In this document: one piece after another, positions 1-64,000 of the stretch | Numbering within the stretch: the first letter of the stretch is position 1 | Layout of the letters: every line of letters starts with the position of its first letter | Assembly (NCBI RefSeq): GCF_947331435.1 | Contig: NZ_CAMZOF010000001.1 | Coordinates: forward strand, 930,001-994,000 | Length of the DNA: 64,000 bases | DNA from: Pelagibius sp. Alg239-R121 | GTDB taxonomy: Bacteria; Pseudomonadota; Alphaproteobacteria; Kiloniellales; Kiloniellaceae | Direction of reading: 5' to 3' | Made by a program: the position numbers and the translations under genes | The notes under the pieces: model-generated | What the model saw: only the letters and a program-made list of their open reading frames with translations | What the model was told of the DNA's origin: nothing | The model's database searches: none

Positions 1-367
1 AGGGGTTCCCGTGTTCTCGCAACCAGGCCGCGGCATCATCGGGTTTATCTTTGTAGTTGATACCGTATAGCCGAATGCCGTTACGCTTTGCCAGCTCGGT
101 GAGGATCGGGTGCTCGGCAAGGCAGGGCAGACACCATGATGCGAAAGCATTGACCAGGGTTACCGTACCCTGCTTCAGATCTTCGTTGTCGAAGCCGACG
201 ACACCGGAACCGTTCAGCCTCGGCAGGTCGAAGACCGGCACATCCTTGTCAATCATGACCGACGGAATGTCCGACGGATTTCGTTCAGGATCCAGCCCCC
301 AAAAGAAATATCCGCCTATGATCACGAAAACGGCGATCGGCAGAAAGAAGATCAGTTTACGGGCCAT
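1..367 (-). CDS. ccmG: CcmG/DsbE thioredoxin-like thiol:disulfide oxidoreductase (partial, C-terminus outside window)
   Basis: Reading leftwards from an ATG at 367, 122 codons are visible and the frame is open at the window edge. An N-terminal membrane anchor (about residues 4-24) is followed by a periplasmic thioredoxin-like fold with the redox motif WCLPC (CLPC at 79-82). In System I cytochrome c maturation this protein keeps apocytochrome CXXCH cysteines reduced for haem ligation. The start codon directly follows the ccmF stop (TAG then ATG, no spacer), so the two are almost certainly translationally coupled. A ccmH homologue would be expected beyond the window but cannot be seen. Confidence 0.93.
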   Translation of the reverse strand, partial: MARKLIFFLPIAVFVIIGGYFFWGLDPERNPSDIPSVMIDKDVPVFDLPRLNGSGVVGFDNEDLKQGTVTLVNAFASWCLPCLAEHPILTELAKRNGIRLYGINYKDKPDDAAAWLREHGNP

Positions 368-2365
368 CTATGCCTGAGCTCCCAGCCCGCCGGTCCCGGA
401 TTTCGCTTGCCAGCGTTTGCTGCGTACCGGCGCGCCCACGCGCAGGCGGCGATCGCTCAGCGAGACGGTGCCGCCGAGCACCATGATCAGGCAACCTGCC
501 CAGATCCAAGGCACCAACGGCTCGTGATAGATACGTGTGGTCCAGCCACCCCTTCCATCAGGGTCTCCGACGACGACATAGAGATCTTCCAGGCCAGTCG
601 TATGGATCCCAGCCTCGGTGGTTGGCATGTTTTGAACGTTGTAGAGCCGCCTCTGCGGCGTGAGTTTGGCAATGAACTCTCCATCTTTGGTGATGATGAA
701 GGTGCCTTCCTCGGCACGGTAGTTGGGGCCCTCGACGGGTTTCAATCCTTCGAAAAGATAACTGTAGCCAGCAACCTCGATCGTTTCTCCTGGCCGGGTG
801 ATACGAATATCTTCGGTTTTCCAGGCGGCGGATCCGGTCATGCCCGCAATTGCCACCGCCATACCTGCGTGGGCGAGGGTCATACCGTGGGCTGCGCGCG
901 GCAGCTTGATTGCCCGGTTTAAACTGTCGGCGAGGGGAAGACGGAAGAGCTTGACCCGTTCTGCCCACTCCACCAGTGCACCAACAAAGAGCCAGGCGGC
1001 AAAGCCGATGGCTGCAATTGCCAGAACCGGACCTCCATCCTGAAGATAGGCGGTGACCAGGACTGCGACCACAGTCATGAACCCGGCAAACTTCAAGCGC
1101 GATAAGACAGCACCCAGCTCGGCGCGTTTCCAGGGCATCATGGGGCCGACCGCCATGACTGCGACCAGCGGGACCATCAAGGGCACGAAAACGGCGTTGT
1201 AGTAAGGCGTGCCCACAGAGATCTTTGTGCCCGTGGCTTCCAGCAACAAGGGCCCCAGTGTGCCGACAAACACTACGAAGGTTGCGACGGTCAGAAGAAG
1301 GTTGTTCAGAACCAGGCCACCCTCGCGGCTGATCGGACTGAACAATCCACCGGATGTAAGCGCAGGTGCGCGCAAGGCGAAAAGCAATAGCGATCCACCA
1401 ATCGCGATGGCCAACAGAACGAGGATAAAAAGACCACGTTCCGGATCAGTCGCAAAGGCATGGACCGAGGTCAGCAGACCTGACCGAACGATGAAGGTGC
1501 CGATCAGCGACAGGGAAAAGGTCAGGATCGCCAGCAGGATGGTCCAGACCTTCAGAGAGTCGCGTTTTTCGACCACAATTGCCGAATGCAGCAGGGCGGT
1601 TCCCATGAGCCAGGGCATGAAGGAGACGTTCTCGACCGGATCCCAAAACCACCAGCCACCCCAGCCCAGCTCGTAATAGGCCCACCAGCTTCCCAGGGCG
1701 ATACCCGCGGTCAGCGTGATCCAGGCGGCTAGGGTCCAGGGCCGGACCCAGCGTGCCCAGGCAGCGTCGACTTTACCCTCAATCAGAGCGGCGACGGCAA
1801 AGGAGAAGGCGATCGAAAAGCCGACGTAGCCGGCGTAGAGCATAGGGGGATGAAATGCGAGGCCCGGATCCTGCAGCAACGGGTTGAGATCGCGCCCGTC
1901 CAGTGGTGCCGGAAACATCCGCTCAAAGGGGTTTGACGTGAAGATAAGGAAAGCCAGAAAACCAAGAGTGATCATGGCCTGGACCGATAGAACGCGCGCT
2001 TGAAGCGTTGGTGGCAGATTTTTGCCGAAGCCTGCGACTGCCGCACCGAAGCCGGTCAGAATCAAGACCCACAGCAACATCGAACCTTCGTGGTTTCCCC
2101 AAACGCCGCTGATTTTGTACAGCATCGGTTTGGCGGAATGCGAATTTCGGAAGACTGTGGCGACAGAAAAGTCAGAAGTGACAAAGGCCTGCGTCAATGC
2201 GGCAAAGGCCAGCACGATCAATGCAAACAAGAGGATAGCGGACGGCCGGGACAAGGCGATCCAGGTGCTGTTGCCCTTCGCGGCACCGATCATTGGGAGA
2301 CTCGACTGCACCATCGATACCAGCAGGGCTAGAATCAGAGCAAACTGCCCAATTTCTGCGCTCAT
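368..2365 (-). CDS. ccmF: Cytochrome c haem lyase subunit CcmF
   Basis: A 665-residue polytopic inner-membrane protein, close to the usual length for CcmF. The tryptophan-rich WWD haem-handling segment is clear (WWFWDPVEN at 238-246, preceded by WWAYYELGWG) and conserved histidines flank it (for example FHPPMLYAGY near 171-180). CcmF takes haem from holo-CcmE and, with CcmH, attaches it to apocytochrome c on the periplasmic side. It lies 101 bp downstream of ccmE and abuts ccmG. Nothing looks truncated. Confidence 0.96.
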   Translation of the reverse strand: MSAEIGQFALILALLVSMVQSSLPMIGAAKGNSTWIALSRPSAILLFALIVLAFAALTQAFVTSDFSVATVFRNSHSAKPMLYKISGVWGNHEGSMLLWVLILTGFGAAVAGFGKNLPPTLQARVLSVQAMITLGFLAFLIFTSNPFERMFPAPLDGRDLNPLLQDPGLAFHPPMLYAGYVGFSIAFSFAVAALIEGKVDAAWARWVRPWTLAAWITLTAGIALGSWWAYYELGWGGWWFWDPVENVSFMPWLMGTALLHSAIVVEKRDSLKVWTILLAILTFSLSLIGTFIVRSGLLTSVHAFATDPERGLFILVLLAIAIGGSLLLFALRAPALTSGGLFSPISREGGLVLNNLLLTVATFVVFVGTLGPLLLEATGTKISVGTPYYNAVFVPLMVPLVAVMAVGPMMPWKRAELGAVLSRLKFAGFMTVVAVLVTAYLQDGGPVLAIAAIGFAAWLFVGALVEWAERVKLFRLPLADSLNRAIKLPRAAHGMTLAHAGMAVAIAGMTGSAAWKTEDIRITRPGETIEVAGYSYLFEGLKPVEGPNYRAEEGTFIITKDGEFIAKLTPQRRLYNVQNMPTTEAGIHTTGLEDLYVVVGDPDGRGGWTTRIYHEPLVPWIWAGCLIMVLGGTVSLSDRRLRVGAPVRSKRWQAKSGTGGLGAQA

Positions 2366-2466
2366 TTGCCTCTCACCCCGTGATTATTCGGTGCTGTTGC
2401 TGTCATTTCGGCCTCTCCCGTTTGGGAACTTTCCTGTTGGGTATTCCCAGTTTGGACTCTTCGGGA

Positions 2467-2916
2467 TTATTGAGCTTCCGTTTCATCGCGCCATTGACCT
2501 GATTGTTTCAGAGCGTCGGCGACTTCCTTCGGCATGTAGGTTTCGTCGTGTTTGGCAAGCACTTCGCGTGCGACGAAAATGCCCTGGGCGTTTACCGTAC
2601 CCTCGGTGACAACGCCCTGTCCCTCACGAAAAAGGTCGGGCAGGATGCCCTTGTAGGTGACCGGAACGCTGTTACTCAGATCTGTAACACGGAAGCTTAT
2701 GGTGATGCCGTCGGCGTCCCGGGTCACGGATTCTTCCTCAACCAGACCGCCCAGGCGAATGTCCCGCTTGGCGCAACTCGCCTTGCTTTGAATGTCGCTT
2801 GGACTGCAAAAAAGAACGATGTTGTCCTGAAACGCTGTAAGTATTAAGGCGGCTGCGACGCCGAGCGTCGCCATGCCGGCAAGGACCATGTAAAGGCGTC
2901 TTCGTTTTCGTGTCAT
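2467..2916 (-). CDS. ccmE: Periplasmic haem chaperone CcmE
   Basis: A 149-residue protein with a basic N-terminus, one membrane anchor (about 8-28) and the CcmE OB-fold. The covalent haem-binding histidine lies in AKHDETYMPKEV (His123), followed by the conserved tyrosine. CcmE binds haem covalently after CcmABCD loading and passes it to CcmF. The start overlaps the ccmD stop by 4 bp (ATGA), indicating coupling. Two extra cysteines (C37, C48) lie in the early periplasmic part; I attach no function to them. Confidence 0.96.
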   Translation of the reverse strand: MTRKRRRLYMVLAGMATLGVAAALILTAFQDNIVLFCSPSDIQSKASCAKRDIRLGGLVEEESVTRDADGITISFRVTDLSNSVPVTYKGILPDLFREGQGVVTEGTVNAQGIFVAREVLAKHDETYMPKEVADALKQSGQWRDETEAQ

Positions 2917-3149
2917 GAGTCGGAAGCGCCTCCTGAGCCATTGGAGTCTTCGGAGACAGCGGTCTTCACGCGGTCGCTGCGGCGCGCCGGATATTCTCCC
3001 TGGCGTTGGGCCAGTTCCTGTTCACGGGCACGCAAACGACGCAGTGTGACGATCACAAGACCGGCCATGATCACCGCCGACAGGCCGTACGAGGGCCATA
3101 CATAACCGCCGTAGCTGCCCATTTCTAAAAAACTCTGGAAAGAGTCCAT
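2913..3149 (-). CDS. ccmD: Haem exporter accessory protein CcmD
   Basis: A 78-residue protein with the CcmD pattern: a short N-terminal segment with GGYVWPSYGLS, one transmembrane helix (about 21-36) and a charged tail with RRLRAREQELAQRQ. CcmD stabilises the CcmABC-CcmE complex and helps release holo-CcmE. It is a little longer than typical because of a hydrophilic tail. It overlaps ccmE by 4 bp and lies 177 bp from ccmC; I see no gene in that spacer. Confidence 0.9.
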   Translation of the reverse strand: MDSFQSFLEMGSYGGYVWPSYGLSAVIMAGLVIVTLRRLRAREQELAQRQGEYPARRSDRVKTAVSEDSNGSGGASDS

Positions 3150-3326
3150 CCGTCACATCTGCCGCTGCTGGTTACCGAATGCGCATCCCACCAAGAACTC
3201 GCCTCACTGAAAAGGATTTGACTGCGCTTTGATAGTACCCGTTATCTGGGGCGGCCCTTTCACTCAGGGAATGTAGGCATTCCGTCGTTGGAAGTCAGGA
3301 TGCTATCCCATCTGTTCACTTAATGT

Positions 3327-4055
3327 TTACGCGGCATCTTGACGCAAGCTGTCGAGCGCGCGTAAGCGCGCGCCAATCAATTCGCTTTTGATGCGCAGTA
3401 AGAGCAGAACGACATAAAACAGGGTATAGCCAAGACCCATTGCAAGCAGTGGCCACAGCATATCCGGATGAATGCTCGGCCCACCCATGCGAAAGACGCT
3501 TGCAGGTTGGTGCAGCGTATTCCACCAATCTACCGAAAACTTGATGATCGGCACGTTTACAAATCCGACTAAAGCAAGAACCGCCGCCGCCTTTGCGCCC
3601 CGGGCGGGATTGTCGAAAGCCGAAGTGATTGCCATGTGGCCGAGATACAGGAAGAACAGGATCAGCACTGATGTCAGTCGCGCGTCCCAGACCCACCAGG
3701 TACCCCACATGGGTTTGCCCCAGAGTGAGCCGGTCACCAGAGCCAAAAATGTAAACGCAGCCCCGATCGGTGCAGAAGCGTTGGCGGCCAGATCGGCCAG
3801 CGGGTGACGCCAGATCAGAGAGACGGCGCTGGCGATCGCAATGTTTGTATAGACGAACATGGCCATCCAGGCTGCCGGTACGTGGACATACATGATGCGT
3901 ACGCTGTCGCCCTGCTGGTAATCGGGCGGGGCTACGAAGAGGCCGAGATAGAGGCCGGCGGCGAGCATGATGGTGGTTGCACCGACACACCAGGGCAAGA
4001 TCGCATTTGCGAGCCGCAAAAACCGCGCCGGATTGGCGAAGCGGTCAAGTATCAT
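3327..4055 (-). CDS. ccmC: Haem transporter / CcmE-loading protein CcmC
   Basis: A 242-residue protein with six predicted membrane helices and the WWD signature WGTWWVWDARLTS (about 123-135), the periplasmic haem-binding loop of CcmC. It presents haem to CcmE for covalent attachment. Conserved histidines typical of the family flank the motif (for example YVHVPAAWMAMF). The gene sits in the ccm cluster but is set apart by 185 bp from ccmB and 177 bp from ccmD, so separate promoters are possible. Confidence 0.95.
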   Translation of the reverse strand: MILDRFANPARFLRLANAILPWCVGATTIMLAAGLYLGLFVAPPDYQQGDSVRIMYVHVPAAWMAMFVYTNIAIASAVSLIWRHPLADLAANASAPIGAAFTFLALVTGSLWGKPMWGTWWVWDARLTSVLILFFLYLGHMAITSAFDNPARGAKAAAVLALVGFVNVPIIKFSVDWWNTLHQPASVFRMGGPSIHPDMLWPLLAMGLGYTLFYVVLLLLRIKSELIGARLRALDSLRQDAA

Positions 4056-4240
4056 AGTCTACCAGTTCCCCTAAACCTCGATTGCTTCAACCAAGGTCAA
4101 ATTCAAGCGCGACGCAGTCTCTATCAATATGGTTATCGGGCCATTAACGCTTTCACTGCTTTGACCCCGGAAACAACCGCAATCCATATGATTTCGCGCT
4201 GCACAGACACTATCGCCGACCTGCCGTGAGATAAACCTAG

Positions 4241-4903
4241 TCACTCGTTAGCCTGTCGCAAGGCCGCGGCGCCCGCAAGCGGCGAAACTACCAGTGAAAT
4301 CAGCAGAATCGCCATCAACAAAAGTAAGTGAGGGCGCACTGGGAAGCCGCCCAATGCTGCATCAACCGCAGAAACACCGAAAATCAAGGTAGGAATATAA
4401 AGCGGCAGCACCAATAAGGGAATGAGGATACCGCCGCGCCGGGCCCCAAGGGTGAGGGCGGCGCCGACAGCGCCGATCAAGCTGAGGGTTGGTGTGCCCA
4501 AAAGCATGGCGGTGGCCAATGTCGGCAAGGCTTCAAGCGGCATGTTAAAGAGCACGGCGATCAGGGGGGCCGCAACGATCAGCGGAAGACCTGTGGTCAG
4601 CCAGTGCGCCAGGACCTTGGCAAGCAGAGTGAGTTCCAGCGGGACCGGAGAAAGCGCCATCAACTCGAGGCTGCCATCCTCGTAATCGGCCAGAAACAAC
4701 CTCTCGAGTGAGAGCAGTACAGAGAGCAACGCAGTCACCCAAATGACACCCGGTGCAATTGCTGCCAACTGATTTGCTTCAGGGCCGACACCGAAAGGAA
4801 AGAGAGCGGCCGTCAGCACGAAGAAAAGGACGATCATGGCGGCGTCGGAGCGCTGCCTCAACGCCAGCCGCAAATCCCTGCTGATGATCCCGGTAAAGCG
4901 CAT
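4241..4903 (-). CDS. ccmB: Haem exporter permease CcmB
   Basis: A 220-residue integral membrane protein with six hydrophobic segments, matching CcmB length and pattern (DYEDGSLELMALSPVPL in the cytoplasmic loop region is typical). CcmB partners the ATPase CcmA in the complex that releases holo-CcmE. Its ATG overlaps the ccmA stop by one base (TAATG), so the subunits are translationally coupled. Confidence 0.95.
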   Translation of the reverse strand: MRFTGIISRDLRLALRQRSDAAMIVLFFVLTAALFPFGVGPEANQLAAIAPGVIWVTALLSVLLSLERLFLADYEDGSLELMALSPVPLELTLLAKVLAHWLTTGLPLIVAAPLIAVLFNMPLEALPTLATAMLLGTPTLSLIGAVGAALTLGARRGGILIPLLVLPLYIPTLIFGVSAVDAALGGFPVRPHLLLLMAILLISLVVSPLAGAAALRQANE

Positions 4904-5616
4904 TACCAGCTATTCTCCATATGCTCTGGCTCAAGCAGGGGGGCTGCAAAGTCTTCCAGAAGAAGAGTCTCGGCCTCGGGAATATCCAGCGGTGTGTGAG
5001 TTGCCGTCACGACCAATCCACCTGCGGAACGATGTTCGGCGATGGCGGATTCGAGATGCTTCAGCGAAACATCGTCCAGGCCGACCGACGGTTCATCCAA
5101 CAACCATATTGGGGCCGGACTGGTCATCAGCCTTGCCAGCGCCAGCCGGCGCGATTGGCCCGAAGACAATTGCCGTCCAGGCGCGTCACGCAGGGATGTC
5201 AGGGAAAAGGTCTCAAGTGCTCTTGCCAGCAAGGCTTCGTGCGCATCGGCTTTCTTGTCTGTTGAGGGGCGCACATCGGGGTCATCGCCCGGCGATTTCG
5301 GCGGATAGAGTTTGGCCCAGAAGGAGAGGTTCTCATATACGGTGAGCACCGCCTTGATCGCATTGCCGTGACCGATATAGCAGATGTTATCGCGAAAAGC
5401 TTCGGGGTCGTCCTCAACGGCGGTTTCGTTCCAGTGCAGTTCACCCGCGGCGGGCGCCAGCAGACCCGCAAGTACTCTTAACAGGCTCGATTTACCACTG
5501 CCATTTGCGCCGCGCAGAATCAACGCACCGCCGGCCGGCAAACTAAAGTCCAGCGCGGCAAAAACGCGTCTTCCTGCGCGATTGCAGGCGAGATTTCGTC
5601 CTTTGAATGAGGGCAT
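4903..5616 (-). CDS. ccmA: Haem exporter ATP-binding protein CcmA
   Basis: ABC ATPase with Walker A GANGSGKS (about 36-43 from the chosen start), signature LSSGQSRR, Walker B WLLDEPSVGLD and a switch histidine (ATHTPLD). With CcmB it powers release of haem-loaded CcmE. I chose ATG at 5616 (MPSFKGRNLACNR, 237 aa) because CcmA proteins begin close to this strand; the frame stays open to a TTG at 5655 that would add 13 residues. Neither start has a strong Shine-Dalgarno. First gene of the ccm cluster. Confidence 0.93.
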   Translation of the reverse strand: MPSFKGRNLACNRAGRRVFAALDFSLPAGGALILRGANGSGKSSLLRVLAGLLAPAAGELHWNETAVEDDPEAFRDNICYIGHGNAIKAVLTVYENLSFWAKLYPPKSPGDDPDVRPSTDKKADAHEALLARALETFSLTSLRDAPGRQLSSGQSRRLALARLMTSPAPIWLLDEPSVGLDDVSLKHLESAIAEHRSAGGLVVTATHTPLDIPEAETLLLEDFAAPLLEPEHMENSW

Positions 5617-6028
5617 ATCTGCGGTGTGGACTCGACTGGAGACTGGAGATTTCAAGTGTGGCTTCGGATCGATATAACAGATCGTTGCAGACGCGCCAAA
5701 CCCTATGCTCCAGAGTAGATCCCGGTTGGATGCAATCGCTCTAGGACCTGAAAAGATGAACGGCTGCCGGGGTCGGGGGCCGGCAGCCGTTCGGTATCCA
5801 GCGTTAAAAGGGTAACTCAGGAGACAAGCTGGCTGTCTCAGTCAGAGAGGGGAAGTTCTCCGTGATTATTAAGCTAAGGTTCGAATACGTTCGCACTTAG
5901 TCGCAATTGTGGCGAAAAGATGATTTCTGCGGCTGAACCGGTTTGCGCAGCGACGAAACCTGCCGGATGCACAGAATCTATTGATGTTCGACGGAGAACG
6001 TTTTCAAAAAACGTTTAATACCAATAGC
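5617..6028. other. Intergenic region between the PaaK-like gene and ccmA
   Basis: About 410 bp without a credible gene. It should carry the ccm promoter and the end of the upstream transport operon. Visible structures are a perfect 13-bp hairpin (5758-5792), an 8-bp hairpin AACGTTTT/AAAACGTT (5997-6015), and a weak AGAG...CGCTCT palindrome (5712-5742) that may be a decayed member of the repeat family described below. No clear -35/-10 pair was found. Confidence 0.5.
5758..5792 (-). terminator. Strong 13-bp hairpin, probable terminator
   Basis: Perfect inverted repeat GAACGGCTGCCGG / CCGGCAGCCGTTC with a 9-nt G-rich loop. Read on the minus strand it is followed by CATCTTTTC, a short U-rich tail, so it could end transcripts from the PaaK-like gene before ccmA. 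The tail is weak, so an alternative is a stabilising 3' structure. Confidence 0.5.
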
Positions 6029-7297
6029 TTAATACGCATTCTCGAAATCTCTTTGATCGTCGATGACCTTGCCGTCGTTGGGGAGTTCACCGGGCTGCTG
6101 CAGGATAATTTCGCCGCGCATTTTGCAAAAACTCTGAACCGATTGCGCTATGGCGTCGGCCAGTCCTTCATCGCGACTGGCTGTTTCGCAAAGTACGGTC
6201 ATGACGTCACTTTCGCCTTCCCGGGTCACGACAATGCGCGCCTTTGAGATTTCGGGATGCGTCTTGACCGCGCGATCCAACTGTTCCGGATGAACGAACA
6301 TACCCTTGATTTTAGTGGTTTGATCGGCACGCCCCATCCAGCCCTTGATCCGCTTGTTGGTCCGGCCACAGGGGCTGTCACCGGGCAGGATCGCCGAAAG
6401 GTCGCCGGTCGCAAAACGGATAAGCGGATAATCTGGGTTGAGTGTGGTTACGATGACTTCACCAACCTCGCCCTCTGGCACCGGATCGCCGGTTCCCGGA
6501 CGCACGATCTCAAGCAATGCGCTTTCGTTGACCAGCATGCCCTCGGTCAATTCACCGTTCTCGAGGCGGCTTTCATATGAAATAACGCCGAGGTCCGCCG
6601 TTGCGTAACACTGTTGAACGGCAACGCCACGATCGGTGTATTCCTGTCGCAGGGAGGGAAAGAGAGCGCCACCCGAGACAAGTGCCCGTTTGATGGAGCT
6701 GCAGTCGACGTCCATCTCCTGTGCCTTATCCAGAATGACTTTAAGGTAGTCGGGCGTCCCGCCATAGCCGGTGGGGCGCAGGTGGGCGATGGTTTCGACT
6801 TGCAGCTCGGTGTTGCCGATACCGGCGGGGATGACGGTGCAACCCAGCGCCCGTGCTCCGCCGTCGAAGATCCATCCGCCTGGTGTCAGATGATAGGACA
6901 GGGAATTGTGGAGCAGGTCGCCAGGCCGAAACCCGGCGGCGAAGAAGGCTCGTGCAGCACCCCAAAAATCGTGCCTTGCCGTTTCGAATTCATAGATCGG
7001 ACCTGGCGATGCGAAGACATGAGTCATGGACTCTATTGCGACTGCCGGGAAACCCCCAAGCGGCGGCTTTTGTTTCTGCAGCGCGATCAGCTCGGATTTA
7101 CGGGTAACCGGCAGGCGCGCAAGGGCATCCATGTCTGCAATTTTTTGCGGGTCGACGTCTGCTAACAGGTCGGCGTAGGCGGGCGAACGATCTCTTGCGA
7201 GGCCGATCTGGACGGGGAGGGCTGCGGCGAGTGCAGATCCTCTGGCATCGGCGCTCCGGGTTTCCAGTTCGTCGAAGAAGCTGTTTGAAGCGGTCAT
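6029..7297 (-). CDS. Phenylacetate-CoA ligase (PaaK)-like AMP-dependent CoA ligase
   Basis: A 422-residue adenylate-forming enzyme of the PaaK type. Visible landmarks are YGGTPDYLK, ALVSGGALFPS, QCYATADLGVISYE (position of the family's Y-G-x-TE adenylation motif), the ATP-binding region RFATGDLSAI, and a C-terminal small domain with RADQTTKIKGMFVHPEQ. Such enzymes convert aromatic or other carboxylic acids to CoA thioesters via an acyl-AMP. It is the last gene of a minus-strand cluster of branched-chain-amino-acid-type ABC transporter genes, so it probably activates the imported acid. The substrate cannot be read from the sequence. It is 149 bp from livF, with repeat elements in the gap. Confidence 0.85.
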   Translation of the reverse strand: MTASNSFFDELETRSADARGSALAAALPVQIGLARDRSPAYADLLADVDPQKIADMDALARLPVTRKSELIALQKQKPPLGGFPAVAIESMTHVFASPGPIYEFETARHDFWGAARAFFAAGFRPGDLLHNSLSYHLTPGGWIFDGGARALGCTVIPAGIGNTELQVETIAHLRPTGYGGTPDYLKVILDKAQEMDVDCSSIKRALVSGGALFPSLRQEYTDRGVAVQQCYATADLGVISYESRLENGELTEGMLVNESALLEIVRPGTGDPVPEGEVGEVIVTTLNPDYPLIRFATGDLSAILPGDSPCGRTNKRIKGWMGRADQTTKIKGMFVHPEQLDRAVKTHPEISKARIVVTREGESDVMTVLCETASRDEGLADAIAQSVQSFCKMRGEIILQQPGELPNDGKVIDDQRDFENAY

Positions 7298-7323
7298 GCG
7301 CCTCGTCCTTGTTTGAGCTTTCT

Positions 7324-7370
7324 AGAGTTCGATCGTCTGTAACTGGATCAAAAAACAACGATCAGGCTCT
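7324..7370. repeat. Intergenic palindromic repeat, diverged copy
   Basis: Forty-seven bp beginning TAGAG and ending CTCTA, with inner inverted pieces GATCGT (7331-7336) and ACGATC (7358-7363). It matches the ends of the better copies at 8373 and 30345 but the centre is degenerate. It lies just upstream of the PaaK-like gene start. Confidence 0.55.
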
Positions 7371-7383
7371 AATCGAAATAAAT

Positions 7384-7401
7384 AGAGTGCGGCCGCACTC
7401 T
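7384..7401. repeat. Perfect 18-bp palindrome, 'ends only' form of the repeat family
   Basis: AGAGTGCGGCCGCACTCT is perfectly self-complementary. Its halves equal the outer arm of the intergenic repeats (the 30345 copy ends CGATCGCACTCT), as if the central stem-loop had been lost and the two ends joined. It is only 13 bp from the diverged copy at 7324-7370. Confidence 0.7.
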
Positions 7402-7446
7402 TGGGAAACACCTTCTCCATGGATGTCGGAGGGGCGGGACTTGTGG

Positions 7447-8286
7447 TCAGGCCAGCCAGCGTTTGCGGCGTTTGTAATGCTTCACATCTCTGAAGGATTT
7501 GCGCTCGGAGCCGGACACGCCGAGATAAAATTCTTTGACGTCCTCGTTATCGCGCAATGCTGCCGCTTCGCCGTCAAGCACAACCCGGCCGTTCTCCAGG
7601 ATGTAGCCGTAGTCGGCATACCGCAGCGCGACGTTGGTGTTCTGTTCGGCCAGCAGAAAGGAAACGCCCTCAGTTTCATTCAGTTTCTTGACGATCTCGA
7701 AGATTTCTTCGACCAGCTGCGGTGCAAGGCCCATCGAAGGTTCATCAAGCAGGATCATGGTCGGACGGCTCATGAGAGCGCGGCCGATGGCACACATCTG
7801 CTGTTCACCACCCGAAGTGTAGCCTGCCTGACTGGTCCGGCGTTCCCGCAAGCGGGGGAAGTAATTGTAGACCATCTCCAGATCCTGCTGAATTGCGGCC
7901 CGCCCGTCCTTACGGGTGTAGGCGCCGGTCAAAAGGTTATCTTCGATGGTCAGGTGTTCGAAGCAGTGGCGGCCTTCCATAACCTGGACGACGCCTTGTT
8001 TGACAAGATCATTGGCAGTCAGACGGTCAACCTGACCGCCTTCAAACAGGATCGAACCTTTGGTCACTTCACCGCGTTCGGCCCGCAAGAGGTTGGAGAT
8101 TGCCTTGAGGGTTGTGGTTTTGCCGGCACCGTTGGCACCGAGGAGGGCGATGATGCCCCCCTCGGGTACTTCCAAAGACACGCCCTTCAACACCAGGATA
8201 ACGTGATCGTAAATCACTTCGATGTTGTTCACCGATAGCAAAATTTTCTTTGCGTCGGCCTGGGTTGCAGCGGCGTTAGCTTCCAT
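7447..8286 (-). CDS. Branched-chain amino acid-type ABC transporter ATPase (LivF family)
   Basis: A 279-residue ABC ATPase with Walker A GANGAGKT, Q-loop VVQVMEGRHCFEHLTIEDNL, signature TSGGEQQM, Walker B MILLDEPSMGL and a switch region LAEQN. LivF proteins lack the longer insert of LivG, and this length fits after allowing for about 17 extra N-terminal residues and a basic C-terminal tail (RDVKHYKRRKRWLA). It should energise the LivHM-type permease encoded upstream. It is separated from the binding-protein gene by 149 bp holding two palindromic repeats. Confidence 0.9.
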   Translation of the reverse strand: MEANAAATQADAKKILLSVNNIEVIYDHVILVLKGVSLEVPEGGIIALLGANGAGKTTTLKAISNLLRAERGEVTKGSILFEGGQVDRLTANDLVKQGVVQVMEGRHCFEHLTIEDNLLTGAYTRKDGRAAIQQDLEMVYNYFPRLRERRTSQAGYTSGGEQQMCAIGRALMSRPTMILLDEPSMGLAPQLVEEIFEIVKKLNETEGVSFLLAEQNTNVALRYADYGYILENGRVVLDGEAAALRDNEDVKEFYLGVSGSERKSFRDVKHYKRRKRWLA

Positions 8287-8309
8287 CGGAAATTGCCTCG
8301 ATCCTACTA

Positions 8310-8358
8310 AGAGCCTGACCGGTTTTCACTCAATCAGTGAAGAACGCGAATCAGTCTC
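8310..8358. repeat. Intergenic palindromic repeat, copy in tandem pair
   Basis: Forty-nine bp starting AGAGCCTGACC and ending CGAATCAGTCTC, with an inner stem TTTTCACT / AGTGAAGA (one mismatch) around CAATC. It closely resembles the copy before the tRNA (36436-36484) in length and ends. It lies 14 bp from the next copy, in the gap between the binding-protein and livF genes. Confidence 0.7.
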
Positions 8359-8372
8359 CCTTTTATAAAGTT

Positions 8373-8422
8373 AGAGGGCGGTTCACGCCCTTGATCGCTT
8401 CAATCAAGGACGATCGCGCTCT
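8373..8422. repeat. Intergenic palindromic repeat, 50-bp copy
   Basis: Fifty bp, AGAGGGCGGTTCACG at one end and CGATCGCGCTCT at the other, with a perfect inner stem CCTTGAT / ATCAAGG. It is 37/50 identical to the copy at 30345-30394 with no gaps, and two stem pairs differ by compensatory changes. It lies just downstream of the binding-protein gene stop, so it may also act as a 3' hairpin for that transcript. Confidence 0.8.
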
Positions 8423-8435
8423 AAGGGTTACTGGT

Positions 8436-9755
8436 TTATGAGCTGCAGTTGTTGGTCGCGAGACCACGCTCAGCTGCGATTTTTGCTGCTTCTTCTTCGA
8501 TCAGCGGGCGGACCACGTCTTGCATGGGTTCGATCCACTCAGTGGATTTTTCCCACTTCGCGCCGTCCCACTTCTTCAGATAGACCGGATGGCTACCCTC
8601 GTGGTCCTGACAGGTCACGTTGATCGGGTTGGTGAAGCCAGCGAGGCCAAGCGCATCAAGGCGCGCATTGTCGAGAACGATGTTCTCCAGGCCCCAACGC
8701 ATTTCCTCGCCCGTGATCGCGCGGTTGCCGAACTTGCCTTGGGCAGTCCGGATCGCTTCACTGACGACCACCGCGTTGAAGACGCCGCGGTTGTAGAGCG
8801 TTTCGCCGACCATAGAGTCGGGAGTCTGAGACCCATCCTTACCGACAACCTGATCACGGAGATCCTTGAACAGTGGCCAGCCATCGCCCACGCCGTGGAA
8901 GTCGCCAGCCAGATAACCAGCGGCTTTTTCCCCGGCATCGCGGACGTCGGACTCGTTTCCGGACCACCAGACACCAATGAAGCGTTCCATCGGGAAGTCG
9001 ACGTCGACGGCGCCCTTCATGGCGGTCGGGTTCATTGCGCCCCAGCCCCACATGAACAGCCAGTCAGGCTCATCCGAATCGATCTTTTCCCAGGTGGACC
9101 GCTGATCCTGCATGGTCTTTGGCGGTACCGGATAAGTCACGAAATCGAAACCGTGGGTCGCCGACAGAGCTTCCAGCGTCGGAATGGGTTCCTTGCCGTA
9201 AGGATGGTCAAGATGGATCAGACCGATGGTCTTGCCTTTCAACTTATCCATTCCACCTTCCTGGTCCGCCACGTACTTGACGAAGACGGAAGCCTGGCTC
9301 CAATAGGTGGTCGGCAGATTGAACACCCACGGGAAGACACGTCCGTCAGCCGCCGGCGTCAGGCCGTAACCCATCGAGAGTACGGGAATTTTATCGCCAT
9401 TGGTCTTTGGGATAATGGCGTTGGTGATGCCGGTGCTGTAGGGGTTGTAGACGACCGCGCCTTTGGTTTTCGTCCGCTCGTAGCACTCGACCCCGACGTC
9501 GGTCTTGTAGCCGGTTTCGCATTCCTCGACGACCAATTTGACGCCATTGATGCCGCCATCTCGCGCGTTGAGCAGCGCGAAGTAATCAGACATTCCGTTG
9601 GCGATTGGCGTACCACTATCGGCAAAGGCGCCGGTGCGGTATGTCAGCAGCGGAATGTAGATGCCGTCTTCAGCTTGGGCCGTGGTCAGCGCGCCGCTCA
9701 CAGCGCCCGACGCGGCCACTGCCGCGACCGCCGCGGCTAGGGTTAAACGTTTCAT
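8436..9755 (-). CDS. Periplasmic substrate-binding protein of a Liv-type ABC transporter
   Basis: A 439-residue exported protein with a Sec signal peptide (MKRLTLAAAVAAVAASGAVS, cleavage probably after TTAQA). The mature part is a type I periplasmic binding protein (GIYIPLLTYRTGAFADSG, GAVVYNPYSTGITNAI, HLDHPYGKEPIPTLEAL). It captures the ligand for the LivHM permease. Such proteins in clusters with CoA ligases often bind aromatic, fatty or other carboxylic acids rather than amino acids; that is inference from context. ATG at 9755 was preferred to the one two codons earlier because it starts the basic n-region. Confidence 0.9.
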   Translation of the reverse strand: MKRLTLAAAVAAVAASGAVSGALTTAQAEDGIYIPLLTYRTGAFADSGTPIANGMSDYFALLNARDGGINGVKLVVEECETGYKTDVGVECYERTKTKGAVVYNPYSTGITNAIIPKTNGDKIPVLSMGYGLTPAADGRVFPWVFNLPTTYWSQASVFVKYVADQEGGMDKLKGKTIGLIHLDHPYGKEPIPTLEALSATHGFDFVTYPVPPKTMQDQRSTWEKIDSDEPDWLFMWGWGAMNPTAMKGAVDVDFPMERFIGVWWSGNESDVRDAGEKAAGYLAGDFHGVGDGWPLFKDLRDQVVGKDGSQTPDSMVGETLYNRGVFNAVVVSEAIRTAQGKFGNRAITGEEMRWGLENIVLDNARLDALGLAGFTNPINVTCQDHEGSHPVYLKKWDGAKWEKSTEWIEPMQDVVRPLIEEEAAKIAAERGLATNNCSS

Positions 9756-9879
9756 CGTCATCTTTGATCCTCCCAGGTCAATTTTATCTAGATGATTATA
9801 TTACGTTATTTGTATTTTCCGAACAGTGTTGGTCTTTCCTCATCTGTCGAACGTCCCCACTCGGCTGGCAATCCCATGA

Positions 9880-10950
9880 TTAGTAAGGGAACGGCCAGAG
9901 GCGGAGTTTTTCCTTCGCGATCTGCCACAATCGGGCCAGCCCGTTTGGCTCAACGATCAGGAAGAACACGATCAACGCGCCGAAAATCATGAATTCCAGG
10001 TGCTTGGCCAGATCGGACGAGATTGGCAAACCAAGCAAATCGGGGGCATTGGTCAAAATAATCGGAATCATCACGATGAAGGCTGCCCCCATGAATGAGC
10101 CGGCAATACTTCCCAGACCGCCGATGATGACCATGAAGAGAACCTTGAACGACAGATTGATGTCAAAAAGGTCCGGTTCGGCGCTATCGTAAAACAGAAA
10201 TAGCATCAGACTTCCGGCAACGCCGCTGTAAAAGGCGCTGATCGCGAAGGCGAGGAGCTTGGTCGGCAAAGGCCGGATACCGATAATCTCGGCGGCGATG
10301 TCCATATCGCGTATTGCCATCCACGCCCGTCCAATAGCAGAGCGTACAAGGTTCTTTGCGAGTAGAGCAAAAACCGACACAAAGGCCAGGGCGACATAGT
10401 ACTTGGCGAAAGGCTCGGCGTTGGGACCCGTGACCAGATACCCGAAGACCGTCTTAGGCACGCCTTCGATTGCGGTACTTGAGTTGGTAAACCAGTCGAC
10501 CCGCAGGAACAGCCAGTCGAGAAAGAACTGCGCAGCCAGGGTCGCGACCGCCAGATAAAAGCCCTTGATGCGCAAACTGGGAAGGCCGAAAACAATACCC
10601 ACTGCCGCTGCAATCAAGCCGGAAATCAGGAAGACAAGGATGATGCTCAGGTCGGGGAAAATCACGGCCAATTTGTAACTGGCAACCGCTCCCACGGCCA
10701 TGAACCCACCGGTTCCCAGAGAGATCAGTCCGGTATATCCGGTCAGGATATTCAAGCCTATGGCGGCCAGCGAGAAAAACAGGAAGTTGATCATGATGAT
10801 CTCGAGGAAGTAATCACTTCCGAACGCTGGGATGATCACCCACGCAAAGAGCAACACGATCGCCATGCCGATTCTGTCCTGGCGGATCGGGAAGATCGCC
10901 TGATCGGCAACGTAATTGGTTTTAAACTGGCCAGCTTCGCGATAAAGCAT
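9880..10950 (-). CDS. Liv-type ABC transporter permease (LivM family)
   Basis: A 356-residue inner-membrane permease with about ten hydrophobic segments and LivM landmarks (GYTGLISLGTGGFMAVGA near the start of the core; GLGSIAGSFMGAAFIV near the end). It forms half of the membrane channel with LivH. It begins 6 bp after the livH stop, so co-translation is likely. Confidence 0.92.
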   Translation of the reverse strand: MLYREAGQFKTNYVADQAIFPIRQDRIGMAIVLLFAWVIIPAFGSDYFLEIIMINFLFFSLAAIGLNILTGYTGLISLGTGGFMAVGAVASYKLAVIFPDLSIILVFLISGLIAAAVGIVFGLPSLRIKGFYLAVATLAAQFFLDWLFLRVDWFTNSSTAIEGVPKTVFGYLVTGPNAEPFAKYYVALAFVSVFALLAKNLVRSAIGRAWMAIRDMDIAAEIIGIRPLPTKLLAFAISAFYSGVAGSLMLFLFYDSAEPDLFDINLSFKVLFMVIIGGLGSIAGSFMGAAFIVMIPIILTNAPDLLGLPISSDLAKHLEFMIFGALIVFFLIVEPNGLARLWQIAKEKLRLWPFPY

Positions 10951-10956
10951 CGTTCA

Positions 10957-11955
10957 CTACACCCTTTCGATGATTTTTTCGCCAAAGAGGCCTTGGGGTC
11001 GGAACAGCAGGATGATCAATGCGATCACATAGCCGATCCACTGCTCGACGCCGTCGCCCAGGACACCGCGCCAATAGAACTCCGCCAGTTTCTCGGTAAC
11101 GCCGATAATCATGCCGCCTAGAATTGCGCCCGGCACCGACGTAAAGCCGCCCAGGATCAAAACGGGAAGTGCCTTGAGCGCGATAACCGCCAGTGAGAAC
11201 CCGGCCTGACTCTGTGCGCCCCACATGACGCCGGCGAAGATGGCAACCAGCCCAGACAGCGTCCAGACCACGACCCAGATGAAGGGAAGAGGAATGCCGA
11301 CCGAGAGCGCAGCCTGATTGTCGTCTGCGACTGCCCGTAGGGCGCGGCCAATCTTGGTGCGGTTCAAGAATACGATAATTCCGGCCACCATGAGGCCGCC
11401 CGCAATCAGAGCGGTCAGATCAAGCTGATAAATCCGTACGGGCTTTCTGAAGACATCTCCCAGAATCTTAAACTTGCCGTCCGGGATTGCCAACGCGTCG
11501 ATGGGCACTGGTTTTGGGTCTGCGCCAAAGATTGTCTGGCCGAAACCTTCCAAAAAGAACGCCAGCCCAATGGTCGCCATAAATAGAATGATACCGGGTT
11601 GATTGACAAGAGGCCGCAGCACCATGCGCTCGATCGCGAATGCCATGGCCCCCATCACCACGATGGCAAGCAGGACAGCAGCAATGGCTGGCACTCCGAT
11701 TTCAATCAGGCTGACCACGGTCAATCCGGCGAACACCACCATGATGCCCTGCGCAAAGTTGAAGACACCCGAGGCTTTGAAGATTACGACAAATCCGAGC
11801 GCGACCAGCGAATACATCACGCCGGCACTCAGACCCTGAGATACGATTTGGATGAGTTTGTCCGGGCGATCGTAAAAGGCAATGAAGGGATCAACGAAAA
11901 GGCCACCGATGAAAGTCGAGGCGACCGTGATCAGATCGAATGACGTGCCATCCAT
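10957..11955 (-). CDS. Liv-type ABC transporter permease (LivH family)
   Basis: A 332-residue permease with the LivH motif region SQGLSAGVMYSLVALGFVVI, FNFAQGIMVVF, RALRAVADDNQAA and GGFTSVPGAILGGMIIG. It pairs with LivM. It carries roughly 30 extra N-terminal residues compared with short LivH proteins. It lies 61 bp downstream of livG. Confidence 0.92.
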   Translation of the reverse strand: MDGTSFDLITVASTFIGGLFVDPFIAFYDRPDKLIQIVSQGLSAGVMYSLVALGFVVIFKASGVFNFAQGIMVVFAGLTVVSLIEIGVPAIAAVLLAIVVMGAMAFAIERMVLRPLVNQPGIILFMATIGLAFFLEGFGQTIFGADPKPVPIDALAIPDGKFKILGDVFRKPVRIYQLDLTALIAGGLMVAGIIVFLNRTKIGRALRAVADDNQAALSVGIPLPFIWVVVWTLSGLVAIFAGVMWGAQSQAGFSLAVIALKALPVLILGGFTSVPGAILGGMIIGVTEKLAEFYWRGVLGDGVEQWIGYVIALIILLFRPQGLFGEKIIERV

Positions 11956-12016
11956 AACTTAAAGCACCCAACAAAAAGACAGGGACAAGGAAGTTCTCAA
12001 TGAAAACGGAGTCCGA

Positions 12017-12865
12017 TCAGTCATGGCTGACCCCCAGATAGGCGTCGATGACCTGCTTGTTGGCCCTTACTTCGGAAGGTGTGCCGTCGGCAAGCAGGCG
12101 GCCGTAGTCCAGAACCACAACCCGATCCGAAATGTCCATGACGACGCCCATGTCGTGCTCGATCAGGGCGATTGTCGTGCCGAACTCGTCATTTACGTCG
12201 AGGATGAAGCGGCACATGTCCTCTTTTTCTTCGACGTTCATGCCCGCCATGGGTTCGTCGAGAAGCAAAAGCTCTGGCTCCATGGCCAGAGCACGGCCGA
12301 GCTCGACGCGCTTTTGCAGACCGTAAGGAAGTCGGCCCACCGGTGTTTTTCGGATCGCCTGGATTTCCAGGAAGTCGATGATGGCCTCGACCTTTTCGCG
12401 ATGCTCCAGCTCTTCCTTCAGAGCCGGTCCCCAGTACAGCGCCTGCCAAAGGAAATTGCGGCGCATTCTGAGCAGACGCCCGGTCATGATGTTGTCGAGC
12501 GTCGACATGCCTTTGAAGAGAGCAATGTTCTGAAAGGTCCTTGCGATCCCGGTCTTTGCCGCCTCGTGGGGTCGCATCTGATGACGTGCGTTGCCCTTGT
12601 AGGTGATCGTGCCTTCTTGTGGATGATAGAAGCCGTTGATCACGTTGAGCATCGAGCTTTTGCCGGCGCCGTTCGGGCCAATGATCGCCCGAATTTCATG
12701 CTTCCGGATATCGAAGGATATGTTTGAGAGCGCTTTAACGCCGCCAAAGGACAGACTGATGTCTTCGACCTTCAACAGTTCTTCACTGAAGTTGCGGCGC
12801 GCAGCGGGTGCGGGACCTTCGCTCTGCACCGGTGGCACTGGGCGTTCGAGAGTTGCAGCGGTCAT
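12017..12865 (-). CDS. Liv-type ABC transporter ATPase (LivG family)
   Basis: A 282-residue ABC ATPase with Walker A GPNGAGKSS, the LivG insert (TFQNIALFKGMSTLDNIMTG onward), signature LPYGLQKRVELGRAL, Walker B LLLLDEPMAGMN and LIEHDMGVVM. It starts with an unconserved 27-residue Pro/Ala-rich tail. It is the first transporter gene after the acyl-CoA ligase, 15 bp downstream of it. Confidence 0.92.
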   Translation of the reverse strand: MTAATLERPVPPVQSEGPAPAARRNFSEELLKVEDISLSFGGVKALSNISFDIRKHEIRAIIGPNGAGKSSMLNVINGFYHPQEGTITYKGNARHQMRPHEAAKTGIARTFQNIALFKGMSTLDNIMTGRLLRMRRNFLWQALYWGPALKEELEHREKVEAIIDFLEIQAIRKTPVGRLPYGLQKRVELGRALAMEPELLLLDEPMAGMNVEEKEDMCRFILDVNDEFGTTIALIEHDMGVVMDISDRVVVLDYGRLLADGTPSEVRANKQVIDAYLGVSHD

Positions 12866-12880
12866 CTGGCCAGAAATTCC

Positions 12881-14842
12881 TCAGCTTGCCTGCTTCAATG
12901 GTTCGGTCGTGGCGTAAGTCTCGGCATCGATGATCTGCAGATTTGCTTTGATCATACCCTTGCGTCCATCCTCGAAGGTGACTTCGGTCTCGATGTCGAC
13001 CGTTTTGGAGCCGCCGTATAGCCCTTCGACCAGCGGGGCGTACCGATCAGCAATAAAGCTGCGCCGGACTTTTTGCGTCCGGGTCAGTTCACCGTCGTCG
13101 GCGTCCAGTTCCTTATGCAGAATGAGGAATCGCTTGATCTGGGCGCCCGAGAGATTGGGGTCGGACGCCAAGTCTCGGTTCACCTGCTCGACATGGGCGG
13201 TGATTGTTTTGCTGACGTCCGGATTTTCGGCCAACTCCTGATAACTGGCGTAGGCGATGTTGTTGCGCTCCGCCCAGTTGCCAACGGCCACCAGGTCGAT
13301 ATTGATAAATGCCGCGCAGAAATCCTGGTCGTGTCCAAAGGCTACTGCTTCCTTGATGTCGGGAAAGAACTTCAGCTTGTTCTCGACATACTTGGGCGCC
13401 ATAAGCGCGCCGCTGTTCAGCCGGCCGACATCCTTGGCGCGATCGATGATTTTCAGGTGGCCATCATCGGCGAAAAAGCCTGCGTCGCCTGTGTGAACCC
13501 AGCCATCATCTGTCTTGGTTTCCGCAGTGGCTTCGGGATTTTTATAGTACTCGACGAAAACGCCCGGGCCGCGAAACAGAACCTCGCCGGAATCGGCAAT
13601 CTTGATATCGACACCCGGCGCCGGTTTGCCGACTGTGTCCGCCTTGATTTCACCGTCAGGTTGGATGGTGATGAAAACAGAAGCTTCCGTGCTGCCGTAA
13701 AGTTGCTTCAGATTGATGCCCAGCGAACGATAGAAGTCGAAGATATCGGGGCCGATGGCTTCACCGGCGGTGTAGGCTAGCCGGATGCGGCTGAAACCCA
13801 GGACGTTCTTCAGCGGACCGTAGATCAGAACATTCCCCAGAGCGTAGAGGATTCGATCGCTGAAGGAGACCGGTTCGCCGTTCAGGATGGCAATTCCACA
13901 ACGTTTCGCCACATCCATGAAATACCTGAACATTTTGCGCTTCAGGCTGCTGGCGTCTTCCATGCGGATCAGCACGCTGGTCAAAATGTTCTCGAAAATC
14001 CTAGGTGGTGCGAAGAAGTAACTCGGTCCGAGTTCGCGCAGATCGTGCATAACAGTGTCGCCGGATTCGGGGCAGCTGACGCAGAACCCGGCGGCATAGC
14101 TTTGACCAAAGGAGAAGATGTTGTCGCCGACCCAGGCCATCGGGAGATAGGCCAGGACTTCTTCGTCGGCCGTCAGGCCTTCGAAAGTCACGCTGTTTTT
14201 TGCCGTCTGAAGGACATTGTCGAAGCTGAGGACCACACCTTTCGGACGCCCCGTTGTACCCGAAGTGTAAAGCATGATGGCGGTATCGCTGCCGACGCTT
14301 TTGGCAACCTCTGCGTCATAGAAGTCCGGATGCTCATCTGCAAAGGCGCGGCCTCTTTCCTGAACCGCTTCGAAGTTGCTAAGAGAATCTTCGCTGTAGT
14401 CGCGCAGACCACGCGCGTCGTCGTAGATGATCTGTTCGAGCCTAGGGCAGCTTTCGCGGATTTCCGTCAACTTGTCGACCTGCTCCTGGTCTTCGACCAT
14501 GGCGAAGCGTACTTCGGCGTGCTCGATGACGTAGGACATCTCTTCAGCCACCGAATCCTGATAGACGGGGACTGGGATCGCGCCGATAGCTTGTGCAGCG
14601 GTCATGGTCCAATAGAGCCGTGGCCGATTATCGCCGACAATCGCGATCTTATCACCACGCGTCAGTCCCATCGCGGCGAGCCCGCAGGCGAGAGCCTTGA
14701 TCTCTTCGGCTACCTCGAGCCAGGTCCAGGCCTGCCAGATGCCAAACTGCTTTTCACGGATCGACGGTTTGTCACCGCGTGTTCGCGCATGATCGATCAA
14801 GAGTTTGGGAAAGGTGTCCAGATTCGAGCCAGCTACGTTCAT
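12881..14842 (-). CDS. AMP-dependent long-chain acyl-CoA synthetase-like protein
   Basis: A 653-residue adenylating enzyme of the long-chain acyl-CoA synthetase group. The AMP-binding P-loop IMLYTSGTTGRPKGV, LYGSTEAS, GWVHTGDAGFF and KDVGRLNSGALMAPKYVENK are all in place. It forms acyl-CoA from a carboxylic acid, ATP and CoA. I chose ATG 14842 because CAGGA lies about 8 bp upstream; in-frame ATGs at 14851 and 14875 are alternatives. It heads the transporter cluster, whose last gene is a second CoA ligase, which suggests import-coupled activation. Specific substrate unknown. Confidence 0.87.
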   Translation of the reverse strand: MNVAGSNLDTFPKLLIDHARTRGDKPSIREKQFGIWQAWTWLEVAEEIKALACGLAAMGLTRGDKIAIVGDNRPRLYWTMTAAQAIGAIPVPVYQDSVAEEMSYVIEHAEVRFAMVEDQEQVDKLTEIRESCPRLEQIIYDDARGLRDYSEDSLSNFEAVQERGRAFADEHPDFYDAEVAKSVGSDTAIMLYTSGTTGRPKGVVLSFDNVLQTAKNSVTFEGLTADEEVLAYLPMAWVGDNIFSFGQSYAAGFCVSCPESGDTVMHDLRELGPSYFFAPPRIFENILTSVLIRMEDASSLKRKMFRYFMDVAKRCGIAILNGEPVSFSDRILYALGNVLIYGPLKNVLGFSRIRLAYTAGEAIGPDIFDFYRSLGINLKQLYGSTEASVFITIQPDGEIKADTVGKPAPGVDIKIADSGEVLFRGPGVFVEYYKNPEATAETKTDDGWVHTGDAGFFADDGHLKIIDRAKDVGRLNSGALMAPKYVENKLKFFPDIKEAVAFGHDQDFCAAFINIDLVAVGNWAERNNIAYASYQELAENPDVSKTITAHVEQVNRDLASDPNLSGAQIKRFLILHKELDADDGELTRTQKVRRSFIADRYAPLVEGLYGGSKTVDIETEVTFEDGRKGMIKANLQIIDAETYATTEPLKQAS

Positions 14843-15607
14843 CCAAGCCATCCTGTTGGGAGACCGGAACGGCATAGTCGCCGCACGCCGGATGAGGTCG
14901 AGGCATTTTCCCCGAAAAGGCGTAGTGAATTTTGCGCCGCTACGCCGGCCTCCCGCAATTTGTTTGTAGTCACATGTTTGGTTAGTGACTTTGTGTCAAC
15001 GCGGAACAGGTAAGTTGATTCTCGGGCACAGGTCAAGAGCTAGTCGCATGTCGTGAATTTCTTTGGACATGCATACTCGTTTATAGGGTTTTTGCTTCTG
15101 ATCGTGCAATCGTAGCAGCAAGAAAACCTAAATTCGATTCGCGATACAGGATTGATATTCCATAATAAGATATAGTTTCATCGGTAACTAACTGATCGCA
15201 ATATCTTTCTATCGAATTGTAGTTGTGTGCAGCGCAGTGAGGTCGACGGGGTGACAGGTGGGTGCACTTGAGGGCCCTAAAATGCGCAGTTTCCCGAAAT
15301 TCAGGGATATCGCGGAATTGTGATGTAGCGGTCTGGCCGCGGTGCCTCGCATATGATCTTGAAATTTGTCTTTTTGGTTCAAATGGGCCGGGGTCATGGT
15401 GCAGTGCACATGCATATGGCCCACAGCGTTAAATCCATACCTTTCCGGTATTTCTCGCACTGCGGTATTGGTTTCTTCACGACGTGAGACTATGTTGTGC
15501 GCGCATTTCGATGGCGGTTGTGCGGGAGGTCGGAGGTGGATCTTGCCCGGGCAGCTTTTCGCCGTTTCGAAGAAGACCAAACCAGCGAATTTGAATGGAG
15601 GCTGTCC
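14843..15607. other. Divergent intergenic region, acyl-CoA ligase / acnA
   Basis: About 765 bp separate the two divergent genes. The part from 15050 to 15220 is markedly AT-rich and should hold promoters for both directions, but I could not fix a -35/-10 pair with proper spacing. Short palindromes occur (GTGCAGTGCAC around 15400). No convincing small gene is visible. Confidence 0.45.
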
Positions 15608-18289
15608 ATGGCCCTTGGCAATGACTCCCTGAACACCCGCCGCACTCTCTCTGTCAGTGGAAAAACCTACGATTATTTCAGCCTGGAGGCTGCGTCCGAG
15701 GCGATCGGCGATATCTCGCGGCTGCCCTTTTCGCTGAAGGTTCTGTTGGAGAACTTGCTGCGCTTTGAGGACGGCCGGACCGTGTCGGTGGACGATATCA
15801 AAGCCTTGCCCGCGTGGCTGGCTGACAAACGTTCGGACAGGGAAATCGCCTATCGCCCGGCACGGGTTCTGATGCAGGATTTTACGGGTGTCCCTGCGGT
15901 CGTCGATCTGGCTGCCATGCGCGCCGCGATGACCAAGCTGGGTGGCGATCCGAAGAAGATCAATCCGCTTTCGCCTGTCGATCTGGTGATCGACCACTCG
16001 GTGATGGTTGATTCCTATGGCGGACCGGATGCCTTTAAGAAGAACGTGGAACTGGAGTTCGAGCGTAACGGAGAGCGCTATTCCTTCCTGCGCTGGGGGC
16101 AGACCGCCTTCGATAACTTCAGAGTCGTGCCGCCGGGAACCGGTATTTGCCATCAGGTGAACCTGGAAAACCTGGCGCAGGTTGTTTGGACTAAGGACGA
16201 GGGCGGCAGCACCGTTGCCTATCCCGACACACTGGTTGGAACGGACAGCCACACGACCATGGTCAATGGCCTGTCGGTCCTCGGCTGGGGAGTCGGCGGC
16301 ATCGAAGCCGAAGCTGCCATGCTCGGCCAACCGGTCTCCATGCTGATCCCTGAAGTGATCGGTATGAAGTTGACCGGGAAGCTCAAGGAAGGCACGACAG
16401 CGACTGACCTGGTGCTCACGGTCACTCAGATGCTGCGCGCCAAAGGTGTTGTCGGCAAGTTCGTTGAATTCTACGGCGCCGGTCTGGATCACCTGACGCT
16501 TGCCGATCAGGCGACCATCGGCAACATGGCGCCGGAATACGGCGCGACCTGCGGCTTCTTTCCGATTGATGAAGAAACCATCCGTTACCTCCGCTTCACC
16601 GGGCGTGACGAAGATCGTGTGAAATTGGTGGAAGCCTATGCCAAGGCACAGGGTATGTGGCGCGACAGCACTACGCCGGACCCGGTCTTCACCGATAGCC
16701 TGGAACTGGATCTCAGCACGGTCGAGCCCAGCCTGGCAGGACCGAAGCGTCCGCAGGACCGTGTGGCCCTGAGCGCATTGGGCGCCGAATCTACCAAAAT
16801 CGTTCAGGCTTCGGTCGGTGCGGACATCTCTAAAGGGACGCCTGTCGAAGGCAGGGACTACAGCCTGAACCACGGCGACGTGATGATCGCCGCGATCACC
16901 AGCTGTACCAACACTTCGAACCCCAGTGTCCTGATTGCCGCTGGTTTGGTAGCCAAGAAGGCACGCGAAAAGGGACTTTCCGTGAAACCCTGGGTCAAGA
17001 CCTCCCTGGCGCCGGGCTCCCAGGTCGTGACCGACTACCTGAAGGCCGCAGGCCTGCAGAGCGAACTTGACGCTCTGGGCTTCGATCTGGTCGGTTACGG
17101 CTGCACGACCTGCATTGGTAACTCTGGCCCCTTGGCCGACGAGCATGTCGCTGCGATCGATGACGGCGACCTCCATGTTGCCGCCGTGCTGTCGGGCAAC
17201 CGCAACTTCGAAGGCCGTGTCAGCCCGCAGACGCGCTTGAATTATCTTGCGTCCCCGCCCCTGGTGGTCGCATACGCCTTGGTTGGTAATGTTACCGCGG
17301 ACCTGCTGAATGATCCGTTGGGAACCGGCAGCGACGGCGAACCCGTCTACCTGAAGGACGTCTGGCCGAGCAATCACGAGGTCGAGGCGCTGATGGGCAC
17401 CTCGCTGACACCGGAAATGTTCCGGGCCCGGTACGACAATGTCTTCGAAGGTCCAGAAGAGTGGCAGGGCATTCAGACTGCCGCCAGCATGACCTACAGC
17501 TGGCAGTCAGGCAGCACTTACGTACAGTATCCACCGTTCTTCGAGGATATGGAGGCAGAACCGGGTGCGCTGAGCGATTTCGTCGGTGCCCGCTCACTTG
17601 CGATGCTGGCAGACTCTGTGACGACCGATCACATTTCACCGGCCGGTGCGATCAAGAAAGAAAGCCCGGCAGGCTCCTACCTGCTAGAGCATCAGGTCCG
17701 TCCGATCGACTTCAACTCCTACGGCTCGCGCCGCGGCAATCACGAGATCATGATGCGCGGAACCTTTGCCAACATCCGCATCAAGAATGAATTGGCGCCG
17801 GGCACCGAAGGCGGCGTGACCAAGCATCAGCCGAGCGGCGAAGTGATGCCGATTTACGACGCGGCCATGAAGTATCAGGCTGACGGTGTGCCGCTGATCG
17901 TTGTGGGCGGCAAGGAATACGGCACCGGCTCATCTCGTGACTGGGCTGCAAAGGGCACGCGCCTTCTGGGTGTCAAAGCGGTCATCGTGGAAAGCTTCGA
18001 GCGCATTCACCGATCGAATCTGGTTGGAATGGGTGTCCTGCCCCTGCAGTTCAAGGACGGCATGAATCGCCAGACGCTCGGACTGAACGGCAGCGAAACA
18101 TTCGACATTGTCGGGGTTGCCGGCGGCATTACGCCACGCATGGATGTGACCTGCCATATTCACCGGGCGGACGGCAGCAGCGAAGAGATTCAGTTGCTGT
18201 GTCGGATCGATACCGCGGACGAGGTCGAGTATTACCGTAATGGCGGCATCCTGCATTACGTTCTGCGGAACCTGATGAAGGCGGCTTAA
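15608..18289 (+). CDS. acnA: Aconitate hydratase A
   Basis: An 893-residue monomeric aconitase of the AcnA/IRP type, normal length. It isomerises citrate to isocitrate in the TCA cycle using a [4Fe-4S] cluster; ligand cysteines are visible in TSCTNTSNP and [14 protein letters not shown]. Substrate-binding pieces [22 protein letters not shown] and [13 protein letters not shown] are intact. ATG 15608 ([12 protein letters not shown]) has GGAGG about 6 bp upstream; the frame extends upstream to 15497 but that part is unconserved. In many alphaproteobacteria acnA is next to ccmA and a DUF1223 gene; here DUF1223 is still close but ccmA is about 10 kb away. Confidence 0.97.
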
Positions 18290-18313
18290 CCGTCTTACAT
18301 GACTGTTAGTAAT

Positions 18314-18337
18314 AAGGGGCGCTTCAGGGCGCCCCTT
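18314..18337 (+). terminator. Probable rho-independent terminator of acnA
   Basis: Perfect 9-bp stem AAGGGGCGC / GCGCCCCTT with a 6-nt loop (TTCAGG), 25 bp after the acnA stop and followed by a T-containing tail (TTTGCTTCG counting the end of the stem). Confidence 0.7.
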
Positions 18338-18465
18338 TGCTTCGTGTGCGTTGCATTTTGCCCGTTGTGCTGTGCAGCAGCGGCCGGTTCGCGTAGACTA
18401 CTCCGTCTTTCGACAACGCCATGGCTCCTCCGTCGAGGCTCGACAAAGCGCTGGATCGCACGATC

Positions 18466-19371
18466 ATGCCCAAGCTCATCGTGAATCATAACACCGTCTA
18501 TCGCTATCGGCAGCCGGTCGGCTTCGGCGATCATCGCCTGATGGTCCGGCCACGCGACAGCCATGATATGCGGGTTATCGATACGGCGTTGACCATTTCG
18601 CCAACTGCCGAAATTCGTTGGATGCACGACGTTTTTTCCAACTCGATCGCGGTTGCCCACTTCGAAGACCAGGCGGATGAACTTCGTTTCGAGAGCCGGA
18701 TCGTGATCGAGCACTTCGGTCTGGATACGCCAGTCTTCACGCTTGACGAATATGCGCAGACTTTCCCTTTTTGTTATGACGCGGACGAAGCCGCCGATCT
18801 GGGTCGATGCGACGAACGTCACTATCCTGATCCTCAGCGCCGGATCGACACCTGGGCCAGGGGTTTTCTCGAACGCGGGCTGAACAGCAGAACCCAGGAG
18901 GTTCTGTTTCAGATCAATCTGGCGATAAACCGGCAATTCAGCTATCAGCGCCGTTATAGCGTTGGCGTTCAGACGCCGGTCGAAACCTTGAATCTCGGCA
19001 GCGGCACCTGCCGGGATCTTGCCGTATTCATGATGGAAGCCGTGAGATCTCTGGGCTTCGCGGCCCGTTTTGTCTCCGGGTACCTCTATGATCCCACGCT
19101 CGACCCAAATGCCGGCGAGACCGAAGTAAACGAGCCAGTGCGCGGCGCCAGTGCAACCCATGCTTGGGTTCAAGTGTACCTGCCTGGTGCCGGTTGGGTC
19201 GAATACGACCCAACCAATGGGCTGGTGGGCGGCGCAAACCTCATCCGGGTTGCCGTGGCGCGGGATCCGGCACAGGCCGTCCCCCTGCAAGGGACCTTCA
19301 TTGGGCCAAGCGATGCATTTGCGGAAATGGAGGTCGAGGTCGAGGTTTTGTCCGACGATACATCTTCATAG
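18466..19371 (+). CDS. Transglutaminase-like cysteine peptidase family protein
   Basis: A 301-residue protein with an N-terminal bacterial transglutaminase-like domain (NHNTVYRYRQPVGFGDHRLM) and a transglutaminase core carrying the catalytic triad Cys in SGTCRDLA, His in ATHAWVQ and Asp in VEYDPTNG. Such proteins are cytoplasmic, usually peptidase-like, and mostly uncharacterised; some lie next to ATP-grasp/alpha-E genes, not seen here. I placed the start at ATG 18466 because homologues begin near this beta strand; an in-frame ATG at 18421 is possible. It follows the acnA terminator. Confidence 0.8.
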   Translation: MPKLIVNHNTVYRYRQPVGFGDHRLMVRPRDSHDMRVIDTALTISPTAEIRWMHDVFSNSIAVAHFEDQADELRFESRIVIEHFGLDTPVFTLDEYAQTFPFCYDADEAADLGRCDERHYPDPQRRIDTWARGFLERGLNSRTQEVLFQINLAINRQFSYQRRYSVGVQTPVETLNLGSGTCRDLAVFMMEAVRSLGFAARFVSGYLYDPTLDPNAGETEVNEPVRGASATHAWVQVYLPGAGWVEYDPTNGLVGGANLIRVAVARDPAQAVPLQGTFIGPSDAFAEMEVEVEVLSDDTSS

Positions 19372-19459
19372 AAATTAACGATGTTCCGCTGATTCGGGGG
19401 TTGGGTATTCACCCTAACGTGATTCGCCTGTGACCTTCCGCGGCCCCTAATCTGAAGCT

Positions 19460-20284
19460 ATGAAAACAATACCTGCATGGCTGGTTGCCGGGGCTTTTGC
19501 CGTTGTTGTCGCGGGCGTGAGTTGGCATGCCGCCACGCTTCAGGCTGGGCCTTCGAAAGCAACCGCAGAGACCAAAGGGAGCACAGTTCCGCTCCAGTTG
19601 GCCGCCGACGAATCCGGTGTGAAGCGCCCGGTTGTTGTTGAACTTTTCACATCACAGGGCTGCAGTTCCTGTCCGCCTGCCGATAAGCTTCTGGGTGAAT
19701 TGGCTGATCAGCCTGGTGTTATCGCACTTGCTCATCACGTGGACTACTGGGACTACATCGGCTGGAAAGATCCCTTCGCCCGTCCAGAGGCCACCGAGCG
19801 TCAACGCCGCTATTCGCAGCATCTGGGCACTCGCTTCATCTATACGCCTCAGATGGTGATCAACGGTCAGATCGATGTGGTCGGCTCGCGCCGCGCCCAA
19901 GTCATCAGCTCAGTGACAGCCGCGCAAACGAGCGGCGAGGCTTTGGCGATTGAAGTTGATGACAGTTCTGTCATGGCAAAGGTGACCATCCCAGCCGGGG
20001 AGGCACCCGAGCAGGGCGCAACGATATGGCTGGCTGTCTTCGACGATGAGCAAAAGACCGATGTGCAACGTGGCGAGAATTCTGGACGAGAGCTGGTTGA
20101 TGCCAACGTGGTTCGCGAGTTTGTCTCGCTGGGCACTTGGAAAGGTCAAGCGATGGAGCTTTCAGTCGATCTGGCCGGTGCCATTGCCGACGGCCGGGGT
20201 GGCTGCGCGATTATCGTCCAGGAAGGCCGGGCCGGAAAGATCTTGGGCGCAGCACTGATGAACCTCGGCGGCGCTCCTTCTTAA
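19460..20284 (+). CDS. DUF1223 thioredoxin-fold secreted protein
   Basis: A 274-residue protein with an N-terminal signal or anchor (about 6-27) and the DUF1223 core: VVELFTSQGCSSCPPADKLL with a CSSC pair (C68, C71), HVDYWDYIGWKDPF and YTPQMVINGQ. The fold is thioredoxin-like and the CXXC pair suggests a redox role in the periplasm, but no activity is established for the family. The acnA-DUF1223 neighbourhood is common in alphaproteobacteria. It converges on htpG. Confidence 0.85.
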   Translation: MKTIPAWLVAGAFAVVVAGVSWHAATLQAGPSKATAETKGSTVPLQLAADESGVKRPVVVELFTSQGCSSCPPADKLLGELADQPGVIALAHHVDYWDYIGWKDPFARPEATERQRRYSQHLGTRFIYTPQMVINGQIDVVGSRRAQVISSVTAAQTSGEALAIEVDDSSVMAKVTIPAGEAPEQGATIWLAVFDDEQKTDVQRGENSGRELVDANVVREFVSLGTWKGQAMELSVDLAGAIADGRGGCAIIVQEGRAGKILGAALMNLGGAPS

Positions 20285-20316
20285 GTAACGCAGCTTAATC
20301 AGGCGGGGCTGGTTTG

Positions 20317-20360
20317 AAAAAAAACCGGGATGCAGCGAAAAAGCGCATCCCGGTATTTCT
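20317..20360. terminator. Bidirectional rho-independent terminator
   Basis: Stem ACCGGGATGC / GCATCCCGGT (20324-20333 and 20345-20354) with an 11-nt loop. On the minus strand it is followed by eight consecutive T; on the plus strand by ATTTCTTT. It separates the convergent DUF1223 and htpG genes. Confidence 0.88.
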
Positions 20361-20386
20361 TTGACGTGAAGCAAATAGACGTTGCT

Positions 20387-22261
20387 CTAGGCCAAACCCT
20401 TTTCCACCAGCGTTGAGAGACGGCGTGCGAAGGCGACTGGATCCGGCAGGCTTTCACCCTCTAAAATGCGCGCCTGATCCAACAGCAGGCCGGCCGCATC
20501 TTCCAACTCATCGCCGACACCGTCCTTGCCGATGCGCTTGGCAAGTGCCACGACCAGACTATGCTTGGGATTAATCTCCAACACGCGCTTGGCGCTCGTG
20601 TCGAGTTGCTTATGCTGTTTTAGGATCCGTTCGAGGTTGATGTCGATGTCGCCTTCGTCCGCAACCAGGCAAACAGCGCTTTCAGTCAGACGCTCGGAAG
20701 CCCGGACGTCCTTGACCTCGTCCTTAAGAGCCAGCTTCACGAAAGCTATGAGTGAGTCGACGTTGGTATCGCCATTGTCACTCTCGTCCTTTTCGTCCTT
20801 TTCGCTTTTGTCTTCAGCCCCGATCTTACCGAGGTCCGCGCCACCACGGGTCACTGACTTGAAACTTTTGCCTTCAAAGTTCGGCACCGAAGTAATCCAG
20901 AATTCGTCGACTGGATCGCTGAACAGAAGAACTTCTACGCCCTTTGCCGCAAAGCCCTCAAGCTGTGGACTGCGCTTGATGTTGTCGGCGTCTTCGCCGC
21001 TGATGTAGTAGATCGACTCCTGGCCTTCTTTCATGCGGCCGATGTAGTCGGCGAGGGTTGTGGTGCCCTCGGCAACGGTAGAGCGGAAGCGTGCGAGCTT
21101 CAGCAGGGCATCGCGCTGTCCGTCATCCTCGTAGATGCCTTCCTTTAAGACGGCGCCGAAATCGGTCCAGAAGGTTTCGAAGGCCTCTGGGTCCTTGTTC
21201 GCTTTCTTGGTCAGCTCCGAGACCACGCGCTTGGCGACACCGTTACGGATCTTGGTCAGCAAAGGATTGTGCTGCAGCATTTCACGGCTGATGTTAAGTG
21301 GCAGGTCCTCCGTGTCGATCACGCCGCGCAGGAACCGCAGGTAAGGCGGAATGAGTTCGGCGCAGTCGTCAGTAATGAAGACGCGCCGCACGTAAAGCTT
21401 CACGCCGTGCTTGCGGTCCGGATGGAACAGATCGAAGGGCTTGCTGGCCGGAATGAACAGCAGGCCGGTGTATTCGATCATGCCTTCAGCCTTGAAGTGC
21501 ATGCGCTCCCAGGGTTCGTCGAAGGCGTGGGCAACGTGGTGATAAAATTCGGTGTACTGCTCGTCGGTGATCTCGGATTTGGATCGGGTCCAGATGGCCG
21601 ATGCCGTGTTCAGCGCTTCTGCTTCCTTGTCATCTTCGGAAAGCGAGATGGGAATTGGAATGTGATCTGAGTAGGTCTTGACGATGCCGCGCAGGCGCAT
21701 GGGATCGGAGAATTCTTCCTGATCGTCGCGCAGGTGAAGGGTGATCCGGGTACCGCGCGCGGGTGCGTCGTCGGTTTCGCCGATGGTGAACTCGCCCCGG
21801 CCGTCCGAAATCCAAGCCCAGCCCTGGTCTTCACCTGCCTTGCGGCTTGCCACCGACACCTGGTCTGAGACCATGTACGCGGAATAGAAGCCAACACCGA
21901 ACTGGCCGATCAGATTGGTTCCGTCCTGCTTGCCGTCGAGCTGGTCCATAAAAGCGGCCGTGCCGGAACGGGCAATGGTGCCCAGGTTTTCCACCAAGTC
22001 CTCGCGGTTCATCCCGATACCGTTGTCCGAGATGGTCAGGATCTTGGCATCTTTGCTGAGGCTCAGCTCGATTTTAAAGTCCGGATCGTCGGCGATAAGT
22101 TCGGGTTGCGTCAACGCGGCATAACGCAAGCGGTCGCAAGCGTCCGATGCATTCGAAATCAACTCCCTCAGAAAGATCTCTTTGTTCGAGTAGAGGGAGT
22201 GGGCGACGATATCCAAAAGCCGCGAAACTTCAGCCTGAAAGCTTAACTTTTCTTCCGACAT
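20387..22261 (-). CDS. htpG: Chaperone HtpG (Hsp90)
   Basis: A 624-residue Hsp90 protein, the usual bacterial length. The GHKL ATPase domain shows REIFLRELISNASDACDR-type helix residues, DNGIGM and GQFGVGFYS. Middle and C-terminal dimerisation domains are present, with an acidic insertion around 480-500 (KSEKDEKDESDNGD). It folds or remodels client proteins in the cytoplasm. It is divergent from pcm with only 75 bp between them. A heat-shock promoter would be expected, but I could not recognise a clear sigma-32 element. Confidence 0.96.
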   Translation of the reverse strand: MSEEKLSFQAEVSRLLDIVAHSLYSNKEIFLRELISNASDACDRLRYAALTQPELIADDPDFKIELSLSKDAKILTISDNGIGMNREDLVENLGTIARSGTAAFMDQLDGKQDGTNLIGQFGVGFYSAYMVSDQVSVASRKAGEDQGWAWISDGRGEFTIGETDDAPARGTRITLHLRDDQEEFSDPMRLRGIVKTYSDHIPIPISLSEDDKEAEALNTASAIWTRSKSEITDEQYTEFYHHVAHAFDEPWERMHFKAEGMIEYTGLLFIPASKPFDLFHPDRKHGVKLYVRRVFITDDCAELIPPYLRFLRGVIDTEDLPLNISREMLQHNPLLTKIRNGVAKRVVSELTKKANKDPEAFETFWTDFGAVLKEGIYEDDGQRDALLKLARFRSTVAEGTTTLADYIGRMKEGQESIYYISGEDADNIKRSPQLEGFAAKGVEVLLFSDPVDEFWITSVPNFEGKSFKSVTRGGADLGKIGAEDKSEKDEKDESDNGDTNVDSLIAFVKLALKDEVKDVRASERLTESAVCLVADEGDIDINLERILKQHKQLDTSAKRVLEINPKHSLVVALAKRIGKDGVGDELEDAAGLLLDQARILEGESLPDPVAFARRLSTLVEKGLA

Positions 22262-22336
22262 AAACCTTGTTCCAGTGGTGTTTTAGAGTTGTTGGGTCAC
22301 GACCGACTGTTGTGACTAAGGGTTTCATATGTCGTA

Positions 22337-23137
22337 ATGGCACCGCGGTTGCAAGTCCTGCGAACAGCGTTGGAGGGCCGAGACTTGGAAGCGACCGACA
22401 AAGGTCGGGTCGAGGAACGCGTGGCCATGGTACGTGTCGTTGCGGCCGACGCGGTCGAAACGTCGGCATGGCTCGGCAAAGCCGCTCTGGCTCCGGAAGT
22501 CGTAGCGGCAATGAAAATGGTCCCGCGTCACCGCTTTGTACCTGAGGAATGCCAGGTGTTGGCTTACGCCAATCGCCCACAGCGCATCGGTTACGGACAA
22601 ACAATTTCCCAACCGTTTATCGTCGCATTGATGAGCGATATGGCAGCGGTGAGAAAAGGCGATAGAGTGCTGGAGATCGGCACCGGCTGCGGTTACCAGT
22701 CGGCAATGCTGGCGGAGCTGGGAGCAGAGGTTTATTCGGTCGAGCGTATTCCCCAGTTGGCTGCATCGGCTCGAGACCGCTTGGATGGCTTGGGTTACGG
22801 CGAAGCGATCCATATCCTCGCGGGCGACGGCGCCAAGGGCTGGCCTGAACATGCGCCCTACGACAGCATCGTGGTGACGGCGACCACCAACCCTGCGGTG
22901 GTTGCAGAGTTGCTCAAACAGCTGGCGCCGGGCGGCCGCATGGTAGTGCCCGAGATTCAAGAGGCCGGGACTGGAGACAACAAAGGCGCGGGCATTTTGG
23001 GCCTGGCCCGTTGGCTGGCGGTCGAACCTGAAACCGATCTCTGCCTGATCACCAAGGATGAAAAAGGTGTCTGTACTCACATGCGTTTACTGCCTGTTGC
23101 CTTTGTTCCCCTGGTGGAAGGAGATCCGGCCGATTAA
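22337..23137 (+). CDS. Protein-L-isoaspartate O-methyltransferase family protein
   Basis: A 266-residue SAM methyltransferase of the Pcm type. Motif I is VLEIGTGCGYQSAMLAEL, preceded by the family helix RPQRIGYGQTISQPFIVALM; post-I acid is VYSVERIPQL. Pcm repairs isoaspartyl residues in damaged proteins, fitting its place opposite htpG. The N-terminus is about 30 residues longer than usual: an in-frame ATG at 22427, preceded by GAGGAA, would give 236 residues and is a good alternative start. Confidence 0.85.
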   Translation: MAPRLQVLRTALEGRDLEATDKGRVEERVAMVRVVAADAVETSAWLGKAALAPEVVAAMKMVPRHRFVPEECQVLAYANRPQRIGYGQTISQPFIVALMSDMAAVRKGDRVLEIGTGCGYQSAMLAELGAEVYSVERIPQLAASARDRLDGLGYGEAIHILAGDGAKGWPEHAPYDSIVVTATTNPAVVAELLKQLAPGGRMVVPEIQEAGTGDNKGAGILGLARWLAVEPETDLCLITKDEKGVCTHMRLLPVAFVPLVEGDPAD

Positions 23138-23211
23138 CACCGCTGAGTGAAATCTCCATGAGATTCGTTATCTCACTTGCATAGCGGGCACGCGCGAACG
23201 ATCTTTTGTCC

Positions 23212-26200
23212 ATGTTTCATCAGTCAAATAACCGGTCAGATAGCCGGATCGTCGCCGTTTTGGGCTCGACCAATACCGGCAAGACCTATCTCGCCATTGA
23301 ACGCATGCTTGGCCATCACTCCGGGATGATAGGCTTTCCCTTGCGTTTGCTCGCGCGTGAGAACTACGACCGCGTCGTGAAAATAAAGGGTGCCGCCAAG
23401 GTTGCGCTGGTTACCGGCGAGGAGAAAATCGTTCCGCCGGGCGCCGTCTATTTCATGTGTACGGTTGAATCCATGCCGGTCGACCGGGCCGTCGACTTTC
23501 TGGCGATCGACGAGATTCAGCTTTGCGCGGATTCCGAACGCGGACACATTTTCACCGACCGGCTGTTGCATGCCCGCGGCCGGAACGAGACGATGTTCCT
23601 CGGCGCCGAGAGCATGCGACCGTTAGTAAAAAAGCTGGTACCGGATGCAGAGTTTGAACAGCGACCGCGCTTTTCGAAACTGAGCTATGCCGGTGAGAAA
23701 AAGATCACCCGTCTACCGCCACGCTCGGCCGTCGTCGCCTTTTCGGCAACCGAGGTTTACGGTATGGCCGAATTGTTGCGTCGTCAGCGCGGTGGAACTG
23801 CGGTGGTTTTGGGTGCTCTGAGCCCGCGAACCCGAAATGCACAGGTCGGCATGTTTGAGGCCGGCGAAGTTGATTATCTGGTTGCGACAGATGCCATTGG
23901 AATGGGCCTGAATCTCAACCTCGACCATGTTGCCTTTGCAAAGTTGCGCAAGTTCGACGGCCGCAATCCGCGCCGTCTGACGGCTGCGGAGATCGGACAG
24001 ATCGCGGGCCGGGCCGGGCGGCATATGAATGACGGCACGTTCGGGACGACCGCGGATGCCGGGCCTCTGCCGGCTGAAGTGGTCGAAGTAGTTGAGAGTC
24101 ATAATTTTGATATGTTGCGCCATGTCTTCTGGCGCAGCCGCGATCTAGACATGAGTAATCCGTCGGCGCTGCAAAAGAGCCTGCAGCAACGTCCACCCCT
24201 GTCCGAAATGTTACGTGTTCGGGATTCGGAAGATCTGGCGGCATTGATCAGTTTGAGCCAGGACAAGGAAGTGCTGGAGCGTGCGAACAATCCCGCGGCA
24301 ATGCGGCTCCTCTGGGATGTCTGTCAGGTGCCCGATTTTCGCAAGATCCTATCTGACCATCACAGCCGTTTGTTGGGCCGGCTCTTCAAGTACCTTGCCT
24401 CTGACGAGGCACGCCTGCCCGATGACTGGGTCGCCGGTCAGATCTCACGGATCGACCGGATCGACGGAGATATCGATTCGTTGGTTTCCAGAATTGCCGA
24501 CATCCGAACCTGGACCTATATTTCGCATCGCGGCGACTGGTTGGAAGACGCCGCAAGCTGGCAGCAGAAGGCGCGTGCTATCGAAGACCGCTTGTCCGAT
24601 GCTCTTCACGAACGGCTTACACAGCGTTTCGTGGACAAAAAGGCAATGGTATTGGCGCGCCGTAAAGAGGGAGAAAGACCATTGGCAGCTATAGTAGCCA
24701 GCGGTGAGGTTATGGTCGAGGGTGAGTCGCTCGGCCGGTTACGCGGGTTTCGTTTCGATCTCGACGAGGCGGTGTCGCCTGATCATGCACGCGCGTCGCT
24801 TGCTGCCGTGCGCGATGTTCTGGCGACTGAGATCCCACAGCGCATCCTGAAGTTCGAACAGGACAACGACGGCAGCTTTCTGCTGGACCGTGATGGCAAT
24901 CTGACCTGGCGCGGCGCCGGCGTTGGCCGCATTGCCGCCGGTGAGACGATTTTGACCCCCAATGTTGAGGTTGCACCGAGTGAATATCTGGATGGGCCGG
25001 GGCGTGAGCGCTTGCGTCAACGCCTTGTCGCTTGGCTGACCCGGCATCTGCGGGCTCAATTAAAACCGCTCTTCGGCCTCGACGGGTCCGAGTTGAGCGG
25101 CTCTGCCCGTGGGGTCGCCTATCAGATGATCGAGGCTCTTGGTCTGATTCCCCGCCATGCGGTTGCCCGCCAGATCGCCGACCTCTCAAAAGCCGACCGC
25201 AAGGCTCTGTCGGATCTGGGCGTGCGGATCGGGCGGGAGAGCATCTTCATGCCGGCCCTACTCAATCCCAAGACGGCGGGGCTGCGGGCGGTTCTTTGGG
25301 GAACCTTTGCCGGCGTTGCCATGGCCGATCTTAAGGGATTGCCCTTGTTAAAAACGCCTGCGGAGCCTGAAGTGGTTGCGGCGAAAGAGTCGGTAACCGA
25401 AGAGCCTGCCTCTGAAAAACCCAACGAGGAATATTTAGCGGCAGCTGTTACGGAGAGTACCGCAGCCGAATCTTCAGAAGGCGCGCCGGAAGAACCTGTC
25501 GCGGAACTGTCCGTCAGTGGCGGAGATTTGGCCAAGCCTGAGACGGAGTCGGCGCCTGCGCCGAGCAAGGAAGCGGAGTTCAATCTGCCGGAGGACGGTT
25601 TGCTGGCGCGGGGCGATCGGCGTTCGGCACGTTTCTTTCAGGCGATTGGTTTTCGCCGTTTCGCCAACCGCTCCGGCGATGCGGTGCTTATGAAAGCCGA
25701 TGCGCTGGAACGGGTCTCAAACGAAGCTCACAAGCTGGCCAAAGAAGGTGCGTTTGCCATCACCGATGGCCTGAAGTCACGCGGGAAATGTGGGAATGCG
25801 CTGCTCGAGATTCTGCTACCCGCGATCCGCTTCCAGAGCAGGCGGGTGGAAGACGGGACCGTGACCTTCGTCAGGAGGAGCAGAAAGCCCGAGATTGGCA
25901 AAGAAGGCGAAACTGAAGGCAGGCCCGGAAGGCGTAGCACAGGAACGCCTCAATCAAAGGCTCTCTCCGGAGCTGTTGCGGTGCAGACCACCGAGGGTGA
26001 AAACGCCAACAGCAGACGTGCTCACAAGAGTAAGTCCGAGGGTGCGGGTGCAAAGCCGCCGGGGAGGAACCGGGGCGCGAAGTCTCAGTCAGGCAGCCGG
26101 AAACCGGGCGCCAACAAGTCGACTCACACCAAGTCGGGCAACAGCAATGCGGGAAATAAACGAAGTTCGAAGCCCGCGGCGCGCATGGATCCTGACTCTC

Positions 26201-26238
26201 CCTTTGCTGTCCTGCGTAACATGTCCTTCAGTAAGTAG
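23212..26238 (+). CDS. Suv3-like superfamily 2 RNA helicase
   Basis: A 1008-residue helicase with Walker A GSTNTGKT near the N-terminus, DEIQ box (AIDEIQLC), FSATEVY, ATDAIGMGLN and the arginine-finger segment QIAGRAGRH. This motif set and order match mitochondrial SUV3 and its alphaproteobacterial relatives, ATP-dependent RNA helicases linked to RNA degradation. Residues from about 720 to 790 are acidic and low-complexity, then a short conserved block (ARGDRRSARFFQAIGFRRF) and a basic Gly/Ser/Lys tail. ATG 23212 was preferred to a TTG two codons upstream. The S4 gene follows after 6 bp. Confidence 0.86.
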   Translation: MFHQSNNRSDSRIVAVLGSTNTGKTYLAIERMLGHHSGMIGFPLRLLARENYDRVVKIKGAAKVALVTGEEKIVPPGAVYFMCTVESMPVDRAVDFLAIDEIQLCADSERGHIFTDRLLHARGRNETMFLGAESMRPLVKKLVPDAEFEQRPRFSKLSYAGEKKITRLPPRSAVVAFSATEVYGMAELLRRQRGGTAVVLGALSPRTRNAQVGMFEAGEVDYLVATDAIGMGLNLNLDHVAFAKLRKFDGRNPRRLTAAEIGQIAGRAGRHMNDGTFGTTADAGPLPAEVVEVVESHNFDMLRHVFWRSRDLDMSNPSALQKSLQQRPPLSEMLRVRDSEDLAALISLSQDKEVLERANNPAAMRLLWDVCQVPDFRKILSDHHSRLLGRLFKYLASDEARLPDDWVAGQISRIDRIDGDIDSLVSRIADIRTWTYISHRGDWLEDAASWQQKARAIEDRLSDALHERLTQRFVDKKAMVLARRKEGERPLAAIVASGEVMVEGESLGRLRGFRFDLDEAVSPDHARASLAAVRDVLATEIPQRILKFEQDNDGSFLLDRDGNLTWRGAGVGRIAAGETILTPNVEVAPSEYLDGPGRERLRQRLVAWLTRHLRAQLKPLFGLDGSELSGSARGVAYQMIEALGLIPRHAVARQIADLSKADRKALSDLGVRIGRESIFMPALLNPKTAGLRAVLWGTFAGVAMADLKGLPLLKTPAEPEVVAAKESVTEEPASEKPNEEYLAAAVTESTAAESSEGAPEEPVAELSVSGGDLAKPETESAPAPSKEAEFNLPEDGLLARGDRRSARFFQAIGFRRFANRSGDAVLMKADALERVSNEAHKLAKEGAFAITDGLKSRGKCGNALLEILLPAIRFQSRRVEDGTVTFVRRSRKPEIGKEGETEGRPGRRSTGTPQSKALSGAVAVQTTEGENANSRRAHKSKSEGAGAKPPGRNRGAKSQSGSRKPGANKSTHTKSGNSNAGNKRSSKPAARMDPDSPFAVLRNMSFSK

Positions 26239-26244
26239 GCCGCG

Positions 26245-26667
26245 ATGGTCCGATCGCAGAACGACAGGGGTGGAACGGCGTCGGACGAGACCGAGGCCTT
26301 GAGGATCGACAAGTGGCTGTGGTTCGCGCGTTTCTTTAAGTCGCGAAGTCTTGCGTCGCAGTTTTGTGGTGCCGGGCGGGTGCGTATTGCCGGGAATATC
26401 GTCGGCAAGGCAAGCCACATGGTTCGGGTCGAGGACATCTTGACCTTTCCTCTGAGGGACCGGGTTCGCGTGATCAAGATTGTCGCCTTAGGGAGCCGAC
26501 GCGGCCCGGCCCGTGAGGCTGTACTGCTCTACGAGGATCTTTCACCTGAGACAGTGAAACCAACTGGTGACAGTGATTCCACGGCCGGGGTTGCAGAACG
26601 CGAGCCGGGTAGTGGCCGTCCGACCAAGCGAGAGCGCCGGCATCTGGACCGACTGCGCGAGAACTGA
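26245..26667 (+). CDS. S4-domain RNA-binding protein (Hsp15/HslR-like)
   Basis: A 140-residue basic protein with an S4 domain (RIDKWLWFARFFKSRSLA, GRVRIAGNIVGKASHMVRVED) and a charged C-terminal tail (RPTKRERRHLDRLREN). Hsp15-type proteins bind free 50S subunits carrying nascent chains after heat stress. It is 6 bp from the helicase gene, so both are likely co-transcribed and act on RNA or ribosomes. N-terminal 18 residues are probably unstructured. Confidence 0.85.
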   Translation: MVRSQNDRGGTASDETEALRIDKWLWFARFFKSRSLASQFCGAGRVRIAGNIVGKASHMVRVEDILTFPLRDRVRVIKIVALGSRRGPAREAVLLYEDLSPETVKPTGDSDSTAGVAEREPGSGRPTKRERRHLDRLREN

Positions 26668-26727
26668 TCTGGGTAGAGAAGTCATAATCTGCGATGGCTT
26701 TGAACGTGTTTTGCCAGGGCGGCTAAA

Positions 26728-27378
26728 TTATGAGCCCTCGACCAATGCGCCGTACTCGAAAACGAGTGTCAGGTTGTTGCTCGGCATCTCGATAATTTCG
26801 GGAGTTTGGAAGCCGTGTTTGAGCGCTTCCTCGGTCACCACTTCAAGTTCACGGACACCCCAATCTGAATTCTGGCTGCGCAGAGAGTGATCGAAGGCTT
26901 CGTTCGATGGTGCGGTATGCGCGCCTCCGCGTTTGAAGGGACCGTAAAGGCAGAGTTTTCCGCCGGGCTTTAGATGACGGGCCGCCCCGCTAAGCAGTCC
27001 GAGAGTTGCCGCCCAAGGGGCGATGTGAATCATGTTCGCGCAAAATACGGCATCGACGGGCTCAGGAGACTCATCGGGACTCATCCATCGGGAAGCCGTA
27101 ACGTCGATGTCCATTGGTAGCGGCAGGGTCAATTTGGCGTGCGCAGCATGAGATGCGATAGATTGTCGCAGGTCAGGGTTCGGGTCACTGGTTTGCCAAG
27201 TAAGTCCGGGCATATGTTGAGCCAACCAAACTGCATGCTCGCCGGTTCCGCTAGCAATTTCCAGTACCTTGCCCCGCGCCGGCAGCAGATCAGACAGTAC
27301 TTTGAACAAGGGTTCTCGGTTTCGCTGCGTCGCTGGGGCAAAGCGTCTGAAGTCGGGCGCTTGCTCGCTTTGGATCAC
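26728..27378 (-). CDS. DUF938 SAM-dependent methyltransferase-like protein
   Basis: A 216-residue class I methyltransferase-fold protein. SAM motif I is VLEIASGTGEHAVWLAQ, followed by WQTSDPNPDL and FCANMIHIAPW, the DUF938 hallmark; RGGAHTAPSNEAFDHSLR is also typical. No substrate is known for the family. It is on the opposite strand to its neighbours, converging on the S4 gene and divergent from the TerB gene. Confidence 0.87.
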   Translation of the reverse strand: MIQSEQAPDFRRFAPATQRNREPLFKVLSDLLPARGKVLEIASGTGEHAVWLAQHMPGLTWQTSDPNPDLRQSIASHAAHAKLTLPLPMDIDVTASRWMSPDESPEPVDAVFCANMIHIAPWAATLGLLSGAARHLKPGGKLCLYGPFKRGGAHTAPSNEAFDHSLRSQNSDWGVRELEVVTEEALKHGFQTPEIIEMPSNNLTLVFEYGALVEGS

Positions 27379-27472
27379 GATCTACAAATCCTTACTTTAC
27401 CAAGGGTTGCTACGATCAGGTCGCGCATGATAGGCACAGCGCTCAGTTTGGATTATCTACGCGACATTGGCC

Positions 27473-27940
27473 GTGATTGAAAGATTGAAGGCCCTTTTGA
27501 TGGGCAAGGGCGACGGCGGTCTGACCACCAGCCAAGATCAGGATACGCTCCAGGTTGCGGCGGCGGCCCTGCTGGTTGAGGCTGCCTTGATGGACGAGAC
27601 CTTTGACGATCGTGAGCGGGCAACGATTGAGCAACTTCTGACTGAGCGTTTCGAGCTTTCGGCGGGTGAAGTGACTGCGCTGTTGGACGAAGCGAAATCC
27701 GAGGTCGAGCAATCGAGCCAACTCTTCGGTTTTACTCGCATTGTGGCTGACAGCTTTGACAATGATCAGCGTGTCGAACTGGTGGGAATGCTTTGGCAGG
27801 TGGCCTATGCGGATGGCGAACTGCATGACTTTGAGGCAAGTTTGCTGCGTCGGCTCGCCGGATTGCTGCACGTCTCGGATTATGACAGCGGCCGCGCCAG
27901 ACAGGCCGCGAGAGCAAAGCTTGTTCAACAGGACGAGTAA
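27473..27940 (+). CDS. TerB-family (tellurite-resistance-like) helical protein
   Basis: A 155-residue protein of the TerB/DjlA N-terminal type: repeated helices with acidic metal-binding-like pairs (LLVEAALMDETFDDRERATI and MLWQVAYADGELHDFEASLL). TerB domains bind metal ions and are linked to stress responses, though most such chromosomal proteins are uncharacterised. Start chosen as GTG 27473; a TTG two codons upstream is in frame. It is 134 bp upstream of fdxA. Confidence 0.82.
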   Translation: MIERLKALLMGKGDGGLTTSQDQDTLQVAAAALLVEAALMDETFDDRERATIEQLLTERFELSAGEVTALLDEAKSEVEQSSQLFGFTRIVADSFDNDQRVELVGMLWQVAYADGELHDFEASLLRRLAGLLHVSDYDSGRARQAARAKLVQQDE

Positions 27941-28074
27941 AAACGATAACTGAGGTAAATGAGCGGCGCATTCCATGCAATGAGTGAGGCGCTGTTTGAA
28001 CTAGAACTTACGCGGAAAGAGACGCGGCGCCGGGGCGGGTAAAAATCCAGGTGTTGTCGGCGAGGAGACCAGAA

Positions 28075-28416
28075 ATGACCTACATCGTGACCGAGGCCTG
28101 CATCAGGTGCAAATACATGGACTGCGTGGAAGTTTGTCCGGTGGATTGCTTCTACGAAGGCGAAAATATGTTGGTCATTCATCCTGACGAGTGCATTGAT
28201 TGCGGCGTCTGCGAACCTGAATGCCCGCCCGAAGCAATTTTGCCCGACAGCGATACCGAGGCCGAGAAGTGGCTCGAACTGAACCGTGAGTACAGTGAAA
28301 CCTGGCCGAATATTACGCGTAAAGGCGATGCGCCGGCCGATGCAGATGAATTTCGCGAGCAGACTGGCAAATTCGAGAAGTTTTTCAGTACGGCTCCAGG
28401 TAATACGGACGGCTGA
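28075..28416 (+). CDS. fdxA: Seven-iron ferredoxin FdxA
   Basis: A 113-residue ferredoxin beginning [20 protein letters not shown]. The cysteine pattern ([18 protein letters not shown] and [12 protein letters not shown]) gives one [3Fe-4S] and one [4Fe-4S] cluster, as in the Azotobacter FdI type, followed by the usual C-terminal [17 protein letters not shown] extension. It is a cytoplasmic low-potential electron carrier. ATG 28075 follows GAGGAGA at a good distance. fdxA next to carD and an S4/helicase pair is a recurring alphaproteobacterial arrangement. Confidence 0.95.
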
Positions 28417-28818
28417 TTATTGAATTTCTGCGTGCAGACTATTGCGGCTCTTTCGCATTGCCGCGGTGCATAAAGCAGGCGCAATGCCGCCCGGCAGGGC
28501 TGGATTGCAGAAAATTCAGAGCTATGCTGCGGCGCAACAGTTGTTTTGACGGCCTAAATATAGTATAAAGTATTTGCAACACATTGGCGCTTGACCGATG
28601 TGTTGCAAACCAACCTCGACACTCGGCGTGTTTCAGCGCCTGAGTTGTTCGGGGTTGAATTTTGCATGTTAAGACCGAACGGCAGTGATCGATGATTATG
28701 GATCCTTCCGTTCCGCGCCGCGCCTCCGCACGCGCTGCTCTGAAATGCAGGCTTGCTTCAGGGCGCAGTTGCCCAGGTAGTGCTTTGGCGGAAACCAGAC
28801 GGAGCAAGAGAAGACCAA
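28417..28818. other. carD upstream region
   Basis: About 400 bp between fdxA and carD. It contains an AT-rich promoter-like stretch (TATAGTATAAAG at 28559-28570) directly before a perfect 12-bp inverted repeat (28573-28609), then about 210 bp of probable leader. A TTGACG lies at 28546 but is too close to these TATA elements to be a standard -35. A smaller 7-bp pair GCATTGC/GCAATGC (28455-28487) follows fdxA. Confidence 0.5.
28573..28609. promoter_or_regulatory. Perfect 12-bp inverted repeat upstream of carD
   Basis: TTTGCAACACAT and ATGTGTTGCAAA are exact reverse complements around a 13-bp spacer. The repeat starts immediately 3' of the TATAGTATAAAG stretch, where an operator or the first hairpin of a carD leader RNA would sit. 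It has no T-tract, so it is not a simple terminator. Confidence 0.6.
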
Positions 28819-29316
28819 ATGGCGAAATCGAGTGAATTCGGGACCGGCGATTATGTGGTTTACCCGACCCATGGCGTTGGCCGGGTCATGGGCGTCGAAA
28901 CCCAGGAAATTTCCGACGTTACCCTCGAACTGATCATCATCAAATTCGAAAAAGACCGGATGACCCTTCGTGTTCCGGTAAATAAGGCGCATGAGTCGGG
29001 TCTGCGGAAGCTATCGAGCCGCAAGATGATGGATTCTGCGCTGACTACGCTAAAGGGCCGCAGCCGTGCAAAACGCACCATGTGGAGCCGGCGTGCGCAG
29101 GAATACGAGGCGAAGATCAATTCCGGTGATCCGGTATCGATTGCCGAAGTCGTGCGCGACCTGCACCGCAGTGCTGACCAGCCGGATCAATCCTACAGTG
29201 AACGCCAGATGTATCAGGCGGCGCTTGACCGTCTGGCACGTGAATTGGCGGCCGTCGAGAAAATCGACGAAGAGGCTGCCGCACAGAAGCTGGAAGAGTT
29301 GCTCACAGCGGCCTGA
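28819..29316 (+). CDS. CarD-family RNA polymerase-binding transcription regulator
   Basis: A 165-residue CarD/CdnL-type protein. The N-terminal RNA-polymerase-interacting Tudor-like domain is clear (FGTGDYVVYPTHGVGRVMGV), followed by a helical DNA-contacting domain with TMWSRRAQEYEAKINSGD and a C-terminal AAAQKLEELL helix. CarD proteins stabilise open promoter complexes, including at rRNA promoters. ATG 28819 is preceded by GAGAAG; the 22 upstream in-frame residues are not CarD-like. A degraded metallophosphatase and rpoH follow. Confidence 0.93.
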   Translation: MAKSSEFGTGDYVVYPTHGVGRVMGVETQEISDVTLELIIIKFEKDRMTLRVPVNKAHESGLRKLSSRKMMDSALTTLKGRSRAKRTMWSRRAQEYEAKINSGDPVSIAEVVRDLHRSADQPDQSYSERQMYQAALDRLARELAAVEKIDEEAAAQKLEELLTAA

Positions 29317-29342
29317 CGCTGTACGAGTATTAGCCGCCTGAC

Positions 29343-29378
29343 AGGGAACCGAATCGAGGTGATCGAAGTCGGTTCCTG
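29343..29378 (+). terminator. Hairpin after carD, possible terminator
   Basis: Stem CAGGGAACCGA / TCGGTTCCTG with an inner TCGA/TCGA extension and a small bulge, 27 bp after the carD stop. There is no T-tract, so termination is uncertain. Confidence 0.35.
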
Positions 29379-29471
29379 ACAGGTGTGCTTGTCTGGCTTA
29401 TTGGTGCGGCTCCGTCCTCGTGCGGGTGGGCGCTCCCTATATAATGGTTGAGGAGGCCATCTGCCGCGACT

Positions 29472-30272
29472 ATGCGCGATCGGCAGAAATTTGCGGTTTT
29501 ACGCGCAGCGCGGAGAATCTGGACGATCTCTGCGGTTCATGGCGATGCGGATCGTCTCGACCGTCTCCACGCGCAGCTGGAAGGCCGCCTTCGGCGCGGC
29601 GATCGGGTGGTTTATCTCGGCAATTTGCTCGGCCGTGGTGACACAATCCGCCAGACTCTGGATCATGTGATCGAGTTTCGACGCGGGTTCCTCGCGCTTC
29701 ATCAAAATTTTCCTGAAGATATTGCCTTCCTGCGCGGCGGCCAGGAAGAGATGTGGCAGAAACTGCTGCAGCTCCAGTTCGCCAGCGATCCGCGCGGGGT
29801 CCTGTCATGGATGCTGGACCAAGGGGTCGGCGCAACCCTCGAGGCCTATGGCTCCAGCGCCCGGGAAGGCTTGCGGGAGGCGGCCTCCGGCCCGCTGCAG
29901 CTCACACGCTGGACTGGCCGCCTGCGAAGCGCAATCCAGGACAACCCCGGCCACTATCAGATCATGAACGAAATCCGGCGGGCTGCATACACCTCGGATC
30001 GCCGTGTGTTGTTCGTGCATACCGGGTTGGATCCAACCCGACCGCTGGAAACGCAAAAAGACAGTTTCTGGTGGAGTTCCTCCGCCTTCGCGCGCTTGAA
30101 CGAGCCCTACGGTGATTTTCAGCGGATCGTGCGTGGCTATGATCCCAGCCATCCGGGATTGGAAACCACCGAGTATACCGTAACGCTGGATGGTGGTTGC
30201 GGTTTCGGCGGCCCATTGATGGCGGCCTGCCTGGGGCCAGAAGGCGATGTGATTGAAATGCTCGAGGCTTAA
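29472..30272 (+). CDS. Metallophosphatase-fold protein with degraded metal-binding motifs
   Basis: A 266-residue protein that follows the calcineurin-like phosphoesterase layout but with altered ligands. Where the family has GD-x-HG this has ISAVHGDADRLDRL; GD-x-x-DRG becomes YLGNLLGRGD; GNHE/D becomes RGGQEEM; the late histidine is kept in VLFVHTGLDPTRP. Several metal-ligating residues are therefore missing, and it may be non-catalytic. The 266-residue reading uses ATG 29472; GAGGAGG lies 15 bp upstream, a long spacing, and the frame opens at TTG 29448. It sits between carD and rpoH. Confidence 0.72.
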   Translation: MRDRQKFAVLRAARRIWTISAVHGDADRLDRLHAQLEGRLRRGDRVVYLGNLLGRGDTIRQTLDHVIEFRRGFLALHQNFPEDIAFLRGGQEEMWQKLLQLQFASDPRGVLSWMLDQGVGATLEAYGSSAREGLREAASGPLQLTRWTGRLRSAIQDNPGHYQIMNEIRRAAYTSDRRVLFVHTGLDPTRPLETQKDSFWWSSSAFARLNEPYGDFQRIVRGYDPSHPGLETTEYTVTLDGGCGFGGPLMAACLGPEGDVIEMLEA

Positions 30273-30344
30273 GGGCGCTGACTCGAGCCTAACACCAAGT
30301 ACCCCTAATTTTGTCCTCGTTTTTAGACTCTGCGTTATTTGATT

Positions 30345-30394
30345 AGAGAGCGATTCACGTTCTTGACTGTAACGGTCAAGAACGATCGCACTCT
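30345..30394. repeat. Intergenic palindromic repeat, 50-bp copy
   Basis: Fifty bp, AGAGAGCGATTCACG at the left end and CGATCGCACTCT at the right, with a perfect 9-bp stem GTTCTTGAC / GTCAAGAAC. Aligns gap-free with 8373-8422 (37/50 identical). It lies between the phosphatase-like gene and rpoH, about 170 bp before the rpoH start, so it may end one transcript or lie in the rpoH upstream region. Confidence 0.8.
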
Positions 30395-30566
30395 ATACCG
30401 CGTTAACACAAAAAAGTTCGCACTCATGCGAGTTGTGTGTTTTTATACTATCATAAGTAGAGATCAGCAGTAGAAACCGACACTGCATTCTGTTTTGGTG
30501 ATCTATCGGCGGCCAACCTGCGTACAGAAATCGTGGTGTTCGCAAAAACCGAGAGGTACCGCTGTT

Positions 30567-31451
30567 ATGGCGCGATTCGAAAACTCGGAAACCCATCGCG
30601 CTCAGACACGCTTTATCCGACGATCGATGTCGGAGCCGCTTCTTACGCGCGATCACGAGTTCGACCTTGCCAAAGCCTGGCGGGACAATAAGGACGAAGC
30701 GGCGTTGCACGAGCTCATCCGCTCCTACACCCGCCTTGTGGTCTCGACCGCGACGCGCTACCGCCATTACGGCCTGCCGATCAGCGATCTGGTACAGGAG
30801 GGTTCGGTCGGTCTAATGCAGGCGGCCGCGCGCTTTGACCCGGATCGCGAAATTCGCTTTTCGACCTACGCCAGTTGGTGGATCCGCTCCGCGATACAGG
30901 ATTTTGTGTTGCGTAACTGGTCGATTGTCCGCACCGGGACCACTGCGGCGCAGAAGACGCTCTTTTTCAATTTCCGCCGCCTGCGCGCAAGAATCGAAGA
31001 CGAAACCGGTAACAAGTTTGACGATGACGCGCGGGCGCAGGTTGCCACCGAGCTGTCGGTCGGACTGCATGAAGTGGAATCGATGGAGCAACGCCTCGCT
31101 GGAATGGATCATTCCCTCAATCACGTTATCGGCGAGGATGGCGAGAGCGAATGGCAGGACTTCCTGGTGGACGAACGTCCCAATCCGGAAGACCTCATTA
31201 TTTCCTACAAAGACGGTGAGACCCGTAGCCGCTGGATTACCGAAGCGCTCACTGAACTGCCTCTGCGTGAACAACGTATCGTAAAAGCGCGGCGCCTGAC
31301 CGAAGAAAGCGCCACTCTGGAAGAACTTGGGCGCGAACTCGGGGTTAGCAAGGAACGGGTCCGGCAGTTGGAGGGCCGGGCGCTGTCCAAGCTGAAAAGT
31401 GCAATGCTGCGCAGAGTGGAAACCAGCGGCGACCTCATTGGCGAGGCCTAG
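30567..31451 (+). CDS. rpoH: RNA polymerase sigma-32 (RpoH family) factor
   Basis: A 294-residue sigma-70 family factor. The RpoH box QKTLFFNFRRLR is present, region 2 is typical (DLVQEGSVGLMQAAARFDP, RFSTYASWWIRSAIQDFVL), and region 4 ends with an HTH (TLEELGRELGVSKERVRQLE). It directs transcription of heat-shock or related stress genes. ATG 30567 follows GAGAGGT; 24 upstream in-frame residues are unconserved. Alphaproteobacteria often have two or more RpoH paralogues (RpoH1, RpoH2); which one this is cannot be settled from one window. Confidence 0.9.
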   Translation: MARFENSETHRAQTRFIRRSMSEPLLTRDHEFDLAKAWRDNKDEAALHELIRSYTRLVVSTATRYRHYGLPISDLVQEGSVGLMQAAARFDPDREIRFSTYASWWIRSAIQDFVLRNWSIVRTGTTAAQKTLFFNFRRLRARIEDETGNKFDDDARAQVATELSVGLHEVESMEQRLAGMDHSLNHVIGEDGESEWQDFLVDERPNPEDLIISYKDGETRSRWITEALTELPLREQRIVKARRLTEESATLEELGRELGVSKERVRQLEGRALSKLKSAMLRRVETSGDLIGEA

Positions 31452-31514
31452 TTTGGATGGAAACGCTCCGGACGATGAATCGATCCGGTAAGTCCTCTCC
31501 AGAGGACGATTGCC

Positions 31515-33011
31515 CTACTGGGTAATAATCTTGACCGTCTGGCCCGACTTCAATTTCTGTTTAGCGCCTAGTCCGTTGAGGGCCTGAAAGCGCTCCAACT
31601 GATAGTCCTCGTAAGGAAAACGGCCGGCAAGTTTGGCCGCAGTGTCGCCGGCACGCACCTTGTGCAGTCTTATGCGCTTCGGTTTGATCTTCCCGGCCTC
31701 GCCGGCGCTTAGTTTCCGAAAACTATAGGTCGTGCGCCGCAGCCCCTCGGCCTGCTGTCCCGTTGCCTTGGCCGGAGTCGAAAACAGAAAGCGGTAGACC
31801 GTGTTCTGGTCGTAACCCATGGCAATCAGACGCACATCGCGTGGTCCTTGCTTTCTGTTCACCCGTGCTTGACCGGTGAGACTCTCCATGCCGTTGATTG
31901 TGATTCGCTCAACGTTTTCCAGCCGGACCTTTCCGGTGACTTCTGTCAGCGCGGCCTGAAGATTGCCGTTTGCCTTTTTGGACGCCCGGTCGAAAATGAT
32001 GACCGAGCCATCCTTGTGTTGCGCGCCCACAGCATTGGCAGTGTTGACCAAGCGGAAGCCCTTTGGCACCTCAAAGGCTAGGCGAAGTTCAGGATGGAGG
32101 AACTTTCGCCCCTGAATGATGCCCTGCTTGGGGTCGTCGCCATAGAGCAGGCCGTCGATTTTCGAGAGATAGACCTGACGGCCGACGACGGGATCCTTGA
32201 CCCGTTTTTCTCCGGCTTGATCGATGGCTCGCTTGATGCGATCGGTGGTGCGCGGGTGGGTCTGCATGATGTCAAAGCTATCCGCCGCCTCGGGATTTCC
32301 TGCGATTGTCGCATTCAGCCGGCTGTCGGCCTGCAGCTTGGTCAGGAAATCCGCCATGCCCTCCGGCTCGAAACCGGCACGCGACAAATAACGGACACCC
32401 AGCAGATCGGCCTGAAACTCTTGATCGCGCGAATAGCTCTGCAGCGCCAGAGCGCCGACCTGACCGGCGGCCGACGCGGCTTCCTGGCTACCCAGAAGAA
32501 TCCCGACCCCGGCCGCCAGGATCGAGGTTGCAGTGGCGCGGCCATAGCGTTGCGAAGCGTGACGCGCGGTGACGTGACCGATTTCGTGCGCCATCACCCC
32601 TGCAAGCTCGGCCTCGTCGTCTGCCAGGGCCATCAGACCGCGGGTTATGTAGACATATCCGCCCGGCAGCGCGAAGGCATTGACGACGGGTGAATCCAAT
32701 ACCGTAAAGGTGAATTTCTGATCCGGTGTTTCCGAGGTCTTGGCAAGCAGGTTGCCCAGGCTTGTCACGTACTGAGAAATCTCCGGGTCGGCATAGGCAC
32801 CGCCGAATTGCTGCAGGATCTTCTTGTGTTCCTGCGCGCCGAGGGACGCTTCCTTATCCTTGGTCAAACCGCCGGTGAAAAAGGACTCGCCGGTCGCCGG
32901 CGAGGTTTCGCAGCCGCCAAGAAAGGTCATCGAAGCCAGCAGTGCAGATGCCGCCAGAATGCGCCTAAACAAAGTACCTGCCGATAGGCCGGATGGACCA
33001 AAGAAGATCAT
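31515..33011 (-). CDS. M48-family lipoprotein metalloprotease with C-terminal LysM-like domain
   Basis: A 498-residue protein with a lipoprotein signal (LLASMTFLGGC, lipobox Cys at about 34), then an M48 peptidase domain with zinc motif HEIGHVTARH and downstream glutamate in QEFQADLLGVRYL, resembling BepA/LoiP envelope proteases. The C-terminus (last 50 residues, from HKVRAGDTAAKLAGRF to LKSGQTVKII) resembles a LysM peptidoglycan-binding repeat. It probably acts in the periplasm or outer membrane in envelope quality control. It begins inside the end of the nuclease gene (4-bp ATGA overlap). Confidence 0.88.
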   Translation of the reverse strand: MIFFGPSGLSAGTLFRRILAASALLASMTFLGGCETSPATGESFFTGGLTKDKEASLGAQEHKKILQQFGGAYADPEISQYVTSLGNLLAKTSETPDQKFTFTVLDSPVVNAFALPGGYVYITRGLMALADDEAELAGVMAHEIGHVTARHASQRYGRATATSILAAGVGILLGSQEAASAAGQVGALALQSYSRDQEFQADLLGVRYLSRAGFEPEGMADFLTKLQADSRLNATIAGNPEAADSFDIMQTHPRTTDRIKRAIDQAGEKRVKDPVVGRQVYLSKIDGLLYGDDPKQGIIQGRKFLHPELRLAFEVPKGFRLVNTANAVGAQHKDGSVIIFDRASKKANGNLQAALTEVTGKVRLENVERITINGMESLTGQARVNRKQGPRDVRLIAMGYDQNTVYRFLFSTPAKATGQQAEGLRRTTYSFRKLSAGEAGKIKPKRIRLHKVRAGDTAAKLAGRFPYEDYQLERFQALNGLGAKQKLKSGQTVKIITQ

Positions 33012-33916
33012 TTATCGAGTACCTCTATCTGTTCCGGATGCGTGACGTTGATCGTCGCACCGTTTCTATAACCCAGCCAGCCGCGCGCCCGTACCCGGCG
33101 CCCCTCGTAAAAGAGCGGGTCCAGGCCTTCGGCTTTGAAGAGCCGGCGGTTAACGGGATCTATCACCAGGGTGAAGTCGCTACGCCAATCCTCTCCGAAG
33201 TTAAGATAAGCACGTCCACCTACAATCGCCACCTTCAAGATACGGCCTTCGATCAGCTGGAACTGTCCGACCTCTTTTTCCGCCGCGTCGTGGGGCCGCA
33301 CTGCGTAATAGGGGTGGGACCAGATCCCACGCCGCGCGGTTCTCGCAATCCGCTCCAACGTCAGCATTTCAGCCACCGCAGTCCGGTTATCGGCGAAACT
33401 GTAAACTCTGGCCAGGCCACGATGCAGCAGTTCTCCCTGGAGCCAGAGCCCTTGTGCGTTGGTTACATGCGCCTGAACCCTGCCGTGTCGGTCAATGCGG
33501 TTTCCGCTATAGGAAAGAGAAACCGGTTTATCTCCAAGCAATTCGGCAAGGGCCGCTGCCGCGTCGGCCGCGAGCGGCCAGACACCGGTGCTTCCAGTTT
33601 TGGTGTTGCTTGCCTCAGGGTTTCTCCGAACCGAGGGCATTGCGGGCGCTTGAATGCCGACCAGATGGACGACCCGGTCGTCCTCGAGCAGCAGAGTGTC
33701 GCCGTCGACGACCGTCTTCACGGAAATGGTTTCTCCGGCTTTGAGACCGGCGGGTAGACCGGTTGAGCCGGACTGGTCGGCCGCACCAAGGTTTCCGGCC
33801 CTGATTGTGCCTAAAAGAGTGATTGCGAGCACAGCCAGGACCCACGCTTGCGTCGCCCGCAATCCAGGCATGCCACAGCAATAGGACTTTTTCGAACCGG
33901 AAAAGAACATCGTCAA
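33008..33916 (-). CDS. Secreted SNase-like (thermonuclease-fold) nuclease
   Basis: A 302-residue protein with a hydrophobic N-terminal segment (about 24-42) that fits a signal peptide or anchor. The SNase domain is visible from VKTVVDGDTLLL through DRHGRVQAHVTN and LARVYSFADNRT to RRGIWSHPYY. About 100 C-terminal residues form a second beta-rich part (RILKVAIVGGRAYLNFGEDW, VRARGWLGYRNGATINV), seen in some proteobacterial thermonuclease homologues. Likely a periplasmic or secreted Ca-dependent nuclease. It is translationally coupled to the M48 protease. Confidence 0.82.
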   Translation of the reverse strand: MTMFFSGSKKSYCCGMPGLRATQAWVLAVLAITLLGTIRAGNLGAADQSGSTGLPAGLKAGETISVKTVVDGDTLLLEDDRVVHLVGIQAPAMPSVRRNPEASNTKTGSTGVWPLAADAAAALAELLGDKPVSLSYSGNRIDRHGRVQAHVTNAQGLWLQGELLHRGLARVYSFADNRTAVAEMLTLERIARTARRGIWSHPYYAVRPHDAAEKEVGQFQLIEGRILKVAIVGGRAYLNFGEDWRSDFTLVIDPVNRRLFKAEGLDPLFYEGRRVRARGWLGYRNGATINVTHPEQIEVLDK

Positions 33917-34129
33917 ACTCTAAAAGCTGTTTCACCTTCGATAAAGCGGCAGGACGATAGGACCACGATATGGCCGCGGGCAGGGGTTAAAAATACCACT
34001 TACGGGTGACTCGAAAACCGTCTCTTTCTTTTACCCTTGGCGACAACAGGCTAGGCTGCGGTATCATTGCCTGAACAACAGCGTGATTTCATTGCGTATC
34101 GTTATCTTACTAAGGACTTGAACAGACGT

Positions 34130-35104
34130 ATGGTGTCCACAGCCGACAGCCCGGGCCAGATGGCCGGACTCTTTCCGTCGATCGAACCGAACGACAGCGG
34201 CCACCTTGCCGTAGACAATCTGCATAAGATCTATTGGGAAACCTGCGGCAATCCGAATGGCACGCCTGTGGTGTTCCTGCATGGCGGACCGGGTGCCGGG
34301 GCCGCACCGGATCACCGGCGTTTTTTCGATCCCACAGCGTATCGCATCGTCGTCTTTGATCAGCGTGGCGCCGGCCGCTCAAGGCCGCAAGGCGAACTGA
34401 CCGACAACACGACGCAGCATCTGATTGCGGACATCGAAGCCCTGCGCAAGTCGCTGGGGATCGAACGCTGGGTGGTATTTGGCGGATCCTGGGGCAGCAC
34501 TCTTGCTCTTGCTTATGCCCAGGCCCATCCGGAGCGTGTGCGCGGTCTGATCCTGCGCGGCATCTTTCTCTGCCGTCCGTCGGAGATCGAGTGGTTCCTG
34601 AACGGCATGCGCATGATCTTTCCCGAGGAATGGGCGCGTTTTTCGTCGTACTTGCCAGTCGAGGAACGCGATGATCTGCTCAACAATTATTATCGGCGCC
34701 TGACCGATCAGGATCCCGCTGTCCATCTGCCGGCGGCGCGGGTCTGGAGCACTTTCGAGGGCTGTTGCTCCACATTGCTGCCCAGCCCCAGCACAGTCGC
34801 TGCCTTTGGTGAGGACGCCATGGCGCTGAACCTGGCGCGGATCGAGGCGCACTATTTCGTCAACTCGATCTTCCTTTCTGAAAACGAGCTGATCGATAAA
34901 GTCGACCGTATTCGAAACATTCCTTCGGTGATCGTCCAGGGCCGGTATGACGTCGTCTGTCCGATCGTCACAGCTTACGATCTGCACCAGGCCTGGCCGG
35001 AAGCGGACTATATTGTCGTACCGGATGCAGGGCACTCAGCCATGGAGCCGGGTATCCGCAAGGCTTTGATCGCGGCGACGGAGCGCTTCAAGACTCTCGA
35101 CTAA
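34130..35104 (+). CDS. pip: Proline iminopeptidase
   Basis: A 324-residue alpha/beta hydrolase of the peptidase S33 family. HGGPGAGAAPDHRRFFDP is the oxyanion-hole region, VVFGGSWGSTLALAY the nucleophile elbow (Ser in GGSWGS), and GRYDVVCP and PDAGHSA supply Asp and His. It removes N-terminal proline from peptides in the cytoplasm. ATG 34130 gives the normal family length; the frame extends to a TTG at 34067 without conservation. Confidence 0.93.
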   Translation: MVSTADSPGQMAGLFPSIEPNDSGHLAVDNLHKIYWETCGNPNGTPVVFLHGGPGAGAAPDHRRFFDPTAYRIVVFDQRGAGRSRPQGELTDNTTQHLIADIEALRKSLGIERWVVFGGSWGSTLALAYAQAHPERVRGLILRGIFLCRPSEIEWFLNGMRMIFPEEWARFSSYLPVEERDDLLNNYYRRLTDQDPAVHLPAARVWSTFEGCCSTLLPSPSTVAAFGEDAMALNLARIEAHYFVNSIFLSENELIDKVDRIRNIPSVIVQGRYDVVCPIVTAYDLHQAWPEADYIVVPDAGHSAMEPGIRKALIAATERFKTLD

Positions 35105-35175
35105 TTGGTATTTGGCCTGATCAGTAAATTGGTCCTACCGAGTTTTGGGCTGACGGCAAACAGGAGACAGTTGTC

Positions 35176-35511
35176 ATGACTTTGCGGCTGGAGCGGATCG
35201 TGATTTTCGTTTCCGACCTGGACAAGGAAGCCGCCTTCTATCGCGACAAGCTTGGATTGCCGGTTTGTGAGGAACGCGAGGGTTGGGTCGCGTTCGATGC
35301 GGGGAGCTGTGAAATTGCGCTGCATCGGGGTAAGCGGAAACCGCGGCTCGACTTTGCAACGGGTGAGGCGTTGGAGAACACCTACGAGCAGTTGCGCGGC
35401 CGCGGTGTGCGCCTCGGCGAGATCAAAGCGCATCCGGTACGCGACAACTCCATCACGCGTGGCAGGGACCCGGAAGGCAATCCTTTCCAAATCGCCGGGC
35501 AGAAGTCGTGA
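35176..35511 (+). CDS. VOC-family (glyoxalase/bleomycin resistance-like) protein
   Basis: A 111-residue single VOC module: LERIVIFVSDLDKEAAFYRDKLGL, then WVAFDAGSCEIALH, and DPEGNPFQIAG at the end, the classic beta-alpha-beta-beta-beta pattern. VOC proteins are usually metal-dependent dimers that isomerise, cleave or bind small molecules; no substrate can be assigned. AGGAGA lies at a good distance from the ATG. It lies 71 bp after pip. Confidence 0.85.
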   Translation: MTLRLERIVIFVSDLDKEAAFYRDKLGLPVCEEREGWVAFDAGSCEIALHRGKRKPRLDFATGEALENTYEQLRGRGVRLGEIKAHPVRDNSITRGRDPEGNPFQIAGQKS

Positions 35512-35758
35512 AAAACCGGTTAAAGCTGGGAACTCGCGGGTGTGCCGGCTCGAATCAAGGATCCAATCTGTTGTCCTGCTTCATCGCCTTTCAGGCCGAT
35601 ACTTCGGTTGTTCAAAACTATTCGGCAGACGACAAGCAGTTGCACACACCCGTAAGTTTCGTATTATGCAATCTGATTGCTGGCAGGTAATGCGGTCACG
35701 GGTTGAGGGGTCCGAACCATCATCACCTGCGGTTGGGTAGTGATTCGGGGGGTCTACT

Positions 35759-36307
35759 GTGTCAATTCGGCGCTGTTTCGTTTCGTCTGTGGCTTTTCTG
35801 GCTGCTGCTTTTTTTATCTCCACCAGTACCGGTTTCGCCACGAAAGCCTTCGCGGATGAAGACGATGCAGCACTCCTGTCGGTAGGTGTCGGTTACTTTG
35901 ATGCCTTGCGTGCCATAAAGGATGATGACGCGGACGATGCGGCCGACTTTCGCCTGGAATACCGGCACGACGAGAAGCTCTGGATCTTCAAGCCATGGGC
36001 CGGAATTGAAGCCACCAGCGAAGGCGGCATCTGGGGCGGTGTCGGTGTTCTGGTTGACATCTATTTCGGTAAGCGTGTTGTCCTGACCCCCAACTTTGGC
36101 GTCGGCGCCTTTACCGAGGGCAGTGGTTTGGATCTGGACAGCGTGATTGAATTCCGTTCCCAGATCGAATTGGCCTACCGCTTCAACGACCGTTCCCGCC
36201 TGGGCATTGCGATCAGCCATATCTCAAACGCCAGCATTGGCGACACCAACCCTGGTGTCGAGATCGCAACGATCTACTACCATCTGCCGTTAGAGAAACT
36301 GTTTTAG
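35759..36307 (+). CDS. PagL-like lipid A 3-O-deacylase / acyloxyacyl hydrolase
   Basis: A 182-residue outer-membrane beta-barrel candidate with a signal peptide (cleavage near GFATKAFA-DE). The PagL catalytic motif His-x-Ser-Asn is present in IAISHISNASIGDTNPGVE, and the C-terminus ends in an aromatic residue (LEKLF) as outer-membrane barrels do. PagL removes the 3-O acyl chain from lipid A at the outer membrane. It starts with GTG at 35759 behind a G-rich stretch. The 247 bp upstream hold no gene I can support. Confidence 0.82.
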   Translation: MSIRRCFVSSVAFLAAAFFISTSTGFATKAFADEDDAALLSVGVGYFDALRAIKDDDADDAADFRLEYRHDEKLWIFKPWAGIEATSEGGIWGGVGVLVDIYFGKRVVLTPNFGVGAFTEGSGLDLDSVIEFRSQIELAYRFNDRSRLGIAISHISNASIGDTNPGVEIATIYYHLPLEKLF

Positions 36308-36389
36308 GCGGAGAGACGACTTCCGTCCTCGTGGCGAGCCTCCGATCAGGCGACGTGTCTAAGCTTTGAAACCTGGTAGGCAAAACCAC

Positions 36390-36411
36390 GCGCCCTGTGT
36401 ATAACGGGCGC
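36390..36411 (+). terminator. Possible terminator of the PagL-like gene
   Basis: Stem GCGCCC / GGGCGC with a 10-nt loop, followed by CGTTACTCTTTGTTTT. Short stem but GC-rich with a U-rich tail, about 80 bp after the stop. Confidence 0.45.
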
Positions 36412-36435
36412 CGTTACTCTTTGTTTTGCATCAAT

Positions 36436-36484
36436 GGAGCCTGATTCACGCTTTTCGCTGACTTAGCGAAAAACGATCAGACTC
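36436..36484. repeat. Intergenic palindromic repeat immediately upstream of tRNA-Arg
   Basis: Forty-nine bp, GGAGCCTGATTCACG to CGATCAGACTC, with inner stem CTTTTCGCT / AGCGAAAAA (one mismatch). It ends 3 bp before the first base of tRNA-Arg, so it fills the place where a promoter would normally sit; it is probably transcribed as the 5' leader of the pre-tRNA. Confidence 0.75.
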
Positions 36485-36487
36485 ACA

Positions 36488-36564
36488 GCGCCCGTAGCTC
36501 AGTTGGATAGAGCACAGGATTCCTAATCCTGGGGTCGCAGGTTCGAATCCTGCCGGGCGCACCA
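36488..36564 (+). tRNA. tRNA-Arg (anticodon CCT)
   Basis: A 77-nt tRNA with the CCA end encoded. Acceptor stem GCGCCCG pairs with CGGGCGC, discriminator A. D-arm contains AGCTCAGTTGGATAGAGC, anticodon stem CAGGA/TCCTG encloses loop TTCCTAA giving anticodon CCT (reads AGG), and the T-arm carries GGTTCGAATCC. All stems pair well. The 3' end is followed by tandem sequence that resembles its own 3' portion. Confidence 0.97.
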
Positions 36565-36696
36565 TTTCCTTCGAAATGGACGCCCTTTGGTTTAAATGAG
36601 GGTTCGAACTTTGTTCGAACAGGCGCACCACTTCTTCTGAAATGGACGTCCTGCTATTTGTATGAGGGTTCGAACTTTGTTCGAACAGGCGCAACA
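36556..36696 (+). repeat. Tandem 66-bp repeat derived from tRNA 3' end
   Basis: Two consecutive 66-bp units (36556-36621 and 36622-36687; 55/66 identical) and the start of a third (36688-36696). Each begins GGCGCACCA, equal to the tRNA acceptor end, and contains GGGTTCGAACTTTGTTCGAAC, in which the T-loop octamer GTTCGAAC appears twice. The last 26 bases of the two units are identical while the middle differs. It looks like repeated duplication or integration at the tRNA 3' end. No integrase gene is nearby. Confidence 0.8.
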
Positions 36697-36717
36697 TTCA
36701 TTGGATATTCGAAAAGC

Positions 36718-36755
36718 AAAAAGCCGGGCGGCGGCCTCTGCCACTGCCCGGCTTT
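36718..36755. terminator. Bidirectional terminator between tRNA repeat and chemoreceptor gene
   Basis: Stem AAAGCCGGGC / GCCCGGCTTT with a 16-nt loop. On the minus strand it is followed by TT then GCTTTTC, giving a U-rich tail for the chemoreceptor transcript; on the plus strand TTT ends the stem. Confidence 0.75.
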
Positions 36756-36834
36756 GAATTGAGTAGGTAACCTGCGGCGCCGCTTTAACGTGGCGCCGCT
36801 TTATAGAGGCGGTGTCGGATTGAGGATCCGGCGG

Positions 36835-38928
36835 TTAGGCTGCCGCCTCTTCTGATGCAGCTTCTTCCGCCGAAGATTCTTCCGGTTGCTTCGCTTCTTC
36901 TTCCACACGCTCGCCCACCAGGTGCCTGTTCAAGGCTTCCTGAGTCTCTTCGTCCAGGTTGAAGGTGATGCTGCGGGATTTTGGCGTGATGCGGATGATG
37001 CGGCCGTCGACATCTTCGAAGCCCGTGACCTTCAGCTTGATAGCATCGCCCTGGCCGACGCCTTCCAGGGCGGCAATTTCAGCGCCGCCGGCGGAGATGT
37101 CCTGGATGGTGCAGTCGCGCCACTGGCCGTTGACCTGGATCTGCGAAGGCTGCTGCTGCTTCACACGCTCGAATTCACGGCGGTTGCCCGCTTTTGATTC
37201 GCGCAGGATCTCGGTGATCTGGGTCTGTAATTCGTTGACCGAGGCGACCACTTCCTTGGCGTCACGGCTAACCTCGCTCGCAACCTGCTCGGATTGTTTC
37301 GAGGCGGCCGAGGCTTCCTGCATGCTGCTGGACACCTCCTGCGTGCCCGTAGCGGCTTCCTGAACGCTGCGGGCGATTTCCATGGTGGCCGCCGACTGTT
37401 CTTTCATGGAATCCGAGATGCCGTTGGTGATCTCGCTGATCTCGTTGACCGTTTCGCCGATCCGGTCGATGGCCGTGGCGGCTTCGCCAGTGGCCCCCTG
37501 GATTGCGCCGATCTGCTGCTGGATCTGGTCGGTGGCCTTCGCCGTCTGATTGGCCAGGTTCTTGACCTCAGAAGCCACGACGGCGAAGCCCTTGCCGGCA
37601 TCGCCGGCGCGCGCTGCCTCGATGGTGGCGTTGAGGGCCAGCAGGTTGGTCTGGTCGGCGATTTCGTTGATCAGGGTCACGATTTCCTCGATCTGTTTCG
37701 CCGCTTCTGTCAGGCTCTGGACCTTTTCCGTGGTCGTGTTGGCTACGTCGACCGCCTGCGCCGTGATGGTTGTGGAACGGTCGATCTGCCGGCTGATCTC
37801 ATTGATGTTGCCGGACATTTCTTCCGCGGCGGACGCGACCGTTTGGACGTTTCCGGTGGCACTTTCAGCCGAGGCCGTGACCGAGGTACTTTGGGTGCTG
37901 ACCTGCTGAGCGGCCTGGCTCATCTGATCGATCAGGCCATCCATGTTATTGGCTTTGTCCCGAATGGCGCCGACCGCAACCTGAACATGCTGGTCCAGGG
38001 CATCGGACATGGTCAGCATCTCCTTCTTGATCTGGGCCTTGGACTCCAGTTCGCGCCTGGACTCCGCAGCCTGCATCTCGTTCAGCTTCATCAGGGCCTG
38101 GCGCAGAGCTTCCACCGAGGTGGCCAGACGGCCGAGCTCGTCCTTAGAATCCAGAGTCAATTCGATCGTGGTATCACCATCGGCAAGGGCGTCGACTGCA
38201 TCGACCGAGCGCAGCAACGGCCGCAGGACCTGCTCAACCATGGCCAGGCCACCGCTTACAAGGATCACGATTCCCAGTCCCAGAGCGATCCAAAGGTTGC
38301 GCTCGGCGACGTGTTCGTGCGCCTCGGCCAACTTCGCCGACTTTTCGGTAAAGGCGACGATATCCAGCAGCAGGGCCTCGAGCTCGTGATTGAACTTATC
38401 TTCCTCGGCCTCGATCGCAAGCGCCTTAGTCCGGGCCGTGTCGACATCGCCGGCTTTCAGCAGCTCGATGACTTCGTCGGCGTGAAGGTCGTAGCTATGG
38501 TGCTCCTTCTCCAGCTTCTTGAGGGAAGCCAGGACACTCACAAACTTTTGCTTCGCCGTCTCGTCTGTCAGATGGCTGATCGATTCCTCAGCGAGTTCCT
38601 CGGCCTTGAGGATCTCTTCGTCGACCTGTTTGGCCAACTCGTGGAAGCGTTCATTTGCATGCACGAAGTGGTCCTTGGCTTCGGGATGACTCACCATCTC
38701 CTCGCCGAAGCGCAGTGTGCGCTCGAACTGGATCGCCTGCTCAAGCTGGTGAACGGTGATCTTCGTGACAATGCTGGTTAGCGGCAGGTCGTCTTCGGCG
38801 ATTGCTTCCAGTTCGGTGCCGATCGCGGCGATCTGGAAGTTTGCATAGAGGTTGACCGACGCCAGGATGATCACACTGAGCGCCACAAGAAGCATCATCT
38901 TCCAGCGTATGGACAGGTTCTTATACAT
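36835..38928 (-). CDS. Methyl-accepting chemotaxis protein with C-terminal PilZ domain
   Basis: A 697-residue chemoreceptor. TM1 is about 9-31, a helical periplasmic sensor runs from 32 to 211, TM2 is 212-232, HAMP about 233-285, then the coiled signalling domain with the conserved hairpin tip ([20 protein letters not shown]). At 582-672 there is a PilZ domain with both c-di-GMP motifs, RREFER and DISAGG, then an acidic tail. It should link ligand sensing and c-di-GMP to CheA, as shown for PilZ-bearing receptors of Azospirillum. I chose ATG 38928 ([14 protein letters not shown]); ATGs at 38949 and 39009 are upstream in frame. A CtrA-type box lies 208 bp upstream. Confidence 0.92.
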
Positions 38929-39554
38929 CTCATCACCCACTTCGTTCATGTTGCCGGGTCGATCCCGGACTCGTTTACTCGATCTGAGTCCTGCAATTGG
39001 CAGGCGCATTCTGTAAAAGAATTTCGCTGCAACATTAGATTGTGGAAACTAAAAGACTATTAAGGATGTGTCATTCTGGGAAGATATGCCGTTTTTCACT
39101 TGAACAGATGTCGGTTTGACGGGGAAATTCCAGCTTTAATCGACATTTAACTAGCAGATAGTGTGGTTTTAGTTGAACCACAATGACCATGTGGGAGGTC
39201 GATAGTATTTCGCTCAACTGACAAGTTGATTTTTTTACAAAAGCAAAAATTGTAATAAATATCAATATTTTATGTAATTTTCGAAAATGATAACGCAAAT
39301 CGCCAGGGTTCGCCTTTTACGAGTGTGCGCCCAACTCGAATATGGAAAGGCACGAAAAGGCCGCGAGACAATCGTCGTCGCAAAAAAGGCCTAAGCTACC
39401 ATCTCGAATGTGGGCCAGCAGTCTTTGGCGAATGTCCAAATACGGCGCGTTTATTAGGTGAATCAAGCATATGGCAGTGACGTGGAGGCCGTCTGGTTTT
39501 CTGGTGATCCGTTCTCTTTCCGGATAGCCGACATCGAAGACGCTGTTGCCGATT
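38929..39554. other. AT-rich region upstream of the chemoreceptor gene
   Basis: About 625 bp without a gene I can support. The stretch 39050-39300 is strongly AT-rich against a GC-rich background and contains the CtrA-type box (39136-39150) and runs such as TTTTTTTACAAAAGC and AATAAATATCAATATTTTATG. Between 39317 and 39554 the base composition returns to normal; open frames there do not resemble known proteins. Confidence 0.5.
39136..39150. promoter_or_regulatory. CtrA-type binding site upstream of chemoreceptor
   Basis: TTAATCGACATTTAA followed by C is an exact TTAA-N7-TTAA(C) full CtrA box in the intergenic region, 208 bp before the receptor start. CtrA control of motility and chemotaxis genes is established in several alphaproteobacteria. 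Confidence 0.6.
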
Positions 39555-40190
39555 TCAATCGAAATCCGTGGCCAAAGCCGGATTGCGATGATGCTCGAAC
39601 ATCCTGCTGATCTGTGCTTCCAGGACCCTGCCGCGCGACAATTCCGGCAGGTCGGTGGCTTCGAAAAATCCAACCTCACTGGTTTCGACGCTGGGCCGGG
39701 CATCGCCGCCAAGCAGCTCGCAGATGAAGAACATCTTGTAGATATGAAATGGATGCGGCGGCTCGTGGGGGTGCTTGAGCCGGTCGTAAACGGCCGCCAG
39801 CTTGGTGACCCTGGCCCGATAGCCCGACTCTTCGAATATCTCCCGCTCGACATTTTCGCTGGGCGAGGCATTGACGTCAGCCCAGCCGCCGGGCAACGCC
39901 CACTTGCCGTCGGTGATTTCTTTGACCAGCAAGATGCGCTCGTCACGGATCACAACACCTCGCACGTCGACCTTGGGTGTGGCGTAACCGGTTTCGCCGT
40001 CGAAGAGGGCGGTCACGGCGTGCGCATCGGCTTCACCGATGGCCGCCAGCATTTCGACGGCAAGGGCGCGGGCCGCCTGATAGCGCTCGATGTCATAGGG
40101 ATCACTTGCGAAGGTCAGTCCGGTCTGTGCCAGGGCCTGCAGCTGGCGCGCCCAAGTCAGGCGCCTGGATTCCGTATATTTCAGTGCCAT
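39555..40190 (-). CDS. Nudix hydrolase with N-terminal accessory domain
   Basis: A 211-residue protein. The N-terminal helical part ([35 protein letters not shown]) is the accessory domain seen in a group of ADP-ribose-type Nudix enzymes; the Nudix fold follows with [17 protein letters not shown] and REIFEESGY. The box keeps the RE-x-x-EE core while the first Glu position is Ala. Probable hydrolase of a nucleoside diphosphate derivative. ATG 40190 ([10 protein letters not shown]) has AGGAG about 12 bp upstream; in-frame ATGs further up (40229, 40262) are less likely. It is divergent from yjbQ. Confidence 0.83.
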
Positions 40191-40278
40191 CTTGGATCCG
40201 GACTCCTGTGGTGTTGATGCTATGAGCATCTTTCTTGAATCGTCGACAGGTGATGCTTCCAAAGGCTAGGTTTACGCC

Positions 40279-40698
40279 ATGCAGCAATCGCAAACCACCG
40301 TCATGATCCCAACCACCAGGCAGGGTCTGATCGATATAACGGCTGAGGTTTTGAACTGGTTAGAGGGAACCGGTATCCAGGATGGTTTGCTGACCCTCTT
40401 CTGCCGCCATACTTCAGCTTCGCTCACCATCCAGGAGAATGCCGACCCGGACGTGCAGCGGGACCTGGAGACTTTCTTCAGCCGGATGGTTGCCGAAGAT
40501 CCCGCGCTCTATCGTCATACCGCAGAGGGACCGGATGACATGCCGGCGCATATCCGCGCTGCCCTGACACAAACGCAGCTCTGTATTCCAGTGCAGGGGG
40601 CGCGTCTTCTGTTGGGCACCTGGCAGGGGATCTATCTCTTCGAGCACCGGCGCGCGCCGCATCGGCGTCAAGTGGCATTGCATCTGATTGGATCGTAG
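40279..40698 (+). CDS. YjbQ/UPF0047 family protein (secondary thiamine-phosphate synthase-like)
   Basis: A 139-residue protein matching the YjbQ family: LLTLFCRHTSASLTIQENADP with conserved His and Asn/Asp, HTAEGPDDMPAHIRAALT, and LLLGTWQGIYLFEHR. E. coli YjbQ has a low thiamine-phosphate synthase activity and structural homologues form trimers; the true role is unclear. It starts a short plus-strand run with a rhodanese and methylglyoxal synthase. Confidence 0.88.
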   Translation: MQQSQTTVMIPTTRQGLIDITAEVLNWLEGTGIQDGLLTLFCRHTSASLTIQENADPDVQRDLETFFSRMVAEDPALYRHTAEGPDDMPAHIRAALTQTQLCIPVQGARLLLGTWQGIYLFEHRRAPHRRQVALHLIGS

Positions 40699-40786
40699 TA
40701 ACCTTGGGGACAGCGGCGACGCGTGCATGTTATAGCTGTTTTCTGGTTTTCCAGTTTTTAGTAACGAAGCAACAGGAACAGAATTC

Positions 40787-41188
40787 ATGGCCTTGAAGAT
40801 CGGTGTGGCGCAGATGGTTGCCGAAGCGGAAAAGGAGATCGAAACGCTTTCGATCGATCAGGCGCTGGCCGCGAAAAACGATCCCAATGTTCTGTTCGTC
40901 GACCTGCGGGATGTGCGCGAGCTGCGCCGCGAAGGCAAGGTTCCCGGCGCTAAGCATTGCCCGCGTGGCCTTCTCGAATTCTGGGTCGATCCGGACAGCC
41001 AGTATTACGATGCCGAATTCGGATCCGGAAAGAAGCTGGTGTTTTTCTGTGCCATGGGCTGGCGTTCGGCGCTCGCGACCCAGACCGTTCAGCGAATGGG
41101 TCTGGAGCCGGTGTCTCATATCGAAGGTGGTTTCACCGCCTGGAAGGCAGCCGGCGGCGCTGTCGAGGAACCTGCGCCACGCTCGTAA
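40787..41188 (+). CDS. Single-domain rhodanese-like sulfurtransferase
   Basis: A 133-residue rhodanese with LFVDLRDVRELRREGKVPGA and the active-site loop CAMGWRS (Cys as sulfur acceptor in FFCAMGWRSALATQ), ending GGFTAWKAAGG. It transfers sulfane sulfur between thiols in the cytoplasm. About 20 N-terminal residues precede the domain. It lies between yjbQ and mgsA with spacers of 88 and 72 bp. Confidence 0.9.
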   Translation: MALKIGVAQMVAEAEKEIETLSIDQALAAKNDPNVLFVDLRDVRELRREGKVPGAKHCPRGLLEFWVDPDSQYYDAEFGSGKKLVFFCAMGWRSALATQTVQRMGLEPVSHIEGGFTAWKAAGGAVEEPAPRS

Positions 41189-41260
41189 GCTGCGCCATGT
41201 TCGTAACCCGCATCACATAACAAAAGCAGAAACCCATTCCAGTTTCGGAGGACAGAAACC

Positions 41261-41701
41261 ATGAGCGTTACAGCAAAAAACATCGCTCTGGTGGCGCATG
41301 ACCAGATGAAGCGAACGCTGGTTGAATGGGTCGCTACAAATGCCAACGCATTGGAACCGCACCGTCTTTGGGCGACCGGTACGACGGGGACGAACGTTGC
41401 CGCGCGCTGTCCCTCGCTTCAGATTTCCTTGCTCAAGAGCGGCCCGCTCGGAGGCGATCAGCAGCTTGGCGCCATGATCGCCGAGGGAAAACTGGACGTC
41501 CTGTTCTTCTTTATGGATCCGATGACGTCCCTGCCGCATGACGTCGATGTGAAAGCTCTGACCCGGTTGTCGACACTCTATAACGTGATCTTTGCCTGCA
41601 ATAGCGCCAGCGCGGACTTCATTATTTCGAGTCCATTGTTCGAGACCGATTATCAGCGCCGTCAGCGGGACTATAACGACTATGTTCAGCGCAATATCTA
41701 A
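41261..41701 (+). CDS. mgsA: Methylglyoxal synthase
   Basis: A 146-residue protein of MgsA length. Conserved elements are ALVAHDQMK near the N-terminus, ATGTTGT, SGPLGGDQQLGAMIAEG (with the catalytic Asp in GDQQ), and FFMDPMTSLPHDVDVKALTRL. It converts dihydroxyacetone phosphate to methylglyoxal and phosphate, a bypass that relieves sugar-phosphate stress. GGAGG-type sequence (CGGAGGAC) lies about 12 bp before the ATG. Confidence 0.94.
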   Translation: MSVTAKNIALVAHDQMKRTLVEWVATNANALEPHRLWATGTTGTNVAARCPSLQISLLKSGPLGGDQQLGAMIAEGKLDVLFFFMDPMTSLPHDVDVKALTRLSTLYNVIFACNSASADFIISSPLFETDYQRRQRDYNDYVQRNI

Positions 41702-41800
41702 GGGCTTGGACAAGCGAGATAATTCCAAGTGCCGGAGAGAGAGCGACCGTTCTTTACGGGAACGGCCGAGAACATAGGTCGCCCAATATCAATATGACGC

Positions 41801-41848
41801 AGAGACCGTCTTGAGTTTTTCACCGATTTAGAGAAATCGATCCGATCT
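41801..41848. repeat. Possible decayed palindromic repeat
   Basis: Forty-eight bp, AGAGACC to CCGATCT, whose central part TTTTCACCGATTTAGAGAAA resembles the matching part of the copy at 36436 (TTTTCGCTGACTTAGCGAAA). Outer arms no longer pair. Treated as a decayed member. Confidence 0.35.
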
Positions 41849-41952
41849 AGCTGTTGATCGAACCTAAAGGATTCCAAATAGATTCATCTTGGACTAACCT
41901 TTACGCCGGCTTAGCGATCGGGTTTTCCAATATGACGCAAAGCAGTTCGGAA

Positions 41953-43851
41953 ATGAGACAGCGAGCCAGGATAGGGCTTCTCTCTGTGTGTCTGATGGCC
42001 ATGGGAATTGTCGTGACATGGACGCCGCAAGCGGCGATCGCGCAGGACAAGCCCTCCGCTACTCTCGATCCATACGAGGTTCGTCTGTTCGACGAAACCA
42101 ATTTTTCCGGACGCATGCGCAGCCTCAAATTGGGCGTTGGAAAGGCCTACGCCTATTTCGAGCAGCTTGGTGACGAACAAGCCGAGAAAGTACGTTCACT
42201 ACAGGTTGGCGCGTCCATCGGCGTCGTTCTCTTTCGGCGTCCCTTCTTTGCGTCACAGGATAAAAGTTGCGCGGCGACTTTGGGCAGCGATGAACGGCCT
42301 GATTTGATCTGGACCGGAGTGACGGCGGAGTTTTTACCAGCGCCGCCGGAGAATGCATCAGGGAAGACCCGGTTAAGAGCCGGTGTTAACGAGCAGGCTG
42401 ATGCGGGTGAAGGCGGCTATGCTTCGGTGATCCTTTACCGGCGGGAATTTGGTCCACCGCCGGGTGCACTCTTGATGAAACGCCGTCGGTCCTATGGCAG
42501 GGGCTGTGGAAACATTCTGCGGTCGCTCAATTTCGATCGGCGTTTCGTGCCTCTCAACTTTCAGACCGGGCTCGCGAACAAGGCTTCCGCATCTGCGCAA
42601 CCGCGCGGGTGTGTGAACCTGAAGAGCGACGATGCAGCAGGGCTTTTAGGTATGCTCCGGAGCGACAGGATCGCATTGATGCAGCCGTCCGATCTCGACG
42701 CGCGTTATGCTCCCAGGGATCAACGCTTTCGGGTGGTGCTGTTCGACGGCGATGATTGTTTGGGTGATTCCGTAACGCTCAATGCAAACGCGAAGCAAAA
42801 AGAGGCCGTGGCTCCATCGCGCCTCGATCGACGCGATATTCTTCTTTCCAGCCTGCTGTTCAGGGATCGTGCGCGTTCCTTGCGGGTCGATCTTCCCGGC
42901 GCTGCCAGGAAAATCATCGCAAGGGCTGCGCCCGCCGCTGCTCCGACTGCTGCAGCGGGATCTGAGTCACTTGCCAAATCCAACGTCCAGGCCGCGCCCG
43001 AGGCACTTCCTAAGACAACGCATTCTGCCAAAGTGGAGCCAGCTACCAAGGTCGGTAAACTTGCGGCTGGCCAAAAGGCCGCACCGGTTGTCAAACCTGC
43101 CGCACCGCCAAAGACCGTTTCGGCCCAGCTGTCCGAACCCAAGCTCGTGACGCCCAAAGTCACGGCGCCAGCAGTTGCCAAGCCTAAGACGTCTGCGCCC
43201 GAGCTCGCGCCAGCAAGCGCCGGCTCCAAGCTCACGGCAGCGGAGCCAAAGGCTGTGCCGCAGACTGCGGCGGTTGTCGCGGCTCCGGAAAAAAAGGCTG
43301 TTCTGCCGACGGCGCGCCTGGACCCAATGAAAGATCTCTCGGGCACGCCCCAGGTCGCGGCAGCACCTACGACAGGCAACATCACTGCACAGCCGGCGGC
43401 TCCGATAGCTTCCGCCTCGAATCAGGCGCTGAGAACGGAGTCTCCGAGCTCTCCTGCCAAGACTCAGCTTTCTCAACCCAAACCAGCCAATCCCGAGCCG
43501 GTTCGAACGCAATCAACGCCAACCCAATCAACTCTAACGCAGTCATCCCAGGCTCAGGCTGCATCGCAACCAGCCACACCTGGCACCGCGGCTCCGTCCG
43601 ATGCCGGAAATGAGGTTTTCACTTTCCCGGTTTACGATGTCTATCGCTTGAATTTCTGTATGAACAGCAAGGGGGAGTGCGGTGAGCCGGTTGCCGCCAA
43701 GTGGTGTAAGATGAAGGGCTACGAACGCGCTGTGGCTTGGCAGAAAGATAATAATATCGGCGGCCTCTTTCCGACTTTCCTCATCGGTGAAGAGAGGATA
43801 TGCGCGCAGTACAAATGCGATGGTTTCACGGAGATTACCTGCGGCCGCTGA
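41953..43851 (+). CDS. Secreted modular protein: crystallin-like N-terminal region, long Pro/Ala/Lys linker, six-cysteine C-terminal domain
   Basis: A 632-residue exported protein of unknown function. A signal peptide (about 1-31, ending QAAIAQ) is followed by segments resembling beta/gamma-crystallin Greek-key motifs: YEVRLFDETNFSGRMRSL (from about 41) and FRVVLFDGDDCLGDSVTL (from about 259), each followed by a SL-V strand (VRSLQVGASIGVVLF; ARSLRVDL). Residues about 326-570 are a Pro/Ala/Lys/Ser/Thr linker. The last 60 residues hold six cysteines (NFCMN, GECGEP, KWCKMKGY, RICAQ, YKCDGF, ITC), probably a disulfide-stabilised extracellular module. ATG 41953 was chosen for the signal peptide; 41932 and 41854 are in frame. 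The crystallin likeness is by eye only. Confidence 0.7.
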   Translation: MRQRARIGLLSVCLMAMGIVVTWTPQAAIAQDKPSATLDPYEVRLFDETNFSGRMRSLKLGVGKAYAYFEQLGDEQAEKVRSLQVGASIGVVLFRRPFFASQDKSCAATLGSDERPDLIWTGVTAEFLPAPPENASGKTRLRAGVNEQADAGEGGYASVILYRREFGPPPGALLMKRRRSYGRGCGNILRSLNFDRRFVPLNFQTGLANKASASAQPRGCVNLKSDDAAGLLGMLRSDRIALMQPSDLDARYAPRDQRFRVVLFDGDDCLGDSVTLNANAKQKEAVAPSRLDRRDILLSSLLFRDRARSLRVDLPGAARKIIARAAPAAAPTAAAGSESLAKSNVQAAPEALPKTTHSAKVEPATKVGKLAAGQKAAPVVKPAAPPKTVSAQLSEPKLVTPKVTAPAVAKPKTSAPELAPASAGSKLTAAEPKAVPQTAAVVAAPEKKAVLPTARLDPMKDLSGTPQVAAAPTTGNITAQPAAPIASASNQALRTESPSSPAKTQLSQPKPANPEPVRTQSTPTQSTLTQSSQAQAASQPATPGTAAPSDAGNEVFTFPVYDVYRLNFCMNSKGECGEPVAAKWCKMKGYERAVAWQKDNNIGGLFPTFLIGEERICAQYKCDGFTEITCGR

Positions 43852-43881
43852 CCTGAATTTTGAAAGCGGCCTACAAAAAAG

Positions 43882-43910
43882 AAAAAGGGGCAGCCTGTTG
43901 GCTGCCCCTT
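43882..43910. terminator. Bidirectional rho-independent terminator
   Basis: Perfect 11-bp stem AAGGGGCAGCC / GGCTGCCCCTT with loop TGTT. On the minus strand it runs into TTTCTTTTTTG, a good U-tract for the alsT transcript; on the plus strand GTCATTT follows. It separates the convergent secreted-protein and alsT genes. Confidence 0.88.
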
Positions 43911-43934
43911 GTCATTTCAAGTCAGTGGACTGTA

Positions 43935-45485
43935 TCAGCTGTGCTTGAACTTCCGAATTTCCCCTGATGAAAGCCGAGCGGTGTATTGCTCAAGTTCGGC
44001 TTTTACGAACGGCATCAGGACATAGAGACCGATCACATTCGGGATCGCCATGGCAAAGATCATGGAGTCGGAGAAATCGATCACCGGTCCGAGAGTCATG
44101 CTCGAGCCAAGAACTACGAAGAGACAGAAGACGATCTTGAAGATCATCTCCATGCGCTTGTCTTCGCCGACCAGATAGGTCCAGGCTTTCAGGCCGTAAT
44201 AGGACCAGGAAATCATGGTCGAAAAGGCAAAGAGGATCACGGCTACCGCCAGAAGAAGCGGGAACCAGGAGAACGCGCTTTCAAAGGCGCTGGAGGTCAG
44301 CGCCACGCCGGTCAGGCCACTGCCGAGTTGTCCCGTGATAATAATAACCAACGCAGTCATGGTGCAGATGACGACCGTGTCGATGAACGGCTCGAGCAAG
44401 GACACGAAACCTTCAGTGATCGGTTCCTTGGTCCGCACCGCGGAGTGGGCGATGGAGGCTGAACCGATGCCGGCTTCATTGGAGAAGGCAGCCCGCTTGA
44501 AGCCCTGGATCAGTGCGCCGACCACGCCACCGGCAACACCGGCTCCGGTGAAGGCACCGGCAAAGATTTCGCCGAAAGCCCAGCCAACCATGTCGTAGTT
44601 CATCAGGATGATGACCAGCGCGGCACCGACATAGATAACGGCCATGAAAGGAACGACCTTTTCCGTGACCCGTGCGATGGACTTGATGCCGCCGATGATG
44701 ACTACGCCGACAATCACCGCCATGACGATGCCGAAGAGCCAGCCTTTGTCAGCGAAGAAGCTTGCTTCGCCTCCTGTGACATTGACGAACTGCTGGAAGG
44801 ATTGGTTGGCCTGGAACATATTGCCGCCGCCAAAGGCACCGCCGATACAGCAGATCGCGAAGAAGATGCCCAGCCCCTTGCCCAGCCCCGGCATGTTTTT
44901 AAGGCCAAAGCCCTTTTCCAGGTAATACATCGGGCCGCCAGAGACGGTTCCATCGCCGTACTCGTTCCGGAATTTGACACCCAGTGTGCACTCCGTGAAC
45001 TTGGAGGCCATGCCCAGCAAACCCGCGAGGATCATCCAGAAGGTTGCACCGGCGCCGCCGATGGAAACCGCGACCGCAACACCCGCGATGTTGCCGAGGC
45101 CCACCGTACCCGAGAGCGCGGTCGCAAGCGCCTGGAAGTGGCTGACCTCGCCCGCGTCATCCGGATTGGCATAATCCCCTTTGACCAGCGAGATCGCGTG
45201 TCCGAAATATCTGAACTGGATAAAGCCGAAGTAGAGGGTAAAGATTGTTGCTGCGACAACCAGCCAGCCGACAATGAGCGGGAAGGCCGTATCGCCGACA
45301 GGTACGGAGTAGAAAATGACGCTGACGATCGCGTTTGAAACCGGTGAAATCGCTGCGTTGATCTTTTCGTCGATTCCCATCGCTGCGTCCTGTGCCTGCG
45401 CGATGGACGGCAGGAGCGCGAGAAACGCGGCCACTGCCAGGACTGGCGCCTGAAACAAGCGCCGGAAGTTACAAATTTCCCCCAT
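43935..45485 (-). CDS. Sodium:alanine/glycine symporter, AlsT (AGCS) family
   Basis: A 516-residue transporter with about eleven membrane helices and AGCS signatures: [48 protein letters not shown] and [17 protein letters not shown]. It imports alanine or glycine with sodium. It begins with what looks like a signal peptide (LLPSIAQAQ about 23-31), as in some marine homologues. It follows uspA by 52 bp on the same strand, and an Lrp-type regulator is divergent from the pair, a natural candidate for control of amino-acid uptake. Confidence 0.92.
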
Positions 45486-45537
45486 GATGGTCTCCTAGAG
45501 AATTCTTCAAGTGTTGGAAGAGGTGCCGATTTTTTGT

Positions 45538-45972
45538 TTATGGCACGACAGTGATGGGAACAGGTGCGATCTGCACCAGCGTGCCCGGTACCGACCCGAA
45601 AAACCGCGCGGCCATATCTGATCCACCATGGCGGCCGACGATGATTTGCGTTGCGCCGACTTCCTTGGCGACGTCGCAGATGACATCGGGGATTTTTCCG
45701 TAACGAATGACACCGTGGGTCGAGAGACCCGAGCCTTCCAACTCTTTGAGCAGTGGCGCCATGATTTGGCTCGAGGCGAGTTCCACCTCTTCTTTGCGCC
45801 GCGCGTGACGCTTTTCCAATTCCTCTGGTGTCAGGAAGCTGTAGGGCGACCATTCCAGCACATAGACGATATGGACTTCCGCGTTGTCCGACTTTGCGCG
45901 CTCAAGTGCGAAGTCGAGGGCCCGCTTGCCGTCCTTTGTTCCGTCGAATCCGACGATGAACACATTCGACAT
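45538..45972 (-). CDS. Universal stress protein (UspA family)
   Basis: A 144-residue single Usp domain starting MSNVFIVGFDGTKDGKRAL with VVYVLEW-type second strand and the ATP-binding loop GRHGGSDMAARFFGSVPGTL followed by ITVVP. Proteins with G-2x-G-9x-G-S/T bind ATP and signal stress or energy state. ATG 45972 has a perfect GGAGGT 4 bp upstream; the frame stays open a further 47 codons but without homology. Usp genes next to Na-dependent transporters are common and may modulate them. Confidence 0.92.
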   Translation of the reverse strand: MSNVFIVGFDGTKDGKRALDFALERAKSDNAEVHIVYVLEWSPYSFLTPEELEKRHARRKEEVELASSQIMAPLLKELEGSGLSTHGVIRYGKIPDVICDVAKEVGATQIIVGRHGGSDMAARFFGSVPGTLVQIAPVPITVVP

Positions 45973-46117
45973 GATACCTCCTTGTTGATTGTATTCCGAC
46001 CTATAGGCGCATCCGCTGGCCGATTTCGCTCTTTGGTTGTTCATCTGGCCAGCTATAACCAGAAGGGTCAACTTTACCTGGAGCATAAGATAACTAAGTA
46101 TCAGCAAATTCAATGTG

Positions 46118-46132
46118 TTAAAATAGGGTTAA
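46118..46132. promoter_or_regulatory. CtrA-type box between uspA and lrp
   Basis: TTAAAATAGGGTTAA fits TTAA-N7-TTAA exactly, 146 bp upstream of uspA and 228 bp upstream of the lrp start. The region is AT-rich, so a chance match is more likely than for the other two boxes. Confidence 0.35.
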
Positions 46133-46249
46133 AGTACTATTTACTAGAGAAAAAAACTACTTTTATGGTAAAAATAGATAATATCACGGTTATGGATAAA
46201 TCTGTCGCCAAAATCTCAAGGAAAAACGGCAAGATTGGTGAATTTCGCT

Positions 46250-46299
46250 AGAGCGTGCTCGATCGTGATGGGAAGAGTGAAGACGATGGAAGACCCTCT
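46250..46299. repeat. Intergenic palindromic repeat, 50-bp copy
   Basis: Fifty bp from AGAGCGTGCTCGATCGT to the CTCT end, with 14 of 18 outer positions able to pair across the element (TAGAG/CTCTA and GATCGT / GACGAT). Same length as the 8373 and 30345 copies. Lies 60 bp before the lrp start. Confidence 0.65.
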
Positions 46300-46359
46300 A
46301 ATCCTATGAAACAGCACGATCCAATCTCGAGCCGTCAGTTAATGGAGAAAGAAAAGATC

Positions 46360-46812
46360 ATGGACCAGTTCGACCGGCACATACTCAGCATTCTGCAAAA
46401 GGAGGGGCGTATTACGAATCTGGATCTAGCTGACCGGGTTGGGCTTTCACCCACGGCTACCGGTGAGCGGGTTAAGCGGCTCACCCGTGACGGTTTCATC
46501 ACGGGATATTCTGCTAAAGTCGACCCCGCTAAGGTTTCACGCGGTTTGCTTGTTTTTGTAGAGGTTGCGCTGGAGCGAACAACTGCGGATATCTTCGATG
46601 CCTTCGAAAGTGCCGTTTGCCGTGCCCCAGAGGTAATGGAATGCCATATGATTGCCGGGCGTTCGGACTATCTATTAAAGGCGCGCGTTCAGCACATGTC
46701 TGCTTATCGGCGCTTCTTGTCCGAGGTTCTCCTGTCATTGCCCGGTATCCGAGAAACCCATACCTATGCGGTTATGCAAGAGGTTAAGTCGGATAACCTG
46801 CTGCCGATCTGA
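46360..46812 (+). CDS. Lrp/AsnC family transcriptional regulator
   Basis: A 150-residue regulator: N-terminal winged HTH (DRHILSILQKEGRITNLDLA, GLSPTATGERVKRL) and a C-terminal RAM ligand domain (VEVALERTTADIFDAFE, CHMIAGRSDYLLKARV, GIRETHTYAVM). Lrp-type proteins sense amino acids and regulate transport or catabolism. ATG 46360 follows GGAGAAAG; earlier in-frame ATGs (46342, 46306) are possible. Its divergence from uspA-alsT suggests it controls the alanine symporter; inference from position only. Confidence 0.9.
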   Translation: MDQFDRHILSILQKEGRITNLDLADRVGLSPTATGERVKRLTRDGFITGYSAKVDPAKVSRGLLVFVEVALERTTADIFDAFESAVCRAPEVMECHMIAGRSDYLLKARVQHMSAYRRFLSEVLLSLPGIRETHTYAVMQEVKSDNLLPI

Positions 46813-46846
46813 ATTGTTACCTGCTTTTCTTCCAGGAGCTTCACCA

Positions 46847-47398
46847 ATGTTCACAGATGCGTTGTCTGCACTGCTGGTTATTGACGTTCAAAACGCCATC
46901 GATGCACCTGTCTGGGGACGCCGGGGCCAGCGATCCATGGAGGACAACATTGCACGGCTGCTGACGGTCTGGCGCCGCAATGGACGTCCCATCTTTCACA
47001 TAAGGCACGATTCCACGGAGTCTGACTCGCCCTATCGGCCGGGCCAGCCAGGCCACGACTTCAAAGCCCAGGTCATGCCGCATGAAGGCGAGGCCGTTGT
47101 TGCCAAGCGGACAAATTCTGCCTTTATCGCGACGAACCTGGAATCTCAGCTCCGGTATTCGGGGATCAGACAGTTGGTCGTGACCGGCGTATTGCTGGAA
47201 AATTCGGTCGATGCGACGGTTCGCATGGCCGGCAATCTCGGGTTCGAAGTTCTTCTTCCCGCCGAAACAACGGCGTCGATTGACCGGATCGATCATAATG
47301 GAAGGGCCTGGCGCGCGGAAGACGTCCATGCCTTGACCCTGTCTATTCTCGATGGCGAGTATGCTTCGGTGGTCTCGTTTGAGGCATTATTGGCATAG
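46847..47398 (+). CDS. Isochorismatase-like protein lacking the catalytic cysteine
   Basis: A 183-residue protein with the cysteine-hydrolase fold. The Asp (D13 in ALLVIDVQNA) and Lys (K87 in VVAKRTNSAF) of the usual Asp-Lys-Cys triad are there, but the nucleophile position in VTGVLLENSVDATVR is Ser120 (codon TCG), not Cys. The fold otherwise looks intact. It may have altered chemistry or no hydrolase activity, as true isochorismatase (EntB-type) also lacks this cysteine. ATG 46847 follows GGAG; it lies 34 bp after lrp on the same strand. Confidence 0.82.
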   Translation: MFTDALSALLVIDVQNAIDAPVWGRRGQRSMEDNIARLLTVWRRNGRPIFHIRHDSTESDSPYRPGQPGHDFKAQVMPHEGEAVVAKRTNSAFIATNLESQLRYSGIRQLVVTGVLLENSVDATVRMAGNLGFEVLLPAETTASIDRIDHNGRAWRAEDVHALTLSILDGEYASVVSFEALLA

Positions 47399-47465
47399 TT
47401 GGATCAGGTTGTTCGAGACCGGTCGAAATGAGACTGGTGTCGATGAGGAGGAAAGTGGAGAGGCG

Positions 47466-47891
47466 ATGGAGATCGTAGTTTACAGCGATCAGTATTTCAG
47501 TGGGGTCAAAACGCTTTGGCAGGAGGCCTTCCCAGGCGACAGCCCCTGGAACGCTGCAGACTTTGCGGTTCCGGCCAAGGTCAAGGCACAACCGGATCTG
47601 TTTCTGCTCGCGGTTGAGGGTGCGACCGTTGCGGGCTCGGTCATGGCAGGTTACGACGGACACCGGGGCTGGCTTTACGCGGTCTCTGTTCTCGAGCGCC
47701 ATCGGGGTTCGGGTATTGGTTCGATGCTGATCAAGGAAGCAGAAAAGAGACTGGAAGCGCTGGGTTGCGTGAAGATCAATCTGCAGGTCCGTTCGACCAA
47801 TGCGGCCGTTATCGCCTTCTACCAGGGTCTGGGTTATGACGTCGAAGAGCGGGTCAGTATGGGGAAGCGCGTGGGACGGTTCGATGGTTAA
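47466..47891 (+). CDS. GNAT-family N-acetyltransferase (YpeA-like)
   Basis: A 141-residue acetyltransferase with the acetyl-CoA motif ERHRGSGIGSMLIKEAE and the C-terminal RSTNAAVIAFYQGLGYDVEER typical of YpeA/RimI-like proteins. Substrate unknown. ATG 47466 has GAGGAGG and GGAGAGG upstream. It follows the isochorismatase-like gene by 67 bp and probably belongs to the same transcript. Its stop codon lies at the start of a 17-bp tandem repeat. Confidence 0.87.
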   Translation: MEIVVYSDQYFSGVKTLWQEAFPGDSPWNAADFAVPAKVKAQPDLFLLAVEGATVAGSVMAGYDGHRGWLYAVSVLERHRGSGIGSMLIKEAEKRLEALGCVKINLQVRSTNAAVIAFYQGLGYDVEERVSMGKRVGRFDG

Positions 47892-47922
47892 CCTTAGCGT
47901 TCGACTAACCTTGGCGTTCGAC
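47889..47922. repeat. 17-bp tandem direct repeat
   Basis: TAACCTTAGCGTTCGAC followed directly by TAACCTTGGCGTTCGAC (16/17 identical). It starts at the stop codon of the acetyltransferase gene and fills the gap to the convergent gene. Confidence 0.6.
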
Positions 47923-47923
47923 G

Positions 47924-48298
47924 TTATTTCTGGTCGTCGCGATCCGGCAATGCTTCCCCCCAGTATTGCAGCGCTGCTTTCAACTCCCGGCCAAAGACCT
48001 CTTCCGCCTGCGGGCCGCGGTCAGGGCCGTTGTACCGGCCCAATTCGGCAAGAAGATGAAAGAAGCCCTGGCCTGGCAGACCGGCGTTTGCACGGCTGAC
48101 TGCAAATGCAGCGAGCAGCGGCCGGCCGGCGGCATGGTCTTCGCGAACAAGGTTTTCCAGCGCGAGCGTGGTCTTGTGAATCCCGTGCGGCGGCGGGACA
48201 TCGGCACGGGCGACCAGATCCCGATAACTTATGGTGTTTCCCGTCCGGGCACAGGCGATTAGAACGTGCCGAACGCTTGTTTGAATTTCCTGTTCCAT
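47924..48298 (-). CDS. Conserved-looking hypothetical protein
   Basis: A 124-residue protein I cannot assign with certainty. The middle reads GRPLLAAFAVSRANAGLPGQGFFHLLAELGRY, a pattern I associate with a widespread uncharacterised bacterial family (PLL-x-A...G-x-PG-x-GFF-x-L...LGR). The N-terminal half (VRHVLIACARTGNTISYRDLVARA) could be a small helical or winged-helix segment. ATG 48298 with GAAGAG upstream was preferred to TTG 48328. It converges on the GNAT gene and is divergent from mmsA. Confidence 0.65.
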   Translation of the reverse strand: MEQEIQTSVRHVLIACARTGNTISYRDLVARADVPPPHGIHKTTLALENLVREDHAAGRPLLAAFAVSRANAGLPGQGFFHLLAELGRYNGPDRGPQAEEVFGRELKAALQYWGEALPDRDDQK

Positions 48299-48469
48299 GA
48301 GCTCTTCGCAAGAGAATATTTTTTCCAAGACGATGTGTTTTTGCCCCTTTCACCTTCGGCGAAACTTTAGTTTACTCTGCGGGAAATTAACCAGCCCGTT
48401 CTTGTGCAGGATAAATGTGCGCAGGAGTTCCACAAAGAAGCCAGGGCGCAGAATTCCAGCGAGGGAGTC

Positions 48470-49969
48470 ATGTCGGATATCGTCAACCACTACATCAACG
48501 GGCGCGTCGTCGAGAGCACAAGCGGCCGGACAGGAAATGTGTTCAATCCAGCGACAGGCGAGGTCGTGCGTCAGGTTGCTTTTGCCAATGCGGCGGAAGT
48601 CGACAGCTGCGTTCAGGCGGCACGGGATGCCTTCACGACCTGGGCCACCACGCCGCCGCTGCGCCGTGCGCGCGTGATGTTCCGCCTGAAGTCTCTGTTG
48701 GAAGACAACATGGACGAGCTGGCCAAGATTGTCACAGAAGAGCACGGGAAGACTCACGTCGACGCCAAAGGCTCGATTACGCGCGGTATCGAGGTGATCG
48801 AATTCGCCTGTGGCATGCCTCAACTCCTGAAGGGTGAAGTAACCGAGGATGTTGGTGCGGGTGTTGACGCCTACACGATTCGCCAGCCTTTAGGTGTTTG
48901 TGTCGGTATTACGCCGTTTAATTTCCCGGCCATGGTGCCGCTCTGGATGGCGCCGGTTGCGATTGCGGCGGGCAACACCTTCATCCTGAAACCTTCCGAG
49001 AAGGATCCGTCGTTCTCGCTGAAGCTGGCGGAACTCTTTACGGAAGCTGGCCTGCCCGATGGTGTCTTCAACGTTCTGCAAGGTGACAAGGACGCGGTCA
49101 ACGGCTTGCTTGAGCATCCAGGCGTTGCTGCCGTCAGCTTTGTTGGGGCGACCCCTACTGCCGAATACATCTACCGCACGGGCTGTGCCTACAACAAACG
49201 CGTCCAGGCGCTTGGTGGGGCCAAGAACCACATGGTCATCATGCCCGATGCAGACATGGATCAGGCGAGCGATGCCATCATGGGGGCTGCCTATGGTTCG
49301 GCCGGGGAACGCTGCATGGCAATCTCGGTGGCCGTGGCTGTTGGCGATACGGTGGCTGATCAGCTGATCGAACGTCTTGCACCGCGGGTCCGCAGCTTGA
49401 AGGTTGGCCCGGGCACCGATCCAGAAGTCGAGATGGGTCCGCTGGTCAGCAAGGACCATTATGATAAGGTGATGGGTTACATTGATGCCGGCGTTCGCGA
49501 AGGGGCGACCCTGGCTGTCGATGGCCGGGACCTGACCTTGCAGGGCTATGAGAACGGCTACTTCATGGGGGGCTCGATTTTCGATAACGTCACCACCGAT
49601 ATGTCGATCTACCGGGAAGAAATCTTCGGCCCAGTGTTGTCGGTTGTCCGCGCGCCGGACTATCAGGCGGCGACCAAAATGGTCAACGAGCACGAGTTCG
49701 GAAACGGCACGGCGATCTTTACGCGTGACGGCGATGCCGCGCGTCACTTCGCCAACTCGGTCCAGATCGGCATGGTTGGCGTCAACGTGCCGATCCCGGT
49801 TCCGATGGCCTTCCACAGTTTCGGCGGCTGGAAACGCTCCCTGTTCGGTGATCATCACATGCACGGCATGGAAGGTGTGCGTTTCTACACCAAGATGAAG
49901 GCGGTCACCTCGCGCTGGCCGACGGGCATCCGTTCCGGTGCGGAGTTCTCGATCCCAACCCTGGGATAG
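48470..49969 (+). CDS. mmsA: Methylmalonate-semialdehyde dehydrogenase (CoA-acylating)
   Basis: A 499-residue aldehyde dehydrogenase of MmsA type. [19 protein letters not shown] is typical of the family, the catalytic Cys lies in [17 protein letters not shown], and [15 protein letters not shown] and [14 protein letters not shown] close the domain. It oxidises methylmalonate or malonate semialdehyde to propionyl- or acetyl-CoA in valine, beta-alanine and inositol breakdown. ATG 48470 follows GAGGGAG; an in-frame start at 48404 adds 22 unconserved residues. Two hairpins follow the stop. Confidence 0.94.
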
Positions 49970-49994
49970 GCGGACACTGGGAACAGACCAGATC

Positions 49995-50019
49995 CTTTCC
50001 GCATAAGGTATGCGGAAAG
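49995..50019 (+). other. 11-bp hairpin with triloop after mmsA
   Basis: Perfect inverted repeat CTTTCCGCATA / TATGCGGAAAG with a 3-nt loop (AGG), 25 bp after the mmsA stop and 14 bp before the terminator hairpin. Possibly a stabilising 3' structure or protein-binding site. Confidence 0.6.
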
Positions 50020-50033
50020 ACTTGCGAAAAAGG

Positions 50034-50066
50034 ACAGGCCCTGTGTATCACGGGGCCTGTTTTTTT
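50034..50066 (+). terminator. Rho-independent terminator between mmsA and pgk
   Basis: Stem ACAGGCCCTG / CGGGGCCTGT (one G-T pair) with a 7-nt loop, followed by seven consecutive T. A textbook terminator, ending only 51 bp before the pgk start. Confidence 0.92.
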
Positions 50067-50117
50067 GTCTTCTTCGGGGCTGCCGTGTTCGGCGATGCTC
50101 CCAAATTCGAAAGTGCG

Positions 50118-51320
50118 ATGATGGCCCGTTTCAAGACTCTGGATGATCTCGAAGTTGCCGGTAAAACGGTCCTCGTCCGCGTGGATTTCAATGTCCCCAT
50201 GCGGGACGGGAAGGTGACGGACGATACCCGGATCCGGCGCGCATTGCCGACCATCAAGGAGTTGAGCGCGGCCGGCGCGAAGGTTTTGCTGCTGTCTCAT
50301 TTCGGCCGTCCAAAGGGCAAAGCCGTGCCCGAGATGTCACTGCAACCGGTGGTCGGACCGCTTGCCGCAGTTCTGGGGTCCCAGGTTACTTTTGCCTCGG
50401 ATTGCATTGGCCCGGAGGCTGAAGCTGTCGTTTCAGGCCTTGGCGACGGAGAGGTCGCCTTACTTGAGAACCTGCGTTTCCATGCGGGGGAAGAGGCTAA
50501 CGATCCGGATTTTGTTGCCGCGCTTGCCAAGCTGGGAGATGTCTATCTCGGTGATGCCTTCTCGGCCGCTCATCGTGCCCATGCCTCTGTCGATGGTTTG
50601 GCGCGCGCACTGCCTGCAGGTGCTGGCCGCCTGATGCAGGCGGAGCTAGAGCACCTTGGGTCGGCGTTGGGTAATCCCGAGCGCCCGGTTGCGGCGGTTG
50701 TTGGCGGCGCCAAGATTTCGAGCAAACTCGATCTGCTGGGGAATCTGGTGGAGAAGGTCGACCTGTTGGTGATCGGGGGCGGCATGGCCAACACCTTCCT
50801 GAACGCACAGGGTATCGGGGTTGGCGCATCCTTGTGCGAATACGACATGGCTGAAACAGCACGTCAGATTCTCGATCGTGCCGAGGAGGACGGTTGCGAT
50901 GTGATCCTGCCGTCCGACGCCGTGGTTGCCAAGAAACTTGCAGCCGGCGCCGAGTGTCAGATTGTTCCTGTGCGGGAGGTTCCCGCCGACACCATGATCC
51001 TGGATGCGGGACCTGATACCGCCGCGGATCTGGCACGCCGGCTTGCGGCTTGCAAAACGCTGGTTTGGAACGGACCCCTGGGTTGTTTTGAGTTCCCGCC
51101 TTTCGATGCAGCGACCAATCAGGTTGCTCAGGCGGCAGCGGCGCTGACGAAATCCGGCTCGCTACTGTCCGTTGCCGGTGGTGGGGACACCGTTGCGGCG
51201 CTCGCACATGCCGGTGTGGCTGAGAGCTTTTCCTACATCTCGACAGCGGGCGGTGCATTCCTGGAATGGCTCGAAGGCAAGACGCTGCCGGGCGTGAAAG
51301 CGCTTGAGGATGCTGCCTGA
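50118..51320 (+). CDS. pgk: Phosphoglycerate kinase
   Basis: A 400-residue Pgk with the N-terminal signature [31 protein letters not shown], and C-terminal nucleotide-binding [13 protein letters not shown] and GGGDTVAAL. It transfers phosphate from 1,3-bisphosphoglycerate to ADP in glycolysis, or the reverse. Two adjacent ATGs (50118, 50121) could start it; no strong Shine-Dalgarno is visible. Unusually, a strong terminator lies just upstream, so its promoter must be in about 50 bp or expression depends on read-through. Confidence 0.95.
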
Positions 51321-51343
51321 ATTGTTGGAAGCAGGCCCGGATT

Positions 51344-51682
51344 TCAGAAGATCGTGCGGCCCCAGGTAAGCGCGACGAGCGCCGCAGTGCCGACAGATAC
51401 ACCTGCGAGCAGATTGTTGCGGGTCAGGAAAAAGATCGCCAGGGCACCGACAGCGGCGCCGAGCCGGTCCGCCAGATAGGTTTCCGCGAGAGGCCCAATC
51501 GGAAATATGATCATCCGTGCGATTAATGCCGCGAGCAGAGCATAGGCTACGCAGGCGATCCATTCGAAGGCCCGGCTGTCAGGATTGACCCGGCCTGAAA
51601 GAGCGACGCCCAGCGCACGCCAGACATAGGTGGCGCCAGCCCCTACCATCATGGCGGCGAAGGGCAACCAGAATTCGCTCAT
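51344..51682 (-). CDS. azlD: Branched-chain amino acid exporter small subunit (AzlD family)
   Basis: A 112-residue membrane protein with three to four helices and AzlD features (MVGAGATYVWRALGVALSG, ALIARMIIFPIG, LAIFFLTRNNLLAGVSVG). It partners AzlC in exporting branched-chain amino acids or analogues. Its ATG overlaps the azlC stop by 4 bp (ATGA), so the two are coupled. Confidence 0.87.
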   Translation of the reverse strand: MSEFWLPFAAMMVGAGATYVWRALGVALSGRVNPDSRAFEWIACVAYALLAALIARMIIFPIGPLAETYLADRLGAAVGALAIFFLTRNNLLAGVSVGTAALVALTWGRTIF

Positions 51683-52413
51683 GATCTGGCCTTGTATTTG
51701 GATGAAAGCACGAAGGCCAGGGTGCCGGCCGTCAACCCTGCGACGACCAGGCTCCAGTCCGGCGACCAAAGATAAAGCGGGGGTCCGGCGACGGCGCCAA
51801 AGACCAAGGCCAGCATCCGGCTGCGCTGGCGAAGATCGGATGCGAAGACAAGCATGAAATAGATCGGGTTCAGGAAAACCAGGCCCAGTGTCACGTAGGC
51901 AGGGACTGCATCCGCGAGCGCAAAACCTATAGCGGTCGCAATCATGGTGCCGCACCAGAGCGTGCCGGAGAAGCCGGCGAAATAGGCGAGCCGTTGCTCC
52001 GAGGGAAGCGTCGGGCAGACACGCATGGCTGCGGCCCATCCGGTTACGGCGATGACGTGGGCCGTGACGTAATAGACCCAGCGCGGTGCATTGGCCCCCC
52101 GGATTGTCGGCATGAGGGTCATGGCCATGGGCAGCAGCCGGGCGTTGGTCAAAGCAACTGCGCTGGCGATAACCAGTAAGGGAGCGCCAACCGAGTAGAG
52201 CTCAACCAAAGCGACCTGACCGGGCAGGGCCCAGGCGGTCAGAGTGGAAAACAGCCCGTGCCAAACAGCGAGGTCGGATTCACGCACCAGTGCGCCAAAG
52301 CCCAGATAACTGCCGCAGAGCACCATCATGGGAACGCCGAAGGATTCACGTGCGCCACCGCGCAAGGCAGCCGGCGCTGTTCCAAAATCTCGCTGGTTCA
52401 TGTCTTTCGTCAT
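51679..52413 (-). CDS. azlC: Branched-chain amino acid exporter large subunit (AzlC family)
   Basis: A 244-residue inner-membrane protein with AzlC hallmarks: GARESFGVPMMVLCGSYLGFG, a second-helix GQVALVEL where many family members have G-Q-x-x, and NARLLPMAMTLMP. It forms the transport subunit with AzlD. Start may be ATG 52413 or 52401. It is downstream of a histidine kinase gene on the same strand but 185 bp away with a weak hairpin between. Confidence 0.88.
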   Translation of the reverse strand: MTKDMNQRDFGTAPAALRGGARESFGVPMMVLCGSYLGFGALVRESDLAVWHGLFSTLTAWALPGQVALVELYSVGAPLLVIASAVALTNARLLPMAMTLMPTIRGANAPRWVYYVTAHVIAVTGWAAAMRVCPTLPSEQRLAYFAGFSGTLWCGTMIATAIGFALADAVPAYVTLGLVFLNPIYFMLVFASDLRQRSRMLALVFGAVAGPPLYLWSPDWSLVVAGLTAGTLAFVLSSKYKARS

Positions 52414-52500
52414 GAAGCTCTCAAAGGGACGCCTATCGATCTGCGATTGACCCGACCAGGAGATAACAGGGATCGGTCAGCGGGAAAGAAGCCGATTTTA

Positions 52501-52516
52501 CCCTGCCGGGGCAGGG
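52501..52516 (-). terminator. Weak hairpin after the histidine kinase gene
   Basis: CCCTGC / GCAGGG with a CGGG tetraloop, about 80 bp past the kinase stop. On the minus strand TAAAATC follows, only a poor U-tract. Confidence 0.3.
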
Positions 52517-52598
52517 AGGTGCCAAGCGCTAGGTTAGCGTGGCACCCATGCTTGCTCTGCATGAGGGCGGGGAATACCGCTACGAGGGAGGGGGCCCG

Positions 52599-54161
52599 TC
52601 AGTTTGGGATTACGCGCCTTGCCGGCAGATGTATCGTGACTTGAGTGCCTTTGCCCGGCTCGCTTACGAGTTTCAGTTCGCCGTCGTGCAGCTCAGTGAA
52701 GCCCTTCGCGAGCGGGAGGCCGAGCCCGGTACCTTCGAACTGCCGGCTGAGTTGGCTGTCGATCTGAGTGAAAGGTGCCAGCGCCTTATCGACATCCTCC
52801 TTGGCGATCCCGATTCCGGTGTCGGTTACGGCAAAAACGAAATCACCGCGCTGATCGATGTAGGCGCTGATGTCGATACGCCCACCGCCCGGGGTGAATT
52901 TCACCGAATTGGCCATCAGGTTGATCAGGATCTGTTTGAGCTTGCGGGCGTCGGCCCAGACATGAGGCAGATCCGGCTGAGTCTCCAGTTTGAGATTGAT
53001 TCCGACGCGCTCCGCCCGCTCGGACATCAAGCGTTTGACCGTGCCGAGAACTTCATGCGGATTGACGTCTTCCTCGGTCAGGTGAAGCTTGCCTGCCTCA
53101 ATCTTGGCAACGTCGAGAATGTCGTTGATAACACCGAGAAGATGCTGGGCGCTTACCAAGATATCGTGAGAATAGCCCTGGTACTGTTCGTTCCCCAGCG
53201 GCCCCAGCAGTTCCGAGGACATCATTTCCGAGAAACCGATAATCGCGTTCAGCGGCGTGCGCAGTTCATGGCTCATATTGGCAAGGAATTCGGACTTGAC
53301 CCGATTGGCCAACTCCGCGGCTTCCTTGGCTTCGAACAATGCCAGCTGCCTGATACGGGTTTCGGTGATGTCGGTGGCGCTGCCTCGAAAGCCCGCGAAA
53401 TTGCCGTTTTGATGATCGTAGACGGGAAGTCCGTTCAAGAGGAAGCTGTGGCTGGTTCCGGCACGATCCTTGATCTCGACATTGAGGTCCCGGAACGGCC
53501 GTCTGTGATCCTGAGCGGTCCTGGCCTCAAGTTCGTCGCTGGACGCCGCAAGCAGGGCTGTGAGGGACCGCCCGACAAGTTCACTTGGATGAAAGCCCAG
53601 AGTTTTTTGAACCTGAGGCGAAACGTAAGTGATCTGCAGATTGCGATCGGTTTCCCAGATCCAGTCGGAAACGAGGCGCGTGGTGTCGTCGAGGCGTTCG
53701 TTGGCCAAGGAAAGTGCGGCATTCAGCGCCTTCACTTCGCTGAGGGAAGTCAGAAGCAGCGCGCTGCCGATGAACTCGCCATTGTCATTGTTGATAGCGC
53801 GGTGTTTTGCCCGGTAATATTCTATCCTGCCGTTGATACGAACGGCATATTCATTGATGACACTTCCTGCCAGTGCTTTGAGTGCGCTTAATTCGTCGTT
53901 CGAATTGAGTTTTTTATCGTCACTGAAACCATTGAGCGGCGCATTCGCGGAGAAGGCATCTGCGATACGATCGAAGGCCGGGTTGGTGTAGATGACCTGG
54001 CCGTGCCGGTCATAGAGCGCGACCGGATCGCCGTTTTCAAAGAGCTCGCGCTGAAGAATGCCGATGTTGTTATCTGAATCGCCAGATTGTTCCTCTGGCG
54101 TCAGCTTTTCGGTATGCCCCGACGTATGTGTTTCAAGAAGCTTCTTCAGTGGCAGGTTCAC
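52599..54161 (-). CDS. Cytoplasmic PAS-domain sensor histidine kinase
   Basis: A 520-residue kinase without membrane segments. Two PAS modules are visible (about 30-110, with ALYDRHGQVIYTNPAFDRIA; and about 155-265, with ETDRNLQITYVSPQVQKTLG). HisKA has the H-box NMSHELRTPLNAIIGF, and HATPase has an N-box (NLMANSVKFTPGGG), G1 DTGIGIAKEDV and G2 GTGLGLPLAKGF. No receiver domain or neighbouring response regulator is present, so it is an orphan kinase here. Its ATG overlaps the DUF2336 stop by 4 bp, implying a joint role. Confidence 0.9.
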   Translation of the reverse strand: MNLPLKKLLETHTSGHTEKLTPEEQSGDSDNNIGILQRELFENGDPVALYDRHGQVIYTNPAFDRIADAFSANAPLNGFSDDKKLNSNDELSALKALAGSVINEYAVRINGRIEYYRAKHRAINNDNGEFIGSALLLTSLSEVKALNAALSLANERLDDTTRLVSDWIWETDRNLQITYVSPQVQKTLGFHPSELVGRSLTALLAASSDELEARTAQDHRRPFRDLNVEIKDRAGTSHSFLLNGLPVYDHQNGNFAGFRGSATDITETRIRQLALFEAKEAAELANRVKSEFLANMSHELRTPLNAIIGFSEMMSSELLGPLGNEQYQGYSHDILVSAQHLLGVINDILDVAKIEAGKLHLTEEDVNPHEVLGTVKRLMSERAERVGINLKLETQPDLPHVWADARKLKQILINLMANSVKFTPGGGRIDISAYIDQRGDFVFAVTDTGIGIAKEDVDKALAPFTQIDSQLSRQFEGTGLGLPLAKGFTELHDGELKLVSEPGKGTQVTIHLPARRVIPN

Positions 54162-55315
54162 TGGACGCTTCCTTGCTGTTGAGCGGAAGTGTTTGAAGCG
54201 CTGCTGATCTGCTCAATTGCGGCGCGGTAATCAGGGTTGCGGCGCCAGGTGTTAGCCACCAGGGTCGCGTTTTCGCGAGATACCTTGTCAAAAATCAAAA
54301 CGGCTCGCGATAGCTCGCGCGGGTCGGTCGTTTCGGACCCGGGCCGGCCACGCCGGCTGAGCAGGAAAATAGTCGCAAAAGCCTGTTTGGGATAACCTAG
54401 AGAACGGCAGAGAATGGCAAGGCCCTCTCCACCTTGATGATATAAGACGCGTTGCAGCCCTGGCGGCCTGAAACCCGACACCTCGCCGAACAGGGCTTCA
54501 AACAAAGGAATTTCGCCGCGACGTAGGACGGAAATTAGAAACTCCGGAGTAACCTCGCGGTTTTCGACCAGCTGTTTTGCCAGTGTCACAGCCGAGGAGT
54601 CCTTCTCTTCGGCCTTTTTGTCTTCATCCATCATCGAAAGGACGGTTTTTTCCAAGCTGTCGTCGAGTAGGCTTGGCTGGATGTCGAAGCTCTTCAGGAT
54701 CTGCTCGCGCAGCGCCGCCGAAACCCACCAATACATACGCTCGGCCAAATCGGGAGTCAGGTCGCCCCGATTTAGGAGCGGCTCGTGAAAGGAATCCACC
54801 CGCTGTGACTGGTCGGTTAAGTATGACAGGGTTGCTTCGGAGATCTTGGCGCTGTGGTTCTCAAGCAAAAGCTTGATGACGTCGTTTTGGCCGGTTTCAA
54901 CCAAAGCGTCCGACACGATCTCATCGATCGAGGTGCGCATTGCGATGGCCAATTGATGCTGATGTCCGCGATGCCGGATGATGGTGATCAGCTCTTTGTC
55001 ACGCAGAACTTCGCTCTTGATCAGAATTGGCCGTGCGACCTCAATCTGATCATTGGCGAGCGTCACGACCAGATCATGGGGGGCAAGAGGTGATTCCGCC
55101 AATCGTTCCGCCAGGGACTGGCGAACCGACATCTCTATGTCGCTTACTAGTTTACCGAGAATATCTGCGAGTAACGCCGTTTCCTGCTCTGTCAGGGTTT
55201 CTTCGCGTTCCGTAAACAATTCGCCAATGCGCTGCGCTAGGGATTCTCGGCCTTCGACCGACTTATCGAGCGCGAGCTCAAGCAAAAATTGCAAATTGCG
55301 ATCTTGGCTGTTCAT
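54158..55315 (-). CDS. DUF2336 family protein
   Basis: A 385-residue mostly helical protein of the DUF2336 family, known chiefly from alphaproteobacteria. Characteristic parts are LSVRQ-like IEMSVRQSLAERLAESPLAPHDLVVTLANDQ, VARPIL, and the repeated pattern TPDLAERMYWWVSAALREQIL. The repeats of about 36 residues resemble HEAT/DUF2336-type helical arrays that bind proteins. No biochemical role is established. ATG 55315 was chosen; a GTG at 55336 with AAGG upstream is an alternative. It is coupled to the PAS kinase downstream. Confidence 0.83.
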   Translation of the reverse strand: MNSQDRNLQFLLELALDKSVEGRESLAQRIGELFTEREETLTEQETALLADILGKLVSDIEMSVRQSLAERLAESPLAPHDLVVTLANDQIEVARPILIKSEVLRDKELITIIRHRGHQHQLAIAMRTSIDEIVSDALVETGQNDVIKLLLENHSAKISEATLSYLTDQSQRVDSFHEPLLNRGDLTPDLAERMYWWVSAALREQILKSFDIQPSLLDDSLEKTVLSMMDEDKKAEEKDSSAVTLAKQLVENREVTPEFLISVLRRGEIPLFEALFGEVSGFRPPGLQRVLYHQGGEGLAILCRSLGYPKQAFATIFLLSRRGRPGSETTDPRELSRAVLIFDKVSRENATLVANTWRRNPDYRAAIEQISSASNTSAQQQGSVQ

Positions 55316-55876
55316 CGGAAAGTGTTCCCCATCCACTTACCTTGTGAAGTCGAACGACTTCCCGAGATACAATAATATACGTCCAGAGACATCCCTCTAA
55401 TCTGTAATAAATTATGGGGCGAGGATAGTAAAGATAAACCAGGAGGCGTTATATCTTGCTGTTTCATGACTCTTTTAAGTGAGTAGAAGCGCATCAAAGA
55501 GATTCCTTCATGCAAAACATCTGCTCAAGTCCAGTTCATTGTATCCGCCGTGTCTGTCAATCCAGATAGCACAGAGTTTTTAAGCCTTTGCCGAGCGGGC
55601 GGACGGGTCGCACTATAGTTCCCAATTATGAACTATTAGGTGGGTCACACTAATTTATGCTTAATTTTTATACGATTAAGTACGAAATTACGCCGAATTA
55701 GCGCTCATAACGATATAACTTACCCTAGATGGTACAATCATGGACCTGACAACCGGGGCGCCAGCGTCCAATTTACGGTACTAAGATGCCATGATACAGG
55801 ACTGGTACTTTGGTGACTTTTTGCAGCCGAAATAAAAGTTAATCGCTACTTAACCGCTTGGCGGCAAACTGCATTT
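55316..55876. other. AT-rich divergent region between DUF2336 and the small gene
   Basis: About 560 bp without a credible gene. AT-rich parts lie at 55370-55460 and 55610-55720. It contains an 11-bp direct repeat GGGTCGCACTA / GGGTCACACTA (55605-55615 and 55642-55652) flanking a 7-bp inverted repeat ATAGTTC/GAACTAT (55615-55636), and a CtrA-type box at 55839. Promoters for both directions must lie here. Confidence 0.5.
55839..55853. promoter_or_regulatory. CtrA-type binding site before the small gene
   Basis: TTAATCGCTACTTAA followed by C is an exact TTAA-N7-TTAA(C) box, ending 23 bp before the ATG at 55877. A site this close would overlap the -35 or core promoter region of the small gene. 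Confidence 0.62.
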
Positions 55877-56164
55877 ATGAAGATTTCCAACGGTTCGAAA
55901 AGATTGATGCCTTTGATTGCCGGAAAGCTCCGTGGCTTAACGGAACCTGTTGTACGCGAACTCGAGGGAGCAAAGCCGCCGTCTGCAGCGGGCGCTGCTC
56001 AGCCTGCGAAAGCTAAGGCTTCCTCTGGAAAATCTCAACAAAGAGCGACTGCGTCTCAAACTCTGACTGGATGGTCGACGGAAGACCTGATGGCAGCAGT
56101 GCGGGAGATCATCAAGAGCGGTCGTGCTGTGGCAAGAGGCCGTTTTCTGAATCTTCGCATTTGA
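55877..56164 (+). CDS. Small hypothetical protein, possibly CtrA-controlled
   Basis: A 95-residue basic protein with no recognisable family. The N-terminal part (SKRLMPLIAGKLRGLTEPVVREL) could form an amphipathic helix, residues 30-60 are Ala/Ser/Lys-rich, and the C-terminus reads GWSTEDLMAAVREIIKSGRA. No membrane segment or signal. No clear Shine-Dalgarno, and the CtrA-type box just upstream would put transcription start very near the ATG, so the true start may be later. Coding status is moderately supported by isolation and codon usage. Confidence 0.5.
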   Translation: MKISNGSKRLMPLIAGKLRGLTEPVVRELEGAKPPSAAGAAQPAKAKASSGKSQQRATASQTLTGWSTEDLMAAVREIIKSGRAVARGRFLNLRI

Positions 56165-56290
56165 ACGGCTGTCTATGCGCGCCTTTCTTTCGTCATTCCC
56201 CCGCCCGTCGGTTATCGACACGCGCGGAATGCTTAGGCCATAGGCTACTGACGGCTTGCCGATGTTCGCCGACTAGGCCACATTGTTGTC

Positions 56291-56836
56291 ATGGAAACGC
56301 CCGGCCAACCTAAGGAACAGAGCTTCGAGCAACGCATTCCCGATGGCGACGATCGGCTTCGCCGGGTTTGTAGCGACTGCGGATTTGTCGACTACGAAAA
56401 CCCGAAGGTTGTCGTTGGAGCCGTCGCTACTTGGGGCGATAAAATCCTGCTCTGCCGTCGCGCGATAGAGCCACGTGTCGGCTATTGGACCTTGCCCGCC
56501 GGTTATCTTGAGGTACAAGAATCCGCCATCGACGGTGCGTGTCGGGAAGCTTGGGAAGAAGCCCGGGCAAAGTTGGACATCGATCAATTGCTGGCAGTCT
56601 ACGCGATCCCCAGAATTAGCCAGATACAGCTCATTTACCGGGCGCGGCTGGTGTCGCCGGATGTCTCGGCTGGCCCGGAAACTCAGGAACTGGACCTGTT
56701 CGCCTGGGATGACATTCCCTGGAATGACATTGCCTTCCCTTCGGTTCACTGGGCATTGAACGACTTTTATGCTGTGCGGGATCTGACGAGCTTTGCGCCA
56801 CGAAGTAACCCGATCGGTGAAACCGGCGACATGTAA
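56291..56836 (+). CDS. Nudix hydrolase with N-terminal zinc-ribbon
   Basis: A 181-residue Nudix protein. RRVCSDCGFVDYENPKVVVG is the zinc-ribbon-like leader found in a subgroup of Nudix enzymes (one CXXC pair). The Nudix box runs GYLEVQESAIDGACREAWEEARA, keeping RE and EE but with Arg at the usual last Gly. ELDLFAWDDIPWNDIAFPSV is typical of the C-terminal part. Probable ADP-ribose or related nucleotide hydrolase. It converges on the EamA gene. Confidence 0.87.
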   Translation: METPGQPKEQSFEQRIPDGDDRLRRVCSDCGFVDYENPKVVVGAVATWGDKILLCRRAIEPRVGYWTLPAGYLEVQESAIDGACREAWEEARAKLDIDQLLAVYAIPRISQIQLIYRARLVSPDVSAGPETQELDLFAWDDIPWNDIAFPSVHWALNDFYAVRDLTSFAPRSNPIGETGDM

Positions 56837-56905
56837 TAGCCTAAGCTCTGTCTCTGCAGAGATCGCTGCAACAGGCGCTTGTGCCTTCGTTCACGTTTAA
56901 GAAAT

Positions 56906-57742
56906 TCAGCCCGCGATGCGAAGCAGGCCGGCGCCACAGGCAACCAGGATGGCCGCCGTGATGCGACGGGAACCAAAGGATTCGCCCAGCAACAGGGTTC
57001 CGATGACGGTCGCAGCGATGACACTGGTTTCGCGCAAAGCCACGACATGCGCGAGTGGGGCGAGGGTCATCGCCCAAATGGCGATACCGTAAGAGACGCC
57101 GGCACAAAGGCCACCTATCAACCCCTTTTTCCAGACTGGGGCGAGGGCCGTGCGGATGCGGCCACGCCGCCGCCAAAGCGCGAACCAAATCACGACCTGC
57201 GCTTCCAGAACAAAGAGCCAGGCGACGTAGGACCAGACATTTTCCGTGCTGCGTCCCCCAAGTCCGTCCGCAATCGTGTAAGCGGCGATGGTGATCCCCG
57301 TTGCCATTGCCCACCAAATCGCACGCTTTCCATCGGCGCCGTGCGGTCGTGCCAGGCTGATAATTCCAATGGAAAGCAAAGCGATGCCGGCACCCTCCAA
57401 CAGCGTGAGGCTTTCGCCGGCCAGTATCCAAGCAACCACGGCCACCATGGCCGGAGAGGATCCACGCGCGATGGGATAGACCTGGCTGAGATCTCCGTGC
57501 TCGTACGCGTACGTCAGTGTGCAGTAGTAGACGGCGTGGATGGTGACAGACGCTGCTAAAAAAGGCCAAGACGTCGGATCGGGCAATGGCAGGAAGGGAA
57601 CGGCGAACATGGCCGGCAGGCTGGAGCCGAAGATGATCAGGGCTTGCATGACCAGCTTGTCGTTCCCGGCTTTGACCAGCGCGTTCCAGCCGGCATGCAG
57701 GACGGCCGCAAAAAGAACGAGGAGGAGGACATGCAGATCCAC
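56906..57742 (-). CDS. EamA/DMT-family transporter
   Basis: A 278-residue membrane protein with ten helices in two EamA repeats (first: AAVLHAGWNALVK to SIGIISL; second: RAIWWAMATGITIAAYTIADG to the C-terminus). DMT proteins usually export small metabolites or amino acids; substrate unknown. The start is uncertain: GTG 57742 (with GGAG upstream) or TTG 57760, which adds six residues. It is 82 bp from the ftsY stop side, on the same strand but downstream of dapF-mtaB-ftsY. Confidence 0.85.
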   Translation of the reverse strand: MDLHVLLLVLFAAVLHAGWNALVKAGNDKLVMQALIIFGSSLPAMFAVPFLPLPDPTSWPFLAASVTIHAVYYCTLTYAYEHGDLSQVYPIARGSSPAMVAVVAWILAGESLTLLEGAGIALLSIGIISLARPHGADGKRAIWWAMATGITIAAYTIADGLGGRSTENVWSYVAWLFVLEAQVVIWFALWRRRGRIRTALAPVWKKGLIGGLCAGVSYGIAIWAMTLAPLAHVVALRETSVIAATVIGTLLLGESFGSRRITAAILVACGAGLLRIAG

Positions 57743-57824
57743 GGAGAGTTTCTGCTCCAAAGGGTATCAAGACGTTTACCGAAAACCGGAAATTGACCCG
57801 GTTCTAAAAGACGTAAGGCACGCT

Positions 57825-58766
57825 TTAAGAGTCTAGGCCCATCAGGGACCGCGCGAAATCCCGCGCTTTGAAGGGACGCATGTCTTCGGCACCCTCGCCG
57901 ACGCCGATGGCGTGGACGGGCAGTTCGAACTTTTCGGCCAGCGCTAGGAGCACACCGCCGCGCGCCGACCCGTCGAGCTTGGTCACGACAAGACCGGTCA
58001 CCGCGACAAGTTCCTTGAAGGTCCCGAGCTGGGAGATGGCGTTTTGCCCGGTGGTGGCATCCAGCACCAGGAGCACATCGTGCGGCGCATCAGGATCGAG
58101 CTTCTTGATCACGCGCAGGATCTTCTGCAGTTCGGCCATTAGGTCGGATTTATTATGCAGGCGTCCCGCGGTATCGATCAGGACGAGATCGTTGTTCTGG
58201 GCGCGGGCTGTCTCAATCGCTTCGAACGCCAAACCCGCAGAGTCTGCGCCGGGCGCCTTGGCAATCACCTCGCAACCCGTGCGTTCGCCCCATATCTTAA
58301 GTTGATCGATGGCCGCGGCGCGGAAAGTGTCGCCGGCTGCCAGAAGCACGGAATAGCCCTGGCGGGTCAGATTAGTGGCAAGTTTGCCGATAGTCGTGGT
58401 CTTGCCGCTGCCGTTTACGCCGACCACCAGCACGATGTGCGGTTTGCGGGCGGGGTCTATGGTGAGCGGCTTGGCGACAGGCTCCAAAAGCCCGGCGAGG
58501 TCATCGGCCAGAGCTTCGCGCACTTCGGTTGGATCGACGTCCTTGTTGAACCGGGTCTTGGCCAAGTTGGCGGTGAGTCTGGCCGCTGTCGTGACGCCAA
58601 GATCGGAAGTGATCAGCAGATCTTCCAGCTCCTCCAGCGCCGCATCGTCCAGTTTTCGCTTGGTGAAAATCCCGGTAATACCGTCGCTGAGCTTGGACGA
58701 CGAGCGGGTAAGGCCAGCCTTTAGGCGCGAGAACCAGCCGCCGCGTTTCTCTTCAGCTTCACTCAC
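57825..58766 (-). CDS. ftsY: Signal recognition particle receptor FtsY
   Basis: A 313-residue SRP GTPase receptor with a short basic N-terminus and no long acidic A domain, as in many alphaproteobacteria. The NG domain shows GVNGSGKTTTIGKLA (G1), AAGDTFRAAAIDQL, LIDTAGRLHNKSDLM and TKLDGSARGG. FtsY docks SRP-ribosome complexes at the membrane. Its start overlaps the mtaB stop by 4 bp. Its partner Ffh is encoded only 2.4 kb away on the other strand. Confidence 0.95.
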   Translation of the reverse strand: MSEAEEKRGGWFSRLKAGLTRSSSKLSDGITGIFTKRKLDDAALEELEDLLITSDLGVTTAARLTANLAKTRFNKDVDPTEVREALADDLAGLLEPVAKPLTIDPARKPHIVLVVGVNGSGKTTTIGKLATNLTRQGYSVLLAAGDTFRAAAIDQLKIWGERTGCEVIAKAPGADSAGLAFEAIETARAQNNDLVLIDTAGRLHNKSDLMAELQKILRVIKKLDPDAPHDVLLVLDATTGQNAISQLGTFKELVAVTGLVVTKLDGSARGGVLLALAEKFELPVHAIGVGEGAEDMRPFKARDFARSLMGLDS

Positions 58767-60007
58767 GCCGCCAGCGCTCCAATCAGATGTGCATCCCGCA
58801 ACCCAGCAATTTCGACAGGCAGCACTTCGCCAATGCGTCCCTTTGGAAGCACGACAGGCGCAAAGTGCTCGCTTCGGCCGAAGCCGTCTTTTTCCACCAA
58901 AACCTGGGCGGTTTTGCCGATCCTGCTTTGCAGAAAATGCTCTTCCCGCTGCGCGCCGAGACTACGCAATCTGGCAGCCCGTTCCTTGCGTAGATTGCCA
59001 GGTATTTGGGGCATGCGGGCCGCAGGTGTACCGGGACGCGGCGAATAGGGAAAGACGTGCAAATAGGTCAGGCCGCAGTCGTCGACGGCACGCAGGGAAT
59101 TTTCAAACATCGCGTCGGTTTCGGTCGGGAAGCCAGCGATGATATCGGCCCCGAACACCACATCAGGCCGGAGGTCCCGGACCCGAGCACAAAAGGATAC
59201 GGCGTCGGCCCGCAGGTGCCGGCGCTTCATGCGCTTCAAGATCATATCGTCGCCGGCCTGCAGCGAGACATGCAGGTGTGGCATCAAGCGCTCTTCCTCT
59301 GCTAACAGTCGAAGGATATCGCTGTCGACCTCAACGGGATCGACTGAACTTAAACGCAGGCGCTTGAGTTCGGGTACCAGCGTGAGCAGCCTGCGGGCCA
59401 TCTGCCCCAGGCTCGGTTGGCCGGGAAGATCTTTGCCATAGTCGGTGATATCCACGCCGGTGAAGACGACCTCCGCTACCCCGTTCTCGACCAGGACCCG
59501 CACCTGTTTGACGATCTCGCCAATCGGGACTGACCGGTTGTTGCCTCGTCCGAAAGGGATGATGCAAAAGGTGCAGCGATGATTACAGCCTTGCTGAACC
59601 TGGACAAAGGCGCGAGTTCGTTCCTCGTAACCATGGATCAGGTGAGCTGCCGTTTCAGTGACCGACATGATGTCGTTGACGACCATACGTTCCGTCTGGT
59701 CCAGACCGAAACTTTCCGCCTTCAGCTTTTCTTCGTTGCCGAGCACACGGTCGACCTCGGACATGGCCGCATAGCTGTCGGGTGAAATCTGGGCGGCACA
59801 GCCGGTGACGATAACCTGAGCCCCCGGGTTTTCCCGCCGGGCGCGCCGGATTGTCTGCCTGGCCTGTCGTTCGGCTTCCGCCGTTACGGCGCAGGTGTTG
59901 ATGATTACCGCATCTTTCAGGCCAGCCGCCTTGGCGTGGCCGCGCATGACTTCGGACTCATAGCTGTTCAGGCGGCAGCCGAAGGTGATGATCTTCGGTT
60001 CGGTCAT
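58763..60007 (-). CDS. mtaB: tRNA t6A37 methylthiotransferase MtaB
   Basis: A 414-residue MiaB-family radical SAM enzyme. The N-terminal UPF0004 domain has ITFGCRLNSYESEVM, INTCAVTAEAERQARQ and VTGCAAQ (three cluster cysteines), and the radical SAM core has GCNHRCTFCIIPFGRG. MtaB converts t6A37 to ms2t6A37 in ANN-decoding tRNAs. ATG 60007 (MTEPKIITFG) sits in a 4-bp overlap with dapF; the 27 upstream in-frame residues belong to overlapping dapF DNA and are spurious. Confidence 0.93.
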   Translation of the reverse strand: MTEPKIITFGCRLNSYESEVMRGHAKAAGLKDAVIINTCAVTAEAERQARQTIRRARRENPGAQVIVTGCAAQISPDSYAAMSEVDRVLGNEEKLKAESFGLDQTERMVVNDIMSVTETAAHLIHGYEERTRAFVQVQQGCNHRCTFCIIPFGRGNNRSVPIGEIVKQVRVLVENGVAEVVFTGVDITDYGKDLPGQPSLGQMARRLLTLVPELKRLRLSSVDPVEVDSDILRLLAEEERLMPHLHVSLQAGDDMILKRMKRRHLRADAVSFCARVRDLRPDVVFGADIIAGFPTETDAMFENSLRAVDDCGLTYLHVFPYSPRPGTPAARMPQIPGNLRKERAARLRSLGAQREEHFLQSRIGKTAQVLVEKDGFGRSEHFAPVVLPKGRIGEVLPVEIAGLRDAHLIGALAA

Positions 60008-60837
60008 GACAATAATGTCCTGTCCACCTGACCACGAAAACTGGTTGCGACGGGGCCGGTCATAAGAACATGTCCATCGTCGCGCCATTCGAGCCGCAAC
60101 ACGCCGCCATCCATAGTGATCTCGACTTTACGTCCCGTGATACCGCGCCGGGCGGCGGCTACTGCGCCGGCGCAGGCGCCCGATCCGCAGGCCAGGGTAA
60201 TCCCGGCGCCGCGTTCCCAAACGCGCTGGCGCAAACGGTCAGTGCCGGTTACCGAAACAACCGAAATGTTGGCGCGCTCGGGCAGCAGGGGATCGTGTTC
60301 CAGCTGTGGGCCTAGAGTAGCCAGTTCCACAGCATCGGCGTCATTAACAAAGAAGACGGCATGGGGGTTACCCATATTGACCCCGACCGGGTCCTGCAGT
60401 GGGCCTGCACCGATGCCGAGATGTAGCGTGTCACGTTCCTCTGCCAGGGGAATCTCGTGCCACTCCAGGTTCGCCGGACCCATATCGACGGTGATTTCAT
60501 TGGAAGGCGCCGCTGTTGCGGGCAGATGTCCAGCCCGGGTCTCTATCACGACCCTGTCTTGCCCGGTCTCACCCATTACCAGGGATGCAATGCAGCGTGT
60601 CGCATTCCCGCAGGCCTCGGCTTCGCCACCGTCCGGATTACGGATGCGCATAAAGAGATCGGCGCCATTGCTGGCGGACGGCTCCAGGACAATCAACTGG
60701 TCACATCCAATGCCGAAGCGACGGTCAGCCAGCACGCGCGCTTCTTCCACGCTGAGCGCGATCGGCGTATTCCGGCCGTCGAGCACAACGAAGTCATTGC
60801 CCAAACCGTGCATCTTTATAAAGGCAAGTTGATCCAT
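60004..60837 (-). CDS. dapF: Diaminopimelate epimerase
   Basis: A 277-residue DapF. The two catalytic cysteines are in EACGNATRC and LACGSGACA; KMHGLGNDFVV at the N-terminus and FGIGCDQLIVL are family signatures. It converts LL- to meso-diaminopimelate for lysine and peptidoglycan synthesis. ATG 60837 (MDQLAFIKMHG) was chosen over in-frame ATG 60915. It heads a dapF-mtaB-ftsY unit with 4-bp overlaps throughout, a common alphaproteobacterial order. Confidence 0.95.
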   Translation of the reverse strand: MDQLAFIKMHGLGNDFVVLDGRNTPIALSVEEARVLADRRFGIGCDQLIVLEPSASNGADLFMRIRNPDGGEAEACGNATRCIASLVMGETGQDRVVIETRAGHLPATAAPSNEITVDMGPANLEWHEIPLAEERDTLHLGIGAGPLQDPVGVNMGNPHAVFFVNDADAVELATLGPQLEHDPLLPERANISVVSVTGTDRLRQRVWERGAGITLACGSGACAGAVAAARRGITGRKVEITMDGGVLRLEWRDDGHVLMTGPVATSFRGQVDRTLLS

Positions 60838-61191
60838 GACCGGGGTTATATGGCCAGAGACCGGGTTAAGTCCATGGGGAAGGTATGTTCTGCGGGCATC
60901 CCAGTAATCCCACATATGCAGGTAGCCAGACAGTGGACGCGGAAAAACCAGGGGAGCAAGTTGATTAATGCCCGGATTCCCCGGGCTTGACGCACGGGAT
61001 TTCGCCGCCTATGTTCCGCGCCATCACAGCTTAGGCTATCTGCCGGCTTCGAGAAGCCCCGCCAGTCCGCGAGTGTCGCGCACTGGCGCGAATTGCGTTT
61101 GGCCTATGGTGCCTGTTGATGCCGCAGTGATTTCGTGGCCCCGAGGGGCCGAATGTTATTGCTTGATGATTGATGATCGGATCTGACCGGG
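60838..61191. other. Divergent dapF / ffh intergenic region
   Basis: About 355 bp of GC-rich DNA. A short hairpin GCCCGG/CCGGGC (60969-60985) and GGCCCC/GGGGCC (61138-61152) are seen. I looked for the 4.5S SRP RNA, which can lie near ffh, and did not find its conserved GGAAGCAG-type loop. Promoters for both directions are expected but not recognisable. Confidence 0.45.
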
Positions 61192-62562
61192 ATGTTTGAG
61201 AGCCTTCAAGAACGCCTTGGCGATGTCTTTGACAAGCTTCGCCGGCGCGGTGCCCTTAGCGAAGAGGACGTTTCAGCGGCCTTGCGCGAGGTTCGCGTGG
61301 CGTTGCTTGAGGCCGACGTTGCTCTGCCCGTGGTCAAGGATTTCGTCGAAGGCGTTCGCGAAAAGGCACTCGGACAGGAAATTCTGCGCTCCGTTACACC
61401 GGGCCAGATGGTGGTCAAGGTTGTCAACGACCATCTGATCGAGACCCTTGGTTCGGAACACTCTGCGCTTAATCTTACTACGACCCCGCCGACGGTCATT
61501 ATGCTGGTCGGCCTGCAGGGCTCCGGTAAGACGACAAGCTGCGCGAAGATTGCGCTGCGGCTGAGCGGTAAAGAGAAGCAAAAAGTCCTGATGGCCTCGT
61601 TGGACGTACGGCGTCCGGCCGCTCAGGAACAGCTGCGGGTTCTCGGTGAGCAGGCCCTCGTCAAGACCTTGAATATTGTTCCCGGCGAAAAGCCGGTGGC
61701 GATTGCCAAGCGCGCGCTTCAAAGCGGCGCGCTGGAAGGCTACGACGTGGTGATGCTCGACACCGCGGGCCGTCTCGCTATCGATGAGGAACTGATGGCC
61801 GAAGTCGCCGCGGTACGCGATGCGACAAAGCCGCACGAGACTCTGCTGGTTGCGGACGCCATGACCGGGCAGGATGCGGTCAACGTCGCTTCCGCCTTTA
61901 AGGAAAAAGTCGGCCTGACAGGTATCATGCTGACACGTGTCGATGGCGACGCGCGCGGTGGAGCGGCCTTGTCAATGCGGGCCGTGACCGGTTGCCCCAT
62001 CAAGCTATTGGGTTCTGGCGAAAAGCTTGATGCGCTGGAAGATTTTCACCCGGACCGTATTGCTTCGCGGATCCTGGGCATGGGCGATGTGGTTTCGCTG
62101 GTCGAGAAAGCCGCGGAAACCATCGAGGCGGAAGATGCCGAAAAACTTGCCAAGAAGATGCAGAAGGGCAAGTTCGATCTGGACGACTTGGCCTCTCAGC
62201 TCAAGCAAATGCAAAAAATGGGTGGGCTCTCCAGCCTGATGAACATGCTGCCCGGCATGAACAAGGCCCAAATGGCCAAGATGCAGAATGCGAAGCTCGA
62301 CGACTCTATGGTTAAGCGCCAGCTTGCGATGCTGTCCTCCATGACGCCGGGTGAGCGAGCGAAGCCGGAATTGATCAAGGCAAGTCGAAAGATCCGTATT
62401 GCGGGCGGTTCCGGCACCACGGTGCAGGAAATCAACAAACTCCTGAAGCAGTATCAGGAAGCCAACCGCATGATGAAAAAAGTCAAGAAGATGGGAAAGA
62501 AAGGCATGATGCGACAAGGCCTTTCGGGATTAATGCCACCAGGTGGCGGCTTCCCCCAGTGA
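61192..62562 (+). CDS. ffh: Signal recognition particle protein Ffh
   Basis: A 456-residue SRP54 protein: N domain (MFESLQERLGDVFDKLRRRG), GTPase with GLQGSGKTTSCAKIA, DVRRPAAQEQL, LDTAGRLAIDEELM and TRVDGDARGGAAL, then a methionine-rich M domain (from about 325) ending in GMMRQGLSGLMPPGGG. It binds signal sequences and 4.5S RNA and targets ribosomes to FtsY. It starts the standard ffh-rpsP-rimM-trmD order. Confidence 0.96.
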   Translation: MFESLQERLGDVFDKLRRRGALSEEDVSAALREVRVALLEADVALPVVKDFVEGVREKALGQEILRSVTPGQMVVKVVNDHLIETLGSEHSALNLTTTPPTVIMLVGLQGSGKTTSCAKIALRLSGKEKQKVLMASLDVRRPAAQEQLRVLGEQALVKTLNIVPGEKPVAIAKRALQSGALEGYDVVMLDTAGRLAIDEELMAEVAAVRDATKPHETLLVADAMTGQDAVNVASAFKEKVGLTGIMLTRVDGDARGGAALSMRAVTGCPIKLLGSGEKLDALEDFHPDRIASRILGMGDVVSLVEKAAETIEAEDAEKLAKKMQKGKFDLDDLASQLKQMQKMGGLSSLMNMLPGMNKAQMAKMQNAKLDDSMVKRQLAMLSSMTPGERAKPELIKASRKIRIAGGSGTTVQEINKLLKQYQEANRMMKKVKKMGKKGMMRQGLSGLMPPGGGFPQ

Positions 62563-62671
62563 TCTGAGTTTCCCGGAATCTGATTTAGATTTGAGTAAAC
62601 GAGAAAATATTGCTTAACGATGGTCAGGGCTGAAGGGCCGGACCGAGAGAATAAGAGTAGAAGGAAGTCCG

Positions 62672-63106
62672 ATGTCCGTAAAAATCCGTTTGGCCCGTGG
62701 TGGCGCCAAGAAACGCCCATACTATCGCGTTGTTGTTGCCGATACGCGCAGCCCGCGCGATGGCCGCTTCATCGAGAAGGTCGGAGCCTACAATCCGATG
62801 GTCCCGAAAGATCACCCCGATCGGGTGAAGCTGAACGATGAGCGTATCAAGCATTGGCTGTCGGTTGGCGCCCTGCCGACGGACCGTGTTGCGCGTATCC
62901 TGGCCGCCAATGACCTTTATGCGGCGCCTGCCGTTCCGAACCAAACCAAGAAAAACCAGCCCAAGGCAAAGGCCCAGGAGCGTCTTGCAATGGAAGCCGA
63001 AGCCAAGCGCGAAGCCGAAGAGGCTTCTAAGGCTGCTGCTGAAGCTCCTGCTGAAGAGGCGCCTGCCGCTGAAGAAGCCCCGGCTGAGGAAGCTGCCGAA
63101 GCTTAG
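62672..63106 (+). CDS. rpsP: 30S ribosomal protein S16 with Ala/Glu-rich C-terminal extension
   Basis: A 144-residue S16. The core of about 80 residues ([53 protein letters not shown]) is followed by a lysine-rich stretch and an Ala/Pro/Glu-rich acidic tail after residue 100. Such extensions occur in several alphaproteobacteria and are probably disordered on the ribosome surface. It begins 109 bp after ffh. Confidence 0.96.
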
Positions 63107-63130
63107 GCCGATTGGCTGCGGGTTTGATCC

Positions 63131-63694
63131 ATGGTTGAGTCTCGCGCACCATCAATGCCGAAGGCTGACACTGCCGATGACAGAGTCTGTCTCGGCGTCG
63201 TAGCCGGCGCGCATGGTGTGCGGGGATTGGTCAGGATCAAAAGTTTTACTGCTGAGCCCCTGGACATTGGGTCCTATGGTCCGCTGAGCGATGTCAGAGG
63301 CCGGCGAACCTTCGATCTGACCATTAAGGGACAGGTGAAAGGCGCTGTGCTGGTTGCGATCGCCGGGATTGCGGACCGCGACAAAGCGCAGGCGCTACAT
63401 GGCACAAACCTCTACGTTTCGCGTTCTGTTCTGCCGGAACCGGAGGACGAGGAAGAGTTCTACAACGCCGATTTGATCGGGTTGCGGGTCGAGGACGATA
63501 GCGGCGCTGTGCTTGGCAGTGTGAAGGCCATGCATAACTTCGGCGGTGGTGATTTGCTCGAGGTTCTGCCTGACGTGGGAAAGTCCTGGTTGCTGCCTTT
63601 CACCAAGCAGGTGGTGCCGGTCGTGGATCTTGCGGGAAACCGGGTCGTCGTGGAGTTGCCGGAAGAGGTGGAGACAGGTGAATCTGCCTCTTAA
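63131..63694 (+). CDS. rimM: 16S rRNA processing protein RimM
   Basis: A 187-residue RimM with N-terminal beta-barrel (VCLGVVAGAHGVRGLVRIKSF) and C-terminal PRC-barrel (EEFYNADLIGLRVEDDSG, LLPFTKQVVPVVDL). It assists 30S head assembly by binding S19 and 16S rRNA. It lies 24 bp after rpsP. ATG 63131 is used; ATG 63164 (MPKADTADDRV) is possible. Confidence 0.93.
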   Translation: MVESRAPSMPKADTADDRVCLGVVAGAHGVRGLVRIKSFTAEPLDIGSYGPLSDVRGRRTFDLTIKGQVKGAVLVAIAGIADRDKAQALHGTNLYVSRSVLPEPEDEEEFYNADLIGLRVEDDSGAVLGSVKAMHNFGGGDLLEVLPDVGKSWLLPFTKQVVPVVDLAGNRVVVELPEEVETGESAS

Positions 63695-63732
63695 AGCTAT
63701 GTTAGAGGACGATTGAAAAGAGAGGCGGCAAG

Positions 63733-64000
63733 GTGACCGACACTGCGTCGCAAGATAAGTTTTGTTGGGAAGCGACGGTTCTGACCCTCTACCCGGAGAT
63801 GTTCCCCGGGTCGCTGGGGCAATCGCTGGCGGGACGGGCGCTGAAATCGGGCCTTTGGTCGCTGGAAACGGTGGACATTCGCAGTTTCGCAAGCGATAAA
63901 CACCGCTCCGTCGACGATACACCCTCTGGTGGCGGCGCAGGCATGGTCATGCGTCCAGATGTGGTGGGTGCCGCCCTGGCATCGGTTGCGGAACAACCGG
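63733..64000 (+). CDS. trmD: tRNA (guanine-N1-)-methyltransferase TrmD (partial, C-terminus outside window)
   Basis: Eighty-nine codons are visible from GTG 63733, preceded by AAG-rich GGCAAG, and the frame is open at the window edge. [21 protein letters not shown] and the start of the SPOUT knot approach ([19 protein letters not shown]) identify TrmD, which makes m1G37 in tRNAs. It follows rimM by 38 bp in the standard order. Confidence 0.93.

What the first reader, a model, noticed from the sequence alone, without database searches (positions are those of the whole stretch)
8310..46299. Family of about 50-bp intergenic palindromic repeats with compensatory stem changes
Copies at 7324-7370, 8310-8358, 8373-8422, 30345-30394, 36436-36484 and 46250-46299 (weaker: 41801-41848, 5712-5742, perhaps the centre near 4073-4095) share AGAG...CTCT-type ends and a central hairpin of varying sequence. 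The 8373 and 30345 copies align over 50 bp without gaps (37/50). Two paired stem positions changed together: 8389/8409 is C-G but 30361/30381 is T-A; 8395/8403 is T-A but 30367/30375 is C-G. This points to selection or copying as RNA/DNA structure. All copies are intergenic, two in tandem. It may be a REP-like or non-autonomous mobile element, or a processed small RNA.
Basis: partly seen in the sequence, partly recalled or inferred. Interest (0 to 1): 0.72.

Follow-up and report, generated by a model that had tools for sequence, protein, structure and literature searches.

The report
Twin-hairpin mobile repeat of Alphaproteobacteria
The repeats are copies of a small two-hairpin DNA element that has no genes of its own, is scattered between the genes of many Alphaproteobacteria, most likely moves like an IS630-type transposon, and seems to keep its hairpins matched by copying one arm onto the other rather than because it works as an RNA.

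Summary
The family is real. The 'tandem' copies at 8310 and 8373 are halves of one ~115-bp element (8309-8423): hairpin A, a ~12-nt linker, and hairpin B, which resembles A inverted. The host genome (inferred Kiloniellaceae) gives 150 listed matches, a capped count. A model finds it in 37 of 385 sampled class genomes (own included) and in Sinorhizobium and Rhizobium plasmids. Ends read TAGAG...CTCTA; the preferred site is C|TA|G. One Rhizobium insertion, compared with empty sites, shows TA duplicated at CTAG. IS630-family elements in four carrier genomes share the TA-GAG(C/T) tips, so I read it as an IS630/Tc1-mariner-type MITE of CIR/RIME-like design. The transposase is inferred; IS481-family neighbours that also end at CTAG leave a rival. 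A RAYT link fails: 13 of 24 carriers have none. Stem covariation is very strong, but G.T and A.C mismatches are equally frequent. In 18 near-identical copies from one relative, compensatory pairs occur only in the three copies that also lost a 3-nt bulge. Arm-to-arm copying therefore explains covariation better than RNA selection.

The parts
8309..8423 (+). Complete composite element: hairpin A 8309-8359, linker 8360-8371, hairpin B 8372-8423
   Evidence: R1 110.2 bits, E 2e-28 (part of the training set); lies between called genes 7447-8286 and 8436-9761, both minus
30283..30395 (+). Composite element: decayed hairpin A, well-kept hairpin B at 30344-30395
   Evidence: R1 67.6 bits, E 1e-16 (not in the training set); consensus-B score 76
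41737..41849 (-). Composite element, decayed
   Evidence: R1 57.7 bits, E 5e-14 (part of the training set)
36437..36484 (-). Single A-type hairpin, ending 3 nt before tRNA-Arg (36488-36564)
   Evidence: R1 42.8 bits, E 7e-10, model positions 3-50; tRNA
7323..7371 (.). Weak single hairpin with outer-type tips (TAGAG..GATCG) on both sides
   Evidence: Consensus-A score 41 on both strands; R1 32.5 bits over 7323-7402
46249..46323 (-). Doubtful, very decayed copy
   Evidence: R1 17.6 bits, E 0.005

Best explanation
The repeats are decayed copies of a non-autonomous, IS630/Tc1-mariner-type mobile element about 115 bp long, built of two inverted, related hairpins joined by a linker. Outer ends read TA-GAG(C/T)NNGATCG. 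Insertion is preferentially at C|TA|G with duplication of TA. A transposase acting in trans, most likely of an IS630-family insertion sequence with the same TA-GAG(C/T) tips, cuts and pastes it. Single-hairpin derivatives, which look like internal deletions, have also multiplied, so the tips seem to be what matters. The arms of each hairpin are now and then rewritten from one another by template switching. This removes mismatches, makes two-sided 'compensatory' changes in one step, and lets inner stems drift to unrelated sequence while staying palindromic. Shown: family, structure, distribution, recent multiplication in a relative, CTAG preference, one exact TA duplication (in a Rhizobium relative), arm-homogenised copies. 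Inferred: the IS630 transposase as mover, template switching as the arm-copying mechanism, and loss of activity in this host.
For: Copies and model. Distribution, own genome counted: R1 in 24 of 58 and 18 of 289 class genomes; R2 in 37 of 385 class genomes (11 of those 37 had given copies to the model) and 27 of 398 phylum genomes, all 27 in the same class. Recent spread: 12 fetched copies ~98% alike in relative G025 at unrelated sites, c before TA in 12/12 and g after in 10/12. Host: C before in 27/39, G after in 23/39. TA duplication: Rhizobium sp. BT04 reads GAGGTCC-TA-element-TA-GGGGATC; three of six fetched related plasmids read GAGGTCCTAGGGGATC. Only TA, not all of CTAG, seems to be duplicated: in 40 copies of relatives the base after the left TA is G in 40/40, while the base after the right TA is not G in 7. 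IS630 (DDE_3) elements in G025 (two types), G331, G023 and G291 end in TAGAGC or TAGAGT. ISY100, of this family, inserts at TA and duplicates it (PMC2170065, abstract and passages). Single-hairpin copies and arm-homogenised copies in G025. Flanking-gene mix in the host equals the window's background.
Against: No element with TAGAGCNNGATCG ends that could be the autonomous partner was found in G025 (60 hits; the one inward-facing pair 0.8-3 kb apart joins a composite and a single-hairpin copy with an IS481-family IS between them). The carrier G048 has no DDE_3 match and the host only an 88-aa frame. IS630 tips agree with the element over only about 6 bp including TA, and the DDE_3 loci L164 (G026) and L168 (G291) show no such pair of ends. 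Neighbouring IS481-family elements in G025 also end at CTAG, so IS630 is not the only CTAG-using candidate. The other two polymorphic Rhizobium sites are not clean CTAG cases: five fetched empties read TCAG at the Norway site and two read TGA-type at the NZLR1 site. The TA duplication is shown in a Rhizobium relative, not in the host. Only two distinct double-change events underlie the arm-copying argument.
Confidence: 0.75

Rival explanations
1. Mobile, but moved by an IS481-family (rve integrase) transposase that also targets CTAG.
For: Three G025 copies (L117, L118, L122) abut repeats whose other copies also end at CTAG. The genes in them are IS481-family: NF033577 above cut-off for two, below it for the third. 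From recall, IS481 targets NCTAGN.
Against: The IS481 end seen beside L118 reads TGTGGAGCC, not TAGAG. The base after the right TA differs from that after the left TA in 7 of 40 copies of relatives, against a 4-6-bp duplication. The IS481 elements may simply have used the CTAG at element ends, or the reverse; the order is undetermined.
Confidence: 0.1
2. REP/BIME/REPIN-type repeats moved by a RAYT (Y1 tyrosine transposase).
For: Inverted pairs of hairpins, intergenic, many copies, and two PF01797 genes in the own genome.
Against: No PF01797 match in 13 of 24 carriers, including single-contig G025 with near-identical copies; presence 11/24 in carriers against 18/34 in non-carriers. No element within ~1.5 kb of the two own RAYT genes. 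TA duplication at CTAG.
Confidence: 0.04
3. A structured RNA (sRNA, processed transcript, terminator or mRNA stabiliser) under selection for folding.
For: Strong covariation: 307 two-sided cells against 75.1 in shuffles, 95.3% of cells paired.
Against: G.T and A.C mismatches equally frequent: 98 against 110 (p 0.45) and 21 against 27 (p 0.47); this loses power if copies are transcribed in both directions. No enrichment at gene ends: 22 co-directional, 7 divergent, 7 convergent, 3 undetermined, against 23/7/6 in the window. No Rfam family at gathering score in the window except a tRNA.
Confidence: 0.07
4. A host-useful DNA site (CcrM/GANTC methylation or protein binding), as speculated for CIR repeats, retained by selection.
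For: GANTC lies in the inner arm of both hairpins: 29 and 28 of 33 copies chosen across lineages. CIR repeats carry GANTC (PMC2229807, passages).
Against: In the host GANTC is intact in only 23 and 18 of 37 copies, and its bases are not better kept than the outer GATC. Positions look like passive accumulation.
Confidence: 0.08
5. It is mobile, but the paired changes come from selection during transposition (only well-paired copies move) rather than from arm-to-arm copying.
For: L257 and L223 share one double change, so paired variants do multiply.
Against: One-sided changes are common in recent copies (25 in the stems of 18 copies), while the only two distinct double changes lie in copies that also lost a TCA bulge; two or more complementary doubles arise in 0.19% of random placements.
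Confidence: 0.25

Closest known systems
CIR repeats of Caulobacter and Brucella (Chen and Shapiro 2003; paper not held, seen through passages of the review PMC2229807)
   Same: ~110 bp, intergenic, alphaproteobacterial, two long inverted-repeat arms joined by a linker, TA at the termini, GANTC present
   Different: The review puts GANTC at or partly in the terminal loop of one arm; here it sits in the stem at a 3-nt bulge of both arms. The review lists the target duplication as unknown and says more information on mobility is needed. No CIR sequence was compared here.
RIME1/RIME2 of rhizobia (Osteras et al. 1995; paper not held; size and two-palindrome description recalled)
   Same: Sinorhizobium meliloti 1021 pSymB holds R2 matches of 114-117 bp with both arms in 4 of 8 fetched stretches
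   Different: Published RIME sequences could not be compared, so whether those matches are RIMEs is not shown; similarity to the window element is in tips and structure
RUP of Streptococcus pneumoniae
   Same: 107 bp, intergenic, TA target, ends like those of IS630-Spn1, insertions found in IS elements (PMC2229807, passages)
   Different: Per that review such repeats form one stem from their two ends and lack the two arms and linker; distant host
REPINs/BIMEs (PMC3116915, passages)
   Same: Paired inverted units forming hairpins, tandem clusters, mobilisation in trans
   Different: RAYT-linked, with elements beside the RAYT; no such link here

Membership tests
IS630/Tc1-mariner-type MITE | Insertion at TA with TA duplicated | tested here: met
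   Filled/empty comparison at the BT04 site, three identical-site empties of six; only TA appears duplicated; two other Rhizobium sites not clean. Not shown in the host itself
IS630/Tc1-mariner-type MITE | Terminal inverted repeats shared with an IS630-family element | tested here: inconclusive
   IS630 elements in four carrier genomes share TA-GAG(C/T) tips only, two other DDE_3 loci do not; no partner with the 13-bp tip in G025
IS630/Tc1-mariner-type MITE | Mobilised by the IS630 transposase | not testable with these tools
   Needs a transposition assay
IS481-type MITE | IS481 ends and a duplication of 4-6 bp around CTAG (recalled) | tested here: not met
   Element ends TAGAG, IS481 end TGTGG; flank bases beyond TA not duplicated in 7 of 40
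REP/REPIN-RAYT | Cognate RAYT in the genome, usually beside elements | tested here: not met
   13 of 24 carriers have no PF01797 match; none near own RAYTs within ~1.5 kb
CIR | Two inverted-repeat arms plus linker, ~110 bp, TA ends, intergenic, GANTC | tested here: met
   features from PMC2229807
CIR | GANTC at or in the terminal loop of one arm | tested here: not met
   GANTC is in the stem at the bulge, in both arms
CIR | Sequence homology to published CIR1-4 | not tested
   Paper not held; no named Caulobacter chromosome at hand
RIME | Presence of the same model in Sinorhizobium intergenic repeats | tested here: inconclusive
   R2 hits in 4 of 8 pSymB stretches, but the record carries no repeat annotation

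The most novel reading that the evidence does not exclude
CIR, RIME and the Kiloniellaceae repeats are one class-wide superfamily of 'self-correcting' twin-hairpin transposons. Only the ~11-bp tips and the bulge are under selection. Template switching keeps each hairpin perfect while its inner sequence drifts freely, so the family produces textbook RNA-like covariation without being an RNA. The conserved 3-nt TCA bulge marks inner ends (GATTC instead of GATC), so the two hairpins normally move as a pair.
Probability: 0.35. Interest if true: 0.66.

Novelty: new variant of a known kind. Interest (0 to 1): 0.5.

Why it matters
A 2007 review (PMC2229807, passages) says more information is needed on how CIR-type repeats move; the CTAG/TA evidence supplies a testable mechanism for a look-alike family. 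It also offers a case where strong compensatory covariation seems to arise in mobile DNA without RNA function. That is a trap for structure-based RNA discovery: in one S. meliloti screen 56% of 186 candidate sRNA loci lay in intergenic regions holding repeats such as RIMEs (PMC2573895, passages). Near-identical copies such as those in G025 let one look at arm-to-arm copying directly.

Tried and rejected
RAYT link: tested and rejected. RNA selection: tested by G.T against A.C balance and gene context, not supported. GANTC-specific selection in the host: not supported. Terminator or promoter role: no bias in intergenic type. Autonomous partner with the same 13-bp tip in G025: none. Nested insertion as the cause of tandem arrays: rejected for C2:328772-329340, whose first four units share 113-116 of 116 bases, so duplication fits better. 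At the 8309 site same-genus relative G002 holds a relic hairpin, not an empty site; G003 has an element-like insertion at the 5712-equivalent site that G001 lacks. Sites of G025 copies in G048/G343 were too diverged to serve as empty sites. BLASTN of five element variants against plasmids gave nothing; two variants hit one record each; the Rhizobiaceae variant hit 423 records. Candidates 5712 and 4073 were dropped.

What counts leave out: A2 holds 37 of the 68 scan hits; second-strand hits and several partial or lower-scoring copies were dropped (among them L035, L044, L046, L039, L045, L026:1979 and window 30283-30395). A3 holds 33 copies picked from the best matches of 19 genomes. Pairing percentages are therefore not genome averages. 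The 18 composites leave out, of the G025 places fetched, the truncated L252 and L265, the diverged L259 and L262, the single-hairpin copies, the 26-bp L256 and the chance hits L248, L251 and L255. R2 was trained on copies from 11 of the 37 class genomes that it hits. How many of the 398 phylum genomes lie outside the class was not listed. Large genome searches used stricter filters that lose weak matches.

Changed on checking: the neighbours of three G025 copies proved to be IS481-family elements, so an IS481 rival was added and confidence lowered from 0.80 to 0.75.
Full report
OBSERVATION. BLASTN of 8290-8440 lists 40 places in the 8.02-Mb own genome (40 of 80 candidates scored), 71-92% identical apart from itself; many of the best cover both 'tandem' copies as one ~112-bp unit. 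The consensus unit is hairpin A (51 nt), a ~12-nt linker and hairpin B (52 nt). B resembles the reverse complement of A: AGAG-N-[5 bp]-TCA bulge-CG-[~10-bp inner stem]-loop-...-CG-ATC..-CTCT. In the composite the bulged arms face inward, so outer ends read TAGAGNNNGATCG and inner ends TAGAGNNNGATTCACG.

STRUCTURE AND COPY NUMBER. A model of 37 host copies (R1) lists 150 matches in the own genome (only 150 of 2281 candidates scored, some matches partial, at least two repeating a place). In the window it finds 8309-8423, 30283-30395, 41737-41849 (minus), 36437-36484 (minus, one hairpin, 3 nt before tRNA-Arg), a weak 7323-7402 and a doubtful 46249-46323. On the 37 host copies 24 of 42 pairs show two-sided change, with 76 such cells against 31.3 in shuffles; 83.7% of cells pair against 80.2% in shuffles. 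On 33 copies from 19 genomes (A3) 95.3% of cells pair against 72.8%, 35 of 42 pairs show two-sided change, and there are 307 two-sided cells against 75.1 in shuffles and 37-55 in slid controls. Inner stems differ between lineages, while tips, bulge and outer GATC are kept.

HOST AND DISTRIBUTION. An exact pattern found 8 stretches in the species-genome collection: five labelled uncultured Kiloniellaceae, two a Rhodospirillaceae MAG, one Denitrobaculum tricleocarpae. A contig length shared by G002 and record CANLSF010000002.1 suggests that the same-genus relative G002 is one of those Kiloniellaceae assemblies, so the host is inferred to be Kiloniellaceae. Counting the own genome, R1 matches 24 of 58 relatives and 18 of 289 class genomes. 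R2, built on A3, matches 37 of 385 class genomes, 31 of 276 genera; 11 of the 37 had given copies to the model. It matches 27 of 398 phylum genomes, all 27 in the same class. A Rhizobiaceae variant matches 423 plasmid records, mostly Rhizobium (361) and Sinorhizobium (42). In S. meliloti 1021 pSymB, 4 of 8 fetched 50-kb stretches hold R2 matches.

MOBILITY. In relative G025 (one contig) 12 fetched copies are about 98% alike at unrelated sites; c precedes TA in 12/12 and g follows in 10/12. In the host C precedes in 27/39 and G follows in 23/39. CTAG is rare there: 38 against 239 expected in the window. The clearest test is Rhizobium sp. BT04: filled GAGGTCC-[TA...TA]-GGGGATC, while Ta6, BT01 and R. 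indigoferae read GAGGTCCTAGGGGATC; the other three fetched plasmids read GTCTTAAGGG there. The duplication could be TA or CTAG on that evidence alone. In 40 copies of relatives the base after the left TA is G in 40/40, but the base after the right TA is not G in 7; in the host the corresponding case occurs in 16 of 39, with G kept on the left in 15 of the 16. That favours TA. Two other polymorphic sites are less clean: five fetched empties read TCAG at the Norway site and two read TGA-type at the NZLR1 site.

WHO MOVES IT. TA duplication with CTAG preference is the habit of IS630 (ISY100 paper PMC2170065, abstract and passages; the CTAG preference appears there only as a cited title). DDE_3 transposases were sought in nine carrier genomes: eight have a match, seven above cut-off, and G048 has none. 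IS630-family elements in G025 (two types, boundaries from copies), G331, G023 and G291 (boundaries inferred from inverted ends) end in TAGAGC or TAGAGT like the repeats; L164 (G026) and L168 (G291) do not show such ends. No partner with the repeat's own 13-bp tip was found in G025, and the host has only an 88-aa frame. Three G025 copies abut IS481-family elements whose copies also end at CTAG; two copies lie at the same IS end in opposite orientation, beside different IS copies. Which inserted first is unknown, and IS481 remains a rival mover. RAYT genes are not linked: 11 of 24 carriers against 18 of 34 non-carriers have one.

WHY THE STEMS COVARY. If folding as RNA were selected, G.U should be tolerated over A.C. 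They are equal: 98 and 110 in host copies, 21 and 27 across lineages, though mixed transcription would hide a bias. In 18 near-identical G025 composites there are 25 one-sided stem changes and 3 compensatory doubles (2 distinct events). The doubles lie only in L257, L260 and L223, each of which has also lost a TCA bulge; in L260 and L223 both changes are in one hairpin, in L257 they are in different hairpins. L126 shows the bulge copied into the other arm. Random placement gives two or more complementary doubles in 0.19% of simulations. Template switching homogenises inverted-repeat arms (PMC8604942 and PMC7202029, starts of abstracts in the listing only). Single-hairpin units of 63-65 bp (six B-type, one A-type) carry the outer tips, mostly lie between c and g, and share a variant with a composite (L250, L264, L126), so they too have multiplied.

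CONTEXT. By a home-made gene caller 35 of 39 composites overlap no gene by more than 20 bp, and the flanking-gene arrangement (22 co-directional, 7 divergent, 7 convergent, 3 undetermined) mirrors the window's intergenic regions (23/7/6). At the three Rhizobium sites examined the element's end lies on the stop codon of a neighbouring gene, as in 3 of 39 host copies: a TAG tip makes insertion into a CTAG stop harmless (inference).

COMPARISON. The design is that of CIR repeats as a review describes them: ~110 bp, two arms, linker, TA ends, GANTC (PMC2229807, passages). Here GANTC is at the bulge of both arms, and no CIR sequence could be compared. Behaviour resembles RUP. REP/REPIN membership fails. 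Searches for print showed only listings, some cut (10 of 1,608, 10 of 28); no listed title names such an element in Kiloniellaceae or an IS630-type twin-hairpin element in Alphaproteobacteria. The library lacks most subscription journals.

Noticed in passing
G000 C2:328772-329340 (L067): Head-to-tail array of five elements, 114-bp period; the first four units share 113-116 of 116 bases.
   Followed up: partly
G025 C1:3975037-3976281 (L118, L261): An IS481-family element about 1 kb long lies between a composite copy and a single-hairpin copy, both ending at its CTAG junctions.
   Followed up: partly
L256 (G025 C1:2474575-2474600): A 26-bp palindrome made of two outer tips fused, inner hairpin gone, still flanked c...g.
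   Followed up: no
window 1-64000: CTAG is strongly depleted (38 against 239 expected) and GATC in excess (525 against 239).
   Followed up: no
L047 1030-1860 and L048 1462-2130: Two RAYT-like Y1 transposase genes in the own genome with no element within ~1.5 kb.
   Followed up: partly
L270, L280, L281 and L033, L038, L041: The element end lies exactly on the stop codon of a neighbouring gene.
   Followed up: partly
L158 3000-3250 (G003), equivalent of window 5712: G003 carries an element-like insertion where G001 has none.
   Followed up: partly
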